Of a DNA stretch of 64,000 nt, positions 1 through 64,000 are shown piece by piece (within the stretch, counting starts at the first letter, position 1; each line of letters starts with the position of its first letter). The position numbers and the translations under genes are program-made. Source of the DNA: Acetobacter ascendens (GTDB taxonomy: Bacteria; Pseudomonadota; Alphaproteobacteria; Acetobacterales; Acetobacteraceae); the NCBI RefSeq assembly GCF_001766235.1, contig NZ_CP015164.1, positions 124,001-188,000 on the forward strand, read 5' to 3'. Below the pieces are notes generated by a model, which saw only the letters and a list, made by a program, of their open reading frames with translations, did no database searches and was not told the origin of the DNA.

Positions 1-688
1 GCGCCAACGAATGCAGTCAGCGTCTTGCGAAAATTCCGGGCGTTGGCCCGATCGGCGCAGCGCTGCTGATGATGAAAACGCCTGATCCGCATCTGTTCAA
101 ATCGGGTCGAGCCTTTGCGGCCTGGATCGGATTGACGCCCAGGGATCACTCAACCGATGGAAAAACAAGGCTTGGCAGAATCACACGCGCTGGCGATGAG
201 GTCTTGCGAAGCACGCTGGTGGTTGGCGCGACCGCAGTCGTGTCGCATGCCCGGCGGACCAATGGGAAGAATGCCTCATCTTGGTTACGTGAATTGCTGG
301 AGCGCAAAAAACCGAAACTCGCAGCGGTGGCCCTTGCCAATAAGATTGCGCGGATTGCCTGGAAACTGATGGTCAGCGGCGAACACTATAAGCGCCTTCT
401 GCAGCAACCCGGCGCAGCTGCTGTTTGAGCTTAGCCTGGCACGATGCGCTGATATTTGACGCTCTCGTGCCGAGCTGAGGTCGTGGCTTGCAAGTAATAG
501 AGCAGATGGTGTGATCGATCGATCCATGGCGTGAGAAAACCCGTGGCAACCAGTGGTCATCAAAGACCGCTTCTGTGTTTGGGGCTCACGCTGCGGAAGC
601 CATCTTGGCCAGCGACCCTATGGCCGCATCAACAGGCCGGACATATGGAAGCAAAGATCCGATCATTTTCTTGCCTAGCCCCTTGCAA
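1..688 (+). mobile_element. IS110-family remnant, cut by window start
   Basis: This is the 3' part of an IS110-type element: the end of a transposase gene (to 428) and about 260 bp of non-coding tail. It differs in sequence from the IS110 copies at 689-2078 and 55759-57148. The tail ends at a 14-bp perfect palindrome (CCCCTTGCAAGGGG, 679-692) that straddles the edge of the neighbouring inverted repeat. The 5' part lies outside the window, so completeness is unknown. Confidence 0.7.
3..428 (+). CDS. IS110-family transposase, C-terminal part
   Basis: The open frame runs in from the window edge and stops at TGA 426-428. It contains the IPGVGPIGA helix-hairpin-helix-like motif and the FAAWIGLTPRDHS segment typical of the C-terminal Transposase_20 domain of IS110/IS116/IS902 enzymes, which carry a conserved serine in that region. 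About 140 residues are visible out of the 330-400 usual for the family. The N-terminal DEDD catalytic domain would lie upstream of the window. It resembles, but is not identical to, the complete IS110 transposases elsewhere in the window. Confidence 0.85.
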   Translation, partial: ANECSQRLAKIPGVGPIGAALLMMKTPDPHLFKSGRAFAAWIGLTPRDHSTDGKTRLGRITRAGDEVLRSTLVVGATAVVSHARRTNGKNASSWLRELLERKKPKLAAVALANKIARIAWKLMVSGEHYKRLLQQPGAAAV

Positions 689-2078
689 GGGGGAGCCGTC
701 CACATATGGTTGCCGTCCGTTATGCAAGAGTTTTCTGACCCATATTGACGTGTGATCGTGTGCGGTCTTCTGTAAGGCCTGTTGATGTGGCCTTTCAGAA
801 GCCACTGGCCAGTATGGTGATCAGCGGATCAGATCCAAATCTCACAGGCGTGCTTTAAAGCACAGAGAAATCCACTGGTTTTTCCGATCCGGATCAGACG
901 ATCATGCGCCCATTCAGGTCATCGCCCTCTCACACCCCTACCGGTTCCATCCGCGGGAGCCGAGCCATCGCTCAGGCTGCCACGGACAGGGCCGGATCCC
1001 GATAATCCTCCTGTTTTGTTGCCATGGCCCAGATGGCTCGTGCCATCCTGTTGGCCAGCGCAATGGCTACCAGCATACGGGGCTTGCGGGCCAGCATCCG
1101 TGCCAGCCAGCTTCCCGGTGCAGGGGCCTTACGGCTGGCCCAGTTCACCTGGGTCATGGCGCCCATGATGAGAAGCCTGCGGATATCAGCCTGCCCGGCT
1201 TTTGATATCTTCCCCAGCCTTTCCTTTCCGCCAGATGAGAACTGACGGGGCACCAGCCCCAGCCACGCAGCAAAGTCGCGCCCGCGCCGGAAGCTCTGCA
1301 GGTCAGGCGCAAAAGCTTCAATCGCAAGAGCGGTCAGAGGACCCACTCCAGGCATGCTCTGCAATCTGCAGGTGTTTTCACTTTCCTGGGCAAGCATCCT
1401 GATCTTCTTTGTTCTGACATCAATCCGCACACTCTGCTCCGAAATCTGTCGCAGCAGATCAAGGCATTCCTGCTTCACAGCCTCTGGCAGAACCGCCTCA
1501 TCCAGCATGGCTTCAATGTGTCTGATATGCGCAATCCCCTGTGGCACGACGAGACCGAATTCATACAGAACGGCACGCAGGGCATTCACCAGTTCCGTGC
1601 GCTGGTGCACCAGACGCTGCCGGGCCCGGAAAAGAACGCCACGCGCCTGCTGCGCTTCAGTGCGTGGTTCGACAAAGCGCATTTCCGGCTGACGGGCCGC
1701 AATGACAATCGCTTCCGCATCAGCAGCATCGTTCTTCTGGCGCTTCACGAAAGGCTTCACATACTGCGGAGCGATCAGTCTGACCTCGTGACCAGCTCCT
1801 GCCAGTTCGCGAGCCCAGTAATGCGCGCTCCCGCACGCTTCAAGAACGACCAGAGCAGGCGGCTGCGTGGCCATGAACTGCATAAACTGCTGACGACGCA
1901 GCTTTTTGCGAAACATCACCTCGCCCGCACGCGAAGCTCCATGAACCTGGAAAATGTTCTTTGCCAGATCAACGCCTATCACTGTATCCTTCATCTGCCG
2001 TCCTTTCGCGCAGTCGTTTCTTCCAACGACCATTCTGGCACATTGCGATGCCGTGCGGGGAGGACGGCAACCACCCCA
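689..2078 (-). mobile_element. IS110-family element, left copy
   Basis: It is inserted 8 bp inside the right end of the IS1380 at 2079-3735, since the outer 8 bp present in the intact IS1380 at 42954-44618 are missing here. It contains one transposase gene and about 280 bp of non-coding 3' sequence. The outer boundary is set by the end of homology with the right copy; the true IS110 terminus was not independently proven. IS110 elements normally lack inverted repeats and make little or no target duplication, so the borders cannot be confirmed from flanks. Confidence 0.75.
972..1994 (-). CDS. IS110-family transposase
   Basis: A 340-residue DEDD transposase that would move the element by a site-specific-recombinase-like route. 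The N-terminal DEDD_Tnp_IS110 domain shows GVDLAKN (first Asp), LVVLEACGSAHYW and KNDAADAEAI. The C-terminal Transposase_20 domain shows MPGVGPLTA and FAAWLGLVPRQFSSGG with the conserved serines. The ATG at 1994 was chosen because MKDTVIGVDLAKN is the usual family start; an in-frame extension to 2084 is open but reads into the element end. The protein is identical to that encoded at 55843-56865. Full length, probably functional. Confidence 0.92.
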   Translation of the reverse strand: MKDTVIGVDLAKNIFQVHGASRAGEVMFRKKLRRQQFMQFMATQPPALVVLEACGSAHYWARELAGAGHEVRLIAPQYVKPFVKRQKNDAADAEAIVIAARQPEMRFVEPRTEAQQARGVLFRARQRLVHQRTELVNALRAVLYEFGLVVPQGIAHIRHIEAMLDEAVLPEAVKQECLDLLRQISEQSVRIDVRTKKIRMLAQESENTCRLQSMPGVGPLTALAIEAFAPDLQSFRRGRDFAAWLGLVPRQFSSGGKERLGKISKAGQADIRRLLIMGAMTQVNWASRKAPAPGSWLARMLARKPRMLVAIALANRMARAIWAMATKQEDYRDPALSVAA

Positions 2079-3735
2079 TCTCACACTTGAGGCAATTTCA
2101 GGTCATTTTGTAGAATTCAGTCATCCCACAGGAGCCCGATCTGGAATATTGACGATATTCTGCTTCTGGCGGCGGGTTCTGAACGCAGTGAGGGTGTCAC
2201 GGCCTGAGAAGGCAGTGTTGGTGGAAGCTATGTGGTCTGTGCACTGTCTGTTTCTTCAGATGGCCTGCCGGAGCCTTCGCAATCGTGCATGAGCGAGGGC
2301 GAATTCATGCTGACAGGGGAACATGTCCGGCATGGACAGGACAATCCGACGGACGCTGAGCGTGACACGTGTCGCGATTTTGAGCAGTCGTGCGCGTATG
2401 GTGCCACAGGTCGCCGTCTCCAGGCTGGTCTGGCCAAGGGCCAGTCTTTGCAGAGCGGTCAGCAGGACATAGGCTGCGGCCGAGAACCACAGCCGGAGCT
2501 GGTTGGCCCGGATGGTGTGGGACGAGGTCCTGTCTGAGAACAGATCCATCTGGCATTCCTTGATGCGGTTTTCCATATCCCCGCGTGCGCAGTAAATCTG
2601 TTCGTAGAGATGGCGGGGGTCGGACATTCCCTGCGGTAGCGTGGTGACAATAAAGCGATGATAGCGGTTGCCATGGCGCCATTCGGCCTTGGCCACGACC
2701 CGCCTGCGGCGCGTCCAGCTGTCCTTTGTGATCCAGTCAAAGGAGGCAAAGCCGCGCGCCGCTTTGCCTGTCGTGGCGGCTTCGTCACGAACCTCAGCGG
2801 ACAAAGAGGCAATCCGGTCATACAGGCGGGTGTTGCCTGCAAGCCCAAACAGGAAGTCAACGTGGTTGTCTTCGCACCATGTCATCAGACTGTCCCGGGC
2901 GAAACCGCTGTCCCCACGCACCAGGATACGCACCCGGGGCCAGCGGCTCCTGATCTGCTCCACGATCCGGCGGATGTCTGCCAGTGCTTCCTTCCTCGGG
3001 TCCCTGTCTGCCGTGCGCAGGGTAGCGCTGAGGAGATGGTCCCCGCAGAAGACATACAGGGGAAGATAGCAGTTATGGCCGTAATATCCATGAAAGGCCC
3101 GGCCTTCCTGATGGCCATGGATACGGTCATCGGTGGCATCCACATCCAGAACGATCCGGGCGGGTGCGCGCTCATGCTGGTCCATGAAAAGCATCACGAA
3201 CAGGGTAGCCAGGGCCTCATGATCAGCAATGATGCGGCAGTAACGATCTGCCTGCTGCCCACTGCGCTCCAACCGGTTCAGCGTGGATTTGCCAGCCAAT
3301 GCTGCGCAGTTTGCCCGGCCTCCTGACAGACGGCCCGAGGCCAGACCAAAGATCAGGTCATGCCGCAGGGCATCGTGATCATTGAGATCTTCATAGCCCA
3401 GTGCCAGGCCCATGATCCGCTGACGGACAAGGTCTTCAACCCGGTATTCCACAAAGCCGGGATGCCGCTTATCGCGAAAACAGGCAGCAAAGCGGCGGCT
3501 GAGCCCCAGAATGTCATCAGCCTGCTTCACCAGAATGACGCCCCCATCCGAACTCATGCGACCCCCGTCAAAACGGGCCACAACACGCCGTCCACAGGAG
3601 GCTGGAAACTCATACGCGCCTGCGCTACACTCTGTCTGCATCGGGTTCGTTTATTGCTTATGAAAAATTCTTTTGTGTAAAACAGACTTTTTCATAATCT
3701 AACCCGATGTACAACCCTTCTGTGAGATTTCCGCG
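2079..3735 (-). mobile_element. IS1380, left copy (last 8 bp lost)
   Basis: Compared with the intact 1665-bp copy at 42954-44618, this copy has its left terminus (CGCGGAAATCTCAC) but lacks the outer 8 bp at the right end, where an IS110 was inserted. It sits in an IS5/IS427-type element at a TCGA target (3736-3739). The matching second TCGA was lost with the rest of the target element. The transposase gene inside is open. Confidence 0.9.
2256..3641 (-). CDS. IS1380-family transposase
   Basis: A 461-residue DDE transposase (DDE_Tnp_1 / IS1380 family) acting on the IS1380 ends. It includes DGGVILVKQADD near the N terminus, LDVDATDDRIHGHQ (first catalytic Asp region), VRGDSGFARD (second Asp) and ARGDMENRIKE (catalytic Glu region). 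The start just inside the left terminus is shared by all three copies. It differs from the copies at 43048 and 54196 in a patch around residues 90-110 and at scattered positions, a mosaic pattern described in the findings. No disabling change is seen. Confidence 0.93.
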   Translation of the reverse strand: MQTECSAGAYEFPASCGRRVVARFDGGRMSSDGGVILVKQADDILGLSRRFAACFRDKRHPGFVEYRVEDLVRQRIMGLALGYEDLNDHDALRHDLIFGLASGRLSGGRANCAALAGKSTLNRLERSGQQADRYCRIIADHEALATLFVMLFMDQHERAPARIVLDVDATDDRIHGHQEGRAFHGYYGHNCYLPLYVFCGDHLLSATLRTADRDPRKEALADIRRIVEQIRSRWPRVRILVRGDSGFARDSLMTWCEDNHVDFLFGLAGNTRLYDRIASLSAEVRDEAATTGKAARGFASFDWITKDSWTRRRRVVAKAEWRHGNRYHRFIVTTLPQGMSDPRHLYEQIYCARGDMENRIKECQMDLFSDRTSSHTIRANQLRLWFSAAAYVLLTALQRLALGQTSLETATCGTIRARLLKIATRVTLSVRRIVLSMPDMFPCQHEFALAHARLRRLRQAI

Positions 3736-4277
3736 TCGAACGGATATTTCGTTATCTGGCCGCTGATTACGACAACGAATACATGATGATCGACAGCACA
3801 ATTGTCCGAGCGCATCAGCATAGTGCCGGAGCTCTCAAAAAAGGGGCACGGATCAGGCCATCGGACGATCACGAGGCGGGCTAACTACAAAGATCCATGC
3901 CATCTGCGACGCTCTGGGCAATCCAGTGGAACTCGGCATCACACCGGGACAGGATGCCGATATCACCCAGGCAGAACCACTTCTGGAAAACATCGAACCG
4001 GATGCTTTCCTTGCTGACAAGGCGTATGACGCGGACAGGTTGATCGATCGGCTGATACAGCGCGGGATTACCCCGGTCATCCCGCCAAAACGCAACAGAA
4101 CGACACGACGGAAAACCGATTTTTCTCTCTACCGCGAACGGAACCTTGTTGAGAGGTTCTTCAATAAACTCAAGCAGTTTCGCGCTATCGCAACCCGCTA
4201 CGATAAACTGAAATCGACCTTCCTCGCAGCCGTGCAGTTCGCCTCAATCATCATCCTGCTTAACTGACGACACGCCG
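3736..4277 (+). pseudogene. IS5-family (IS427-type) fragment, transposase 3' part
   Basis: This matches the 3' two thirds of the complete element at 9507-10370. The coding sequence resumes at the IS1380 insertion point and runs through the catalytic segment (DADRLIDRLIQRG, then RNLVERFFNKLKQFR with the catalytic Glu) to the stop at 4265-4267. The 5' third of the gene, including its start, is absent. The outer inverted repeat is present (ending at 4277) and is followed by TA. Two reading frames are needed, as in the intact element, because of its internal frameshift site. Confidence 0.88.
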
Positions 4278-4278
4278 T

Positions 4279-4655
4279 AGTTTATCATTTTACTATGTTG
4301 TGTATATGTAAATTTAACTTAAGTAAAAATAAAAATAATTCAAGTAAATTATACAAGTAATATTGTTATTTATTAAAATTTATACGAATTGTGTTTGTTG
4401 TGCCGATGAAAAGTATGTTTGTGTGGAAGATGTGGGGTAGCTAAAAATTGGAAAATTGGAAATTATAACAGCAGGGTGAAAGTTTTTTTCCAATGAAGGC
4501 GAATGTGTAAGTCTTTATCTAACGCGCAATTCAATCTATTACACGCGGAATTTATAACCTATGCGAAATAAGTATGCCTGAAATGCGTTTTTGATATATA
4601 TTACCAAAACCTTTCCCCCGCCGTTATGGCAGGGGAGGGCACGCTTGGTAGGGCG
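4279..4655. other. AT-rich non-coding gap
   Basis: About 377 bp of sequence much richer in A and T than its surroundings, with many ATG- and TAA-rich stretches and no credible open frame on either strand. It lies between an IS end and the stop codon of the convergent radical SAM gene. A weak hairpin (CCCCGCC / GGCAGGGG with one bulge) near 4616-4636 could end that gene, but it has no U-tract. The composition suggests foreign DNA or the upstream region of a gene displaced by the IS. Confidence 0.6.
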
Positions 4656-5999
4656 TTAGTAGATATCGAAGTCATTATTGCCGGTGGAGGAAAAAGCCAT
4701 GCGCCGTTCTGTAAGATCCAAAATCCACGATGACATATCAGACCGGGTGCGCGGCGGAAAAGGCAGCCGCTTAAAGATGGAACGCATGGAATAGAATTTT
4801 TTATACATCCACTGAATACGTGCTTCCATTTCCTTGGGGGAGCAGTTTTTGGGCCAGATCTGGCAGATTTGGCCGGGCCAGCGGTCAATTTCTGGCGCGT
4901 TGATAATACGGCCTGCCTTTTCCATACGGTTAAACAGCGCCGTGCCCTTGGTGGGCGTAAGGATGTTGAAATACGCCGCAGGCACCTTGTGTTCTTCCAG
5001 AAAGGAGATGGTGGCGCGGTAGATATCGTGGTCTTCATCATCAAAACCGAAGATGAAGTTGAGCGAGTAGCTGATATCGCGCTGGCGCAGGTTTTCAAAC
5101 ATCTCATGGTAGCGGCTGGCCTTGTTCCAGCCTTTGCGCATGCCGTCCAGAATATCCTTATCAATACTTTCAATACCGATATTTACGTGCATCACGCCGG
5201 ATTTGCGCGCCAGATCCAGAAATTCCTTATCCAGGCACAAATTGGAAGACCACAGCGTAGACCAGCGGATACCCAGCGGCACCAGCCCTTCCATCAGTTC
5301 CATGGCGCGGCTTTTTTTGCCGCCAAAGTTGCTTTCACCAAAAAAGAAGTGGCTGCCACGATTCTTAATCAGCTTCAGCTCGTTCACCATTTCGTCCACC
5401 GGGCGCCAGCGGTAGCGGCCCCCAAGGTAGAACCGTTCGGAACAAAAATCGCACACAAACGGGCACCCGCGGGAGGATTGCACGGCAAAAGTGCGGAAGG
5501 GGCCAAACTTTTTAAGGTCTAGCAGGTCATACCTTGGGGCGGGCAGGCCGTTCAGTTCCTTTAAGGGTGTGGCGCGGTAAATGCTTTTCAGCCGGTTGGC
5601 GGCGGCATCATCCAGCATTTCCTTCCAGATGGGTTCGGCCTCACCCACGCCTACGGCATCTACGTGCTCTGCGGCTTCTTCGGCGTTAAAATACACATGG
5701 GGGCCACCCATAATCACCTTTACGCCGCGTTTACGAAATTCCTTGGCAATATCGTAAGCGCGGTAGGAATGGAGCGTCCAGACCGTAAGGGCCACAACAT
5801 CCACCAGCGCATCAAAATCTATATCTTCAAGCTGTTCATCCAGCAGCGTTACCTTCCACTCTGGTGGGGTCAGGGCGGCCAGGTACGGCAGGGCAAGCGG
5901 CACCATCTGTCGGCGCTTGGTTTTGAACAGCGTTCGGTCCGTAGGGGCTTTATAATGCGTGGGCTGAATGATCAGTAGGCGTAGGTCATTTGCTGGCAT
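4656..5999 (-). CDS. B12-binding domain radical SAM protein
   Basis: A 447-residue predicted cytosolic enzyme with an N-terminal cobalamin-binding-like domain (about residues 5-140, LLIIQPTHYK and VIMGGPHVYFN) and a radical SAM core. The cluster motif is C179-x3-C183-x2-C186. Such proteins use a 4Fe-4S cluster, SAM and often cobalamin for methylation or rearrangement at unactivated carbons. The ATG at 5999 gives the standard N terminus; the frame is open further upstream but that stretch is antisense to the acyltransferase side and lacks family sequence. Acetic acid bacteria make methylated hopanoids with class B radical SAM methylases such as HpnP and HpnR; this gene could be related, but no hopanoid gene is nearby and I do not assign it. 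Confidence 0.85.
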   Translation of the reverse strand: MPANDLRLLIIQPTHYKAPTDRTLFKTKRRQMVPLALPYLAALTPPEWKVTLLDEQLEDIDFDALVDVVALTVWTLHSYRAYDIAKEFRKRGVKVIMGGPHVYFNAEEAAEHVDAVGVGEAEPIWKEMLDDAAANRLKSIYRATPLKELNGLPAPRYDLLDLKKFGPFRTFAVQSSRGCPFVCDFCSERFYLGGRYRWRPVDEMVNELKLIKNRGSHFFFGESNFGGKKSRAMELMEGLVPLGIRWSTLWSSNLCLDKEFLDLARKSGVMHVNIGIESIDKDILDGMRKGWNKASRYHEMFENLRQRDISYSLNFIFGFDDEDHDIYRATISFLEEHKVPAAYFNILTPTKGTALFNRMEKAGRIINAPEIDRWPGQICQIWPKNCSPKEMEARIQWMYKKFYSMRSIFKRLPFPPRTRSDMSSWILDLTERRMAFSSTGNNDFDIY

Positions 6000-6428
6000 G
6001 TGGGTATCAGGATCTGCTGAATTAAAAGAAAAAACGGGCAGATGGTGCCCCTTTGTTACAGAATATACATAAGCAGGGGTGGGGGCTGTCCACCTCCGCT
6101 CAAGCATGGCGGATGTGTGCCCACCGTAACCAAACGCGGCCAGTAAGCTGGTCTGCGGCATGGCGGTGTGGGCGGGCATGCACCATAATAACAGGGATGC
6201 ACGCAGGGCATGGATTTGGCATATCCATGTGTGCGCTGCAATGCTGGCGCATTGGGGTTTTGGCATGGCTCCCATGCCTGCAAGTTGGGGCCGTGGTGCA
6301 CCGTTACGGCGCCAGATTGCGGGGTGGTCGTGGGGCAAAAGCTGGGCTGGGTAAAACCTGCGCGTAGGGTGGTGTTGCAGTATATATAAGAGGCATTGGC
6401 ATATGGGCTGGCGGCGTAAAGGGGCGAG
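6000..6428. other. Divergent intergenic region
   Basis: About 430 bp between the divergently transcribed radical SAM and acyltransferase genes. Open frames exist on both strands but have no recognisable protein character. It presumably holds both promoters; a TATATATAAGAGG-like stretch near 6382 is a weak -10 candidate. I see no RNA gene or clear operator. Confidence 0.5.
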
Positions 6429-8612
6429 ATGATCGGGTTTGGCTTTTTCCGGCCTGTTATGCAGGCGGCGGCGCGGGGTATGGCGTGGCGTGCGGCACCC
6501 TCCGGCGCGGTGCCTGTTGTGCTGGCCCGTATGGGCCAGCATCTTGCCCGTGTAGCGGCGTGGTTCTGGCCCGGCAGTTCTGCCCAGCTTGTGGCCCAGC
6601 CCCATGCCGGATGGCGGGCAGATATAGATGGCCTGCGCGCGCTGGCTGTGGTGGGGGTGGTGGTGTACCACGTCTTTCCCGCCGCGCTGCCCGGTGGTTT
6701 TGGCGGGGTGGATGCGTTTTTTGTTATCTCCGGCTTTTTAATCAGCGGGCATCTGGTGGTGCATTTTGCGGCGGGGCGGTTTTCTGTGGCCGCGTTTTTT
6801 GCGCGCAGGGTGCGCAGGCTGGCCCCGGCTTTGCTGGTGGTGCTGGCCGCCTCCTTGCTGGCCGGGTGGTTTACCCTGTTGCCAACCGAGCTTGCCGCCG
6901 TGGGGCTGGATGCCGCTGCGGGTGCGGCATCTGTGGCCAATCTGCTGATGTGGCACGCCCAAGGGTATTTTGACCGCGCCGCCGTGTTAAAACCCCTGCT
7001 GCATTTATGGTCCTTGGGGGTGGAGGAGCAGTTCTATCTGCTCTGGCCGCTGGTGCTGGCACTGGGCTTTGCCGCGCGGGTGCGTGCGGGCGTGCTGGTG
7101 GGGGCCACGGGGGCGGCGTGCTTTTTATATAGCTTGGCGTGCAGCGCGTGGTGGCCGGGGGCCGGGTTTTATTCTCCCCTCAGCCGAGGGTGGGAGTTCA
7201 TGCTGGGCGCGGGCCTTGCCCTGCACGGCGTGGCGGCGGGTGGGCCGGAGGGTGCAACGGGTGGTGTGGCCCCGGCGCACGGTGCACGCGCTGGCATGGG
7301 CCGCATGTTGACGCGGTGTGCTGCTTTACTGCGTGCAGGCGGTGGGCGGCATGGGGCGGCGGTGTTGGGTTTGGCCTGTGTGCTGGCCGGGTTTGTGGTG
7401 CTGCGGCCGGGTGTGGGCTTTCCGGCCCCGTTTGCGCTATTGCCTGCTGGGGGTACGGCATTGCTGATCTGGGCCGGGGCGGGAGCGTGGGTAAACCGGC
7501 ACGTTCTGGCTGTGCGGCCCATGCGCGCGGTGGGGCTTATCAGTTACCCGCTGTATCTGTGGCACTGGCCGCTGGTTTCTTGGTTTCATATTGTGCGGGG
7601 GGCTGGGGTTATTCACAACAGTGCGGGGTTTGCGCTTATGGGCGCGGCACTGGTGCTGGCGTGGCTAACCACCAAGTATGTGGAAAACCCGTTACGCGGC
7701 GGGCATTTTCGGCAAGGCAAAACGGTGGCTCTTGTGGGCGGGTTGGTGGCCCTTTGCACGGCGGGGCTGCTAACGTGGCACACTGCAGGCTGGCCCGCGC
7801 GATTTGCACACACACCTGCGGGCACGGATTTATCGGCCATCAATCTGGCGGTGCGAGATGGCATTTTTGCCCCCACACCGCATATGCACATGACGCACGA
7901 AAACGGGTTAACAGTAGCCACCATAGGCCATGCGGGCCGCCCCATAATGTTTACGGGGGATAGCCTGTTGTTTCAGTGGGGGCCACGGGTAGAGGCGCTA
8001 TTGCAGCAGGGGCGGTTAAAGCACACGGTTATTTTTGTGGCAGGCCCCAGTTGTAGCCCCTTTTTGGGTGAGGTTTATGAAAAATCCTTTGCATATTGCC
8101 GGAATATGCAAAACGTGCAGCAGCGTATCATCCAGCAGCAGAATGTTCAGGCCGTGGTGGTGGGGGCGTTCTGGCCGCGTGTGCTGTTGCACACACCGGG
8201 CACACAGGCACAAAAACAGGCGGGTTTTGTGCAGGATATGCGCGGCCTTTCGGGCAACGGGGCGCGGCCTGTGTGGCTGGTGCTGCCCACCCCGGCAGAT
8301 GCACGCTTTAGCCCAGATAAACTGGTGACCCGCAGCCTTACGCATATAGGCGTGAACACAGCCTTGCTGGCGCAGGGTGTTCCCACCCAGCAGCTCCGTA
8401 CTGATACGGCGGCGGATACGGCTTTTATGCGCGCACTTGCCGCGCAAGCCGGGGCAAAGGCGCTGGATGCGTGGCCCGATATCTGCGGCACTGGCCCGGC
8501 CTGTGCGGTTATAACCCCACCAGCCACCCCCAAATATGCAGATGACAAGCATTTAAGGCCCGGCTTTGTGCAACAGCACGCCACGTTTTTAGATGAGGTG
8601 TTGGCCCATTAA
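6429..8612 (+). CDS. OafA/YrhL-type acyltransferase with SGNH domain
   Basis: A 727-residue membrane protein that probably O-acetylates a cell-surface polysaccharide or lipid. Residues about 60-400 are an acyltransferase-3 domain starting GWRADIDGLRALAVV, with the conserved His in VVVYHVFP and many hydrophobic helices. The C-terminal part is a periplasmic SGNH hydrolase-like domain with the nucleophile motif TGDSLLFQW and a late DDKHLRPG carrying the Asp/His pair. This two-domain plan is that of OafA-like and peptidoglycan O-acetyltransferases. An ATG at 6531 is an alternative start nearer the conserved region. The stop overlaps the stop of the convergent downstream gene. Confidence 0.88.
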   Translation: MIGFGFFRPVMQAAARGMAWRAAPSGAVPVVLARMGQHLARVAAWFWPGSSAQLVAQPHAGWRADIDGLRALAVVGVVVYHVFPAALPGGFGGVDAFFVISGFLISGHLVVHFAAGRFSVAAFFARRVRRLAPALLVVLAASLLAGWFTLLPTELAAVGLDAAAGAASVANLLMWHAQGYFDRAAVLKPLLHLWSLGVEEQFYLLWPLVLALGFAARVRAGVLVGATGAACFLYSLACSAWWPGAGFYSPLSRGWEFMLGAGLALHGVAAGGPEGATGGVAPAHGARAGMGRMLTRCAALLRAGGGRHGAAVLGLACVLAGFVVLRPGVGFPAPFALLPAGGTALLIWAGAGAWVNRHVLAVRPMRAVGLISYPLYLWHWPLVSWFHIVRGAGVIHNSAGFALMGAALVLAWLTTKYVENPLRGGHFRQGKTVALVGGLVALCTAGLLTWHTAGWPARFAHTPAGTDLSAINLAVRDGIFAPTPHMHMTHENGLTVATIGHAGRPIMFTGDSLLFQWGPRVEALLQQGRLKHTVIFVAGPSCSPFLGEVYEKSFAYCRNMQNVQQRIIQQQNVQAVVVGAFWPRVLLHTPGTQAQKQAGFVQDMRGLSGNGARPVWLVLPTPADARFSPDKLVTRSLTHIGVNTALLAQGVPTQQLRTDTAADTAFMRALAAQAGAKALDAWPDICGTGPACAVITPPATPKYADDKHLRPGFVQQHATFLDEVLAH

Positions 8613-9214
8613 GGCGTGTTCCAGCCCAGCCAGAAATCCGGGGCATTGTCCCACTTGGCCAATACGGGGGAAAGGTGCCTGCGGGCCTGAAAACAGCCCA
8701 TGGCAAAACCCGCTGTGCCATCGCACGAATCGCTCCGATGGTGTAGCGCGCCCTGCATCCAGAACAATGCGCCGCGTTTGCGCTCGCCACTTAAACCGGC
8801 AATCCAGCGGTTCCAGATATGGCGGGCGTTCTGCCCTTCATGATACGCGGCCATATCCTGCGCGGGGGTGTTGGGCATGGCCATGGCGGGGGGCATAACG
8901 TGGTATGGCTGCGCGCCCGGTGCTGGGGGTGCGGTGTTAAGCGCATAGGCCACCCCCGGCGGCATATGGCCGGGTGGAGGTTCCAGCGGCACAGGGCCAG
9001 CCAGCAGCAGCATGGTAAAACCCGCCGCCGCAATACCCACAAGGCTTACCAGCCCAAAACGTATGGCGCGGGTTGCATCCGAGGTGTGGGAAATAGGCTC
9101 AACCGAGACAGCATGCAGGGCTTTTTCTGCTTTTTTCTGGCATCGGGCGCTGCAATACGGCGCGTGGGTGTTGGTGTGGTAGATACGGTCACACCATGCA
9201 CAAGCTCTGTCCAT
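8609..9214 (-). CDS. Zinc-ribbon membrane protein, unknown function
   Basis: A 201-residue protein with an N-terminal zinc-ribbon-like motif (CAWC, then YCSARC), one predicted membrane helix (about residues 55-75, LVSLVGIAAAGFTMLLLAG), a Pro-rich linker and a conserved-looking C-terminal domain rich in Trp, His and Cys (HIWNRWIAGL, GALFWMQGAL, FAMGCFQARRH). I do not recognise the family. The ATG at 9214 has GGGGAGG just upstream; a GTG at 9253 is an alternative. It is convergent with the acyltransferase gene. Confidence 0.7.
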   Translation of the reverse strand: MDRACAWCDRIYHTNTHAPYCSARCQKKAEKALHAVSVEPISHTSDATRAIRFGLVSLVGIAAAGFTMLLLAGPVPLEPPPGHMPPGVAYALNTAPPAPGAQPYHVMPPAMAMPNTPAQDMAAYHEGQNARHIWNRWIAGLSGERKRGALFWMQGALHHRSDSCDGTAGFAMGCFQARRHLSPVLAKWDNAPDFWLGWNTP

Positions 9215-9506
9215 GACCTCCCCATCACCCAATCTGCCAAGTATTTCTGTCACGCGCGGCGCACTATATCAGTGTTCGATATATTTGCCAGTCCTGATTG
9301 TGAACTGTTCTTAAGTGTATGGTCACATACCAGTTTGCTTTGTTTTGACATGGCGCGTGGTCATTTCTAATTCCAGATCATCATCCCAAAAATTGTAAAC
9401 ACCAAGGACATTCCAATGCCTACAGCGTTGCGCAAGGCAGAACTGGCCTGTGGTACGGTGTTGCGTGGCGGTGGCCGCTGGTGGGTTGTGGCGCAGGCCC
9501 AGCCTA

Positions 9507-10370
9507 CGGCGTGTCGTCAGTTAAGCAGGATGATGATTGAGGCGAACTGCACGGCTGCGAGGAAGGTCGATTTCAGTTTATCGTAGCGGGTTGCGATAGC
9601 GCGAAACTGCTTGAGTTTATTGAAGAACCTCTCAACAAGGTTCCGTTCGCGGTAGAGAGAAAAATCGGTTTTCCGTCGTGTCGTTCTGTTGCGTTTTGGC
9701 GGGATGACCGGGGTAATCCCGCGCTGTATCAGCCGATCGATCAACCTGTCCGCGTCATACGCCTTGTCAGCAAGGAAAGCATCCGGTTCGATGTTTTCCA
9801 GAAGTGGTTCTGCCTGGGTGATATCGGCATCCTGTCCCGGTGTGATGCCGAGTTCCACTGGATTGCCCAGAGCGTCGCAGATGGCATGGATCTTTGTAGT
9901 TAGCCCGCCTCGTGATCGTCCGATGGCCTGATCCGTGCCCCTTTTTTGAGAGCTCCGGCACTATGCTGATGCGCTCGGACAATTGTGCTGTCGATCATCA
10001 TGTATTCGTTGTCGTAATCAGCGGCCAGATAACGAAATATCCGTTCGATGACGCCGCTTTCACACCAGCGGCGCAGACGCCGGTGCACGTTTTTCCAGTC
10101 ACCGAAACGGGCAGGAAGGTCGCGCCATGGAATACCCGCGCGATAGCGATACAACACCGCCTCCACGAACAGACGGTTGTTCACCGCAGTGCCGCCGACA
10201 TAGCCTTCTCGACCAGGAAGAAGATCCTTTATCCGCTCCCACTGGTCATCGCGTAAACTATAGCGCCGCATCTGTCTGTCTCCCCAAAAAAACGGGAAAA
10301 CAGTCAGCACACGCAGACACAAAGTACAACCCTCACGTGCCACTCTCAGGGCTTAACTGACGACACGCCG
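9507..10370 (-). mobile_element. IS5-family (IS427-type) element, complete
   Basis: An 864-bp element with perfect terminal inverted repeats of at least 19 bp (GGCGTGTCGTCAGTTAAGC), flanked by a TA duplication (9505-9506 and 10371-10372). The two-frame transposase and the TA target fit the IS427 group of IS5. It interrupts the first gene of the phage cluster. Fragments of the same element occur at 3736-4277 and 53560-54101, where IS1380 later inserted. Confidence 0.92.
9517..10271 (-). CDS. IS5-family transposase, two frames (programmed -1 frameshift)
   Basis: The first frame starts at ATG 10271 (MRRYSLRDDQWERIKDLLPG, the usual DUF4096-type N terminus) and holds the first catalytic Asp in MMIDSTIVRAHQH. 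It stops at 9900. After a -1 shift at the A6G run near 9946-9952, the second frame reads DQAIGRSRGGLTTKIHA, then the second Asp (FLADKAYDADRL) and the Glu (RNLVERFFNKLKQ), ending at 9517. The fused product would be about 250 residues, normal for the family. Confidence 0.88.
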
Positions 10371-10687
10371 TAAGGGTGTGGTGATGTGCCCGCTGGTATG
10401 CACGCCGCGCTACCATCACCGGGCGGATATTGGCATAGGGTGGGCACAAGCCCTGTTGCTGGGGTGCCCGGCACAGGCCGTTGTGCGCTGCCGCCCGGTA
10501 TGGCGTGGCCATGTGGCGGGGCTGGCCCGCGTGGGCAGGCTCAATCTGCCAACATGCCAGCACATGGTGGCCGCCCTTACGCGGGAACACCACCACCATC
10601 AGCACGAAACAGACCGCCCGTTTGTAGCCCACGGCAGGGCGGGGCGTTCTGGATCTTCTTTTGTTCAACACAGTTGGATATGTGGCC

Positions 10688-10993
10688 ATGCCCCGCAAGA
10701 CAGCAGCACCCGCGCCGGGCGCATTAGGGCCATCAGCTTTGGCCCCGATGGCGCGCCGCAAAAGGCGCAGCACAAAGCCCGTAACCCCGTTGGATATCTT
10801 CACCCGCATCATGCAGGGGGATGAAAGCATAACAGACCGCCAGTTTGATGCCGCCAAGGTGGCCGCCCCCTACATGCACCCCAAACTTTCGGGCCTTGCC
10901 ACAGATGCCCTGCCACGCCGCAGCGCAGATGCCTTTACGGATGAGGAACTGGCCGCACTGGCGCAGGAAAACGGTGCGCCCCCACAGCCCTGA
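10688..10993 (+). CDS. Small phage protein before terminase
   Basis: A 101-residue protein with a basic N terminus (MARRKRRSTK at residue 21) and a segment resembling the helical region of small terminase-associated proteins (DIFTRIMQGDESITDRQFDAAKVAAPYMHPKLSG). Its place directly before the large terminase suits a role in DNA recognition for packaging, but this is inferred from position. ATG 10748 is a possible later start. It overlaps the 3' end of the interrupted upstream gene. Confidence 0.65.
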   Translation: MPRKTAAPAPGALGPSALAPMARRKRRSTKPVTPLDIFTRIMQGDESITDRQFDAAKVAAPYMHPKLSGLATDALPRRSADAFTDEELAALAQENGAPPQP

Positions 10994-11026
10994 TTTTTGT
11001 AGCTGTAACTTGGAAAAACCCTTTTC

Positions 11027-12481
11027 ATGCCTCACGCCCACCCCGAATGCGCACGCACCATACAGGCGGGCCGGGTGGCACGGGCAGAACTGGCACGCAG
11101 GCAGGCCGCACGCCAGCATGTTCTGGATTTTGCCCGCTATACGCTGCCAGATTACAAAGCAGGCGCACATCATGCCCTGTTGGCCCGCACGCTGGAGCAG
11201 GTAGAGGCCGGGCGTATCACGCGGCTGATGGTGTTTATGCCGCCAAGGCATGGCAAATCAGAGCTGACATCTCGCCGCTTTCCCGCTTGGTATTTGGGGC
11301 GGCACCCCAAGCGGCAGATTATCGGGGCCTCCTACGGGGCCACGCTGGCGCAGGATTTTGGGCGCGATGTGCGCAATATTGTGGCGTCCTCCCGCTATAG
11401 GGCGCTGTTTCCCGCAACAAGATTGGCGGCGGATAGCAGCGCGCGGGATGTGTGGCACACCGCACAGGGCGGCGGGTACACCGGCATGGGTGTGGGCGGC
11501 GGGCTAACAGGCCGCGGCGCGCATCTGGCCATTATAGATGACCCCGTAAAGGACAGGCAGGAGGCCGAAAGCCCCGCCCGCCGTGCTGCCGTGCTGGATT
11601 GGTACCGCGCCGTGTTGCGCACCCGCCTGATGCCCGGCGGCGCCATTGTGATGGTGATGACACGCTGGAGCATGGATGATCTGGCAGGCCGCCTGCTGGA
11701 TGATATGCGCAACAAAACGGGCGAGGCATGGCATGTGCTGGATCTGCCCGCTTTGGCCACCGAGCACGATGCACTGGGCCGCATACCGGGGCAGGCATTA
11801 TGGCCGCAGGCGTTTGATACGGCGGAACTTGCGCGCATTCGCCAAGCGGTGGGGGAGCGGGAATGGGCAGCGTTGTATCAGCAAAACCCGGTGCCGCTTT
11901 CTGGCAATTTGTTTCACACGCATATGCTGGGCGTGCAGGAGGTATTGCCCGCAGCCTCTGGCCCCGCCGTGCGCCGGTGGGATTTAGCTGCCACCCGCCA
12001 GAGCGGCAGCAACAACCCGGATTGGACGGTGGGCGTAAAAATGCACCACCTGCCAGATGGGCGCTTTGTGGTGGCGGACATCACCCGTCTGCGCGGAGAC
12101 CCCGCACAGGTAGAAGCCGCCCTGCTGGCCACCGCCGCGCGTGATGGTGTGGAGGTGGAAATTGTGCTGCCGCAAGACCCCGGGCAGGCCGGTGTGGCGC
12201 AGGCGCGGTACCTCACCAGCAGGCTGGCCGGTTACAAAGTGCGCTGCGTGCGTGAAACAGGAGATAAAGCCACCCGCGCCGCCCCATTTGCCGCACAGGT
12301 GAACGCAGGCAACGTGCTGCTGCTACGCGTCCCGTGGGTGCATGCGTTTATGGAGGAACTGGCCGCTTTTCCCGCCGCTGCGCATGATGACCAAGTGGAT
12401 GCCGCAGCCGGTGCCTTTGCCGCACTGGCAGAGGTACACCCCCTGCCGCGCTTTGGGCCGGATTTTCTGGCCCGTATTTAG
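11027..12481 (+). CDS. Phage terminase large subunit
   Basis: A 484-residue packaging motor that would cut concatemeric DNA and pump it into the prohead. The Walker A-type motif PPRHGKSE is at about residues 72-79 and the Walker B segment AHLAIIDDP at about 165-173. The C-terminal nuclease domain begins near [10 protein letters not shown] and includes an Asp-rich end ([14 protein letters not shown]). Length is normal. Its stop overlaps the stop of the convergent trhO gene. Start at ATG 11027; no better upstream start. Confidence 0.92.
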
Positions 12482-13530
12482 TGTGCGTGCTGCTGGCGCA
12501 AAGCCTGCTGGCGGCGCTTTTCTTCTTCACGCTGCTGGCGTTTGCGGGCGCGTTCTTCGGCCATGTTGGCGCCTAAATGGGCCTCGCCGCGCTGTTCGGC
12601 CAAACGGGCCTGGCGTTCACGCTCCGCATGGCGGGCGCGGCGGGCTTCATCCCACTGGCCGTAGCAGTGCGGGCAGGATACGCCGGTTTCAAACTTGGGG
12701 CTGGCTTTATCTTCCGCCGTAATGGGCGTGCGGCAGGCGTGGCACAGTTCCAGCTCACCGGGTTTTAGGCCGTGGTCCACTGTTACGCGCTGGTCGAACA
12801 CAAAACATTCACCCCGCCACAGGCTTTCTGCCTCTGGCACGGTTTCCAGATACTTTAGGATACCCCCTTGCAGATGATACACCTCATCCAGCCCTTCGGC
12901 CTTGGCAAAGGCGGTGGATTTTTCACACCGAATACCGCCGGTGCAGAACATGGCCACACGCGGCTTGCGGCCTTTTGCCAGAAGTTCCTCACGGTGCTGG
13001 CGGAACCATGCGGGAAATTCCCGAAAGGTTTTAATCTGCGGGTCTATCGCACCCTCAAACGTGCCTACGGCCACTTCGTAATCATTGCGCGTGTCTATCA
13101 GAATGGTGTCGGGGTCTTTTAACAGGGCGTTCCATTCTGTGGGGGGCACGTAGGTGCCAACAATGTGGTTGGGGTCTGTGCCCTCTACACCCATTGTCAC
13201 AATTTCCTTCTTCAGCCGCACCTTCATGCGCAGGAAGGGCATTTCTGGCGCGCGGGAGAACTTGACCTCAATATCCGCACAGCCGGGCAGGGCGCGGATA
13301 TGCGCCAGCACGGCTTCAATACCGGCATCTGTGCCCGCAATGGTGCCGTTAATGCCCTCGGATGCCAAAAGCAGAATACCTTTTACCCCGGTGGCGGTGC
13401 ACACATCCTGCAACGGCCCGCGCAGATCAGCCGGGTTTGCAAATGGGGTAAAGCGGTAAAGGGCTGCCACGCAAATGGGCAGGGCTGCGTTTTGGGTATC
13501 GGGCGTAGGGGCTAAGGGCTGGGCAGTCAT
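12478..13530 (-). CDS. trhO: tRNA uridine(34) hydroxylase (rhodanese-related, TrhO/YceA)
   Basis: A 350-residue cytosolic enzyme of the family that makes 5-hydroxyuridine at tRNA wobble position 34. The N-terminal domain carries [14 protein letters not shown]. The central rhodanese domain has [12 protein letters not shown]-like sequence ([15 protein letters not shown]) and the active-site loop [15 protein letters not shown]-terminal zinc-binding region (CHACRTPI, then CPHCYGQW) is followed by an Arg/Glu-rich tail. ATG 13530 gives the usual N terminus (MTAQPLAP). It is a housekeeping-type gene on the opposite strand between terminase and portal genes, an unusual place. Confidence 0.92.
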
Positions 13531-13775
13531 GCTCGGCAAGTTCCTTGGGCTTGTTGGGTGATTGCAGATCATCCGTTCCGCGCCACGGCTTACAGCACCG
13601 CAATCAGGTTGCATTTCAATGCCGCCCATTTACCCGCCAGCAGCGGGGGCAGACAAGTTTTTTCCGCGTCCATTACGGGTTTTTGGCGGCGGAGGGGCAT
13701 GTGCGCCGTGCAGGTGCATATGGGTTTGTGGCTGCGTGGCAAAAGGCTTTTTCTAATTTTTAACAAGGGCAGGGT

Positions 13776-15155
13776 ATGTCTGGTTTGTCTTTTTCTCCCC
13801 TCGCTAGGCTGGGGTGGTGGCAGCGTTTGCGCGGGCGTTGTGCCCCTGTGGCCCTGCCACGTAAGGAGCCGGTGCTGCCCCAAGGGGCCTTTGCGGCGGA
13901 TGTTGCCAAGGTGGCCCCGGCTGCCGTGGCGCGGGCAGATGTGTTTGCGCCGTATCGGCCCCCGCGCGGGGTGCGGGCCAATGGCAGCACCGCCCCACTG
14001 GCTATGGATAGTGCCGCCGCACAAAGCACCCCCGGTTTGCTGGACTGGCTGCGCAATGCCGTGGCGGATGGGGTGGTGTTTCCCGGTTATGCGCGTTTGG
14101 CGGAAATGGCCCAGCGGGCAGAGTATCGGCACATGGTGGACACCATTGCCACCGAGGCCACGCGGCAATGGCTGGTGTTTACCTCCCGCACCGGGCAGGG
14201 GGCGAGCAAGGCCGCGCGCATTAACCAGTTGGAGGCCGAATTTACCCGCCTGAATGTGCGTGATGTGCTGCGCCGCATGGCGGAAATGGATGGCCATTAC
14301 GGCATGGGCCTGCTGTATGTTGATACCGGGCTTTCCCCCGTGGCGGGTGGTTTGGCATCTCCCTTGCTGTTGCGGCCAGAAACCTTTCGCAAAGGCAGTT
14401 TGCGGGCCTTGGTGCCGGTGGAACCTGTTTGGACAACCCCCGCCACGTATGAAACCGCAAACCCGCTGCACCCCGCCTTTTACAGACCGCAAAGCTGGTG
14501 GGTGCAGGGCACGCTTTTGCATGCCACACGCCTGTTGCGGTTTTGCGCGCGGGAGGTGCCGGATATTCTCAAACCTGCTTATAACTTCGGTGGTGTTTCC
14601 CTTACGCAAATGGCGCGGCCTTATGTGGAAAACTGGTTGCGCACGCGCCAAAGTGTTTCGGATTTGCTGAATGCGTTTTCCATTGTCGCTTTGTCTACCG
14701 ATATGGCGGCCTATGCGCAGGACCCCGAAGGGCTTTTGGCACGGGTGGAGGCGTTTAACCGCTTTCGCTCTAACCGGGGCACGTTTGTGCTGGATAAGGA
14801 GCGCGAAAAGCTGGAACTTCTGGCCGCACCCCTTTCCGGGCTGGACAGTTTGCAGGCACAGGCGCTGGAGCAGATCTGCACCGTGGCCCAGCAGCCGCTG
14901 GTAAAGTTTGCCGGTATTTCCCCTTCCGGGCTGAATGCCTCGGCTGATGGAGAGATCCGGGTTTTTTATGATCGGATCAGCGCTTATCAGGAATCCTTCC
15001 TACGCCCCAACCTGACGCACATTTTGCACATGGTGATGCTGAACCTGTGGGGCGCGGTGGATACGGACATAGATTTCACCTTCCGCCCGCTATGGCAGAT
15101 GGATGAGGCCGAACAGGCGGACATAGACGCCAAAAAACAGAGTATGCCATCATGA
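13776..15155 (+). CDS. Phage portal protein (DUF1073-type)
   Basis: A 459-residue protein of the DUF1073/portal family, forming the ring through which DNA enters the head. Visible family segments include [34 protein letters not shown], and the C-terminal [22 protein letters not shown] followed by [15 protein letters not shown]. The N-terminal 60 residues are Ala/Pro-rich and variable. It overlaps the next gene by 4 bp (ATGA), as expected for a phage morphogenesis operon. Confidence 0.88.
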
Positions 15156-16180
15156 ACACACGCACAACCGGGCAGGCCCGCGCCAGCCCGCACGCCGATG
15201 TTGCGCCCGATACGCAGCCATTGGCGCTGGACAGAGCCAGCGTGCGCCGGGTGGATGCAGATGGGCATTTGCACATTGCGCACTGCATTCTTTCCGCCGC
15301 AACCGTTAGCCCCTATTATGGGCGCGAAATTCCGGGTGCCGCTGCGCTGGGCCTGAAAGATGATGCCATTTACAGCGTTTTTCGCCCGCCTGATGCGCTT
15401 ATGCGGGCCGCACCCAGCCTGCGCGGCAAACCGGTGCTTATGCAGCACACCCCGGTAAGCGCGCAGGATCACCCAGCCAGCATTACCGTAGGCGCGGTGG
15501 GCAGCGATGTACGCTTTACCCCACCCAACCTGACAGGCAGCTTAACAATATGGGATGCCACGGCCATTGCGGCCATAGAAAACGGTACACAGCGTGCGGT
15601 TTCCGCCGGGTATCGGTACACGGCCATCAAGCAGGCGGGCACCTATATGGGCATGCCCTATACGCTGATAATGGCGGATATTGCCTTTAACCATCTGGCC
15701 CTTGTGACCCAGCCCCGTGTGCCTTCCGCCATTATTGGTGATGCCGCACCAAACCCCAACATGCCTTTTAACAAAAGGAGCTTTCAGGCCATGCCTGAGC
15801 CAACACACACCACGCCCTCGGCAGATCAAACGCCCATGACCGTTGCGGCCATGGATGCCGCCATTGCCCAGGCCGTGCAGCAGGCGGAAGAACGCGCCGT
15901 GCGCCAGATGGCGGACCTGCACACAGCCCGCGCCGCCGTGCGCCCCTTTGTGGGCGATGTGGCGATGGATAGCGCCCCCGCCATTTACGGTTTTGCCTTA
16001 AAGGAAGCCGGCATTGATGTAACGGGCGTGCCCGAACAGGGGCTAAAACCGCTGTTTGAAAGCTTTGCCCGCATGCAGCCGCGTGCAGGGGGTGCCGCCC
16101 CCGTAATGGGGCAGGATGCCGCAGCGGCTCAGGGCTTTCGGCAGCGCTTTGGGCTGGAACGCATTGGCGTGCGCGGCTGA
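15152..16180 (+). CDS. Phage DUF2213 protein (prohead protease/scaffold)
   Basis: A 342-residue protein. Residues about 30-200 match the DUF2213 pattern ([25 protein letters not shown], then [12 protein letters not shown] and [13 protein letters not shown]), a fold related to prohead proteases. After an Ala/Pro-rich linker the C-terminal part is helical and Gln/Ala-rich ([16 protein letters not shown]), like a scaffold domain. It lies between portal and capsid genes, the expected place for a protease-scaffold fusion. Catalytic residues were not verified. Confidence 0.82.
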
Positions 16181-16216
16181 AGCCTTTTTTATTTTTGCAT
16201 GATACAAGGCAGGTAA

Positions 16217-16717
16217 ATGTCTTTTCAAAATCAGGTCAACATTCAGCCAGCGCCTGCTGTGCCGGGTGATTTTGCATCCCTCAACCCCACGGCCACGTTT
16301 CCGGCGGGCGAGGGCGCATTGGTGGCGGCTGCCGGTGGCTGCGCTGTGGCCGCTTTTGGCTGGGTGCAAGCCGATGGCGTAAGTGTTGCCAACGCACCCC
16401 CAAGTGGCAGCACTGCCGCGCCCGATGGCTTTGTGCATCGGGATCTGACTGCCCAGATCACGGATTTTACGGCATCGGAAAGCATGGTTATCCCGCAGGG
16501 CTTTCCCGTAACGCTGTTTACGGCGGGTGATTTTTGGGTGCAGCCCACCACACAGGCCACACTGGGGCAGGCCGTTTTTGCCAGCCTAACTGATGGCACA
16601 ATTAAAACCGCCGCCACAGGCAGTTCCGTAACAGGTGCGGTGGCAACAGGGTTTTTTGTAGCCTCTGCCGGTGCTGCGGGTGAGCTTGTTCGGATTTCTA
16701 CATGGATGCACGCATAA
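16217..16717 (+). CDS. Phage structural cement / head decoration protein
   Basis: A 166-residue protein rich in Ala, Gly, Ser and Thr with predicted beta structure (GQAVFASLTDGTIKTAATGSSVTGAVATGFFV). The N-terminal MSFQNQVNIQPAPAVPGDFAS and overall pattern match the 'structural cement protein Gp24'-like group found just before DUF2184 capsid genes in myophages. Its stop overlaps the start of the capsid gene (TAATG). Confidence 0.75.
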   Translation: MSFQNQVNIQPAPAVPGDFASLNPTATFPAGEGALVAAAGGCAVAAFGWVQADGVSVANAPPSGSTAAPDGFVHRDLTAQITDFTASESMVIPQGFPVTLFTAGDFWVQPTTQATLGQAVFASLTDGTIKTAATGSSVTGAVATGFFVASAGAAGELVRISTWMHA

Positions 16718-17754
16718 TGGTGACTTCTCATTCAGAACTGGCGGAACACCACCGCCTTGGCTTTGTGGTGCCCGATGCACGCGGCCTGATTGGCGCAGAG
16801 CATTTGGCATCAGACAGCATGGCGCTGGATGCCCAGCCCGCGCTTTCCACCACCGCCAATGCGGGTATTCCGGCTTTTATGTCTGCTTGGGTGGATACGG
16901 GGCTGATTAAGGTGGCCTTTGCCCCCATGCGCGCGGCCGAACTGCTGGGCGAGGTGCGCAAGGGGGATTGGGTTTCTAAAACAGCCGTCTTCCCCATGCT
17001 GGAAACGGCAGGGCAGGTTTCCTCTTACGGGGATTGGAACCAGAATGGCACGGTCAGCCTCAACCCCAGCTTTCCCGAACGCCAGTCCTACCATTCTCAG
17101 GTGTTTGTGGCGTGGGGTGAGCAGGAACTGGCGCTGGCCGGGCAGGCGCGTCTGCAATGGGCCGCAAGCCTGCGAGAGGCCGCAGCCCTTAAGCTAAACA
17201 AGTTTCAGAACCAGACATACTTTTTTGGCATCAGTGGGCTGAAACTTTACGGGTATTTGAATGACCCGCGCCTGCCTGCCGCCATTACGCCCGCCACCAA
17301 AACCACAGGTGGCACCGCGTGGGAAAACGCCACCCCGGAAGAACGGCAGGATGACGTAATTGCCCTTATTAACCAGCTACGCAAACAAACGGTCGGGCTG
17401 GTGGATACGGATACGCCAATGGTGCTGGGCCTGGCCCCAACCCGCATGGGTTTGCTAACACGCCGCAACACGTTTGGCCTTTCCGCCCTGACTATGCTGC
17501 GTGAAACCTACCCCAACCTGCGCTTTGTGCAGGCCGTGGAGTATGGAGATGCCGCCGCCAACGGTGTGCAGACCATGCAGATTATGGCCGACCATGTGGA
17601 TGTGCAGAAAACTGCTGAAGCCGCGTTTACAGAAAAACTGCGGGCCCATGCGGTGGTAACAGAGGCCTCGGCATGGAAGCAGAAGCTCTCCCAAGGCACA
17701 TGGCGGGCCATTATTTACATGCCCGCAGGCATTGCCACCATGACCGGCCTGTAA
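16717..17754 (+). CDS. Phage major capsid protein (DUF2184)
   Basis: A 345-residue protein of the DUF2184 family, the main head protein in this phage lineage. Typical parts are the N-terminal FVVPDARGLIGAEHL-like region, AWGEQELALAGQARLQWAA and the late TEASAWKQKLSQGTWRAIIYMP. ATG 16717 (MVTSHSEL) overlaps the upstream stop and is preferred over the ATG at 16702. Its order after portal, protease and cement genes is standard. Confidence 0.87.
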   Translation: MVTSHSELAEHHRLGFVVPDARGLIGAEHLASDSMALDAQPALSTTANAGIPAFMSAWVDTGLIKVAFAPMRAAELLGEVRKGDWVSKTAVFPMLETAGQVSSYGDWNQNGTVSLNPSFPERQSYHSQVFVAWGEQELALAGQARLQWAASLREAAALKLNKFQNQTYFFGISGLKLYGYLNDPRLPAAITPATKTTGGTAWENATPEERQDDVIALINQLRKQTVGLVDTDTPMVLGLAPTRMGLLTRRNTFGLSALTMLRETYPNLRFVQAVEYGDAAANGVQTMQIMADHVDVQKTAEAAFTEKLRAHAVVTEASAWKQKLSQGTWRAIIYMPAGIATMTGL

Positions 17755-17803
17755 AACACACAGCCCGCGCAACGCAAACTCCTGCATAAAAACGGAAAAA
17801 CAC

Positions 17804-18121
17804 ATGGCAACATCATCAACAGTAACCGTTGGGTGCAAACTGCCCAACGGGCTTGTGCTGGAACTGGCAGGCAAAAAGCACGAGCTGGCAGGCGCACGCA
17901 TGGCCAAGGCAGGCGGGTATGGGCTTACCCCCGTGCCAGCAGATTTTTGGCAGGCATGGGCGCAAAAATACGCAGGCTTTCCACCGCTGGAAGCCGGGCT
18001 GATTTTTGCCCAGACCTCGCCAGAAAAAGCCGCAGGCCAAGCCAAGGAACAAGCCAGCCTGCGCACGGGTATGGAACCGCTAAACCCCACAGCACCAGCC
18101 CCCGGCATTACGCCCGCATAA
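17804..18121 (+). CDS. Small phage protein, unknown
   Basis: A 105-residue protein placed after the capsid gene. The N-terminal half shows beta-type sequence (TVTVGCKLPNGLVLELAGK) and the middle WQAWAQKYAGFPPLEAGLIF is likely helical. A comparable small protein follows the capsid gene in several myophage genomes, but I do not know its role. It has an ATG start after an A-rich spacer and is codirectional with its neighbours. Confidence 0.7.
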   Translation: MATSSTVTVGCKLPNGLVLELAGKKHELAGARMAKAGGYGLTPVPADFWQAWAQKYAGFPPLEAGLIFAQTSPEKAAGQAKEQASLRTGMEPLNPTAPAPGITPA

Positions 18122-19569
<1,448 letters not shown>

Positions 19570-19587
19570 AATGCGAGTAAAACCTGC

Positions 19588-20742
19588 ATGATCCTTCCTG
19601 TTTCTTCCCTTGTGTCTGTCACGCCGGGTGTGCTGGCGGCGGGGGGCACCACAAACCTGCTGAATGGTCTTATATTTTCTACAAATACGGCGCTTTCTTC
19701 TGGTCTTTCCTCGTTTACAACCGCGGCAGAAGTGGCAGCCACATGTGGCGTGGAAAGTATAGAAGCCAGCATGGCCAGCATTTACTTTGCGGGCTACACC
19801 AATGCGCAGGATCTGCCGCAAACGCTGTATTTTTACCAACTGCCCGCCACCCCGGCAGATACGGATTACACCACGGCCCTTACAAACGCCACCGCCGCCA
19901 GTGCAGATTGGTGCGCCTTTGCCTTTGCGCAGGAGCCAGATGCCGCAGCCAAAACCGCTATTGCCGCATGGATGCCCACAAACCCTAACCGCTATTGGGG
20001 CATTGTGCAGGATAATGATGCCAGCATTTTACAGGCAGATTCAGCATGTTTTGGCAGAACCGTTGCCGCGCAGGCCACACCAGGGCTAACGTGCCTGTGC
20101 AATACAGATGGCAACGGCACATTGGCCGCGGCCCTGTGTTTGGGGTGGGCGGCCAGCATAAACCCGCAGCGCAATGCCGGGCGCACCACGTTGATGTTCC
20201 GCAACAATGGCGGCGTTACCCCAGCGGATATTACAGCCACACAGGTGCAGGCACTGCTGCAAAATGGCTACAGCTTTTATGGTTCCTACAAAAGTGGGGA
20301 TTCCACATTCAGTTTTCTCAACAACGGTGCGGTATCTGGCGCGTTTGCATGGGCAGACAGTTATCTGAACCAGATCTGGATGACATCCTCCTTCCAGTCT
20401 GATCTGCTCACGCTGTTTTCTTCTGTCGGGCAAATTCCCTATGCCGTGCAGGGTGATACGCTGCTGGCCACCGCTGTGCAGAATACCATTGATACCGCCG
20501 TGGCTTTTGGCGCTATCCAGCCCAACGTTACGCTTTCTGCCGCGCAGGCGCAGGTGGTGAATGCACAGGCAGGGCGCAGTATTGCAGATACGCTGGCCAC
20601 ACGCGGGTGGTATTTGCTGCCCGGTGCCTCCACCGCATCTGCCGCCATACGGGCCAAACGTGGGCCGGTGCAGGCACGGTTTTTTTACATGGATGGGCAG
20701 TCTGTCCAGTCTATCTCTCTGGCTACGGTAGAGGTGCAGTAA
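19588..20742 (+). CDS. Contractile tail sheath protein (DUF3383)
   Basis: A 384-residue protein of the DUF3383 family, the tail sheath of a group of small myophages. Family features are the N-terminal PVSSLVSVTPGVL, the NRYWGIVQDND segment, AWADSYLNQIWMTSSFQSDLL and the C-terminal VQSISLATVEVQ strand. It indicates a contractile tail. Length is a little below the usual 450-500, consistent with a compact version. It sits directly before the tube gene. Confidence 0.85.
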   Translation: MILPVSSLVSVTPGVLAAGGTTNLLNGLIFSTNTALSSGLSSFTTAAEVAATCGVESIEASMASIYFAGYTNAQDLPQTLYFYQLPATPADTDYTTALTNATAASADWCAFAFAQEPDAAAKTAIAAWMPTNPNRYWGIVQDNDASILQADSACFGRTVAAQATPGLTCLCNTDGNGTLAAALCLGWAASINPQRNAGRTTLMFRNNGGVTPADITATQVQALLQNGYSFYGSYKSGDSTFSFLNNGAVSGAFAWADSYLNQIWMTSSFQSDLLTLFSSVGQIPYAVQGDTLLATAVQNTIDTAVAFGAIQPNVTLSAAQAQVVNAQAGRSIADTLATRGWYLLPGASTASAAIRAKRGPVQARFFYMDGQSVQSISLATVEVQ

Positions 20743-20744
20743 GC

Positions 20745-21147
20745 ATGTCTGATTACGATATTACAGCCGCCAACTCGGTTTTTACCATTACGGTGCCGGG
20801 GTTGTACAACACGCCTATCACGCTGGAAAACTATGCCGCTGATCGTGCGTTTGAAACATCCGTACGAGATCTTGCAGAAACGGCCATGAGCATTGATGGC
20901 TACCTGAATGCAGGCTGGATACCCACACCCGTGCGGCAGACAATCTCTCTTGCCGCCAGTAGTGAAAGTGGTTTGGTGTTTGAGGCCATTGCCGCAGCGC
21001 AGGATGCACAGCGCGGGTTGTATCGGCTGGGGGCGGAAATTCAGCTTCCTTCCATTGGGCGCAAATACACCATGGTGCGTGGGCTTTTGCAGGCCGTGTG
21101 CTGGAAGCCCGCAGTTTTGAAATTCTGTGGGAACGTGTGTTGCCTGC
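20745..21147 (+). pseudogene. Phage tail tube protein, frameshifted near the 3' end
   Basis: The inner-tube gene follows the sheath gene at 2 bp. The first 118 codons (MSDYDITAANSVFTITVPGLYN to KYTMVRGLLQA) look intact. After 21095 the sequenced frame reads through Cys/Trp-rich, non-phage-like residues to 21173. In the -1 frame from the same place the sequence is RVLEARSFEILWERVLPAAL and a stop at 21145-21147, a credible conserved C terminus. One missing C in a CCC run at 21094 would explain it. Confidence 0.7.
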
Positions 21148-21195
21148 TGCCCTGTAAAATACGGGTGTTTTGAAAAACAACAGGAAAAAGCAGGT

Positions 21196-21651
21196 ATGAA
21201 AACCGTGGAATACACGCACCCCCTGCCGAGGGAAGATCAGGGTAAAGTGTTTGTGCTGACACGCATGGATGCCTTTACCGCAGATAGCTGGGCGCGCCAT
21301 GTGTTGCAGGCTGCCATACGCGGTGGTGCGTGCGTGGAGGCGGATATGGCAGAGGCGGGTCTTGCCGGGCTTGCCGCTTTTGGGCTGGAAATTTTTGGCT
21401 TTATGGAAGAATCCGATCTGGATGCAGCTTTGGCGCGGCTGATGCAATGCGTTAAAATGCGGCCAGATCCACACCGGCCAGAAGTAACCCGTGCTGTTAT
21501 TTCTGCCGATTTTGCAGAACCTGAAACTCTTGGCATGGTGTGCGCCGAGGCTTTTAGGCTGCATGTGGGTTTTTTGCGGGCCGCCGCGCACCAGTTTTTC
21601 CCCATAGTGGCGGCTTTGCTGGGGGAAGATGCCGCACAGGCTCCGTTGTAA
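21196..21651 (+). CDS. Phage tail assembly chaperone-like protein
   Basis: A 151-residue, mostly helical protein (GRMDAFTADSWARHVLQ-type N-terminal region, then AVISADFAEPETLGMVCAEAFRLHVGFL) located between tube and tape-measure genes, where tail assembly chaperones lie. In many phages this gene makes a frameshifted longer product with the following small frame; no obvious slippery site is seen here. ATG 21196 follows AGGAAAAAGCAGGT. Confidence 0.72.
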   Translation: MKTVEYTHPLPREDQGKVFVLTRMDAFTADSWARHVLQAAIRGGACVEADMAEAGLAGLAAFGLEIFGFMEESDLDAALARLMQCVKMRPDPHRPEVTRAVISADFAEPETLGMVCAEAFRLHVGFLRAAAHQFFPIVAALLGEDAAQAPL

Positions 21652-21656
21652 ACTGT

Positions 21657-21836
21657 GTGAACATTTCACCCGCTATGGCAGCGGTTGTGGCATCGGGCCT
21701 TGCAAGCCTGCATGATCTAAAAACAGTTTACGACAGCGAAGATTTTTATACGCTTGTGGAAATACTTTCTGTGTGCAACTGGAATATGGCGCACATGCCC
21801 GCGCAGGAAAGCCCCCAAACATGGCCAAAACTGTAA
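21657..21836 (+). CDS. Small phage protein after the tail chaperone
   Basis: A 59-codon frame starting at GTG 21657, or at ATG 21675, ending at TAA 21834-21836, overlapping the next gene by 16 bp. The sequence (MAAVVASGLASLHDLKTVY, then DFYTLVEILSVCNWNMA) resembles the second small chaperone frame that follows the first in small myophages. A GTG start overlapping the upstream end and the tight spacing support it. Function inferred by position. Confidence 0.6.
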   Translation: MNISPAMAAVVASGLASLHDLKTVYDSEDFYTLVEILSVCNWNMAHMPAQESPQTWPKL

Positions 21837-22834
21837 ACACATCGCCCCAAAGCAAGGCGCGCGCAACATTGCCGTTACTGGAACGCCTGCGCCGTGTATT
21901 GGAACACTTTATGCAAACCCATACACGCGCAAAAAAGACCAAGAGCAAAGGGCTTTTGGCATTATTACAGATTTTGCGCCAATACAGCATGGGGGCGGGG
22001 TATATGCCTCTGGCTATGGGGGTGCGGAAACCTGTGTTTTCTGTTGTGCACTCTGCGTTGGGGGCTGCGCCGCCTGTGCTTACGCCCATAGATAGTGGGA
22101 ATGTAAAGCCTATGGCGAGTACGGCCTCTGTGCTGGGGGCGCCTTACAGGCAGAAAGATATTTTGAAAAACATGCCTGCGCTCTCTGGTCATATTTTATT
22201 GGCGGCCAGCACGGCTCAGGCTGCGGCGGAAAGTACATTACAGTTTACGCACCCCCAAAAGTCTCGGCAGAACACACCTAAAAATGCTGCGGATATTCTG
22301 GCATACAGGCCTTTTTCTGTGCTGCCGCATATGCCTTCCTTACGTGCTTCAGGGGGCAAGCTGCCTGTGCCCCAAATGCAGGCAGAAAGGGGAGGTGCTG
22401 CGCTAACCGTGCGTATGTTTCGGCGCCCCCAGCAGGTGCAAAGGCAGCGGTTACAACGTCATATACAAGACCCTGAAAGTGCAAGTGTTTTAGAGAAAAC
22501 TCGATATTTTCAGGATTTTTCTGTTCCAAAACAGGATAAGCGCGTTGCTTTTTCAGCTCTACGCCCTGTTGCCGTGCCAGATAAAGACCAGCCTGTTGCA
22601 CCAGGCATGATGGGGGTATTTTTACCGTCATCTCCGCTTATGCGGGCGGCAATTCAGCCAGTTGTGGCATTGGCGCGGCCTACTTTGGCAACGCAGGGGC
22701 AGAAAACACCTTCCAGCCCGTTTGCCACACCCTCTCCACACCCTGCACCTATGCCGCCCCGTGTGGCCATGCAGGGCCTTGGCGGGGGAGATAGCGCTAC
22801 TTTGGCAGCGCTTTCTATACTTGGCTCTATTTAA
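21821..22834 (+). CDS. Probable short tape measure protein
   Basis: A 337-residue protein in the position of the tail length-determining protein, between the chaperones and the Dit-like protein. The N terminus is basic and helical (SKARATLPLLERLRRVLEHF), a hydrophobic stretch follows near 60-85, and the C-terminal half is Pro/Gln-rich with a Gly-rich end (GLGGGDSATLAALSILGSI). No lysozyme or peptidase domain is seen. Tape measures usually exceed 500 residues, so this implies a very short tail or a reduced protein. ATG 21821 overlaps the upstream small frame. Confidence 0.55.
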   Translation: MAKTVNTSPQSKARATLPLLERLRRVLEHFMQTHTRAKKTKSKGLLALLQILRQYSMGAGYMPLAMGVRKPVFSVVHSALGAAPPVLTPIDSGNVKPMASTASVLGAPYRQKDILKNMPALSGHILLAASTAQAAAESTLQFTHPQKSRQNTPKNAADILAYRPFSVLPHMPSLRASGGKLPVPQMQAERGGAALTVRMFRRPQQVQRQRLQRHIQDPESASVLEKTRYFQDFSVPKQDKRVAFSALRPVAVPDKDQPVAPGMMGVFLPSSPLMRAAIQPVVALARPTLATQGQKTPSSPFATPSPHPAPMPPRVAMQGLGGGDSATLAALSILGSI

Positions 22835-22869
22835 AAACCCTTTTCCTGTTCAGTAAAGAGTTCTGTTTC

Positions 22870-23583
22870 ATGCCCATGTTGCCAGTTAGCCTGCCATCTG
22901 TATGGAATATTCCTGTAGCAGTGGGGGTACCTGCCCTTATGGGGCAATCTGTTTCTGCCGGGGTGCAGGCTTCGGCCTCTGTTACGGTAGGGAGCGTGCT
23001 GGATGATTTGCAAATTACACAGGCGGCCAGCCAGTGGGGTATTTTTACGCAGGACGGGCAGAGGGTTTTAACATCTGCCCATGTGCTTTCTGCCGATATG
23101 CAAAGTGCATGGCGCATTGCAGAAGCCCCGCTAGAGGATGGTGCGTTTTTATCTTACAGTAAAGTGCGCATGTCTCGGCAGCATCGGATTGTCATGGTGT
23201 GTGATGGATCAGAGGCCGGGACGGAAGATGCCAACGCCACCAGCCTTGCGTTGGATGTTCTGGCCGGGGCCGGGCAGGCGGGCGCATTGTATGTGCGTGC
23301 AGGCTTTTTTGCCACGCTGGAGGCATTGGAGGCCGATACAAACCTGTATGCCGTGATGACCCCGGAAAAGAAATACGATAGCGTAAACATTATCGGCCAC
23401 CGTTGGATGCGGCAGGCACGGCAGGGCATTACCATGCCGGTTGTGGAAATTGCCTTGCAGGAAGTGCGTATAACCGGAAGCACACAGTTTACCAGCACAC
23501 GTATGCCGCAGGGCCAGCAGATACAGTGCGGCGGCATGGCCTATGCCACTACCAGCAGCATAGATGCCGGAGAAATTGCATGA
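22870..23583 (+). CDS. Dit-like baseplate protein
   Basis: A 237-residue protein of the Dit-like N-terminal type that joins tube and baseplate hub. It has the segments VGSVLDDLQITQAASQWGIFTQDGQRVL, LEDGAFLSYSKVRMSRQHRIVMVCDGSEAG-type sequence and VEIALQEVRITG, typical of the family (here split for brevity). It overlaps the next gene by 4 bp (ATGA). The order sheath, tube, chaperone, tape, Dit, plug, hub matches compact myophage baseplates such as that of cyanophage Pam3. Confidence 0.75.
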   Translation: MPMLPVSLPSVWNIPVAVGVPALMGQSVSAGVQASASVTVGSVLDDLQITQAASQWGIFTQDGQRVLTSAHVLSADMQSAWRIAEAPLEDGAFLSYSKVRMSRQHRIVMVCDGSEAGTEDANATSLALDVLAGAGQAGALYVRAGFFATLEALEADTNLYAVMTPEKKYDSVNIIGHRWMRQARQGITMPVVEIALQEVRITGSTQFTSTRMPQGQQIQCGGMAYATTSSIDAGEIA

Positions 23584-23900
23584 GCACCCCCACAACAACA
23601 TTTGTGCAGGTGCCCATAAGTGCTGTGCCTGCACAAATGTTTAAGATCACACTGGCAGAACAGACACTCCAAATAGCACTGCGCCAGCGGGCCACTGGTT
23701 TGTATGCAGATATATGGTGCGCAGGTACGCGTGCGCTTTCTGGCGTGTTGTGCCAAGACCGGACATGGCTGGCGCGTAATGCTGCCACCGGCCTGCCGGG
23801 TGATCTGGCGTTTATGGATACCCAAGGCACGCAGGACCCGCAAAGCACCGGGCTTGGCACGCGCTATGTGTTGCTGTGGCGCACAGGCTGGCCCGCATGA
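23580..23900 (+). CDS. Baseplate plug protein (DUF6983-like)
   Basis: A 106-residue beta-rich protein (FKITLAEQTLQIALRQRATG, WLARNAATGLPGDLAFMD, RYVLLWRTGWP) matching the small plug proteins coded between the Dit-like and hub genes. It would close the baseplate centre. Starts at an ATGA overlap with the upstream gene and ends in another with the hub gene, so it is tightly translationally coupled. Confidence 0.72.
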   Translation: MSTPTTTFVQVPISAVPAQMFKITLAEQTLQIALRQRATGLYADIWCAGTRALSGVLCQDRTWLARNAATGLPGDLAFMDTQGTQDPQSTGLGTRYVLLWRTGWPA

Positions 23901-24823
23901 GCGGCACGGTTACAACAAAAACGCCAGATTGGGCCATGCGAGATGTGGAGGTGACGTTCCGGCTTCTCAATGGCGTGTTTGGCACGGCGGATGGGGTGGA
24001 TACAGTTACCCTTTCTGGCTTGCAGGTGCAGGCGGACATTGCGCAGGCCCCATACCCAACGGGGGAAACCGCGCAGATACGCATAACCGGCATGCCTCCG
24101 GATTTAATGAACCGCCTGAGCCTGAGTGCGCCAGATCCTGCCAGCCAAAGTGCCAGTGAAGTGCTGCTGATGGTGCCAGATGGCACCTCTGGCGCGCAGG
24201 CACTTGTGTTTCAGGGCGGGGTTACACTGGCTTATGCAGATTATAGCGCGGCACCAGATGTTGCTTTTGTGGTGCAGGCGTTTTCTACAGTTTTACCAAA
24301 TGCACTGCCTGCCGCCCCCACCGGGTTTAAGGGGGCTGTGCCACTGGCGCAGGTATTGGCGCGTATTGCCGCACTGGCCGGGCTAACGTTTGAAAATAAC
24401 GGCCTGAACACCGTGCTGCATGATCCGTATTTTCATGGCACGCCGGGGCAGCAGATCAGCCAGTGTTTGAACACACAGTTTTTTCAGGCCGCATTGGGCC
24501 GGGGGCGTTTGGCGGCATGGCCTGCCAGAACCGGTGGTGCCAACACAACACTAAAGACATCTGCCGCCATTCAGGTTTCGGCCAGTACGGGGCTGGTGGG
24601 GTATCCTACATGGTCTGCCGGTGGGGTGGCGCTAAGCATGTTGTTTAACCCGCGTATCAGCTACGGCAGCGTGTTGGCATTGCAAAGCCAGTATCAGCCC
24701 GGTGGGGGCGGCACGGGGCTGTGGCAGGTTTTGCAGCTTCGGCACAGTTTAAGCGCCCAAATGCCAGATGGCCCGTGGTTTACCCACGTGGTGGCACAGG
24801 CTGTAGGATCAGAAAATTCATGA
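23897..24823 (+). CDS. Baseplate hub protein
   Basis: A 308-residue protein starting MSGTVTTKTPDWAMRDVEVTFRL. It has the beta-barrel features of phage hub proteins (VTLSGLQVQADIAQA, GETAQIRITGMPPDLMNRLS) and a later region with FENNGLNTVLHDPYFHGTPGQQI resembling gp27-like hubs. It lies between plug and spike genes. ATG 23897 overlaps the upstream stop (ATGA) and is preferred over an ATG at 23876. Confidence 0.75.
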   Translation: MSGTVTTKTPDWAMRDVEVTFRLLNGVFGTADGVDTVTLSGLQVQADIAQAPYPTGETAQIRITGMPPDLMNRLSLSAPDPASQSASEVLLMVPDGTSGAQALVFQGGVTLAYADYSAAPDVAFVVQAFSTVLPNALPAAPTGFKGAVPLAQVLARIAALAGLTFENNGLNTVLHDPYFHGTPGQQISQCLNTQFFQAALGRGRLAAWPARTGGANTTLKTSAAIQVSASTGLVGYPTWSAGGVALSMLFNPRISYGSVLALQSQYQPGGGGTGLWQVLQLRHSLSAQMPDGPWFTHVVAQAVGSENS

Positions 24824-25509
24824 CAGATCAAAACAGTTTTGTATCCGGATTTCCGCCCAACATGCCTGCATCCGGGCAGGCTGTGTTTGATAGGGCGGGT
24901 GCTGGGGCATCGGATTACAACGCGCTTGTGGCCGTTATGCGCCGCATGTTGGTAGAGGTACGCACCGCTATACCCGTTAAGGTATGTGCGGTTTCTGGTG
25001 CCGGTTTGGCCCCCGTGGGGTTTGTGGATGTGCAACCCCTGGTGCATCAGCAGGATGCCGCAGGCCAAACTATGACGCATGGGGTGTTGTATAACGTGCC
25101 GTATTTTCGGCTTCAGGGGGGCAGCAGCGCTGTGGTGCTGGACCCTGCGGTGGGGGATATCGGTCTGGCCGTGATGGCGGACCGGGATATTCTGAACGTA
25201 AAAACCGCACGCGCCGCCGCACCGCCCGCCAGTTTTCGCCATAACAGCATGGCGGATGCGCTGTATCTGGGCGGTTTTTTAAACGCAGCACCCAGCCAGT
25301 ATATTCAGTTCACGCCCGATGGGGTGGTGATACACACCCCCGGAACCGTAGAAATATCTGCAAAATCGCTCAAGATTTCAGGAGATGCCAGCATAAGCGG
25401 CAGCCTGAATGTGGGGCAGGATGTGCAGGCTGGTGGTGTGTCCCTCACATCGCATGTGCACGGTGGGATTATGCCCGGCAGTGGCAGCACCAGCACCCCG
25501 CAGGGTTAG
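24820..25509 (+). CDS. Baseplate spike protein (Gp138-like)
   Basis: A 229-residue protein with an N-terminal OB-like Gp138 domain (VKVCAVSGAGLAPVGFVDVQPLV, YNVPYFRLQGG, VVLDPAVGDIGLAVMADRD) and a C-terminal spike made of short repeats (TVEISAKSLKISGDASISGS) ending in SHVHGGIMPGSGSTS. Such proteins form the membrane-piercing tip. ATG 24820 overlaps the hub stop; a longer open frame upstream is antisense-free but redundant with the hub gene. Confidence 0.82.
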   Translation: MTDQNSFVSGFPPNMPASGQAVFDRAGAGASDYNALVAVMRRMLVEVRTAIPVKVCAVSGAGLAPVGFVDVQPLVHQQDAAGQTMTHGVLYNVPYFRLQGGSSAVVLDPAVGDIGLAVMADRDILNVKTARAAAPPASFRHNSMADALYLGGFLNAAPSQYIQFTPDGVVIHTPGTVEISAKSLKISGDASISGSLNVGQDVQAGGVSLTSHVHGGIMPGSGSTSTPQG

Positions 25510-25520
25510 GAGAAGCACAT

Positions 25521-25874
25521 ATGAAAACCTTGTTGCTAGATCGCGCAACGTGGGATTTGGTGGTGGATGCGCAGGGCAATATTGCCGTGGCGGATGTGCC
25601 CTATGCCACAGCGCAGGATGTTTCCAGCGCGGTGCGCGTGTTTAGGGGCGAGTGCTGGTACAACACAGCCCTTGGCCTGCCCTATCTGGCGGGTGTTTTG
25701 GGGCGCAACCAGTCTGCCGCGCTGTTTCGGGCCGATGTGGCGCAGGCTGCCCTTGCCGTGCCCAACGTGGCACGCGCCACCTGTGTGCTGACCAGCCTTG
25801 GGGCGGACCGCAAACTCAGCGGCCAGATTTATCTGACATTGGAAAACGGAAGCACAACCCTTGCCAGTTTCTGA
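25521..25874 (+). CDS. Baseplate wedge protein gpW/gp25-like
   Basis: A 117-residue protein of the gp25/GPW family, part of the ring that triggers sheath contraction. It shows DLVVDAQGNIAV at the N terminus and the family core VFRGECWYNTALGLPYLAGVLG followed by ALAVPNVARA. The stop overlaps the start region of the next wedge gene. Normal length. Confidence 0.8.
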   Translation: MKTLLLDRATWDLVVDAQGNIAVADVPYATAQDVSSAVRVFRGECWYNTALGLPYLAGVLGRNQSAALFRADVAQAALAVPNVARATCVLTSLGADRKLSGQIYLTLENGSTTLASF

Positions 25875-27096
25875 AACCACACTTGCCGCAGGCACAACAT
25901 CTGTGCCCGCACCCACGCTGGATGATACCGGCTTTGTGCTGCTGCAGGAGGCAGACATGCTGGCCGGTGTTCTGGCAGATATTAACGCCGCTTTTGGCAA
26001 TACGCTGAATACGGATTTATCCACCCCACAGGGGCAGTTGGCCACATCGCTTACCGCCATTTTGGGCGATGCGTATGATCAAATGCTGGCTGTGTTTAAC
26101 GGGGTAGATCCTGCGCGGGCTTCTGGCCGGATGCAGGATGCCATTGGCCGCATTTACTTTATGGAGCGCAAACCCGCCACGCCCACGGTTGTTACGTGCC
26201 AGTGTACGGGGGTGGAGGGCACGGTTATTCCGCAAGGGGCCTTGGTGGCAGATGCCGCAGGCAACACCTACGCGGCAGATGCCGCTATTACGCTGGATAC
26301 CACCGGCACAGGCACGGGCACGTTTTCCTGCACCACGGTGGGGGAGGTTTCCTGCCCGGCGGGCAGTGTGCGGCTGTGCCAATCTGTAGCAGGGTGGTCT
26401 GGCGTGAGCAACGCCGTGGCGGGGGTGACAGGGCGTGAGGTAGAAGGCCGCGCTGCGTTTGAAGCCCGCAGGCAGGCCGCCGTGGCTGTAAATTCCGTAG
26501 GGCCATTGGCTGCTATTCTGGCCGCCGTGCAGGCGGTGGATGGCGTAACAGATGCGTATGTTGCAGATAATAGCAGCAATGTTGCAGTTATGCAGGGGGG
26601 CATCACACTTGCGCCCTATAGCCTGTATGTGTGCGTAAATGGCGGCACAGATGCCGATGTGGCTTTGGCCATTTTGTGCAAAAAGCCACCCGGCTGCGCC
26701 TATACCGGCAGCACCAGTGTTTCGGTAACAGATACTTCTGGCGCGTATACCACACCGCCCAGCTATACGGTGGCGTTTGAGCGTGCCCAGCCCACGCCGC
26801 TTTATGTTGTGCTTACACTGGCAGCCGGTTCTGGCGTGCCTAATACCGCAACGTCTGCCGTGCAGCAGGCCGTGTTGGCGTGCTTTTTGGGGCAGGATGG
26901 TTCTGCCCGCGTGGGCATTGGCGGCACGCTGTATGCCAGCCGGTTTTATGCCTGCGTGGCGGCAGTGGGCAGTTGGGCGCAGGTGGTGGATATTCGGGTA
27001 GGCACAGCGGCCAACCCTACCGGTGTTACGGCACAGGCCAATATCAACCAGATTTTCACGCTGGAACTGGCTGATATTACCGTGGAGTTTGCCTGA
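25861..27096 (+). CDS. Baseplate wedge protein gpJ-like
   Basis: A 411-residue Baseplate_J-like protein. It has STPQGQLATSLTAILGDAYDQML, RASGRMQDAIGRIYFMERKPATPT, the GTVIPQGALVADAAGNTY-type beta domain and the conserved GREVEGRAAFEARRQAAVAVNSVG. The start is taken as TTG 25861, 14 bp before the upstream stop; no closer ATG fits the conserved N terminus. Cys is unusually frequent for this family. Its stop overlaps the next start (TGATG). Confidence 0.85.
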   Translation: MPVSETTLAAGTTSVPAPTLDDTGFVLLQEADMLAGVLADINAAFGNTLNTDLSTPQGQLATSLTAILGDAYDQMLAVFNGVDPARASGRMQDAIGRIYFMERKPATPTVVTCQCTGVEGTVIPQGALVADAAGNTYAADAAITLDTTGTGTGTFSCTTVGEVSCPAGSVRLCQSVAGWSGVSNAVAGVTGREVEGRAAFEARRQAAVAVNSVGPLAAILAAVQAVDGVTDAYVADNSSNVAVMQGGITLAPYSLYVCVNGGTDADVALAILCKKPPGCAYTGSTSVSVTDTSGAYTTPPSYTVAFERAQPTPLYVVLTLAAGSGVPNTATSAVQQAVLACFLGQDGSARVGIGGTLYASRFYACVAAVGSWAQVVDIRVGTAANPTGVTAQANINQIFTLELADITVEFA

Positions 27097-27674
27097 TGCA
27101 GAATGTGGGGCAAACGGTGCTTTCGCAATACGCGTGCTCACCCAGCCTGAACGCGCTGCTGGAAGGCTGGAACCAGTGTTTTGATCCTGCCCAGAGTATA
27201 GAAAACTGGTTTGCCAGCATATGGAACATAGAAACAGCCCAAGGCTACGGGCTGGATGTATGGGGCCGCATTGTTGGGGTATCCCGCGTGTTGCGCATGG
27301 CATCTGGCCAGTATTTAGGTTTTGCCGAGGCCAATGATCTGACAGAGCAGGGCTTTAACACGGCCCCGTCGTATGCGGGCCGTGTTGTGGTGGGTGATTT
27401 TACAAATTGCAGCCTGTCAGATGCTGGGTTTCGGCAGCTTATTTATGCCAAGGCGCTGGCCAATATTACGGATTGTTCCGTGCTTTCGCTCAACGCCATT
27501 TTGCGCACGCTGTTTGCCGGGCAGGGTGATGCATGGGTGGAAGATAACGCCAACATGAGCATGACCTACGCCTTTGGCTTTGGGCCAACAGATGTGCAGG
27601 TTTCCATTATCGAAAACGCCGGCGTGCTGCCGCGCCCTGCCGGGGTTGCGGTTTTCTACAGCATCAGGGGCTGA
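27096..27674 (+). CDS. Baseplate wedge/DUF2612 phage protein
   Basis: A 192-residue protein of the DUF2612 type that follows gpJ in compact myophages and probably links baseplate to fibres. Typical sequence: FDPAQSIENWFASIWNIETAQGYGLDVWGRIVGVSR-type N-terminal half (split here), GFRQLIYAKALANITDCSV and a C-terminal GVLPRPAGVAVFYSI. It overlaps gpJ by one base. Confidence 0.78.
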   Translation: MQNVGQTVLSQYACSPSLNALLEGWNQCFDPAQSIENWFASIWNIETAQGYGLDVWGRIVGVSRVLRMASGQYLGFAEANDLTEQGFNTAPSYAGRVVVGDFTNCSLSDAGFRQLIYAKALANITDCSVLSLNAILRTLFAGQGDAWVEDNANMSMTYAFGFGPTDVQVSIIENAGVLPRPAGVAVFYSIRG

Positions 27675-27681
27675 AAAACTT

Positions 27682-28779
27682 ATGAAACAAGCAGATATTT
27701 CCGGGCGGTTTACAACGCCTATTGCGGTCTCTGCCACAGCGGCCAACTGTGCGGATATTCCCACAGCGCAAACCACAGCGGGCGATGGCTCGGCCAGTAT
27801 GGCGCTGGGCTTTCCGCCCGAAACCTTTACAGAACGCGCTGCCGGTGGCGTGCCCCCGCGTGGGGCGGATATGAACGGGTTTTTAAAAACACTTTCTGCT
27901 GCCATACAGGTTTTGCAAACAGGATATGTTGGCCCGTTTGATGCCAGCTTTGCCGCCGCCATTGGTGGTTACCCAGCCGGGGCTGTGGTGGCGGGCAGCG
28001 TTGTGGGCACGTTCTGGGTTTCTGGGCAGGATAACAACCTTTCCACCCCCGGCGCGCAGGGTGCAGCGTGGGTAAACCTGTTCAGCGGGTTGCTTACATC
28101 GGCCCAAGCCGCGCAAAGCTTTTTTCCGCTGACTGGCGGTAAAATCAGCAATGGCTATTATGATAGCACTGGCACATGGGGCGGTAGCGGCAGCAATGGC
28201 GCACCGCAGGCGGGTGATACGCCGTGGGGGCCGCAGTTTATTTCCCGCTTGGGGTATAGTGCCACCATGAAGGCGCTGTTCTGCCTGCGTGATGCGTTTG
28301 AACAATATGCTTTTGCCAGCGTGCAGTTAACAGATGCTGCAGGCGGGTGGCATGAATGGCAGTTCCGCCAGGATGGCTCCATCCGTATGCCAGATGGCGC
28401 GGTGGTGGCTACGCAAGGCTGGGCCAATGGGGTGTTTCAGCCTGCGGGCAGTTATGTGGGCTTGGGCACATATCAGGCCGATTTTGCCACGCAGGATGGG
28501 CGCGTGATCAACCTGCCATATGGGCAGCGCATCCAGTCCTTTTCCGTGAGTATTCAGGATGGAGATGGCATTACCTTTCCGCAGGCTTTTGCGGGGGTGC
28601 CTACATCCGTGCAGTTGCAGTGCATGCAGTATGAACAACGCATGACACTTGCCATGCCAGAACAGGCACCTACCGCCACAGGTATTGGCGCTGTGGGCGT
28701 GCGCTATGTGGTGGATGATCACGATGGCGCGGTTTCTACCCCCATTACAGTGTGGGTAACAGCTATTGGGCCAAGGTAA
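27682..28779 (+). CDS. Phage tail fibre protein
   Basis: A 365-residue fibre. The N-terminal part (ISGRFTTPIAVSATAANCADIP, then PPRGADMNGFLK) is the usual attachment region after DUF2612 genes. The middle is Gly/Ala-rich, and the C-terminal region (VQLQCMQYEQRM, DDHDGAVSTPITVWVTAIGPR) resembles gp53-like receptor-binding heads. ATG 27682 (MKQADIS) is chosen from the family N terminus. Host range would be set by this protein. Confidence 0.78.
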   Translation: MKQADISGRFTTPIAVSATAANCADIPTAQTTAGDGSASMALGFPPETFTERAAGGVPPRGADMNGFLKTLSAAIQVLQTGYVGPFDASFAAAIGGYPAGAVVAGSVVGTFWVSGQDNNLSTPGAQGAAWVNLFSGLLTSAQAAQSFFPLTGGKISNGYYDSTGTWGGSGSNGAPQAGDTPWGPQFISRLGYSATMKALFCLRDAFEQYAFASVQLTDAAGGWHEWQFRQDGSIRMPDGAVVATQGWANGVFQPAGSYVGLGTYQADFATQDGRVINLPYGQRIQSFSVSIQDGDGITFPQAFAGVPTSVQLQCMQYEQRMTLAMPEQAPTATGIGAVGVRYVVDDHDGAVSTPITVWVTAIGPR

Positions 28780-28785
28780 AAAACC

Positions 28786-29355
28786 ATGATATGTTCTTGC
28801 AATACCGCAGGCACGGCTTGCTCCTTTTTGCCAGAAGGGGCCGTGCTGGCGCCGGGGTGACAACCCGCCAGCGCACGTGTGCTGCCGGTTATGATTGCAC
28901 CGGGCCTATGCCTGCGTGGCCAACTGGCAGAGCAGGTGGTGCAGGCATGGCCTGCGCGCAGCAGTGCAGATGCGCTGGATTATACGCTCACCCCCGCCGC
29001 ATGGCTGGAAGGCGCGGGCGATACACTGGCCAGTGTTACAGCCAGCGTGCCCACCGCTACCGGGCAGGATACGGATTTGGCCGTGCTGTGGGTAACAATT
29101 ATTCAAGGCATGGCCTGCGTGTTTTTGGGCAGTGGCCCGCCAGATAGGGTGCAAACCGTGCAGATGGTGCTGCACACCGTACAGGGGCGCAGCGTTACGG
29201 CCAGCGTGCAGCTTTACATCAGTGCAGAAGGTGCCGCCACGTTGCCGCCACAGGTGCCCACTTTAGCAGATGGCACCCCCATACCGCCCAACGCGCTATT
29301 GGCCCCGCAAGGTGTGCTTACCAGCCCTAGCGGCCAGCCTTACCTGCTGGCCTGA
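28786..29355 (+). CDS. Phage fibre-tail adaptor-like protein, with in-frame TGA
   Basis: The main part (ALDYTLTPAAWLEGAGDTLASV, then VLWVTIIQG, VQMVLHTVQGRSVTASVQLYI) fits phage fibre-tail adaptor proteins. From ATG 28786 the frame reads 24 residues (MICSCNTAGTACSFLPEGAV) and meets TGA at 28858-28860, then continues in the same frame through QPASARVLPVMIAPGL to the stop at 29355. GTG 28879 or ATG 28891 could start a shorter product. Either the TGA is a nonsense change (for example from GGA) or the first 24 codons are a separate leader. Confidence 0.6.
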
Positions 29356-29477
29356 AACATGGGGGTGGGAGCCATCCTTGCTGCCTGCAGGCGGACAAGC
29401 CCACAGCGCTGTGATACAGTTTTGCCCAAAGAGATAGCCCGCCAGCAAGGGGGGTATTCGAGGCAAAAGGTATAGAA

Positions 29478-29924
29478 ATGAAACCCAAATCACAGCAACC
29501 TGCCGATTCATTGGTGAACAGATTTAACGAGAACGTGGCTGTTAAAATGACAATCATGTTCGGCAGTATCTGGTGCGTATATGTGTTTTTCCTGTTCTCT
29601 TTAGTGCCAGCGGTTGTGCCCCAGTGGCAGAACACGCTGCTGTATATCAGCAACTGTATCCAGCTTGTGGCGCTGCCCGCGCTGATGGTGGGCAACGCAG
29701 TACTCAGCCGTGGGGCAGACCGGCGCGCGGCAGAAGACCATCAGGCCCTGCTGGAAATTCTGGGCGATGTGCGTGAGGAACTGGCAGACCTAAAAGACAA
29801 GACAGCCGGTTTGGCGCGTTCTGCCAACGCTGCCTTGCAACGTCCTGAACTGACAGACGTTTCCATTTCGGATCAGACGATCGTGAATATGGATGATGCC
29901 GGGCAGCCGCAGAATAACGCCTGA
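29478..29924 (+). CDS. Two-helix membrane protein, unknown function
   Basis: A 148-residue protein with two predicted membrane helices (VKMTIMFGSIWCVYVFFLF and the stretch around LYISNCIQLVALPALMVG), then a charged coiled-coil-like tail (ALLEILGDVREELADLKDK). The layout is like DUF1003-type or low-affinity iron permease-like proteins, but I cannot assign it. It lies just past the last phage gene and could be host DNA or a late phage membrane protein. Confidence 0.65.
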   Translation: MKPKSQQPADSLVNRFNENVAVKMTIMFGSIWCVYVFFLFSLVPAVVPQWQNTLLYISNCIQLVALPALMVGNAVLSRGADRRAAEDHQALLEILGDVREELADLKDKTAGLARSANAALQRPELTDVSISDQTIVNMDDAGQPQNNA

Positions 29925-29996
29925 TCCGGCATCCGGTTTTGCGGTTTTCTGGTTTGCACCCGTAATCAGCCTGTCTGATCAGACTGGAAACCGCTC

Positions 29997-31261
29997 ATGC
30001 CGCCTTTTTTTAATCCGCTGGCGCTGTTTGCCATTGTGATCACACTGGCAACAGCTTTTGCCATTATCAACCACCGATACCTGCACCTGCCCACCACCAT
30101 TGGCATTACGGCACAGGCTTTGGGGGTGGCCACGGTTTTGCTTTTTCTGGAGCAGGCCGTGCCCATGCCCCGCATGGATGCCGCCCGCGCGGTGCTGGAT
30201 AGCATAAACCTGCCCGCCACATTGCTGGATGGGGCTTTGTCCTTCCTGTTGTTTGCAGGCGCGCAATCGGTTGATCAGCGCGAGCTGTGGCAGAACCGTT
30301 TTTCCATTCTGGCACTGGCACTTTTGGGCACCATGCTGGCCGTAGCCCTGTTTGCCGCAGGTATGTGGATGGCGTTTCCGCTGGTGGGGCTTGCGGTTTC
30401 TCTGCCGTGGTGTGTGGTGCTGGGGGCTATTTTGGCGCCAACAGATCCGGTTTCTGTTGTGGGTATGCTGCGCCGTTTGGGCCTGCCGCCCAGAGTGCAG
30501 GCCATTTTTGCAGGGGAAAGCCTGTTTAACGATGGCGTGGGCGTTGTGGTGTTTTGCCGTGGCGGTGCAACTGGCAGAGTCAGGCACCATTGGCCCGTTG
30601 GGGGACTTGGTGTGGCAAATGGTGCAAGAAGTAGGCGGCGGCCTGCTACTGGGCTTTTTGTGCGGGTGCTTGGCGGTATGGTGCATTCGGCTGGTAACAG
30701 ATGCGCATCTTGAACTGCTTATTTCCATCTCCCTTGCCAGCGGGGTGTACAGCCTTGCCAAAATGCTGGAAGTTTCTGGCCCCGTGGCAGCCGTTACGGC
30801 TGGGCTGGCTTTGGGCATGCCCCGCGCATTGGGGGCGCTCAGCCAGCACGGGCAGCGTGAAATCCGCAATTTCTGGATGATGGTGGATGAGGTGCTTAAC
30901 GCCTGTTTGTTTGTGCTGATAGGGTTTTTATGTGCTCAGCGTGCCTATACGTGTGCCCGTATTGCTGGCGGCTGTTTTGGCTATTCCGCTTTCCATTACC
31001 GTGCGGGCGTTAAGCGTGCTGCTGGCCATGTTGCCGGTGTATTTGCGGGATTCACAACGCTGGCGCGTCTTGGCCATTATGACATGGGGCGGCCTGCGCG
31101 GCGGTATTTCCATTGCCCTTGCGTTAAGCCTGGAACACGGGCCTATGCGTGATGTGCTGCTTGCAGTGTGTTATGCGGTGGTTGTGTTCACTATTTTAGT
31201 GCAGGGGTTAACAATGGAGCGCGTGGTGCGGCAGGTGCGCCTGAGTGCGGCAGAAGGATAA
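29997..31261 (+). pseudogene. CPA1-type Na+/H+ antiporter, two frameshifts
   Basis: Three consecutive frames together encode a cation/proton antiporter of about 420 residues with many membrane helices. The first (29997 to about 30554) holds APTDPVSVVGMLRRLGLP and IFAGESLFNDGVGVVVF, the CPA1 ion-site signatures. One surplus T in the TTTT at 30552-30555 shifts the frame; it resumes as AVAVQLAESGTIG. A second surplus T in TTTTT 30925-30929 shifts again before VLSVPIRVPVL and the conserved TWGGLRGGISIALALSL. As sequenced no full protein is made. The stop is 6 bp before the TonB receptor gene. Confidence 0.85.
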
Positions 31262-31267
31262 AGCCAG

Positions 31268-33766
31268 ATGCCAGCCTTAATACAAACTGCGGCGTGCTGG
31301 TGTGCGGCCCCCAAGGTGCGGCGCTGTTGCCGCCAACGGTGGTGGATGGCCTGCGCGCTGGCTTCTGGCACGCTGCTTTCTGGTATGGCGTGGCCGGTTG
31401 GGGCTGCATGGGCACAGGCTGTATCTGTGCCGCCCACAGGGCAAAAAGCCGCCCAGCATACGGCAACGCCCGCAGGCGCACATGCCGCTACAGCCCCCAA
31501 AGCGCCGGGTGCGCCGGTGCAGGCTTCTGGCCGCCCGCAGGTGGTAATTGTGCGTGCCAACCTGCAACATGCCAGTGCTGGGGGCGGGCTGATACACCCG
31601 CAATCCGAACCGCAGGCCCAAAGCGTGGTGGGGCAGGACTATATTCGCCTGCAATCCCCCACAGCCACGGCGTTTGAGCTGGTTTCCCAACTGCCGGGCG
31701 CGAATGTAAGTGGGTCAGACCCGTTTGGGTTTTCTCCGCAAACCAATATCAGTGTGCGTGGCATGAATGGAGATGCCATAGGCTACGTGCTGGAAGGCAT
31801 GCCGCTGAATGATATTGCCTATTACACCGGCTACCCCAGCCAGTTTGCAGATAGCGAGAATTACGAAAACATATCCCTGCAACAGGGATCTCCCGATCTG
31901 GATAGCCCGGTGATGAACGCCGCTGACGGGTTGATGAAGCTGCGTTTTCGCACGCCGGCAGAAAAGGCGGGCGGGCAGTTCAGTGCCTCCTATGGTTCTT
32001 ACGATACCAACCGTGAGTTCCTGCGGCTGGATACGGGCGAGATCGGGCATAATACCGGCCTGCGGGGCTTTGTATCCTATTCTCACAGCGCCACGGATAA
32101 CTGGCGCGGGGCCGGGCGGGATGAGCGCCAGCATGTTGATTTCAAGCTGGAAAAAACATGGGGCCAAGGCAACAGCGCGGGGCTGTTAGGATCTTGGAAC
32201 CAAGCGGTGGACAGCTACTACCCGCAGGTGAGCAAGGATGATTGGCGCAGTTACGGCATAGGTGGCCCCAATAATCTGGACAGGCACTTCCACGCCGATG
32301 ATGATTACGGGGGTTCGGACTACTGGCGGCTTTCTCGCCAGCCGGAACGCACGCTGTATCTGGCCGCCCCTTTGCAATTTACACTGGCGGAGGGGCTAAG
32401 CCTGCACGTTACACCTTACGCACAAGGCGCGTATGGCAATGCTGCAGGCGGCACGCAGTTGCCCACTTCCGGCCTGTATAATGGCACGCAGGCCGTGCCC
32501 GATGTGCTGGATTTGCCCGTAACGGCAGATGGCTACAGCACCGTGCGGGCAGATTACACACAGCGCAGCTTTCGCTCCGGCTTTACATCTGCGCTGGAAT
32601 GGAAGCGCGGCGTGAATGATCTGGTGCTGGGCTATTGGTATGATTACGGTGATGATACCGAGCGCGAAACCTTTGCCGCCGTAAATGGCAGCGGCAATGC
32701 GGGCAGCATATGGGGCGGGCGGCCCATTACGTTGGCCGATGGCAATATGCTGTTAGGGGCCAGCAACCACACTATCTCGCAAACCAATGCGCTGTTTGTG
32801 GGGGATAGGGTTTCTCTGTTGCATGATCGGCTGTTGTTAACAGCAGGTTTTAAGGAAGTAATGTTCTCGCGCACAGGCACAAACGCCGTGCCGGGTGCGC
32901 CTTACCACGCCAACATGAACACCGCAGTACCCCTGCCGCGCTTTGGCGTGCGTTTTCAGATTACGCCGGAGCATCAGGTATTTTTCAATGCCACCACCAA
33001 CTTCCGCACCCCGGCAGAACCTGCTTTGTATGATGCGTATGACCCCACATCCGGCGCGGTGACGCAAAAAGGCACATCCAGCCTGAAAAACGAATACTCC
33101 ATAGCAGAGGAACTGGGCTACCGGTACGCAGGCAGCCGCGTTGTGGGCAGCCTGACGTTATTTAATTATAACTTCACAAACCGCCAGATTGCCACGTTAG
33201 CTATGATAAATGGTGCACTCGTAAATTCCACCATCAATGCGGGCGGGCAGACATCTCGCGGGGTGGATGTGGAAATAGGTTTGCGCCCGTGGCACCATAT
33301 CAGCCCGTATCTTTCGGGCGAATATCTGCACGCCACCATTGATAATGACCTGTATTCGGGCGGAGACCTGCTGCCCACACGCGGCAAACGCGCCGTGCGC
33401 AGCCCCACGCTACAGGCTGCTGCGGGCCTGACGTATGATGATGGGCACTTTTTTGGTGTGATGACCGTAAAATACACCGGCCACCAATATGCAACTTTCA
33501 TGAATGATGAGCGCATGCCCAGCCATGTTACGGGCAATCTGGCGCTGGGGTATCGGATGGATGATGTTTCTGTGCTGCATCGGCCAGAATTCCGCATGAA
33601 CTTTATTAACATCACCAACCAGCATTACCTTTCCGGCGTGGCAGACCCCACCATGAACGCGCATGATACGCAGGGCCGCTATGGCACCACCATAGCCGGT
33701 CAGGCCCCGGATTATTACATTGGCGGTGGGTTTGCAGCCCTGTTTACAGCCTCCACCGGGTTTTAG
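31268..33766 (+). CDS. TonB-dependent outer-membrane receptor (vitamin-type cluster)
   Basis: An 832-residue receptor. A signal region (MACALASGTLLSGMAWPVGAA) and a Pro/Ala-rich linker precede the plug (ATAFELVSQLPGANV, then INSISVRGMNG-like NISVRGMNGDAIGYVLEGMPLN) and a long beta barrel ending in aromatic GGGFAALFTASTGF. It would take up a scarce nutrient with energy from TonB. It starts 6 bp after the antiporter and is followed at 2 bp by a kinase and then PnuC, which points to a vitamin or precursor as the cargo. Confidence 0.88.
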   Translation: MPALIQTAACWCAAPKVRRCCRQRWWMACALASGTLLSGMAWPVGAAWAQAVSVPPTGQKAAQHTATPAGAHAATAPKAPGAPVQASGRPQVVIVRANLQHASAGGGLIHPQSEPQAQSVVGQDYIRLQSPTATAFELVSQLPGANVSGSDPFGFSPQTNISVRGMNGDAIGYVLEGMPLNDIAYYTGYPSQFADSENYENISLQQGSPDLDSPVMNAADGLMKLRFRTPAEKAGGQFSASYGSYDTNREFLRLDTGEIGHNTGLRGFVSYSHSATDNWRGAGRDERQHVDFKLEKTWGQGNSAGLLGSWNQAVDSYYPQVSKDDWRSYGIGGPNNLDRHFHADDDYGGSDYWRLSRQPERTLYLAAPLQFTLAEGLSLHVTPYAQGAYGNAAGGTQLPTSGLYNGTQAVPDVLDLPVTADGYSTVRADYTQRSFRSGFTSALEWKRGVNDLVLGYWYDYGDDTERETFAAVNGSGNAGSIWGGRPITLADGNMLLGASNHTISQTNALFVGDRVSLLHDRLLLTAGFKEVMFSRTGTNAVPGAPYHANMNTAVPLPRFGVRFQITPEHQVFFNATTNFRTPAEPALYDAYDPTSGAVTQKGTSSLKNEYSIAEELGYRYAGSRVVGSLTLFNYNFTNRQIATLAMINGALVNSTINAGGQTSRGVDVEIGLRPWHHISPYLSGEYLHATIDNDLYSGGDLLPTRGKRAVRSPTLQAAAGLTYDDGHFFGVMTVKYTGHQYATFMNDERMPSHVTGNLALGYRMDDVSVLHRPEFRMNFINITNQHYLSGVADPTMNAHDTQGRYGTTIAGQAPDYYIGGGFAALFTASTGF

Positions 33767-33768
33767 GC

Positions 33769-35013
33769 GTGGCAGATCCTTCCCCCCCAAACACGGCGCA
33801 GTTTGGCGTACACGGCGTGCAGGAAAAGCGGGATTGGCCCTGCCTGACGTTTGATGAAGTTTCTGCTGTTCTCGCGCATTTTACCAATATTCCGCCAGCG
33901 CGGGATGTTGTGTGGCACAGCATGCGCCCGTTTTCTGCCGCCTGTGTGGTGCAGCTTGCGGGGGAGGTTTCTGCCAGTGCCAGTGGCAACAACATCGGCG
34001 GGCAGGCGGTGCGAGCGACAAGCTGCGTGCTCAAACGCCATGCGCGGGCGTTGCGTAGTGCGGCCATGCTAGAGCAGGAACACGCTTTTATTTGGCATCT
34101 GGCCAGCAAGGGGCTGCCCGTATGCCCCGCATTGGCCCTGCATAACGGGCACACCGCGCTGGAACTTGGCAACTGGACATACGAGGTTTTTCTACCCGCC
34201 AAAGGGGAAGACACCTACCGGGATGTGATGTCCTGGAAGCCATATTTCTCCACCATGCAGGCCCATGCGGCGGGGGCCGCACTGGCACAACTGCACAAAG
34301 CTGCGGCAGATTATACAGCCCCGGAACGCAGCGCGGATGTGGCGGGTCAAACTGCCCCAGTGGTGCCGCTTGTTTCCAGCATGTGCGTGGTGGGGCAAGC
34401 AGATTTTATGCCCGCACTACAGCAATGGGTGGCGCGGCAACCGGGGCTGGTGGCGGCATTGGCCAACCGCCCGTGGCAGCAGGATGTGGCACGGGTTGTT
34501 CTGCCGTTTCACAATCATCTGCGCCCGTTACTGCCCAGCATAAAACCCGCTTGGGGGCATGGAGACTGGCACCCTTCCAACTTGTTCTGGAACGCAAACA
34601 CGCCAGTTACCGTGCTGGATTTTGGCATGGCAGACCGCACCTGTGCCGCGTTTGATATGGCCGTGGCCATAGAGCGCGCCATGGTGGATTGGCTGGCTTT
34701 ACCGCCATTGGGTGCGCAGCAGGCAAGGCCTTTGGTGGTGTGGGGCCAGCTTGCTGCATTTGTGGCAGGGTATCAGCACATTCGGCCTTTAAGTGCGGCA
34801 GAGCGTGCGCAGGTGGTGGCGTTTTTGCCATTGGTGCATGTAGAATTTGCACTGTCTGAAACAGCATATTTTGGAACGCTGCTGCAAGATGAAGCCTCGG
34901 CCGAGGTGGCATATACGGAGTATCTGCTTGGCCATGCCCAGTGGTTTGCACAGGCGCAGGAAGGGCAGGAACTGCTGGCCCGTTTGCCTGCCTTGCTGGC
35001 GGGGCAGAAATAG
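33769..35013 (+). CDS. APH-fold kinase (thiamine kinase-like)
   Basis: A 414-residue aminoglycoside-phosphotransferase-fold protein. Catalytic loop WGHGDWHPSNLFWN carries the Asp-x4-Asn pair, and the metal-binding TVLDFGMADRTC follows with its Asp. Start is GTG 33769, 2 bp after the receptor stop. It ends overlapping the PnuC start. Wedged between a TonB receptor and a PnuC transporter, it more likely phosphorylates an imported vitamin (thiamine, riboside or similar) than an antibiotic. Substrate is inference from context. Confidence 0.78.
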   Translation: MADPSPPNTAQFGVHGVQEKRDWPCLTFDEVSAVLAHFTNIPPARDVVWHSMRPFSAACVVQLAGEVSASASGNNIGGQAVRATSCVLKRHARALRSAAMLEQEHAFIWHLASKGLPVCPALALHNGHTALELGNWTYEVFLPAKGEDTYRDVMSWKPYFSTMQAHAAGAALAQLHKAAADYTAPERSADVAGQTAPVVPLVSSMCVVGQADFMPALQQWVARQPGLVAALANRPWQQDVARVVLPFHNHLRPLLPSIKPAWGHGDWHPSNLFWNANTPVTVLDFGMADRTCAAFDMAVAIERAMVDWLALPPLGAQQARPLVVWGQLAAFVAGYQHIRPLSAAERAQVVAFLPLVHVEFALSETAYFGTLLQDEASAEVAYTEYLLGHAQWFAQAQEGQELLARLPALLAGQK

Positions 35014-35576
35014 TGTCTGGGCTGGAATGGCTGGCGGCAGTTACCAGTGCCTTGGGCGTGTGGCTTACGGGGCGCAGAACGGTGTGGTGCTGGCCGGTTA
35101 TGCTTTTGGCATCGGTGCTTTATGGCGCAGTGTTTGCGCAGGATCATTTATACGCAGATGCTGCTTTGCAGGCTGTGTTTGCAGCTTTGGCGCTGTATGG
35201 CCTGTGGTGCTGGCTGCGCGGTGTGCAGGCAAGCGGGCAGGTGCATATTGTCACCCCAACTGTGCAAACCTTGTGGCGAGATACCGGCATAACAGCCCTG
35301 GCAGGTTTGGCATTAGGGCTGGCCCTGCGCACCGTAACGGATGACCCCATGCCTCTTTCCGATGCCGGGCTAAGTGCTTACAGTGTGCTGGGCCAAATTT
35401 GGACAGCCAAGCGCTACCGCGCCTGCTGGGTGCTGTGGATTGTGGTGGATGTTTTGTATGCGCTGCTGTTTGTGCAACGCAGGTTGTTTGTAACTGTCGT
35501 GCTGTACGCGGCCTTTATTGGCCTTGCCGTGCAGGGCTGGCGGCAGTGGCGTAATGTGCCAGCACGCACTCCGTAA
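35013..35576 (+). CDS. PnuC-family vitamin transporter
   Basis: A 187-residue membrane protein with about six to seven helices. PnuC signatures are EWLAAVTSALGVWLTGRR at the start and the aromatic WTAKRYRACWVLWIVVDVLYALLFV late, with the conserved WxxxxVDV. PnuC-type carriers move nicotinamide riboside (PnuC), thiamine (PnuT) or riboflavin (PnuX) by facilitated diffusion coupled to phosphorylation. GTG 35013 overlaps the kinase stop, so the two are translationally coupled. Followed by a strong terminator. Confidence 0.87.
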   Translation: MSGLEWLAAVTSALGVWLTGRRTVWCWPVMLLASVLYGAVFAQDHLYADAALQAVFAALALYGLWCWLRGVQASGQVHIVTPTVQTLWRDTGITALAGLALGLALRTVTDDPMPLSDAGLSAYSVLGQIWTAKRYRACWVLWIVVDVLYALLFVQRRLFVTVVLYAAFIGLAVQGWRQWRNVPARTP

Positions 35577-35594
35577 AAAACCACGTTAAAAAAA

Positions 35595-35630
35595 GCCGCG
35601 CCCCGATAAGTGGGGCAGCGGCCTTTTTTT
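35595..35630 (+). terminator. Rho-independent terminator after PnuC
   Basis: A stem of GCCGCGCCCC pairing with GGGGCAGCGGC around a short loop, followed by seven T. It ends the receptor-kinase-PnuC operon. Confidence 0.9.
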
Positions 35631-35695
35631 GGTGTAGGATATTACCGGATTGCAAAATACGTTCTGAAAATATCCTACGTGATATACGGCAGTTT

Positions 35696-36256
35696 TTAGT
35701 AACCGCTTGGTGCTGCGTATCCGGGTGCGGCATATCCCGGTGCTGCATAACCGGGGGCAGCGTAGCCTGGCGCTGCGTAGGTTGGGGCGGCATAGGTAGG
35801 GGTTGCGGGTGTGGCAACGGCCCCAATAGTGGCACTTACAACACCGGCAATAATGCCTGTGGTAACGGATGTTAACAAAAACTGGTTGCCATAGCGCATC
35901 CAGGAATACCCAGTCGGCGGCGCATACAGGCCACGCTGGCTCTGCCAGTTATTAATAACCCAGCGGCTATTACGCGGGCCATCGTAACGCTCTCCCTTCC
36001 GCCATGTGCGGTTCATATCAAAGTTGTCACCGCCGCGTGCGGGGCCGCCACGGCCGCCTCGGTTGGCGTTGTGCATGGCTGGGCCGGGGCCACCACGCTG
36101 GCCACCATGCATGGCGCCACCACCGGGGCCACCGTTCGGGCCGCCTTGTGGGCCACCACGGCCGCCGGGGCCGTTAAACTGGGGTTCGGCATGAAGGGGG
36201 GCGGATGCACACATCACACCCATCATGGCAGCGGCTGCAAGATAATGGAATTTCAT
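35696..36256 (-). CDS. RcnB-like secreted protein with Gly-rich and YAAPG repeats
   Basis: A 186-residue exported protein. Signal peptide MKFHYLAAAAMMGVMCASAPLHA, then a Gly/Pro/Arg-rich segment (residues about 28-80), an RcnB-type core (RKGERYDG, then YAPPTGYSWMRYGNQFLL), a hydrophobic Ala/Gly stretch and a C-terminal tail of YAAPG repeats. RcnB is a periplasmic protein of nickel/cobalt homeostasis in Escherichia coli; whether this one binds metal is unknown. Transcribed divergently from the next gene. Confidence 0.82.
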   Translation of the reverse strand: MKFHYLAAAAMMGVMCASAPLHAEPQFNGPGGRGGPQGGPNGGPGGGAMHGGQRGGPGPAMHNANRGGRGGPARGGDNFDMNRTWRKGERYDGPRNSRWVINNWQSQRGLYAPPTGYSWMRYGNQFLLTSVTTGIIAGVVSATIGAVATPATPTYAAPTYAAPGYAAPGYAAPGYAAPGYAAPSGY

Positions 36257-36506
36257 GTCAAACCTCTATTTTATAATGCTTCTGTTTTTCACATACGCTT
36301 GTGGCAGAATTACGTTCCTGCTTTCTCACACTATATAAAGGGGCAGAGCAGCAAGGCATGGGCTGGATGCAAAGCAGGGCATAAATCAAATTAACATAAT
36401 GTATGTCTGCCAGCCTTTATTTTGTCTCAATTCTTTCCTAGCTTGGTTTCCGACACGCACTGCCTCAGTGCGGTGCCTAACGCATTGAACGAAAGTATTG
36501 TTAACG

Positions 36507-36848
36507 ATGAAAAAAGCTCTTTTTCTGCTTGCTGCTCTGGGTGTTGCTATGCCGGTTGCTTCTCACGCAGAAAGCCACCACCACAAACACAAGCACAGCG
36601 AAAACAGCGACAACCAGAACGGCCGTGGCGATGAAAACCGTGGTGAACGCGGTGATCGTGACGACCGTGGTGATCGTGGCCAGCAGGGTGGCGAACGTGG
36701 TGACCGTGGCCAGCAGGGCGGTGAACGCGGTGATCGTGGCCAGCAGGGCAACTTCGGTGGCGAACATGGTGGCCCAGGTGGCGAACATGGCGGCCCAGGT
36801 GGCGAACATGGCGGCCCGAACGGCGGCGAAAACAACAGCAGCAACTAA
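36507..36848 (+). CDS. Small secreted His/Gly/Arg-rich repeat protein
   Basis: A 113-residue exported protein: signal peptide MKKALFLLAALGVAMPVASHA, a His-rich start (SHHHKHKH) that could bind metal, then three ERGDRGQQG-type repeats and four GGEHGGP-type repeats. It is highly hydrophilic and probably disordered. ATG 36507 is chosen for the signal peptide. It is followed by a terminator and faces the RcnB-like gene across a shared 250-bp promoter region, which suggests a linked role at the cell envelope. Confidence 0.75.
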   Translation: MKKALFLLAALGVAMPVASHAESHHHKHKHSENSDNQNGRGDENRGERGDRDDRGDRGQQGGERGDRGQQGGERGDRGQQGNFGGEHGGPGGEHGGPGGEHGGPNGGENNSSN

Positions 36849-36886
36849 TTTTGCTGCATGTGGCCCTTATGGGTTGCATACAAAAA

Positions 36887-36914
36887 AGGCGCTCCATCCG
36901 GGGCGCCTTTTTTT
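36887..36914 (+). terminator. Rho-independent terminator
   Basis: GGCGCTCC ATCC GGGGCGCC stem followed by TTTTTTT, preceded by AAAAAA. It can act for the His-rich gene on the plus strand and, because of the A-run, for the convergent purU gene. Confidence 0.88.
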
Positions 36915-36963
36915 ATGGCTGCAAAAGACAAACCGCCCGCAATGGGGCGGCAGCCTTGGGTGT

Positions 36964-37809
36964 TTAGGCAAACACCACAGTGCGGTGGCCGTTGATCATA
37001 ACCCGATGCTCAACATGCATTTTAACCGCCCGTGCCAACACTTGCGATTCCACACCCCGCCCCGTGGCAATGTAATCTTCCACCGAGAGGTTGTGCGTGA
37101 CTCGCGCAGTTTCCTGCTCGATAATCGGGCCTTCATCCAGATCCGCCGTAACATAATGGGCGGTGGCGCCAATCAGCTTTACCCCACGGGCATATGCCTG
37201 ATGATACGGCTTGGCCCCCTTGAAGGAGGGCAGGAAGGAATGGTGGATGTTAATCACCCGGCCACTTAATTCTGCGCTGAGCGAATCCGAAAGCACTTGC
37301 ATATAGCGGGCCAGCACTACCAGATCAGCCTTTGTTTCCTTTATCAGGGCACGCAGCTTGTCTTCCTGCTCGGTCTTGTTCTGCTTGTTTACGGGCCAGC
37401 AGTAATAGGGAATACCAGCTTGTTCCGCCGTGGCAGCGCTATCTGTGTGGTTGGAAACAATGGCCACAATATCCGCCTTCAGCCAGCCCACCCGCACCTG
37501 ATACAGCAGGTTGAGCAGCGCATGATCAAAGCGAGACACCATAATAATAATGCGCGGTAGCACCGCGGCATCATGCAGGCGCATCTGCATGCCAAAGCGT
37601 TTGGCCACGGGGGCCAGAATAGCATTTATTTCTGCCAAATTACCCGGCGCAGGCGCATGAAAGGCCAGCCGCATGAACAATGTGCCAGATTCCCGGTTGC
37701 TGAACTGGTGGGTTTCGGTTATGTCCGCACCTCGCTCTGCCAGAACGGATGTCACAGCCGCAACAATGCCGGGCTGATCCGGGCAGGAAAAAGTAAGAAT
37801 GAACTGCAT
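36964..37809 (-). CDS. purU: Formyltetrahydrofolate deformylase
   Basis: A 281-residue cytosolic enzyme that hydrolyses 10-formyl-THF to THF and formate, supplying formate for purine synthesis and balancing one-carbon pools. An N-terminal ACT domain (residues 1-80, FILTFSCPDQPGIVAAVTSVL) precedes the formyltransferase-like domain with KADIVAIVSNH, VLARYMQVLS and the catalytic-site segments INIHHSFLPSFKGAKPYHQA and TADLDEGPIIEQ (Asn, His and Asp all present). ATG 37809 gives the standard N terminus. Full length. Confidence 0.95.
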   Translation of the reverse strand: MQFILTFSCPDQPGIVAAVTSVLAERGADITETHQFSNRESGTLFMRLAFHAPAPGNLAEINAILAPVAKRFGMQMRLHDAAVLPRIIIMVSRFDHALLNLLYQVRVGWLKADIVAIVSNHTDSAATAEQAGIPYYCWPVNKQNKTEQEDKLRALIKETKADLVVLARYMQVLSDSLSAELSGRVINIHHSFLPSFKGAKPYHQAYARGVKLIGATAHYVTADLDEGPIIEQETARVTHNLSVEDYIATGRGVESQVLARAVKMHVEHRVMINGHRTVVFA

Positions 37810-37957
37810 GCGGTGGCGTATGCTCCTTTGTTCTTCTACTGGGCCTGTATAAAGGGCGCGGGGGCGCAATGGGCCTCATCTTGTGCCAGTGCACAGGGGG
37901 CTGCGCAATAGCTTGTGTTACCGCCTGTTTATAACCGGTGGGGCGTTGGGCAAACTG

Positions 37958-38167
37958 TGTGGATGGCCTGTGGATGAATCGTGGCAAGCCCGACTCGTCA
38001 TGTTTTTTTAGGGTCAAGCTAATTCTGCGCTTGTCATAAAACGAATCTCTAAAAATCCCGGAAAACAGCCGATTTTGAACGTTTGTTCTCCTGCTGTGTC
38101 ATAAATCTTATCCACAGAAAAGGGGGAGAGAATGCGGGAAAAGCCTGTGGATAGTTTTGTGGAAGGC
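37958..38167. other. DnaA-box cluster, candidate replication origin
   Basis: Within the 423-bp gene-free gap between purU and the DUF488 gene lie a perfect DnaA box TTATCCACA (38108-38116) and four near matches: TGTGGATGG (37958-37966), TGTGGATGA (37969-37977, exactly 11 bp after the first), TGTGGATAG (38146-38154) and TGTGGAAGG (38158-38167 region). An AT-rich stretch with a seven-T run fills 37985-38107, and TTTCCCGC/GCGGGAAA repeats follow at 38133-38200. This combination is typical of oriC, but a DnaA-titrating or regulatory site is also possible. Confidence 0.5.
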
Positions 38168-38232
38168 AGCTTGCCTATAGTGTTTTCCCGCGTTTCCCGC
38201 TTTGTTCTCCAGCTTTGGGTGTGCCGGTTTTT

Positions 38233-38610
38233 TCAGGTGCGGTGGGCCAGATGGGCAGCCATGTAGGTGGCCAGCACCACGGCCCCGTTATAGGTGGTAT
38301 TCCGCGCACCAAACAGCAGGGTTACGCGGCCTTTGCGGGCCAGATCGGCCAGTTCCTGCACAGCCTGCGGGTTGGCGTTTAGCTCTGCCGTGTAGCGTTG
38401 GCAAAAGCCCTCCCACTTGGCGGGGTCATGCGCAAACCATTCACGCAGGGCGGTGGAGGGGGCAATGTCCTTCAGCCACAGGGTAAGGGCTGCGCGCTCC
38501 TTGCTTACGCCGCGTGGCCACAGCCTATCTACCAGCACGCGGGCACCATCATCTGGCTGGGCTTCTTCATACACACGGCGGATACGGATATCGGGCTGAT
38601 GATGGAGCAT
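38233..38610 (-). CDS. DUF488 family protein
   Basis: A 125-residue cytosolic protein. Family marks are the N-terminal IRIRRVYEEAQPDDGARVLVDRLWPRGVSK-type segment (given in part), the ALREWFAHDPAKWEGFCQRY motif and TLLFGARNTTYNGAVVL. Members are small, widespread and of unknown function, often near redox or stress genes. Starts at ATG 38610. Confidence 0.88.
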   Translation of the reverse strand: MLHHQPDIRIRRVYEEAQPDDGARVLVDRLWPRGVSKERAALTLWLKDIAPSTALREWFAHDPAKWEGFCQRYTAELNANPQAVQELADLARKGRVTLLFGARNTTYNGAVVLATYMAAHLAHRT

Positions 38611-38725
38611 TGGGGCCTCTGGCTGCGCTGAACGCTTATGGTTTTGGGCGTTAGTTACGATGTGTTTTTAAGGCATCTTAAAGAGATGAATGGGCATACC
38701 AGCCCATCATGGTGTAAAAGGCCCT

Positions 38726-39199
38726 ATGCGTCTGACACTGCACACAGATTATGCCCTGCGCACGTTGCTTTATCTGGCCGTGCATACCAACCGCCGCGTT
38801 TCCATAAAGGAGATTGCGCGTGTGTATGGCATTTCAGAAAATCACTTGGTCAAGATCATTCATCATCTGGGCCGGGGCGGGTTTATAGATACCCTGCGCG
38901 GCAGGGGCGGTGGGCTTATGCTGGGCCGCGCGCCAGAGGATATTTGTATTGGCGATGTGGTGCGCCATACGGAAGATGATATGGCGCTGGTAAGCTGCAT
39001 GTCGCCTTCCCCCGGGGTGCCGGGCAGTACAGAATGTCTGCTGGCCCGCGCGTGCCATTTACGTGGTGCACTGGGTGAGGCGCTGGGTGCGTTTATGGCG
39101 GTGCTAGACAGCCGCACATTGGCAGACATGCTGCACACGCCAGAGCGCCAGATTTTGCAGGAAGCCGAAGCCAGCCCGCACCCACCTGCACCCCTGTAA
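38726..39199 (+). CDS. nsrR: Rrf2-family regulator (NsrR-like)
   Basis: A 157-residue transcription factor. Winged helix at residues 1-75 (MRLTLHTDYALRTLLYLAVH, then ISENHLVKIIHHL and the GRGGGLMLGR wing). Three cysteines near residues 92-113 (VSCMSP, TECLLARAC) fit a 2Fe-2S or 4Fe-4S cluster as in NsrR, which senses nitric oxide. ATG 38726 chosen from the family N terminus; the upstream open extension is not conserved. The symbol is a family-level suggestion. Target genes are not evident, although the neighbouring SDR and crcB follow on the same strand. Confidence 0.82.
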   Translation: MRLTLHTDYALRTLLYLAVHTNRRVSIKEIARVYGISENHLVKIIHHLGRGGFIDTLRGRGGGLMLGRAPEDICIGDVVRHTEDDMALVSCMSPSPGVPGSTECLLARACHLRGALGEALGAFMAVLDSRTLADMLHTPERQILQEAEASPHPPAPL

Positions 39200-39344
39200 A
39201 ACCACCACCCAAGATGGTGTTTTGAAACTTGCCCCGCCTTGTCCTACAGTTACAGGCAATGCGGGAAGCATGGCGCACGCCCATTGCTGCGGCTTTCCTG
39301 CTTTGGGGCTCGCCCCGTTTCATGCACAAAAAAGGGCTACGGGT

Positions 39345-40115
39345 ATGACACGCAAGCAACCACAAACTGTTTTGGTAACGGGTGCCACCGCCGGATTTGG
39401 GCATGCCATAGCGCTGCTTTTAGCCCAGCAGGGCTACCGCGTTATTGCCACAGGCCGCAGGCAGGAACGGCTGGAAGAACTGGCCGCCCAAGCCAAGGGC
39501 CAGATTCTGCCGTTTAAACTGGATATGACAGACGCCCCCGCCCTTGCTGCCCTGCCGCAAAGCCTGCCCGCAGGCTGGCAGGAGGTGGACGTACTGGTGA
39601 ACAACGCCGGGCTGGCGCTGGGGCTGGAAAAAGCGTGGGAAACCAATCTGGAAGATTGGCAGCGCATGATAGCCACCAATGTTACCGGCATGGTGGAAAT
39701 TACGCGTGCGCTGCTGCCCGGCATGGTTGCGCGTAACTGGGGGCATGTTGTGGCCCTTGGCAGCACGGCGGGCACGTACCCTTACCCCGGTTCCAACGTG
39801 TATGGGGCCTCCAAGGCGTTTGTTGAGCAGTTTATGCGCAATTTGCGCAGCGATCTGCTGGGCAAGCAGGTGCGGGCCACCACCATTGCCCCTGGCCTGT
39901 GTGGCGGCAGTGAGTTCAGTCAGGTTCGGTTGGGGGATGCCTCCAAGGCGGAGGATGTTTACAAAGGCACGCACCCGCTTTTGCCCGAAGATATTGCCCA
40001 AACGGTGGCATGGGTTTTAAGCCTGCCTGCACATGTGAACATCAACCACGTGGAAATGATGCCCACCTGCCAGGCCTCTGCCGGTTTGGCGGTGGATCGC
40101 ACTATGGCGGATTAA
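39345..40115 (+). CDS. SDR oxidoreductase, YdfG-like
   Basis: A 256-residue short-chain dehydrogenase. The NAD(P)-binding motif TGATAGFGHAIA, a basic TGRRQERL that favours NADP, NNAG at about residue 89, and the catalytic Ser (LGSTAGTYPYPG), Tyr and Lys (YGASKAF) are all present. The C-terminal VNINHVEMMPTCQASAGL resembles YdfG, a 3-hydroxy acid dehydrogenase acting on serine and related compounds. ATG 39345 after GGGCTACGGGT. Confidence 0.87.
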   Translation: MTRKQPQTVLVTGATAGFGHAIALLLAQQGYRVIATGRRQERLEELAAQAKGQILPFKLDMTDAPALAALPQSLPAGWQEVDVLVNNAGLALGLEKAWETNLEDWQRMIATNVTGMVEITRALLPGMVARNWGHVVALGSTAGTYPYPGSNVYGASKAFVEQFMRNLRSDLLGKQVRATTIAPGLCGGSEFSQVRLGDASKAEDVYKGTHPLLPEDIAQTVAWVLSLPAHVNINHVEMMPTCQASAGLAVDRTMAD

Positions 40116-40124
40116 GGTTTACTT

Positions 40125-40559
40125 ATGTCTTTCTATTCCTGCCTGATTGTTATGATCGGGGGCGCGCTGGGCACATTGGCGCGCTATTTTGTTTCTGTTC
40201 TGACTGCACCCATCAGCCGGTATATTCCGTGGGGCACCATTATTGGTGTGAACATGGTGGGCTCTTTTGTTATCGGCTTTTTTGGCACGCTTACACTGGC
40301 ATCTGGCCGGTATCCGGTATCGGAAACCACGCGGCTGTTTGTTATGCTGGGCATATGCGGCGGATACACCACGTTTTCCTCCTTCAGCCTGCAAACGCTG
40401 GATCTTATTCGCGTTGGGGGCTGGGGGCGTGCGTTGGTGAATGTGGTGCTTTCTGTAGCACTTTCTGTTGGCGCGGTGGCTATGGGGCACATGCTGGCAT
40501 CCCGCATGAACTCTCACGCTATTTTGGTGGCGCAAACCAATACGGAAGAAGAAGTGTAA
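40125..40559 (+). CDS. crcB: Fluoride channel CrcB/Fluc
   Basis: A 144-residue inner-membrane protein with four helices that exports fluoride as a dual-topology dimer. Conserved residues are GGALGTLARYF, NMVGSFVIGFF (pore Asn) and GGYTTFSSFS with the Na+-site Gly/Thr and pore Phe residues. It starts 10 bp after the SDR stop, so the two probably share a transcript. I see no fluoride riboswitch upstream. Followed by a terminator. Confidence 0.92.
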   Translation: MSFYSCLIVMIGGALGTLARYFVSVLTAPISRYIPWGTIIGVNMVGSFVIGFFGTLTLASGRYPVSETTRLFVMLGICGGYTTFSSFSLQTLDLIRVGGWGRALVNVVLSVALSVGAVAMGHMLASRMNSHAILVAQTNTEEEV

Positions 40560-40593
40560 CGCTGTTTGCCTTGAGAGAATCAGGCACAAAAAA

Positions 40594-40629
40594 AGCTGCG
40601 GCCCGTAAAATGGCACGCAGCTTTTTTTT
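40594..40629 (+). terminator. Rho-independent terminator after crcB
   Basis: AGCTGCG stem pairing with CGCAGCT, preceded by seven A and followed by eight T. It can also terminate the convergent VOC-family gene. Confidence 0.85.
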
Positions 40630-40684
40630 ATTTAAGCCCCGGCGGAAGGGTGTTCCGCCAAGGTTAAACACAACCTGTTAGGGC

Positions 40685-41068
40685 TTAGGCCGGAACCTTG
40701 CAGCCAATGCACAGCTTGTTGCCATCGGGGTCCCGCAGGTAGGCTAGATATAGCGGGCCCATGCCCGTCTGGCGTACGCCGGGCGGGTTTTCAATGGCTT
40801 GTCCGCCATTGGCGATACCTGCTTTGTGCCATGCATCGGCCATAGCGGGTGTGGCGGCTTCCAGCCCAATGGTGCCACCATTGGCCGGGGTGGCGGGTTT
40901 GCCATCCAGCGGCTTGGTAACAACAAAGCGCTGGCCCTGCTTGGCGTAAACCAGGCGGCCATTGGGGTGAATTTCTGAAGGGGGAATATCCATAGCTTCA
41001 AAAATGGCATCGTAGAATTTTTTGGAACGGGCAATATCGTTACTGCCCACTACAATATGCGTAAACAT
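40685..41068 (-). CDS. VOC/glyoxalase-like protein
   Basis: A 127-residue protein of the vicinal oxygen chelate superfamily. It has FTHIVVGSNDIARSKKFYDAIFEAM with the N-terminal metal-ligand His, and YLAYLRDPDGNKLCIGCK near the C terminus. Such proteins include glyoxalase I-like and resistance proteins; the substrate is unknown. It is convergent with crcB across a shared terminator. Confidence 0.87.
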   Translation of the reverse strand: MFTHIVVGSNDIARSKKFYDAIFEAMDIPPSEIHPNGRLVYAKQGQRFVVTKPLDGKPATPANGGTIGLEAATPAMADAWHKAGIANGGQAIENPPGVRQTGMGPLYLAYLRDPDGNKLCIGCKVPA

Positions 41069-41137
41069 CAGATGTAAATCTCCGTTTATTTTAACGGAGA
41101 GGAGCTTACGCTGCCAAAGTGAGAAGGAGAAGGGCGG

Positions 41138-41962
41138 CTAGCTTATGCCCGCAATGCGCGCAAACTTGCGCTGGCGGCTGAAGAACAGTTTTTCCGCAAT
41201 CCAGAACACAGCGCTCTGCCATTTGCCGTGCGGGTTAACGCCAATGGTCTTGAACACCATGTTGGTGACGCGCCGCAGGTGCTGGGGCTGATAGTTCTTC
41301 ATGGCGCGGGACATATACGCCGCAATGCAGCGCGTGTGGTCATACGGCATGTTTGCGGGGTCGTTCGTGGTGTAGTAGGCGGATGCTAGCTCGTCATCCT
41401 CGCTTTCCGTTACGCGGCCTAGGGCAATGCGTGCGCGTTGCAGCGTGCCAATGTTTTCGCGCTTCAGGTAGCGATTCATGTGGTCATAAAACAGTTTGAA
41501 GTGGCGGAACTCATCCGCTGCAATCTGCTTGCACAGGGCCTTTAGCACGGGTTCTTCGGTGGCATCGGCCAGTGCGGAATAAAAAGAGGACGTGCCTGTT
41601 TCCACCATACATCGGGCAATCAGTTCCCCCGTGCGGGAGCCACGGACAGATTGCTCCACTTCCAGCGGAATCTGGTAAAAATCCCGGTAACGCTGGAAGG
41701 CTGCGTGATAATCCCACGTGGGGTCTGCCAGCATGGCCCAGCGGCCCAGCGCATCACCGTGCTGTACTTCTTCTATGGCCCAGTGGTCTGCGGCTTCTCT
41801 AAAGTCCGGGTCATCACGGAACACGTTGTTCAGGTAAAGCGCGTAATCCACGCTGTTGCGTTCCACCACCGAGGCCGCCTTGATGGCAGGCACCAGTTGC
41901 GGATCTACTTTAGAGGGATCAAACTGATCCCAAGGCAGTTGGTCGATCTGCCAGTGTTTCAT
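41138..41962 (-). CDS. Ferritin-like di-iron protein
   Basis: A 274-residue helical protein with paired di-iron ligands: a Glu in AASVVERNSVDY, WAIEEVQHGDAL (ExxH) and, after a Glu in CMVETGTSSFY, AADEFRHFKLFY (second ExxH). This is the ferritin-like/desaturase fold of acyl-ACP desaturase-type and related oxidases. The C-terminal region is basic (FFSRQRKFARIAGIS). The reaction is unknown; a fatty-acid or membrane-lipid modification is possible but unproven. Single gene between VOC and thioesterase genes. Confidence 0.8.
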   Translation of the reverse strand: MKHWQIDQLPWDQFDPSKVDPQLVPAIKAASVVERNSVDYALYLNNVFRDDPDFREAADHWAIEEVQHGDALGRWAMLADPTWDYHAAFQRYRDFYQIPLEVEQSVRGSRTGELIARCMVETGTSSFYSALADATEEPVLKALCKQIAADEFRHFKLFYDHMNRYLKRENIGTLQRARIALGRVTESEDDELASAYYTTNDPANMPYDHTRCIAAYMSRAMKNYQPQHLRRVTNMVFKTIGVNPHGKWQSAVFWIAEKLFFSRQRKFARIAGIS

Positions 41963-42171
41963 AAGCCCGGGCCTCCCTTTCCTGCCTTTTTTACGCGTAT
42001 GCGTGGTTTATATGCCGTGCAGGCCGGGTTTGCGCCAGAGCCAAGACATGAAAAAACCTGTTGGCCGGATTTCTAGACCATCCGGCCTTGGCGTGGAAAG
42101 CTGAAAAAAGCCAAACAGCCAGATAACACTCAAGCTGTGTTCTGGCTGCCGTGCCATAACGCGACACAGGC

Positions 42172-42633
42172 TTATAAAGGTGCCGCGTGGTGTTTAACCT
42201 GCTGTGGGGGCACAATTTCTGGCAGTTCATCACCCGGCTGCGGAGGTGGCAACTGGCGGGGGCGGCGGTTTTCATCCAGCGCTACAAAAATAAATTCGCC
42301 TTCCGTCACCTTGGATGTCAGATGCGTGTGGCGGGCGCGGCGCCATGTTTCTACATGAATGGTCAGCGATGTGCGGCCCGAGCGGATAATGCGGGTGTAA
42401 ATGCTGACCTCATCCCCCACCACCACGGGTTCCATAAAAACAAGGCTGTTGATGGCAATGGTGGCGCACCGCCCATTGGCCCGAAAAGCTGCCGTGGTGC
42501 CGGCTGCAAGATCCATCTGAGAAACAATCCACCCGCCAAACACGTCTCCTGCCGGGTTGGTATCTGTGGGCATGGCCACCACGCGGATGGTGGGGATATC
42601 TGTTGGGATTTGCGAATTCTCTGAACGGGGCAT
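42172..42633 (-). CDS. Acyl-CoA thioesterase (YciA-like)
   Basis: A 153-residue hotdog-fold thioesterase that hydrolyses acyl-CoA. It shows PTDTNPAGDVFGGWIVSQMDLAAG with the catalytic Asp, NSLVFMEPVVVGDEVSIY and HVETWRRARH, as in YciA. The C-terminal tail is Pro-rich and not conserved. ATG 42633 was chosen for full coverage. Upstream lies a 300-bp AT-rich gap shared with the divergent disrupted gene. Confidence 0.88.
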   Translation of the reverse strand: MPRSENSQIPTDIPTIRVVAMPTDTNPAGDVFGGWIVSQMDLAAGTTAAFRANGRCATIAINSLVFMEPVVVGDEVSIYTRIIRSGRTSLTIHVETWRRARHTHLTSKVTEGEFIFVALDENRRPRQLPPPQPGDELPEIVPPQQVKHHAAPL

Positions 42634-42938
42634 GCAGTACTGTTCCTTCTGGCAGGTGTCTTATGTTCTGACTTGCAGGGAAGAAGCCGCCCTGCACGAA
42701 AGCATTGCCAGCAGGATAGCCCGTAAACATGGCGGGATGCAGCTTCAGTTTTTCGTGATCAAACCTGCCTTGAGCGCAGCGCGGGCGGCAGAGGGAAAGC
42801 TGCGCGCTGGGTTGTGTAAATTTTTTCAAAACGTTTACGTTTTATAAATATATTCAAAATAAAAATGAAGTCGTTCCTCGTTAATACTTAATAAATAGTT
42901 AACGCGGGCTTTCTTCATGTAATAAGGACCCGTTGGCC
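42634..42938. other. AT-rich divergent promoter region
   Basis: About 305 bp between the thioesterase gene and the disrupted surface-type gene. The half next to the latter (42820-42930) is very AT-rich, with TTTACG-N-TATAAATATATTC-like promoter elements, and ends in AATAAGGA, a ribosome binding site 9 bp before ATG 42939. No open frame. Confidence 0.55.
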
Positions 42939-42953
42939 ATGGCCATCAATCTA

Positions 42954-44618
42954 CGCGGAAATCTCACAGAAGGGTTGTACATCGGGTTAGATTATGAAAA
43001 AGTCTGTTTTGTACAAAATAATTTTTCATAAGCAATAAACGAACCCGATGCAGACAGAGTGTAGCGCAGGCGCGTATGAGTTTCCAGCCTCCTATGGACG
43101 GCGTGTTGTGGCCCGTTTTGACGGGGGTCGCATGAGTTCGGATGGGGGCGTCATTCTGGTGAAGCAGGCTGATGACATTCTGGGGCTCAGCCGCCGCTTT
43201 GCTGCCTGTTTTCGCGATGAGCGGCATCCTGCCTTTGTGGAATACCGGGTTGAAGACCTTGTCCGTCAGCGGATCATGGGCCTGGCACTGGGCTATGAAG
43301 ACCTTAATGACCATGACGCTTTACGTCATGATCCTGTCATGGGTCTGGTATCGGGACGTCTGTCAGGAAGCCGGGCCAACTGTGCGGCACTGGCAGGAAA
43401 ATCCACGCTGAACCGGCTAGAGCGCAGTGGGCAGCAGGCAGATCGTTACTGCCGCATCATTGCTGATCATGAGGCCCTGGCTACCCTGTTCGTGACGCTT
43501 TTCATGGACCAGCATGAGCGCGCACCCGCCCGGATCGTTCTGGATGTGGATGCCACCGATGACCGTATCCATGGCCATCAGGAAGGCCGGGCCTTTCATG
43601 GATATTACGGCCATAACTGCTATCTTCCCCTGTATGTCTTCTGCGGGGACCATCTCCTCAGCGCTACCCTGCGCACGGCAGACAGGGACCCGAGGAAGGA
43701 AGCACTGGCAGACATCCGCCGGATCGTGGAGCAGATCAGGAGCCGCTGGCCCCGGGTGCGTATCCTGGTGCGTGGGGACAGCGGTTTCGCCCGGGACAGT
43801 CTGATGACATGGTGCGAAGACAACCACGTTGACTTCCTGTTCGGGCTTGCAGGCAACACCCGCCTGTATGACCGGATTGCCTCTTTGTCCGCTGAGGTTC
43901 GTGACGAAGCCGCCACGACAGGCAAAGCGGCGCGCGGCTTTGCCTCCTTTGACTGGATCACAAAGGACAGCTGGACGCGCCGCAGGCGGGTCGTGGCCAA
44001 GGCCGAATGGCGCCACGGCAACCGCTATCATCGCTTTATTGTCACCACGCTACCGCAGGGAATGTCCGACCCCCGCCATCTCTACGAACAGATTTACTGC
44101 GCACGCGGGGATATGGAAAACCGCATCAAGGAATGCCAGATGGATCTGTTCTCAGACAGGACCTCGTCCCACACCATCCGGGCCAACCAGCTCCGGCTGT
44201 GGTTCTCGGCCGCAGCCTATGTCCTGCTGACCGCTCTGCAAAGACTGGCCCTTGGCCAGACCAGCCTGGAGACGGCGACCTGTGGCACCATACGCGCACG
44301 ACTGCTCAAAATCGCGACACGTGTCACGCTCAGCGTCCGTCGGATTGTCCTGTCCATGCCGGACATGTTCCCCTGTCAGCATGAATTCGCCCTCGCTCAT
44401 GCACGATTGCGAAGGCTCCGGCAGGCCATCTGAAGAAACAGACAGTGCACAGACCACATAGCTTCCACCAACACTGCCTTCTCAGGCCGTGACACCCTCA
44501 CTGCGTTCAGAACCCGCCGCCAGAAGCAGAATATCGTCAATATTCCAGATCGGGCTCCTGTGGGATGACTGAATTCTACAAAATGACCCGAAATTGCCTC
44601 AAGTGTGAGAAATCCGCG
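42954..44618 (+). mobile_element. IS1380, complete copy
   Basis: Exactly 1665 bp, the length known for IS1380 of Acetobacter pasteurianus. Inverted ends CGCGGAAATCTCAC and, on the right, GTGAGAAATCCGCG. Flanked by TCTA duplications at 42950-42953 and 44619-44622. This copy defines the full ends used to judge the other two. Confidence 0.96.
43048..44433 (+). CDS. IS1380 transposase
   Basis: A 461-residue DDE transposase with the catalytic segments LDVDATDDRIHG, VRGDSGFARD and ARGDMENRIKE. It is uninterrupted, so this copy is probably still mobile. It matches the left-end copy in the region around residues 135-165 but the right-end copy around 90-115. The start 94 bp inside the left terminus is shared by all three copies. 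Confidence 0.94.
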   Translation: MQTECSAGAYEFPASYGRRVVARFDGGRMSSDGGVILVKQADDILGLSRRFAACFRDERHPAFVEYRVEDLVRQRIMGLALGYEDLNDHDALRHDPVMGLVSGRLSGSRANCAALAGKSTLNRLERSGQQADRYCRIIADHEALATLFVTLFMDQHERAPARIVLDVDATDDRIHGHQEGRAFHGYYGHNCYLPLYVFCGDHLLSATLRTADRDPRKEALADIRRIVEQIRSRWPRVRILVRGDSGFARDSLMTWCEDNHVDFLFGLAGNTRLYDRIASLSAEVRDEAATTGKAARGFASFDWITKDSWTRRRRVVAKAEWRHGNRYHRFIVTTLPQGMSDPRHLYEQIYCARGDMENRIKECQMDLFSDRTSSHTIRANQLRLWFSAAAYVLLTALQRLALGQTSLETATCGTIRARLLKIATRVTLSVRRIVLSMPDMFPCQHEFALAHARLRRLRQAI

Positions 44619-44905
44619 TCTACTGTTTGACAAGGTAATAGATTACTCTGTTGAGGATCTGATTAACCTTAACGTAACCGGCAACATCCTGATCACGCGG
44701 GATGCCAACACCCCGGCGGGAGACCCCGTGGTGGTGAACCTAAGTAACCTTGCCGATGTGCAGGCGCTAAGCCGCATTGTGGTGGAAAACGGCGCTACGG
44801 TGGTGGCTGGCGGCGGCCTGGCCTCTGTTGGTGCCATTAAAAACATTACGGTAGATGGTGGCACGCTGGAACTGGGTGGAAGTGTTATTGCCGCCAACGT
44901 GCTAA

Positions 44906-45810
44906 GAGCCCTTTTGGAAATTCACGGATGAGCGTTTCGGCGTAGCATGAGGCTTCCCATGGCGATGTGGATCATGGCCTCTGCGACGTCGATCCGCTGT
45001 TCGTAGTCCTTCACAAGGCGACGCCAGCGGATCATCCAACCGAAGGTCCGTTCCACAACCCACCGACGCGGCAGGATTTCAAACCCTTTTGCTGTCTCTG
45101 ACCGCCGGATGATCTCGACTGTGAAGTCGAGAAAAGTGGCCTTATCCATCAACTGGAGGCGGTCATAGGCTCCATCGGCAAACAGGTGCTTCACCCAAGG
45201 CCAGCGTTTACGAATGGCATCAAGGATCATCTGTCCTCCTGCACTGTCCGAAATATCGGCTGTTGTCAGCTGGACCAGGAGAAGGCGGCCATCCGTATCA
45301 ACTGCGATGTGACGTTTCCGACCGACGATCTTCTTGCCTGCGTCATAACCACGTGTCTTTGCGTGGGGTGCCTTGATACTCTGGCTATCAATGACACCAC
45401 CCGATGGACTGGTTTCGCGTCCTGTCGCTTCACGATCGAGCATCAGACAGACATCATGAATGGTCTGGAACAGGAAACGGCGCATCAGCCTGCGGAACCA
45501 CCAGTAAACCGTTTGCCATGGGCCAAAATGAACCGGAAGCATCTCCCAACCGCAGCCTGAGCGCACGAGATAGCGCAGAGCATTGATGATCTCACGGAAA
45601 TCGGTTGTCCGTTTCCGACCACGCCGGTTCGCAGGGGGCATCAGAGGCGCTATGCGCTCCCATTCCTCATCTGTCAGATCAGACGGATAGCGTTTCGTCT
45701 TGCGTGTAATTCCGGCCATGCGGCCTCGTTGTGCTGGCGTCCACATCCTGCCTTTGAATCACGCTCAAAACCTCTTGAAAACCTATCATAGCGAATTTCC
45801 AAAAGGGCTC
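44906..45810 (-). mobile_element. IS5-family element of the IS1031 group
   Basis: A 905-bp element with inverted ends GAGCCCTTTTGGAAATT and a 3-bp TAA target duplication (44903-44905 and 45811-45813), as expected for the IS1031 group found in acetic acid bacteria. It carries one transposase gene in a single frame. It is the second insertion in the surface-type gene. Confidence 0.92.
44922..45746 (-). CDS. IS1031-group transposase
   Basis: A 274-residue DDE transposase. The N-terminal region has YPSDLTDEEWERIAPLMPP (DUF4096-type). Catalytic Asp in GGVIDSQSIKAPHAKT, second Asp in LFADGAYDRLQL and Glu in RRWVVERTFGWMIRWRR. All are present and the frame is open, so it may be active. ATG 45719 (MAGITRK) is an alternative start. 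Confidence 0.93.
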   Translation of the reverse strand: MWTPAQRGRMAGITRKTKRYPSDLTDEEWERIAPLMPPANRRGRKRTTDFREIINALRYLVRSGCGWEMLPVHFGPWQTVYWWFRRLMRRFLFQTIHDVCLMLDREATGRETSPSGGVIDSQSIKAPHAKTRGYDAGKKIVGRKRHIAVDTDGRLLLVQLTTADISDSAGGQMILDAIRKRWPWVKHLFADGAYDRLQLMDKATFLDFTVEIIRRSETAKGFEILPRRWVVERTFGWMIRWRRLVKDYEQRIDVAEAMIHIAMGSLMLRRNAHP

Positions 45811-46660
45811 TAAGCTCTATCAACGTTGGGCCAGATGGCGGCAACATTAAGGTGGATAGCGCTGGTGTTGGCGTAGGTGTGCTTTCCAATGTGGTGACGT
45901 TTATTGATTCAAACGGCAACTCAACAAGCACTATTCCCAACAACCTTACGGTAGATTTTCCGGATTCTTCCAGCGTGTGGGGGTATTACAACCCGCTAAC
46001 CAACATTACCACCGTTGGGCTGGATCTGGATATTCTGGGTCTGATTGATGTCTCGCTTGGCCCTTTGTGCACGCAAAAAGACTTTGTGCAGCCCTTGTTT
46101 GAAAAAATCGCAAACAGGCATAACGCTGCGGGGCAGGTCCTTTGCCAAACTGTTTTGCGTGATCTGCTTGCCAACCCGGATATCAAACTGGAAACAAATA
46201 CCGGCAAGCGTATCCGGGCCATAAAGGTGCAGGATGGGCATTATACCTTTATGCTGCCAGCAAATGTGCAAAGTGTGCAGATTGTCTCCCGCACCAGCCG
46301 CCCGTGCGATGTAGAAGGCCCGTTTGTAGATGATCGGCGTAAGTTGGGTGTGGCTGTGGGGCAAATAACCCTGCGAGATGCCCGAAATGTGCTGGAAGTT
46401 TCAACGCATTTGGAAAATGAAGAACTACCCGGCTGGTACGCGCTGGAGCAGAATGGTACAGCCCGCTGGACAAATGGCAACGCCAAGCTGGATCTGAATG
46501 TGCGCCCAGCATCTGGCATACGGATGCTAAGCGTGCAGGTGCTGGCGGCAGGGCCTTATCTGGTATCAGATGCCACGGCAACACAGCTTGCCAAACGTGC
46601 CTGAAAGTAAGGGGTAAAGGAGCAGGATCGTTGTAAAACATCCTGATCTACACAGTAAAA

Positions 46661-46705
46661 ACGAGGTGTCGGCTGCTTTTTGGCAAGCCGGTGCCCCGTT
46701 TTTGT
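46661..46705. terminator. Bidirectional terminator candidate
   Basis: A long hairpin, ACGAGGTGTCGGCT pairing (with two wobbles and one mismatch) with AGCCGGTGCCCCGT, followed by TTTTT on the plus strand and flanked by AAAAA upstream. It lies between the convergent disrupted surface gene and tonB. Confidence 0.75.
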
Positions 46706-46713
46706 AGGCCGTA

Positions 46714-47865
46714 TTAGTTGCGGATGAGCATGTAGTTGACCGTTACATCAAAGTTGATGAACTTGTCTTTCATATCCGGCGGCACGGGTGGCAGTTGTGC
46801 GCCGTGGAACATGCCTATGGTTGCGGAATCCAGATCGGAAGATCCAGAGCCACTGGTGAGGAACACTTTGAACACATGCCCTGTGCGGTCCAGAATAACA
46901 TGCACCGAGGATGGGCCTTCATCCCCCCGTTCTGCCGCATCTGGCGGGTAGTACAGGTGGCGCTGAATCCATTCATCAATTTCCGCCGCGTAATCACTGC
47001 TCACGCCATGTACTGTGGTGCGTGATGCGTAGTGGGCGTTTAGCTCACCATTTTCCACCATCGGGCCAATGGAAAGGTCAATCGGGGCGCTGGAACCACC
47101 GGGGCGGCCATGCTGTTTGCGGCGCGGGGCTGGGGCCTCGTTAAAGGACATATCCATGGGGTGGTCCAGCGGGGAAGGCTTGTGGTGGCTGGGCCGGGGC
47201 GTAGGCTTGGCATGCGGTGTGGGGCGCGCAGGCTGCGGCGTTTTGGGCTTATGCTCCGTAACCGGGTGCGATGGCTTGGTTTCTGTCTTGTTTTCTACCG
47301 GCTTAGGCAGCCCATCATCAGATGGCGGCAGAATGGGGGCGGAGGGTGCCTCCTCTGTCGGGGGTGTGGGCGTGGGTTCGGCATCTGCCGGGGTTGGTGG
47401 CTCACTGCTGGTTTGGGCGGCGTGTTTGGCCTCATTCCCGCCACCTGCATCGGGGGATTGTGCGCCCACCATGCCGCTGGAAGCCTGCGGTTGGGAGAAC
47501 ACCATTTCCACCCCGGCGGATTGCTGGGCAGCATCGGGGGAGCCTTGGGGCTGATGGTGCGTGGCCTTGTACAACAAGGCGGCCAGCAGCAGCACATGGG
47601 CTAAAAAGGAGGCGGTAAGTACAGGCCCTAGCGTGGGATCTGCGTATATTTCCTTGCGGATAAGCGGGGTGGAGGTGCCCCGTACGTTAACGCCACGTGT
47701 GCGCGGCACAGGCGCCGCAGGAAAAAGGCGTGCGCGCACATCTTCCGTATCGGGCTGGGATGTGCGGGGGCTGGCGGTGTTTTCCGCAGCGTTTGAGCCG
47801 CTGTTGGGCAGCAGCCGGGGTTCCTGTCTGGCAGGATGGCGGGAGGAACTGAACCTGTCGATCAT
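46714..47865 (-). CDS. TonB-like energy transducer
   Basis: A 383-residue protein that couples the proton gradient to outer-membrane receptors. A cytoplasmic N-terminal region is followed by one membrane helix (GPVLTASFLAHVLLLAALLY), a long Pro/Lys/His-rich periplasmic spacer and a C-terminal TonB domain (EIDEWIQRHLYYPPDAA, then VHVILDRTGHVFKVFLTSGSGSSDLDSA in pieces). The N-terminal part is longer than usual. ATG 47865 (MIDRFSS) preferred over ATG 47919. It may serve the two TonB receptors in this window. Confidence 0.85.
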   Translation of the reverse strand: MIDRFSSSRHPARQEPRLLPNSGSNAAENTASPRTSQPDTEDVRARLFPAAPVPRTRGVNVRGTSTPLIRKEIYADPTLGPVLTASFLAHVLLLAALLYKATHHQPQGSPDAAQQSAGVEMVFSQPQASSGMVGAQSPDAGGGNEAKHAAQTSSEPPTPADAEPTPTPPTEEAPSAPILPPSDDGLPKPVENKTETKPSHPVTEHKPKTPQPARPTPHAKPTPRPSHHKPSPLDHPMDMSFNEAPAPRRKQHGRPGGSSAPIDLSIGPMVENGELNAHYASRTTVHGVSSDYAAEIDEWIQRHLYYPPDAAERGDEGPSSVHVILDRTGHVFKVFLTSGSGSSDLDSATIGMFHGAQLPPVPPDMKDKFINFDVTVNYMLIRN

Positions 47866-48043
47866 GACCCGCCCGTTATTCTCCACCTGTTCCGCAGGGT
47901 TTACGCATACCGGCCCCATGCCAGTGTGGTGCGTATTGTGTCATGGCTGCTGCTGTGGTGCCAGAGAGAAGTTTGCAAGAAGTTTGCCACACCGCAGGGC
48001 CATGCCGGGGCACGGGCCATACGGTGTGGGGCTGGTGTGGGTG

Positions 48044-50143
48044 TTACCAGATTTTTACGCGCTGATCTGGCGCAAGGTAAAGCTTATCTGTGGGCTGCAC
48101 CTTCCATGCATCGTACCATGCATCAATATTGTGCATGGGCATGTTTACACGCGCCTGCGGGGGGGAGTGCGGGTCTGTCACCACCAAGCGGCGGATGGTT
48201 TCTTCGCGCAGTTTTTCACGCCACACCTGTGCCCAGCCAAGGAACACGCGCTGGTCTCCCGTTAGGCCATCCAGTTCTGGTGCGGGCTTGCCTTTTAGTG
48301 CGGCATGGTACGCATCCAGCGCCAGCGTAAGGCCACCCAGATCGGCAATGTTTTCACCCATTGTCAGCTTGCCATTCACGTGCACGCCGGGCAGCACCTC
48401 AAACGCATCAAACTGCGCGCCAAGCCGGTCGGCCAGTTTCTGGAACCGGGCAGCATCTTCCTTTGTCCACCAATCATGCAGGCGGCCGTGTTCATCAAAC
48501 TGGCGGCCTTCATCATCAAAGGAATGGGTCATTTCATGGCCAATCACGCCGCCAATGGCCCCGTAATTTACGGCCATATCCGCCTTGGGGTTAAAGAACG
48601 GCGGTTGCAGAATGGCAGCCGGAAACACAACCTGATCAAACAGCGGGTTGTTGTAGGCGTTCACGGTCTGGGGTGTCATGTCCCATTCATCACGGTCCAC
48701 GGGCTGGTCCAGCCGTGCCAGCCAGTAGCGCCATTCATATGCCACACCGTTGCGGGCGTTGCCGTACACATCGCCCTTATGCACATCAAGCCTGGCGTAA
48801 TCGCGCCATTTGTTGGGGTAGCCCACCTGAATTTCAAAGTTTTCAAGCTTGCGCAGCGCGGCCTGCTTGGTGGCGGAGCTCATCCACGTATTGTTGCGCA
48901 GGCGCACACGGAAGGCATCTTTTAAGTCCGTGGTCAGCTTTTGCATGGTGGTGCGGTTTTCTGGCGGGAAGTAACGTTGCACATACACCTTGCCCAGCGC
49001 CATGCCCATGGCGGAGCTGGTGGCCTGCACGCCGCGCTTCCACCGTGCGGGTAGGGAAGGCTGGCCAGTAAGGGATTTGGTGAGCGCAAAGCGCGCCTGC
49101 TCAAACCGGTCTGGCAGGTAGGATGTGGCGTTTTCTACCAGATGCGCGGCCAGCCACGCCCGCAGCGTATCCATATCCGTATCAGCCACCACGCGGGCTT
49201 CTTCCGTAATGGCGGAGGGTTCGCCCACAATCAGCACGCGCTTGTCCAGCCCCTGTTCGGGCAGGCCAGCGGCGGAAAGCCAGATAGACCATTCAAACCC
49301 CGGCGCGTTTTTGGCCAGATCAGCCACAGTCATCGGGTTGTAGGTTTTTTGCGGGTCTCGCAGCGTTTCACGCGCCCAGTGGGCTTTGGCAAGGCGTGTT
49401 TCAAACGTAACAATAGCTGTGGCGGCTTTTGCGGGTTCTGGCCAGTCTGCCAGCGTGAGCGCCTTTTCCACATAGGCCTGGTAGGCCTTTTTCTTGCTGG
49501 CGAATTCCGGCTTTAAATAATAATCGCGGTCCGGCAGGCCCAGCCCGGCCTGATCCAGATTAAGCGCATAGCGCGTGGGGTCCTTCGCATCCGGGTTGAT
49601 ACCCAAAGAAAACGGCGAGAACTGGAAGTTACCGGGGCAGGACCCCGTAAGGGCGGCCAGATCAGAAGGCGTTTTAATGGCGCGAATGGCGTCCAGATCT
49701 TCCTTAAGCGGGCGGGTGCCAAGGCTTTCTACCGCAGCCTCATCCATGTAGGAGGCGTAAAACGTGCCCAGCTTTTCTTCAATACTGCGCGGGTTTTCTA
49801 CCGGATGGGCGGAAAGATCGTTCAAAATACCCTGTACCCGTGTGCGGGAAAGTTCGGCCAGCGCGTTGAACGGGCCATAGCTTGTCATATCTGCGGGAAT
49901 TTGCAGGTGGTCCAGATAGGTGCCGTTGGCGTAGCGGAAAAAGTCATTCCCCGGTTTTACGCTCAGATCCCGGCCTTCCAGATCTACACCCCAGGGGCCA
50001 AAGCTGGCGGGGGCTGGCTGCGCTGTGGGGGCAGATGGTGCGGCAGCATGTGCCGGTGCAGTAGCGCCTGCGGTGGCACCAACAAGAGCGGCAGAAAGCA
50101 ACAATGCGCCACGCAGGGAGGAACGGGAGAGGAGTTTGGACAA
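48044..50143 (-). CDS. M13-family zinc metallopeptidase
   Basis: A 699-residue exported endopeptidase of the neprilysin/PepO family. The N-terminal signal (SSLRGALLLSAALVGATAGA) precedes PGNDFFRYANGTYLD, the M13 N-terminal mark. The zinc site is GGVIGHEMTHSFDDEGRQFD with HExxH, and the third ligand lies in MGENIADLGGL. The C-terminal HSPPQARVNMPMHNIDAWY is also typical. TTG 50143 is chosen because GGAG lies 7 bp upstream and the signal peptide begins there; an open extension to 50248 lacks a ribosome site. Confidence 0.92.
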   Translation of the reverse strand: MSKLLSRSSLRGALLLSAALVGATAGATAPAHAAAPSAPTAQPAPASFGPWGVDLEGRDLSVKPGNDFFRYANGTYLDHLQIPADMTSYGPFNALAELSRTRVQGILNDLSAHPVENPRSIEEKLGTFYASYMDEAAVESLGTRPLKEDLDAIRAIKTPSDLAALTGSCPGNFQFSPFSLGINPDAKDPTRYALNLDQAGLGLPDRDYYLKPEFASKKKAYQAYVEKALTLADWPEPAKAATAIVTFETRLAKAHWARETLRDPQKTYNPMTVADLAKNAPGFEWSIWLSAAGLPEQGLDKRVLIVGEPSAITEEARVVADTDMDTLRAWLAAHLVENATSYLPDRFEQARFALTKSLTGQPSLPARWKRGVQATSSAMGMALGKVYVQRYFPPENRTTMQKLTTDLKDAFRVRLRNNTWMSSATKQAALRKLENFEIQVGYPNKWRDYARLDVHKGDVYGNARNGVAYEWRYWLARLDQPVDRDEWDMTPQTVNAYNNPLFDQVVFPAAILQPPFFNPKADMAVNYGAIGGVIGHEMTHSFDDEGRQFDEHGRLHDWWTKEDAARFQKLADRLGAQFDAFEVLPGVHVNGKLTMGENIADLGGLTLALDAYHAALKGKPAPELDGLTGDQRVFLGWAQVWREKLREETIRRLVVTDPHSPPQARVNMPMHNIDAWYDAWKVQPTDKLYLAPDQRVKIW

Positions 50144-50323
50144 ATGGAGTCTCCGCTTTCTTTCTTCTGGAGCAGATGTGCGGGGCAGGCCCACCCACCT
50201 GAGTGTTCGGAAACAAAAGAATATTCCGCCCCACCTTACCTCTGGCATGGAAGGCTGCCTACCCCGTGTGGTGCGGGCAAGTATGGGTTGGCCGTAAGGG
50301 AATGAATTTTTCTGCCAGCCCGC

Positions 50324-52840
50324 ATGTGTGCTTGCATCTTGCAGGCATCCCCCGCATTAGGGGCTGAAACACACATATATGTTATGCGTTGCACGTTATG
50401 CGGCGGCCCGCAGGTGCACAAAAGCAAGGGGTATGGCGTTATTTCTGGCCGGGTAAAATACAGGCAGCGTGTTGCCTTAGGGCGGGGGCCACAACAGTGC
50501 AGGCGTGTTGCGGCGCATCAGGCGCGCCGTGTTTTGCGCTGCGCCGGGCTTATGGCGCTGGGCCTGTGGCCTATTATGGTGCAGGCCGCCCAACCCGAGG
50601 CTACAGAGCCAGCGCATACACCCCCCCATACACATGGGCGGCATTATACAGGTGCGCATATAGGGCACCATGCAGGCCCCCCCGCGGCGGTGGAAGCCCG
50701 CAGCAGCACATCTGTGCAGGTGAACGCCCACCGGTATGATTACATGTTTCAACCCGCCCAGCATGAGCCAGATGCCACCACGCATCTTACGGCGGAACTG
50801 CTGCGCAACCGCGATATCACTACTCTGCGCGGGCTGGAGCACGTAGCCCCTAACTTAACGATGCAGAGCATCAACGGCACGGCCTCCACCAACTTTTACC
50901 TGCGTGGGTCCGGGTTTAATGATTTCACCCAGAACAACATGCCCACCGTGCTGACGTATGTGGATGATGTTGCCTACCCCTATGCCGCCATGACAGACGG
51001 CATGATGTTTGATCTGGCCAGCGCCAGCGTTACCCCCGGCCCGGTGGGTACGGAGCACGGCCAGTCCACCACGGGTGGGGAAGTGCATTTGCACACGGCA
51101 GACCCAACGGATACGTGGCATTTTGGGGCATCGCAGGATATTGCCTCCTACGCTCGTAGCCGGAGCGAGGCCTATGTGTCTGGCCCGCTGGCTAAGGGGC
51201 TGGATTTTCGGCTGGCGGGGCAAACACGCCAAGGCGGCGGTTGGCAGCGAGACCCCGAAAATGGAGATCACTTAGGGGATGCCGATTTGTGGGCCCTGCG
51301 CGGCAAGCTGCGCTGGCGGCCGGATGATAAAACCACCATCCAGCTTGGTGGCCATTTTGTACAGGATAACAGTCAGGTGGTTACCCCGCAGGCTGTGCAC
51401 CGCATTATTGGCTCCACCCCGCTGCCCGATTACGGCATGGGAACAGATGCGCAGTGGTCTTCCAATTCCACATTCGACAAGCTGATCGGCCGGCGTGATG
51501 GACTAAAACCCAGCGAGCACAACCAGTACTGGGGCGCGGATGTGCATATCATCCACGATTTTGGGCCGGTGACGTTTACATCCGTGAGCGCGTTTGAAAC
51601 TGAACGGCGCGGGGAATACACGGATCAGGACGGCACATCCCGGCAGGAGGCCGATACCTACCGCACCATAGATGGCAACGTGTTTACGCAGGAAGCGCGG
51701 CTGAACGGCTCTGCCCTTGGCGGGCGGCTGAACTGGGTTGTGGGCGGCTATTACCAGCGCAGCCAGATGAACCAGCGCTTCTTCTTTAACTACACAGATT
51801 ACGCCGCGCGTGGCTACATGATGTCCACCTCATTCGGGCAGAACCAGCAGAGCGTTTCGGAATTCGGGCATGTCAGTTACCGGCTGCCGCATAACGTCAC
51901 CATCTGGGCGGGGCTTTTGCACGAACTGGATGACCGCAGCATTACGGGCCTGACATCGCAGATATTTGGCGGAGCCACGCATAACTTCCACGCAGAAAGC
52001 ACGGCCTCCAACCAGTTTGCGGGGCAGGTGGGTGTTTCCTGGCAGTTCGTGCCCAATGCCATGCTGTATTACAAAATGAGCAAGGGCTTTAAGCCCGGCG
52101 GTTTTACGACCAACAACACGCAGGTGCAGGCACAGCTAGACCCCTTTCACCCCGAAACGGTGCTGACATACGAGCTGGGCTTTAAATCAGACCCCATACC
52201 CAACCGTCTGCGTATTAACGGCGCGGCGTTTTATAATGATTACCATAACCAGCAGGTTGTGGGCACGGTGCTGATTCCCGATTACGGCCCGTTAAGCGAG
52301 ATTACAAATGCCCCCAAATCTGAAAGCTGGGGTTTTGAGGCCACGTTGGAGGCCAACCCCATAAGCCGTTTGCACATTATGCAAAATATTGGTTGGCAGC
52401 GTGGGGATTTTCAGAACTTCCCCAATGTGGACCGCTCCGCCACCAACGCCAATTACGCCAAACACGGCACATGGAACGCGATAGAGCGTAACTTTGCCGG
52501 GGTGGATAACGGTTCCCCCAAACTCACGCTGAACGGTGAGGCCATGTGGCGGCAGCCCTTGGGCAAGGGGTATCGGCTGGATTTTGGGCCGGATTGGCAA
52601 TACCGGGGTAGCCAAGCCATTGTGGTGGGTGGCACGGGGTATCAGCGCCTGCCATCTTACTTTTTGCTGGGCGCACACGTTACGTTTCGCCCGCCTTCCG
52701 GCAAGTGGGAAGCTACGCTGTATGCCCGCAATATTCTGGACAAACGCTATGCCGAAAGTGGCGGTATGGCCACCACCACGTATTTCTATATTCCCGGTGA
52801 GCCACGCTTTGTTGGGGGCCGTGTTTCCTGCGGGTTTTAG
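50324..52840 (+). CDS. TonB-dependent outer-membrane receptor
   Basis: An 838-residue (or shorter) receptor. Signal-like stretch LRCAGLMALGLWPIMVQAAQ precedes a plug (ITTLRGLEHVAPNLTMQS, then NFYLRGSGFNDF) and a beta barrel with GFKPGGFTTNN and the C-terminal FYIPGEPRFVGGRVSCGF. The pattern fits siderophore or xenobiotic-type receptors of the FecA/CirA-like group; the substrate is unknown. The true start is probably downstream of 50324, near 50384 or 50531, since residues 1-60 are not signal-like. Confidence 0.88.
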   Translation: MCACILQASPALGAETHIYVMRCTLCGGPQVHKSKGYGVISGRVKYRQRVALGRGPQQCRRVAAHQARRVLRCAGLMALGLWPIMVQAAQPEATEPAHTPPHTHGRHYTGAHIGHHAGPPAAVEARSSTSVQVNAHRYDYMFQPAQHEPDATTHLTAELLRNRDITTLRGLEHVAPNLTMQSINGTASTNFYLRGSGFNDFTQNNMPTVLTYVDDVAYPYAAMTDGMMFDLASASVTPGPVGTEHGQSTTGGEVHLHTADPTDTWHFGASQDIASYARSRSEAYVSGPLAKGLDFRLAGQTRQGGGWQRDPENGDHLGDADLWALRGKLRWRPDDKTTIQLGGHFVQDNSQVVTPQAVHRIIGSTPLPDYGMGTDAQWSSNSTFDKLIGRRDGLKPSEHNQYWGADVHIIHDFGPVTFTSVSAFETERRGEYTDQDGTSRQEADTYRTIDGNVFTQEARLNGSALGGRLNWVVGGYYQRSQMNQRFFFNYTDYAARGYMMSTSFGQNQQSVSEFGHVSYRLPHNVTIWAGLLHELDDRSITGLTSQIFGGATHNFHAESTASNQFAGQVGVSWQFVPNAMLYYKMSKGFKPGGFTTNNTQVQAQLDPFHPETVLTYELGFKSDPIPNRLRINGAAFYNDYHNQQVVGTVLIPDYGPLSEITNAPKSESWGFEATLEANPISRLHIMQNIGWQRGDFQNFPNVDRSATNANYAKHGTWNAIERNFAGVDNGSPKLTLNGEAMWRQPLGKGYRLDFGPDWQYRGSQAIVVGGTGYQRLPSYFLLGAHVTFRPPSGKWEATLYARNILDKRYAESGGMATTTYFYIPGEPRFVGGRVSCGF

Positions 52841-52983
52841 GTATTAAATAAGTATAACAAACGCGTGATTCACGTTATAGATAGAAATAAATAAGAAATG
52901 GTCACTAAAAAACTATTTCTTATTTTCTGGTAACGCTGCTTGTATTGCCTCCGTTCTTGTTTTCTTTAAACGGAGGTCCGGTT

Positions 52984-53577
52984 GTGGCCGGTAAAAACGG
53001 TGCGTGCCTGATTGCTTTGGCGTTGCTTTTGGGGGCATGCAGTTCTCGCATCGCCCTTAACGAGGCCTCCTTCCCCATTCAGGATCTGCCGGGGCAGCAT
53101 TTGGTGCAAACGCCGGTGGCCTATAGTTTTGCACCGGGTTTTGCCAAGCAGAATGCGCAAATAGCATGCAGCCTTGGTGTAAATTACACCACAGACCTTG
53201 GGGCCTCTGCCGAGGAGCGGTTGCAGCAGGCCATTCATTCCAGCTTTGCGCATGCGCAGCAGGAAACGCCAGCCCCGCATGGCTATACGCTGGCACTTTC
53301 CCTGCAAACGGCGGATGAGCAGGTAAGCGTTAAGGGCGGCATGTGGGATAATAAATACACGGTGGACACTACCCTTAAAGGCACCGTGCAGGTGTTAAAC
53401 GCACAAGGCCAGCCTGTGCAGGTGGTGCCCATTACCGGGCAGGGCAGCAATACAGTGGCCGGAAGTTGCGGGGCACTTAAACGCGCCATGGTGCAGGCCA
53501 GTGAAAAAGCCGTGGCCCAGATTGGAAATGACTTTGTGGCCAAAGTGGCCAATGGCCAACGGCGTGTCGTCAGTTAA
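52984..53577 (+). pseudogene. Lipoprotein, 3' end replaced by an IS
   Basis: GTG 52984 follows GGAGG at good spacing and starts VAGKNGACLIALALLLGACSS, a lipoprotein signal with lipobox LGAC. The mature part shows PVAYSFAPGFAKQNAQIACSLG and a C-terminal region with KRAMVQASEKAVAQIGNDF. At 53560 the IS427-type fragment begins and supplies RRVVS and a stop, so the natural C terminus is lost, perhaps only by a few residues. Family not recognised. The product may still be made and anchored. Confidence 0.72.
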
Positions 53578-54101
53578 GCAGGATGATGATTGAGGCGAAC
53601 TGCACGGCTGCGAGGAAGGTCGATTTCAGTTTATCGTAGCGGGTTGCGATAGCGCGAAACTGCTTGAGTTTATTGAAGAACCTCTCAACAAGGTTCCGTT
53701 CGCGGTAGAGAGAAAAATCGGTTTTCCGTCGTGTCGTTCTGTTGCGTTTTGGCGGGATGACCGGGGTAATCCCGCGCTGTATCAGCCGATCGATCAACCT
53801 GTCCGCGTCATACGCCTTGTCAGCAAGGAAAGCATCCGGTTCGATGTTTTCCAGAAGTGGTTCTGCCTGGGTGATATCGGCATCCTGTCCCGGTGTGATG
53901 CCGAGTTCCACTGGATTGCCCAGAGCGTCGCAGATGGCATGGATCTTTGTAGTTAGCCCGCCTCGTGATCGTCCGATGGCCTGATCCGTGCCCCTTTTTT
54001 GAGAGCTCCGGCACTATGCTGATGCGCTCGGACAATTGTGCTGTCGATCATCATGTATTCGTTGTCGTAATCAGCGGCCAGATAACGAAATATCCGTTCG
54101 A
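53560..54101 (-). pseudogene. IS5-family (IS427-type) fragment, transposase 3' part
   Basis: Same fragment as at 3736-4277 and equal to 9507-10048 of the complete element. The gene runs from the IS1380 insertion point to the stop near 53570, holding the catalytic Glu region (RNLVERFFNKLKQ) but no start. Its outer flank here is AA rather than the TA seen at the complete copy, so this border is not a simple insertion. Confidence 0.88.
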
Positions 54102-55758
54102 CGCGGAAATCTCACAGAAGGGTTGTACATCGGGTTAGATTATGAAAAAGTCTGTTTTGTACAAAATAATTTTTCATAAGCAATAAACGAACCCGATGCA
54201 GACAGAGTGTAGCGCAGGCGCGTATGAGTTTCCAGCCTCCTATGGACGGCGTGTTGTGGCCCGTTTTGACGGGGGTCGCATGAGTTCGGATGGGGGCGTC
54301 ATTCTGGTGAAGCAGGCTGATGACATTCTGGGGCTCAGCCGCCGCTTTGCTGCCTGTTTTCGCGATAAGCGGCATCCTGCCTTTGTGGAATACCGGGTTG
54401 AAGACCTTGTCCGTCAGCGGATCATGGGCCTGGCACTGGGCTATGAAGACCTTAATGACCATGACGCTTTACGTCATGATCCTGTCATGGGTCTGGTATC
54501 GGGACGTCTGTCAGGAAGCCGGGCCAACTGTGCGGCACTGGCAGGAAAATCCACACTGAACCGGCTGGAGCGCAGTGGCCACAAGGCAGACCGTTACTGC
54601 CGCATCATTGCTGATCATGAGGCACTGGCGGAGCTGTTCGTCACGCTCTACATGGACCGGCATGATCGGGCTCCTGCCCGGATCGTTCTGGATGTGGATG
54701 CCACCGATGATCGTATCCATGGCCATCAGGAAGGCCGGGCCTTTCATGGATATTACGGCCATAACTGCTATCTTCCCCTGTATGTCTTCTGCGGGGACCA
54801 TCTCCTCAGCGCTACCCTGCGCACGGCAGACAGGGACCCGGGGAAGGAAGCACTGGCAGACATCCGCCGGATCGTGGAGCAGATCAGGAGCCGCTGGCCC
54901 CGGGTGCGTATCCTGGTGCGTGGGGACAGCGGTTTCGCCCGGGACAGTCTGATGACATGGTGCGAAGACAACCACGTTGACTTCCTGTTTGGGCTTGCAG
55001 GCAACACCCGCCTGTATGACCGGATTGCCTCTTTGTCCGCTGAGGTTCGTGACGAAGCCGCCACGACAGGCAGAGCGGCGCGCGGTTTCGCCTCCTTTGA
55101 CTGGATCACAAAGGACAGCTGGACGCGCCGCAGGCGGGTCGTGGCCAAGGCCGAATGGCGCCATGGCAACCGCTATCATCGCTTTATTGTCACCACGCTA
55201 CCGCAGGGAATGTCCGACCCCCGCCATCTCTACGAACAGATTTACTGCGCACGCGGGGATATGGAAAACCGCATCAAGGAATGCCAGATGGATCTGTTCT
55301 CAGACAGGACCTCGTCCCACACCATCCGGGCCAACCAGCTCCGGCTGTGGTTCTCGGCCGCTGCCTATGTCCTGCTGACCGCTCTGCAAAGACTGGCCCT
55401 TGGCCAGACCAGCCTGGAGACGGCGACCTGTGGCACCATACGCGCACGACTGCTCAAAATCGCGACACGTGTCACGCTCAGCGTCCGTCGGATTGTCCTG
55501 TCCATGCCGGACATGTTCCCCTGTCAGCATGAATTCGCCCTCGCTCATGCACGATTGCGAAGGCTCCGGCAGGCCATCTGAAGAAACAGACAGTGCACAG
55601 ACCACATAGCTTCCACCAACACTGCCTTCTCAGGCCGTGACACCCTCACTGCGTTCAGAACCCGCCGCCAGAAGCAGAATATCGTCAATATTCCAGATCG
55701 GGCTCCTGTGGGATGACTGAACTCTACAAAATGACCTGAAATTGCCTCAAGTGTGAGA
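54102..55758 (+). mobile_element. IS1380, right copy (last 8 bp lost)
   Basis: Left terminus CGCGGAAATCTCAC follows TCGA (54098-54101). The right end stops 8 bp short of the full terminus, where the IS110 begins. Same target and same truncation as the left copy at 2079-3735. Confidence 0.9.
54196..55581 (+). CDS. IS1380 transposase, divergent patch
   Basis: A 461-residue DDE transposase with all catalytic segments (LDVDATDDRIHG, VRGDSGFARD, ARGDMENRIKE). Residues about 127-155 (GHKADRY, then AELFVTLYMDRHDRAPARI) differ from both other copies over roughly 105 bp (54576-54680), while the flanks are near identical. This looks like a conversion tract from another IS1380 relative. The frame is intact. 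Confidence 0.93.
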   Translation: MQTECSAGAYEFPASYGRRVVARFDGGRMSSDGGVILVKQADDILGLSRRFAACFRDKRHPAFVEYRVEDLVRQRIMGLALGYEDLNDHDALRHDPVMGLVSGRLSGSRANCAALAGKSTLNRLERSGHKADRYCRIIADHEALAELFVTLYMDRHDRAPARIVLDVDATDDRIHGHQEGRAFHGYYGHNCYLPLYVFCGDHLLSATLRTADRDPGKEALADIRRIVEQIRSRWPRVRILVRGDSGFARDSLMTWCEDNHVDFLFGLAGNTRLYDRIASLSAEVRDEAATTGRAARGFASFDWITKDSWTRRRRVVAKAEWRHGNRYHRFIVTTLPQGMSDPRHLYEQIYCARGDMENRIKECQMDLFSDRTSSHTIRANQLRLWFSAAAYVLLTALQRLALGQTSLETATCGTIRARLLKIATRVTLSVRRIVLSMPDMFPCQHEFALAHARLRRLRQAI

Positions 55759-57148
55759 TGGGGTGGTTGCCGTCCTCCCCGCACGGCATCGCAATGTGCC
55801 AGAATGGTCGTTGGAAGAAACGACTGCGCGAAAGGACGGCAGATGAAGGATACAGTGATAGGCGTTGATCTGGCAAAGAACATTTTCCAGGTTCATGGAG
55901 CTTCGCGTGCGGGCGAGGTGATGTTTCGCAAAAAGCTGCGTCGTCAGCAGTTTATGCAGTTCATGGCCACGCAGCCGCCTGCTCTGGTCGTTCTTGAAGC
56001 GTGCGGGAGCGCGCATTACTGGGCTCGCGAACTGGCAGGAGCTGGTCACGAGGTCAGACTGATCGCTCCGCAGTATGTGAAGCCTTTCGTGAAGCGCCAG
56101 AAGAACGATGCTGCTGATGCGGAAGCGATCGTCATTGCGGCCCGTCAGCCGGAAATGCGCTTTGTCGAACCACGCACTGAAGCGCAGCAGGCGCGTGGCG
56201 TTCTTTTCCGGGCCCGGCAGCGTCTGGTGCACCAGCGCACGGAACTGGTGAATGCCCTGCGTGCCGTTCTGTATGAATTCGGTCTCGTCGTGCCACAGGG
56301 GATTGCGCATATCAGACACATTGAAGCCATGCTGGATGAGGCGGTTCTGCCAGAGGCTGTGAAGCAGGAATGCCTTGATCTGCTGCGACAGATTTCGGAG
56401 CAGAGTGTGCGGATTGATGTCAGAACAAAGAAGATCAGGATGCTTGCCCAGGAAAGTGAAAACACCTGCAGATTGCAGAGCATGCCTGGAGTGGGTCCTC
56501 TGACCGCTCTTGCGATTGAAGCTTTTGCGCCTGACCTGCAGAGCTTCCGGCGCGGGCGCGACTTTGCTGCGTGGCTGGGGCTGGTGCCCCGTCAGTTCTC
56601 ATCTGGCGGAAAGGAAAGGCTGGGGAAGATATCAAAAGCCGGGCAGGCTGATATCCGCAGGCTTCTCATCATGGGCGCCATGACCCAGGTGAACTGGGCC
56701 AGCCGTAAGGCCCCTGCACCGGGAAGCTGGCTGGCACGGATGCTGGCCCGCAAGCCCCGTATGCTGGTAGCCATTGCGCTGGCCAACAGGATGGCACGAG
56801 CCATCTGGGCCATGGCAACAAAACAGGAGGATTATCGGGATCCGGCCCTGTCCGTGGCAGCCTGAGCGATGGCTCGGCTCCCGCGGATGGAACCGGTAGG
56901 GGTGTGAGAGGGCGATGACCTGAATGGGCGCATGATCGTCTGATCCGGATCGGAAAAACCAGTGGATTTCTCTGTGCTTTAAAGCACGCCTGTGAGATTT
57001 GGATCTGATCCGCTGATCACCATACTGGCCAGTGGCTTCTGAAAGGCCACATCAACAGGCCTTACAGAAGACCGCACACGATCACACGTCAATATGGGTC
57101 AGAAAACTCTTGCATAACGGACGGCAACCATATGTGGACGGCTCCCCC
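55759..57148 (+). mobile_element. IS110-family element, right copy
   Basis: Equal to 689-2078 in reverse. Begins TGGGGTGGTTGCC inside the end of IS1380. After the gene, about 280 bp are non-coding and end at CTCCCCC, immediately followed by the terminus of an IS3 element. The true right terminus may have been removed by that neighbour. Confidence 0.75.
55843..56865 (+). CDS. IS110-family transposase
   Basis: A 340-residue DEDD transposase, identical in protein sequence to that at 972-1994; one silent base difference was seen. GVDLAKN, KNDAADAEAI and FAAWLGLVPRQFSSGG are present. Intact. Confidence 0.92.
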   Translation: MKDTVIGVDLAKNIFQVHGASRAGEVMFRKKLRRQQFMQFMATQPPALVVLEACGSAHYWARELAGAGHEVRLIAPQYVKPFVKRQKNDAADAEAIVIAARQPEMRFVEPRTEAQQARGVLFRARQRLVHQRTELVNALRAVLYEFGLVVPQGIAHIRHIEAMLDEAVLPEAVKQECLDLLRQISEQSVRIDVRTKKIRMLAQESENTCRLQSMPGVGPLTALAIEAFAPDLQSFRRGRDFAAWLGLVPRQFSSGGKERLGKISKAGQADIRRLLIMGAMTQVNWASRKAPAPGSWLARMLARKPRMLVAIALANRMARAIWAMATKQEDYRDPALSVAA

Positions 57149-57218
57149 GGTAATCCCCCCATAAAAAGAGTGACTTTTGAATGAGAATTTTCTCAGCGTA
57201 AGAATTGAGGAGATTCTG

Positions 57219-57482
57219 ATGAAGAGTGATCGCTTTACTGACGCCCAGATCATGGGTGTGATCCGCCAGGCTGAGGGCGGTGTCCCGGTTCCTGACCTGT
57301 GCCGGGAGCATGGGATTAGCAACGCCACGTTTTACCGGTGGCGCGCGAAATATGGCGGTATGGATGCTTCGATGATCAGTCAGATGAAGGCTCTGGAAGA
57401 GGAGAACCGTCGGCTGAAGCGCATGTATGCGGATTTGAGCATGCAGACGGATATCCTGAAGGAAGCCCTTGGAAAAAAATGA
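57219..57482 (+). CDS. IS3-family OrfA
   Basis: An 87-residue DNA-binding protein with a helix-turn-helix ([19 protein letters not shown], then [17 protein letters not shown]) and a leucine-zipper-like end. ATG 57219 (MKSDRF) is the usual start. An A7 run at 57473-57479 just before its TGA is a classic -1 slippery site for making the OrfAB transposase. Confidence 0.9.
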
Positions 57483-58306
57483 AGCGGCCAGCCCAGCGCC
57501 GGGAACTGGCCGCACAGGCTGTGGCGCATCATGGGGTCAGCATTGCGCTGGCCTGTCGGATTTTTGGGATATCCGAGGCCTGCTTTCGCTATCGTCCGCG
57601 ACTGGCAGCGGAGAACGACAGGATTGCCGCTCTTCTGGTGGGACTGACCCAGGCTCACAGGAGATGGGGATTTGGTCTGTGTTTCCTGTATCTGCGCAAT
57701 GTGCAGGGACAGCTCTGGAATCATAAGCGGGTTTATCGGATCTATCGGGAACAGGAACTCAACCTGCGGATTAAACCCCGCAAGCGTCTGGTTCGCGAAA
57801 AGCCAGAAAAGCTGTCGGTTCCGGCCCTTCCCAACAGGGTCTGGTCCATGGATTTTATGGCGGACAGGCTGATGGATGGACGTGCTTTTCGGCTCCTGAA
57901 CATTCTGGATGACTTCAATCGTGAAGGACTGGCGATCGAGGTTGATTTTTCCCTGCCAGCCTGTCGGGTTGTCCGCTGTCTGGAACAGGTTATGGAGTGG
58001 CGTGGCAGGCCAGAAGCCATCCGAATGGATAATGGCCCTGAATATGTCAGTCATACGTTGGTTTCATGGGCCGAAAAACAGGGGATTACCCTGATCTATA
58101 CGCAACCGGGTAATCCGCAGCAGAACGCCTATATTGAACGCTACAACAGAACTGTCCGGCAGGAATGGCTGGAGCAGTATTTGTTTGAAAGCATTCAGGA
58201 CGTGCAGGAGGTCGCAACACAATGGCTCTGGACATATAACCATGACAGACCCAACATGGGGAACAGCGGGCTAACCCCCGCCCAGAAACTAAAAACAGCT
58301 GCCTGA
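57479..58306 (+). CDS. IS3-family OrfB (integrase catalytic domain)
   Basis: A 275-residue DDE integrase core. The N-terminal region has [21 protein letters not shown]. Catalytic residues lie in [19 protein letters not shown] and [11 protein letters not shown]. The ATG overlaps the OrfA stop; expression is likely as an OrfA-OrfB fusion by -1 frameshift at the A7 run. Intact. Confidence 0.92.
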
Positions 58307-58990
58307 ATTCTCATTCAATGCCCCACTAAAAATGGGGGGATTACCAAAGCCGCAAACGGGGGAAAACAGCAGGGCGGAAAACACCTTGCGCACCTGAGAC
58401 CAGTCTACCCCATACAGGGGGCTACCGGCAGGAGACATAAGCTGATTGGCAAACCCAACCCCAAGAATGGACCCCACCAAAGCGTGGGAGGAACTGTTGG
58501 GAATACCAAAGGCCCACGTAGCCAAATTCCAGATAATAGCGGAAAGCAGCAGGGCAAAAATCATGGCATGGCCAGCACCACTGCCAACTTGCAGGATAAG
58601 CTCTACTGGCAGAAGCGTAACAACACTGTACGCCACTGCCCCGGATGAAACCAGAACGCCCGCAAGGTTCCACATGCCAGACCACACAACCGCCACCAGA
58701 GGGGGCAGGCTGTTGGTGTAGATTACGGTGGCCACGGCGTTTGCCGTATCATGAAAGCCGTTTACAAATTCAAAGCCCAGCGCAATTAAAAGCGCCAGAG
58801 CCAGCAGTGCAAAGGCCCCAATGGCCATGCCGTTTTCACCAGCAGACCGCAGATCTGCCAGAACACTATACCCTACAAAAACAAGGGCTGCCGTTACCAC
58901 ACCCATAAAGAACATGCGGAAGGCTTGGTTGGTGCCTCCCTTCATGTTGGGGCGTGGTGCGGCAGCCGGACTCAGCAACGTGCCGGACAT
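58289..58990 (-). pseudogene. Pit-type phosphate transporter, truncated by IS3
   Basis: About 215 native residues of an inorganic phosphate permease: LIALGFEFVNGFHDTANAVATVIYTNSLPP, the N-terminal half-signature (split by family as GFEFVNGFHDTAN), and WAFGIPNSSSHALVGSILG, with several membrane helices. The native sequence ends at 58346 (SALLFSPVCGFG) and continues into the IS3 end to a stop at 58289. PitA proteins have about 500 residues with a second matching half, which is absent. Not functional as a transporter. Confidence 0.88.
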
Positions 58991-59060
58991 GGATTTTTCC
59001 TGACTGTCAATTTCACTCTATGGGGGAAAAGCAGATCTTTTCCCGTCCTGCTGTCAGGTA

Positions 59061-59285
59061 TCAGACGGCGTGGGCCGGCTTGCCGGCCCCATGGGCCGCT
59101 GTAGCAGGGCGTGCACCTGCACACGCTTTGCGGCGTGCGGTATGCGGCAGGGCGGCATACGGGTGCGGGGTGCCGTTACGTTCCCACACATATAGCAAAG
59201 TGGTGCGCCAGCGCTCACGCACGGCTTCGCGCCACTTTGGCTTATGTGCATCGGGCTGCATTGCAGTAACTGGTTCAGCACACAT
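59061..59285 (-). CDS. Small hypothetical protein
   Basis: A 74-residue protein starting at ATG 59285, with GGAGGAG 8 bp upstream. The middle (KWREAVRERWRTTLLYVWERNG) looks like a real amphipathic helix and the C terminus is Ala/Arg/Pro-rich. No family is recognised. It sits between the truncated pit gene and the aco genes. Confidence 0.5.
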   Translation of the reverse strand: MCAEPVTAMQPDAHKPKWREAVRERWRTTLLYVWERNGTPHPYAALPHTARRKACAGARPATAAHGAGKPAHAV

Positions 59286-59347
59286 TGTCTGCTTCTCCTC
59301 CAAACAGGATGAGCAGTCCTTTAGCCCCTTGCTGGCCCATTGTGCGT

Positions 59348-59547
59348 GACGCTTTCATGACAACCGCTAAGAATGGTTCGCAAGACCGCAGCGCTAACTC
59401 TCTGAAAACATGTTATTATATTGAAATAGTAATATCACATATGCGTTAAGAACATATATTACTTCCTATAGGCCGGAACGCCGCCTTTCCTCCCTACGTT
59501 GGCACCCGTGTAACGCTGTGCAGATGTATGGAAAGGTCAGGCAGAAC
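59348..59547 (+). promoter_or_regulatory. Upstream region of the aco genes
   Basis: An AT-rich stretch (59400-59470, with TATTATATTGAAATAG and CATATGCGTTAAGAAC) precedes acoA. It presumably carries the promoter. A TGGCAC at 59498 recalls a sigma-54 -24 element, but the -12 GC is 2 bp too far for the consensus. AGGCAGAAC lies before ATG 59548. Confidence 0.4.
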
Positions 59548-59935
59548 ATGTCGGTTCAGATTTCAAGAGAAGCCCTGCTGCGTGCGTATCGGAGCATGCG
59601 TACCATTCGCGTTTTTGAAGAGCGCCTGCACGGTTATAGACCCACGCACCACATCCCCATTGGATGAGGAAACCATTTTGGAATCCGTATCCGAAACAGG
59701 CCGTCTTGTGGTGGTGGATGAAGCCAGCCCACGCTGCAATATGGCGTGCGATATTTCTGCCCTTGTGGCGGAAAAAGCGTTTTTCAGCCTTAAAGCGCCT
59801 ATCCGCCGTGTGGTGCCACCGCATACGCCGGTGCCGTTTTCCACCCCGCTGGAAAAGCTGTACATGCCGGATGCCAACAAAATTGCCGCCGCAGTGCGCT
59901 CCATTACCTCCAGCCAGAAACAGAAGGTTGCATAA
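59548..59935 (+). pseudogene. acoA-acoB deletion fusion (acetoin dehydrogenase E1)
   Basis: The first 28 codons from ATG 59548 (MSVQISREALLRAYRSMRTI, then RVFEERLH) match the N terminus of AcoA, the E1 alpha subunit of acetoin dehydrogenase. At about 59622 the sequence passes into the C-terminal 100 codons of AcoB, the E1 beta subunit (VIDPRTTSPLDEETILESV to SSQKQKVA, stop 59935), but in another frame, so AcoA stops after 39 codons at 59667. Roughly 1.6-1.9 kb of normal acoAB is missing. E1 activity cannot be made from here. Confidence 0.85.
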
Positions 59936-59938
59936 GTT

Positions 59939-61105
59939 ATGTCCAACACCATTACAGCACTCACCATGCCCAAGTTCGGTTTGGCCATGACAGAAGGCAA
60001 GCTGGCATCATGGACAGTATCTGTTGGCCAGAGCGTGCAGCAGGGTGATGAATTGGCGGATATTGAAACCACCAAAATTACCAGCAGTTATGAAAGCCCC
60101 GCCGCAGGTGTGCTGCGCAAACAGGTGGCAGAGGCGGGGGAAACCCTGCCCGTGGGCGCATTGATTGGCGTTCTGGCTGATGCTGAAACGCCAGATGTGG
60201 ATATTGAAGCCTTTATTAAAAACTTTCATGCAGAAAACCCGCAGGATGCCGCAGCAACGGAGGATACCACTGCCGGAGAACCCAAGCCGATTACGGTGGG
60301 CGAACATACGTTGAATGTGCGTGATGTGGGCACGCATACGGGCACGCCCATTGTGCTGGTGCACGGGTTTGGTGGAGATATCAGCAACTGGCTGCTCACG
60401 CAGGATGCCTTGGCCGCAGACAGGCGCGTGATTGCGTTTGACCTGCCGGGGCATGGGGCTTCCTCTAAAAACGTGGGCACAGGCACGCTGGCATTTTTGG
60501 CCGGTGTGGTAAGTGAACTGCTGCAAACGCTCAAAATAGAAAAAGCCCATGTGGTGGGCCATTCTCTGGGTGGTGGCATTGCGTTGACCCTACTGCGAGA
60601 CCACCCTGATCAGGTTGCCAGCCTGAACCTTCTGGCCCCTGCCGGGTTGGGCAAGGATGTGAATGCAGATTTCATCAGCGCTTTTGTGGATAGTGAAAGC
60701 AGCCGGGATATGAAGGCTGTTTTGCAAATGCTGGTGCATAACAAAGCCCTTGTGGGCCGGAAAATGGTGGATGCCGTGCTGCGTGCTCGCCGGTTGGATG
60801 GTGCGCGCGATGCCCTGCACGTTATTGCCAAGGCGTGCTTCCCCAACGGGCATCAGGCGGATGATCTGCGCCCGGTATTAACAGGGGCGGAAACACCCAC
60901 CCAGATTTTCTGGGGCAAGGAGGATGAAATTCTTTCCGTATCCAATGCCTCTGGCCTGCCAGATATGATCCCCGTGACAGTGTATGAAGAAACAGGACAT
61001 CTGCCGCAGCTTGAACGTGCAACAGAGGTTAACAAAGCCATTGCCGTGTTTGTAAAAGACCCCGAAGCCGCGTTAAGCATGGCCCGGATGGACGCTACAG
61101 CCTAA
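59939..61105 (+). CDS. acoC: Acetoin dehydrogenase E2 (dihydrolipoyl acetyltransferase)
   Basis: A 388-residue protein with an N-terminal lipoyl domain (lipoylated Lys46 in DIETTKITSS) and an alpha/beta-hydrolase-like acyltransferase domain (VHGFGGDISNW, nucleophile Ser209 in VVGHSLGGG, late His in EETGHLPQLE). AcoC accepts the acetyl group from E1 and passes it to CoA. It starts 3 bp after the acoB remnant, so it was one operon. The gene is intact although its E1 partner is deleted. No lpd gene follows. Confidence 0.92.
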   Translation: MSNTITALTMPKFGLAMTEGKLASWTVSVGQSVQQGDELADIETTKITSSYESPAAGVLRKQVAEAGETLPVGALIGVLADAETPDVDIEAFIKNFHAENPQDAAATEDTTAGEPKPITVGEHTLNVRDVGTHTGTPIVLVHGFGGDISNWLLTQDALAADRRVIAFDLPGHGASSKNVGTGTLAFLAGVVSELLQTLKIEKAHVVGHSLGGGIALTLLRDHPDQVASLNLLAPAGLGKDVNADFISAFVDSESSRDMKAVLQMLVHNKALVGRKMVDAVLRARRLDGARDALHVIAKACFPNGHQADDLRPVLTGAETPTQIFWGKEDEILSVSNASGLPDMIPVTVYEETGHLPQLERATEVNKAIAVFVKDPEAALSMARMDATA

Positions 61106-61135
61106 CCCCCCAACTCTCCCCCATACGCCCGATCA

Positions 61136-61180
61136 TGCAGGTGCCTTCTATACGTAAAGTGTAGAGGGCATCTGCATATT
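61136..61180 (+). terminator. Hairpin terminator candidate after acoC
   Basis: An 18-bp stem with G-U pairs, TGCAGGTGCCTTCTATAC with GTGTAGAGGGCATCTGCA, and a 5-base loop, followed by TATTGTTTGTT. It is located 30 bp after the acoC stop. Confidence 0.7.
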
Positions 61181-61376
61181 GTTTGTTAAAAACGCTGCAT
61201 TGTTCTTTAGATATAGGAAGCGATGTTATGACATGCACGCATTTCCGGCACGCTGAATCCGGGTGCATGAAATTGATCTATATCAAGGGAGAGGCGATCA
61301 GAAAGCGGTGATACTCCTAAGCGTGATCACAAGGGCGCCGCGTGCCGGGCCTTTGTGTCAGAACAAGGAGGATAAA

Positions 61377-61862
61377 ATGACCAGTTACGTGAATACAGGC
61401 CGCTCCCCAGTTGTGCGTGTTCCTGTTGGCACTGTACGGGTGGCAGATCCGTTTTCTGTTCTGCAGCGGCAGATGAGCCGTTTGTTTGAAGATTTTAAAA
61501 CACCAGAAGGGGCTGCAGCCGCTACAAGCCGCTTGGGTGCTACCGATATTACAGAAAACGCCAGTGCCTACGTGGTGGCCACGGAAGTGCCGGGTTGTTC
61601 TGAAAATGACATCAAGCTGGGCACAGCCAACGGGCTGCTGACCATTAGTGGCGAAAAGAAAAAGCCCGAACTGGAAGAAGGCACAAAGCACCACGTTGCA
61701 GGCCGCCAGTTTGCCGCTTTTGAAGATTCCTTTGCCATTCCCGAAGATGTGGACGTGGATAAAATTTCTGCCACCATCAAAAACGGTGTGCTGACAGTGA
61801 CCATGCCCAAAAAAGCGCAAGCCAAACCGGCAGAACGCCAGATTGCCATTAAGGCAGGCTGA
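61377..61862 (+). CDS. Hsp20/alpha-crystallin small heat-shock protein
   Basis: A 161-residue chaperone that holds unfolded proteins. N-terminal arm with DPFSVLQRQMSRLFEDF, then an alpha-crystallin domain (ATDITENASAYVVATEVPG to AIPEDVDVDKISATIKNGVL) with the conserved NGVLTVTMPK. The C-terminal AERQIAIKAG carries the I-x-I motif. ATG 61377 follows AAGGAGGA at ideal spacing, so high expression is likely. No clear sigma-32 promoter was assigned. Confidence 0.93.
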   Translation: MTSYVNTGRSPVVRVPVGTVRVADPFSVLQRQMSRLFEDFKTPEGAAAATSRLGATDITENASAYVVATEVPGCSENDIKLGTANGLLTISGEKKKPELEEGTKHHVAGRQFAAFEDSFAIPEDVDVDKISATIKNGVLTVTMPKKAQAKPAERQIAIKAG

Positions 61863-61903
61863 AAACAGGCGAGGTGTTCAACCTTGCTAGGAAAGATAGA
61901 TTT

Positions 61904-62080
61904 ATGAGCACGAAAAACAAAACGGTACAGATCGGCAGCACCAAATACGAAATGCTGGGCGTTATCAATGATGGTGACAGCAAGGTGCGGCTGAAGGACA
62001 GCGCAGGCAATGTGGAGGAAATGACAAGCGATTCCTTCATTACCCAGCTGAATGAAGGCAAGGCCAAGTATCTGGACTAA
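61904..62080 (+). CDS. Small conserved-type protein, unknown
   Basis: A 58-residue acidic protein (TVQIGSTKYEMLGVINDGDS, then MTSDSFITQLNEGKAKYLD). ATG 61904, 41 bp after the hsp20 stop, same strand, probably cotranscribed. The family is not recognised. The ribosome site is weak (GGAAAG). Confidence 0.65.
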   Translation: MSTKNKTVQIGSTKYEMLGVINDGDSKVRLKDSAGNVEEMTSDSFITQLNEGKAKYLD

Positions 62081-62332
62081 TCAGGTAGCCGGATAAAAGG
62101 TTGTTGCAGGCGGGGTGCATAAAGGCCCGCATTGTGGGGTTTACCCAACACACAAAGCGGGCGCTTTAAAAATACAGGGGGCAGGCAGGATGCGGTGAAC
62201 CTGTCTGGTCTGGCTCTTATACGGGTGGGCCGCCCCTGTGTGGCAGGTTTGCGTTATCAGGTTCCCGCACTGGCTGATGTTTTAAACAGGCCGGTGCGGG
62301 AATGCTTTTTTATAAACCGCGTTAAGTCTGGC

Positions 62333-63616
62333 TTAGTCCATCCGCACGGGGGGGCGCACAAAGCCATCCAGCCAATCTGTAAAGCAGGCAATCATGCCGC
62401 GGAATGGCCCATACAGTTCAAACTGATGTTGCCGATACAGCGCCATATGGCCAAGCCGTGCGCTAAGGCCGTGCATAAAGCCACCGCCAAAGGTTTTGCC
62501 ATCTGCAAAGGCGCCCCAACCATTGTAATCCCCCAAGGCCACAATGGCCCCACGGTTTCTGAACTTAAAGGTAGACACGGGCTTTTTGTTAAAGATAAAG
62601 CCCGGCAGATAACGTGCCAGATGGTGCGCTTGTTGGCGGGCCACCTGTGCGGTGGGGGCAAGCGGGCTATCACTAATAAAGGCGCAATCTCCCACAGCAA
62701 AAATGCTGTCATCCAGCGTGGTCTGCAAATTGGGGCGTACCAAAAACTGGCCACCGCGCCCACACTCCAAACCATCCATCTGGCGGGTAACATCCGGGGC
62801 TTTTACACCAGCCGCCCAAACGCGAAACTGCGCATCCACACGGGTGCCATCTTTTAGCATAAAGCCGTGCTCATCCGCACCGCTGACCATTGTGCTGGTA
62901 AGCACCTTGATTTTAAGCGCTTCAAGCTGCTTTTGCGCGGCGGCAGATACATTTTCGGGGAAGGCAGGCAGAATACGCGGCCCGGCTTCCAGCAACGTTA
63001 CGCGCATTTCCGGCGTAACAGGCGTGAAGTTGTAAAGCGAGCCAATATCCAGTGCTTTGTGCAGTTCTGCTGCAAGCTGCACGCCTGTGGCGCCACCGCC
63101 CACAATGGCAATATCCAGCGGAGAACCCCGGCCATAAGCCTGAATAACCGCATGGCGGAAGCGCTCGTTAAAGTTATTGGCTTCTACAATGTTGTCCAGG
63201 AAGATGCAGTTTTCTACCACGCCCGGCGTGCCAAAATCATTGGCGCGGCTGCCAATGGCAAAAATCAGCACATCGTAATCCAGATACCGCTCATCCAGCA
63301 GTACCTCGTGGTCTTCTTCTTCCAGCGGGGCCAGCTTCAGGCGCTTGGCGGCGCGGTCTATCCCGGCAATTTCACCATAGCAAAAGCGGAACCCATGCGC
63401 CGCAGCGTGGGAGATAAAGGTGATGCGGTCATTCTCGTTTCTGGCTGTGCCCGCAGCAAAGCAGTGTAACATAGGCTTCCATACATGGCTGAAGCCCTTG
63501 TCCACCAATGTAATATCTAACTTGCCGGAGCGCCCAAGGCTGTTGCCCAGCCGTGTTGCAATAGCCATGCCTGCAACACCGCCGCCAACAATAACCACCC
63601 GAAACCGATCACTCAT
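62333..63616 (-). CDS. ndh: Type II NADH dehydrogenase-like FAD oxidoreductase
   Basis: A 427-residue peripheral membrane enzyme that passes electrons from NADH to quinone without pumping protons. FAD-binding VVIVGGGVAGMAIATRLG at the start, NAD-binding IAIVGGGATGVQLAAEL near residue 170, and the second FAD motif IFAVGDCAF. C-terminal helices (GGFMHGLSARLGHMALY) can bind the membrane. This enzyme is central in acetic acid bacteria respiration. The ATG at 63616 gives the typical N terminus. Sulfide:quinone or similar enzymes are less likely given the motifs. Confidence 0.87.
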   Translation of the reverse strand: MSDRFRVVIVGGGVAGMAIATRLGNSLGRSGKLDITLVDKGFSHVWKPMLHCFAAGTARNENDRITFISHAAAHGFRFCYGEIAGIDRAAKRLKLAPLEEEDHEVLLDERYLDYDVLIFAIGSRANDFGTPGVVENCIFLDNIVEANNFNERFRHAVIQAYGRGSPLDIAIVGGGATGVQLAAELHKALDIGSLYNFTPVTPEMRVTLLEAGPRILPAFPENVSAAAQKQLEALKIKVLTSTMVSGADEHGFMLKDGTRVDAQFRVWAAGVKAPDVTRQMDGLECGRGGQFLVRPNLQTTLDDSIFAVGDCAFISDSPLAPTAQVARQQAHHLARYLPGFIFNKKPVSTFKFRNRGAIVALGDYNGWGAFADGKTFGGGFMHGLSARLGHMALYRQHQFELYGPFRGMIACFTDWLDGFVRPPVRMD

Positions 63617-63750
63617 CCCACAATATCCCCCTTGCTCCGCACCATGCGGTGCGGAGGAGTGCCGTGCAATCCACTACTTGTTGATCTCACGCACCCGTTT
63701 ATTGTGTTCTACCGTGGTACGCGCCGTTTTGATGACCGAAACCGGCGTAA

Positions 63751-64000
63751 TCAGGCAGCGGCTAAATCCACCACACCAATTACACCTTCCTCGGTGCCAA
63801 ACCCCAGCGTGCAGCCATCCGGGCTATAGGCCAGCGCCGTAATGGCTCCCGCCTTGCCCAGTGATACGGGCAAAACCCGCTGGGTAGATGGTTCCATCAT
63901 TACAACGGTACCATCCGCAAAGCCAGCGGCCACAACCTCTTGTTCGGGATGAAAAGCCACGCGAGTGCACAGCGCACCGCCTGCGCCCGGCAGTTCCATG
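63751..64000 (-). CDS. WD40-repeat protein, C-terminal part (cut by window end)
   Basis: About 83 residues up to the stop at 63751. Two WD-like blades are visible (TRVAFHPEQEVVAAGFADGTVVMME and ITALAYSPDGCTLGFGTEEGVIGVVDL, shown split). The gene continues past the window edge, so start and length are unknown. WD40 proteins form beta-propeller scaffolds. Confidence 0.8.
   Translation of the reverse strand, partial: MELPGAGGALCTRVAFHPEQEVVAAGFADGTVVMMEPSTQRVLPVSLGKAGAITALAYSPDGCTLGFGTEEGVIGVVDLAAA

What the first reader, a model, noticed from the sequence alone, without database searches (positions are those of the whole stretch)
689..57148. 3.6-kb inverted repeats frame an invertible 49-kb segment
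Positions 689-4278 and 53559-57148 are inverted copies of equal length (3590 bp) with the same three nested IS junctions. They enclose 4279-53558, which holds the phage cluster, a candidate replication origin, vitamin-uptake genes and TonB genes. Homologous recombination between the copies would invert the whole segment and could join the disrupted genes at either border differently. Matching junctions show that one copy arose from the other, not from separate insertions.
Basis: partly seen in the sequence, partly recalled or inferred. Interest (0 to 1): 0.75.

Follow-up and report, generated by a model that had tools for sequence, protein, structure and literature searches.

The report
Jumping-gene nests behind chromosome flips
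The two mirror-image repeats are real, but they are copies of a common nest of jumping genes in an acetic-acid bacterium; two close relatives show the DNA between them in the same orientation, and the left copy instead marks one end of a much larger chromosome inversion.

Summary
In detail: 689-4277 and 53560-57148 are inverted copies, 3,589 bp with 59 mismatches. Each holds an IS110-family element of IS1111 type (ISB) set in the left end of IS1380, which sits in an IS5-family element. The interpretation mostly fails. This ISB-IS1380 nest occurs at least ten times in the genome. In two of two close relatives that hold the segment, the 49-kb interior runs in the same orientation as in the window relative to the right flank, so no 49-kb flip is seen. 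The left copy is one scar of a 1.85-Mb inversion; its partner nest lies at 1.97 Mb. IS5 ends followed by TA sit at both scars and fit one uninterrupted site in both relatives. The breakpoints are 518 and 470 kb from the origin. Another pair of nests flanks a second, less symmetric inversion around the origin. The right copy borders a 4.2-kb deletion ending in an IS3 element. The IS1380 parts of the two arms differ at 58 sites and each has closer kin elsewhere, against simple duplication. A 49-kb flip remains possible but unevidenced; assembly error is not excluded.

The parts
1..699 (+). 3' part of ISA, a second IS110-family element of IS1111 type that abuts ISB; the full copy is G000:C1:123303-124699 and starts outside the window. 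Subterminal repeat GGGAGCCGTCC at 691-701; the ISA end runs to about 703
702..2079 (-). ISB, IS110-family element of IS1111 type (left arm); transposase 972-2003; subterminal inverted repeats GGTTGCCGTCC 708-718 and GGACGGCAACC 2062-2072; non-coding region of about 270 bp downstream of the transposase. The arm as reported starts at 689, inside the end of ISA
865..935 (-). Two guide-like stretches in the ISB non-coding region: GGATTTCTC (865-873) and GTGTGAGA (928-935), matching the two sides of the target in the IS1380 left end
   Evidence: a guide function is inference
2080..3735 (-). IS1380 (left arm), transposase 2256-3641; its left end CGCGGATTTCTCACAC is split by ISA-ISB, the tip lying beyond ISA outside the window
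3736..4277 (+). 3' part of an IS5-family element next to IS1380, beginning with TCGA; followed by TA (4278-4279)
4278..53559 (.). Enclosed 49-kb segment, same orientation in G022 and G029 relative to the right flank
9507..10370 (-). Intact IS5-family element (864 bp) with TA on both sides, inside the segment
42950..44610 (+). Solo IS1380 inside the segment
53560..54101 (-). 3' part of the IS5-family element (right arm); preceded by AA, unlike 27 of 27 intact copies, which have TA
54102..55757 (+). IS1380 (right arm), transposase 54196-55581
55758..57135 (+). ISB (right arm), transposase frame 55753-56865 in the ORF list; 57136-57148 is what remains of the end of ISA
57149..58345 (+). IS3-family element joining the ISA remnant to a cut-short phosphate permease gene, at a place where both relatives have about 4.2 kb more
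58289..58990 (-). PHO4-family phosphate permease gene, cut short by the IS3 element; the frame is 546 aa in G029 and G022

Best explanation
The arms are two of at least ten dispersed copies of a nested insertion-sequence block: IS1380 whose left end was entered by IS110-family elements of IS1111 type (ISA and ISB in most copies), here also sitting in an IS5-family element. These long, near-identical blocks serve as homology for ordinary RecA-type recombination. The left copy is one scar of an inversion of about 1.85 Mb (G000 coordinates), roughly symmetric about the origin, whose other scar is the inverted nest at G000:C1:1969660-1974101. The right copy is a separate block, probably trimmed on one side by an IS3-associated deletion of about 4.2 kb. 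The 49-kb interior has kept the orientation of the relatives. Shown: the anatomy, the copy numbers as lower bounds, the collinearity, and IS5 ends with TA at both scars fitting one site of the relatives. Inferred: RecA-type recombination as the mechanism, the direction of change, and the order of events.
For: Window 4278-53558 and 58345-64527 match G029 517824-552809 and 557034-564897, and G022 649528-700672 and 704909-712900, all on the + strand. The left outer flank, G000 112002-123270, matches G029 2282530-2273940 reversed, a distant place. What precedes the segment in G029 (512626-517810) lies reversed at G000 1974496-1979672, next to the nest at 1969660-1974101, and G029 2244968-2258503 lies forward at G000 1930000-1944852: the pattern of one inversion. 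The two nests are on opposite strands. IS5 ends followed by TA lie at both scars (window 4277|TAGTTTATC; G000 about 1974484|TAAGCCTC) and fit the uninterrupted relative sites GAAGCTTAGTTTATC (G029) and GAGGCTTAGTTTATC (G022). 27 of 27 intact IS5 copies have TA on both sides. By sampled GC skew the origin of G029 is near coordinate 0, so the breakpoints are about 518 and 470 kb from it. A second pair of nests on opposite strands flanks another inversion around the origin. The left IS1380 differs at 23 sites from that of its proposed partner and at 58 from the right copy.
Against: It is not a single clean event. The IS5 halves at the two scars are cut at different TCGA sites (10045 and 9991 in the intact copy). 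The 4-bp sequences beside the left nest differ, TTGA and TCGA. 5.9 kb of G029 beside the far breakpoint gave no match in this genome, a search without a positive control, and G000 1945-1969 kb had no match in the relatives' stretches that I took. The left IS1380 is equally close (22, 23) to two copies that are not the partner. The second inversion is not symmetric: about 201-207 and 70 kb from the origin. A mis-join of the assembly at the nests would give the same reciprocal pattern, and I had no reads.
Confidence: 0.8

Rival explanations
1. One reading: the 49-kb segment is an invertible unit that flips by recombination between the two arms.
For: Inverted arms of 3.59 kb, 98% alike, with identical runs up to 1,018 bp, enough for homologous recombination by general knowledge.
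Against: Two of two relatives that hold the segment have the same orientation relative to the right flank; the left outer flank is explained by a different, larger inversion; eight other ISB-IS1380 copies are available as partners. An even number of past flips cannot be excluded.
Confidence: 0.08
2. The inversion scars are assembly errors: the assembler crossed between inverted nests, so neither the 1.85-Mb nor the origin-proximal inversion is real.
For: Mis-joins between inverted repeats give the same reciprocal junctions; reads could not be inspected.
Against: The chromosome is one contig of 2.86 Mb in an assembly rated 100% complete. The breakpoints of the larger inversion are roughly symmetric about the origin and GC skew has the expected sign at all four flanks, as is usual for real inversions, though this is weak evidence. 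Flanks also carry losses and unmatched DNA.
Confidence: 0.12
3. One arm is a copy of the other made by moving or duplicating the whole IS5-IS1380-ISB block.
For: Same IS5-IS1380 junction; no difference in the 542-bp IS5 part and one in 1,390 bp of ISB.
Against: 58 differences in 1,656 bp of IS1380, and each copy has closer kin elsewhere. ISB and IS5 copies are nearly identical across the genome, so their identity says little. The same IS5 site carries IS1380 in the opposite orientation at 2,655,158. Later gene conversion inside IS1380 could however hide a common origin.
Confidence: 0.2

Closest known systems
IS1380 of Acetobacter pasteurianus (75 IS1380-type transposases in IFO 3283 according to PMC3751514, passages seen)
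   Same: IS1380 transposase (NF033539); 4-bp target duplications, TCGA in 19 of the 23 solo copies whose two sides agree; at least 43 copies here
   Different: Ten copies have IS110-family elements in the left end; the listings show no paper on this
IS4321/IS5075, elements of IS1111 type that enter the terminal repeats of Tn21-family transposons (title of Partridge and Hall 2003, seen in the reference list of PMC11187229)
   Same: IS110-family transposase, 11-bp subterminal inverted repeats, insertion at a fixed place in the terminal repeat of another mobile element
   Different: The target is the left end of IS1380; two different elements, ISA and ISB, sit side by side in eight of the ten nests
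Inversions about the replication origin between inverted IS copies in bacteria (recalled; PMC12863080, on genome rearrangements in bacteria, seen only as a listing and start of abstract)
   Same: Breakpoints at inverted repeats on opposite sides of the origin
   Different: The repeat is a nest of about 4.4 kb made of three elements; only one of the two inversions is roughly symmetric

Membership tests
Invertible (flip-flop) DNA segment | Inverted repeats at both ends | tested here: met
Invertible (flip-flop) DNA segment | Both orientations found among cells or strains | tested here: not met
   Same orientation in 2 of 2 relatives that hold the segment; reads and other strains of the species were not available
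Invertible (flip-flop) DNA segment | A dedicated site-specific recombinase for the repeats | not tested
   No search for an invertase was made; only chosen ORFs were scanned
IS1380 family | IS1380-type DDE transposase | tested here: met
   NF033539, 418.5 bits against a cut-off of 180
IS1380 family | Terminal inverted repeats and a 4-bp target duplication | tested here: met
   Ends CGCGGATTTCTCACAC and CGCGGAAATCTCACAG. Of 43 copies 33 have an intact left end; the 4-bp sides agree in 23 of these 33 and differ in 10, four of which carry a second right end about 300 bp further on
IS110 family, IS1111 group (ISA, ISB) | IS110-family DEDD transposase | tested here: met
   PF01548 and PF02371 for ISB; NF033542 over its cut-off for ISB and ISA
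IS110 family, IS1111 group (ISA, ISB) | Subterminal inverted repeats, usually 11-13 bp | tested here: met
   GGTTGCCGTCC/GGACGGCAACC (ISB) and GGACGGCTCCC/GGGAGCCGTCC (ISA); definition from passages of PMC11187229
IS110 family, IS1111 group (ISA, ISB) | RNA-guided choice of target | tested here: inconclusive
   The ISB non-coding region holds a 9-nt and an 8-nt target match; both together in 0.06% of 5,000 Markov sequences and 0 of 1,639 decoy targets, with thresholds set after seeing the match. The ISA non-coding region shows only an 8-nt match on one side. No RNA or activity shown
IS5 family | IS5-type transposase and a fixed short target duplication | tested here: met
   PF13340, NF033580 over its cut-off; TA/TA at 27 of 27 intact copies

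The most novel reading that the evidence does not exclude
RNA-guided IS1111-type elements home on the left end of the abundant IS1380 and so turn a 1.66-kb repeat into one of up to 4.4 kb; these enlarged repeats are then preferred partners for inversions about the replication origin, so that the target choice of one small element shapes the large-scale order of the host chromosome.
Probability: 0.22. Interest if true: 0.55.

Novelty: new member of a known kind. Interest (0 to 1): 0.35.

Why it matters
It replaces a tempting 'invertible island' story by a traceable history: one arm is the scar of a large inversion, the other borders a deletion. In this IS-rich acetic-acid bacterium nests of elements, not only single copies, lie at the four breakpoints of two inversions around the origin. 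ISB uses the IS1380 left end as a target in Acetobacter plasmids, in Komagataeibacter medellinensis and in an uncultured Gluconobacter.

Tried and rejected
An early guess that 50324-52840 and 52945-53577 were leuS-lptE was wrong: Pfam gives a TonB-dependent receptor and no family, so the search for holA told nothing about the border.

Matching 4-bp sides do not identify unrearranged copies: the nest at 1969660-1974101 has TCGA on both sides and yet joins DNA from two distant places.

I considered the ISB-IS1380 unit (query 1-3051) as one moving element. Against it: the right flanks of the ten copies differ except in the two window copies; the left flank is ISA in eight of ten; ISA and ISB occur together outside IS1380 at two places, with a truncated third, and ISA once without ISB; and ISB without ISA sits in IS1380 in K. 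medellinensis and an uncultured Gluconobacter. Not fully excluded.

Strand parity of the left-flank Rieske gene and the phosphate permease gene: in G029, G022 and the best hit of G014 they are on opposite strands, in this genome on the same strand; G018 has two Rieske copies, one on each strand, and the remaining genomes have no such pair on one contig.

Candidate caps: one search scored 40 of 123 candidates, 40 of 55, 40 of 86, 40 of 64; counts from them are lower bounds.

Full report
What is there. The inverted pair is real: 689-4278 and 53559-57148, 98% complementary, 59 mismatches, of which 58 lie in the IS1380 part, one in ISB and none in the IS5 piece. From outside inwards each arm holds (a) ISB, an IS110-family element with transposase 972-2003; (b) IS1380, transposase 2256-3641; (c) the 3' part, 542 bp, of an IS5-family element of which an intact 864-bp copy lies at 9507-10370. 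Beside the left arm a second IS110-family element, ISA, abuts ISB and runs out of the window; beside the right arm an IS3-family element, 57149-58345, takes its place.

How the nest is built. Solo IS1380 copies start CGCGGATTTCTCACACTTGAGG after a 4-bp target sequence, mostly TCGA. In the nests this start is split: CGCGGATTTCT, then ISA and ISB, then CTCACACTTGAGG; the tip is visible in six of the eight nests with a full ISA, while two (1,255,740 and 1,799,867) have other DNA at the ISA edge. ISB alone is found at the same place of IS1380 in Komagataeibacter medellinensis pGXY020 (L080) and an uncultured Gluconobacter (L173). I printed the edges of nine ISB loci, five of the 40 plasmid hits listed and four of the 79 loci, chosen by eye: two have the IS1380 end on both sides, four lie elsewhere with both edges visible (after CGGATTTCT twice, CGGATCTCT, and CATCTTCT in A. 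pomorum, the last in what looks like an IS1380 transposase gene), and three show one edge only. The non-coding region of ISB holds GGATTTCTC and GTGTGAGA, short matches to the two sides of the target; both together arise in 0.06% of 5,000 Markov sequences and in 0 of 1,639 decoy targets, with thresholds set after the match was seen. ISA has no such pair in its non-coding region, only GTGAGAAA. That this is the guide of an RNA-guided element is inference from published IS110/IS1111 work (PMC11187229, passages; PMC11208160, start of abstract).

How common it is. In this genome (2,999,217 bases, 4 contigs; window = C1:124001-188000) nine loci match query 1-3051 of the arm, to within a few bases, and a tenth is truncated. 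43 IS1380 bodies were collected, ten of them next to ISB. ISA has 12 full copies, ISB 11, the IS5-family element 27 intact ones. Searches scored 40 of 123 and 40 of 55 candidates, so these are lower bounds. The arms are no special pair.

Is the 49-kb segment inverted? Of 31 genomes of the genus examined, this one included, three hold the gene next to the left inner border and five the gene next to the right inner border; besides this genome only G022 and G029 hold both. In both, window 4278-53558 runs + and so does the right outer flank 58345-64527 (part of the phage genes has no match in G029, and 541901-544999 of G029 was not taken). So the segment shows no net inversion against the right flank. 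An even number of flips cannot be excluded.

What the left border is. The left outer flank (G000 112002-123270) matches G029 2282530-2273940 and G022 2391920-2383326, reversed and far away. What precedes the segment in G029 (512626-517810) is at G000 1974496-1979672, reversed, beside the nest at 1969660-1974101. Before that nest, G000 1930000-1944852 matches G029 2244968-2258503 forward. This is the pattern of an inversion with the two nests, which lie on opposite strands, at its ends. The IS5 end at window 4277 is followed by TAGTTTATC, the IS5 end at G000 about 1974484 by TAAGCCTC; the site reads GAGGCTTAGTTTATC in G022 and GAAGCTTAGTTTATC in G029, without insert. TA flanks 27 of 27 intact copies. 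So, most simply, one IS5 insertion between two neighbouring genes has been pulled apart. In G029 the origin lies near coordinate 0 by sampled GC skew; the breakpoints are about 518 and 470 kb away on opposite sides. In this genome the skew has the expected sign at all four flanks (+0.032, +0.056, -0.076, -0.033); two samples at 1740 and 1880 kb are near zero.

A second inversion of the same kind. G000 2382639-2392666 matches G029 2674073-2682000 forward while G000 2656605-2669000 matches G029 2674077-2661687 reversed; and G000 2362009-2369239 matches G029 213866-206635 reversed while G000 2638000-2649987 matches G029 190416-201186 forward (G029 201187-206634 has no match there). The nests at 2376.9-2381.4 and 2650.7-2655.1 kb lie between, on opposite strands, and carry complementary pieces of the IS5-family element. 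These breakpoints are about 201-207 and 70 kb from the origin, so not symmetric.

What the right border is. Both relatives have about 4.2 kb between 53558 and 58345 (G029 552810-557033; G022 700673-704908) that is absent here; a search of this genome with the G029 stretch gave matches of at most 77% identity over parts of it, none over the polyphosphate kinase gene (40 of 64 candidates scored). The stretch encodes in G029 a 597-aa protein, a polyphosphate kinase 2 and about 60% of a PitA-like permease (the PitA model is below its cut-off). The IS5 end at 53560 is preceded by AA instead of TA, and the IS3 element has different bases on its two sides, so neither looks like a clean insertion. I infer an IS3-associated deletion.

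Did one arm arise from the other? The IS1380 parts differ at 58 of 1,656 sites; mean differences are 33.9 for solo-solo, 45.3 for nest-solo and 49.4 for nest-nest pairs, with a range up to 105. The left one is nearest to the copies at 1,227,519 (22), 1,969,660 (23) and 2,221,527 (23, a solo), the right one to that at 1,795,436 (17). The shared IS5 site (TCGA at 10045 of the intact copy, one of six TCGA in that element) carries IS1380 the other way round at 2,655,158, and the other half of IS5 flanks the nest at 2,376,944-2,381,405 on both sides. Separate insertion at a favoured site, with gene conversion, fits at least as well as duplication. Not settled.

What does not fit. The two halves of the pulled-apart IS5 copy are cut at different TCGA sites; the left nest has TTGA on one side and TCGA on the other; 5.9 kb of G029 beside the far breakpoint gave no match here. 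More than one recombination must have passed through these nests. An assembly mis-join cannot be excluded without reads.

Known or new. IS1380 abundance and genome instability in A. pasteurianus are in print, and inversions between its strains are mentioned in general terms (PMC3751514 passages; PMC4686929 passages). Searches for IS1380 with A. pasteurianus (5 papers), A. pasteurianus with insertion sequence and inversion, IS1380 with IS110 and Acetobacter and Acetobacter with symmetric inversion listed no paper whose title or abstract start describes these nests; I read passages of two of these papers only. IS1111-type elements in terminal repeats of transposons are known (title of Partridge and Hall 2003). 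I file this as a new member of a known kind.

Noticed in passing
G000:C1 2376944-2381405 and 2650716-2655158 (loci L025, L027, L293-L296): A second pair of inverted nests flanks an inversion around the replication origin relative to G029.
   Followed up: yes
window 865-935 (- strand); L080, L173: ISB enters the left end of IS1380 at the same place in other acetic-acid bacteria, and its non-coding region holds short matches to both sides of that target.
   Followed up: partly
window 59600-59660: Relative to G029 and G022 about 1.65 kb of dehydrogenase E1-type genes is missing here, the break lying in a 7-bp direct repeat CTGCACG.
   Followed up: partly
window 53559-58345: About 4.2 kb present in both relatives is absent, with a polyphosphate kinase 2 gene and about 60% of a PitA-like permease gene in G029.
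   Followed up: partly
G000:C1:123255-123310 (L021, just left of the window): A TonB C-terminal gene fragment abuts the nest, with a 24-bp tandem duplication spanning the IS1380 tip and the first bases of ISA.
   Followed up: no
L024, L027, L107, L108: Between ISA and ISB the last 19 to about 150 bases of ISA are repeated in several copies, as if the joint had been remade more than once.
   Followed up: no
G000:C1:1220235-1223571 and 2219847-2223183: Two head-to-tail tandem pairs of IS1380 with a single TCGA between the copies.
   Followed up: no
G000:C1 about 26381, 436319, 998614, 2846891: Four IS1380 copies carry a second right end about 300 bp beyond the first.
   Followed up: no
G000:C1:2853523 and C2:43027: A chromosomal and a plasmid IS1380 copy have the same flanks on both sides.
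   Followed up: no
window 11027-28779: Phage genes (terminase, portal, major head, tail sheath, baseplate, tail fibre) inside the segment, largely collinear in G022 and partly without match in G029.
   Followed up: partly
   Followed up: partly
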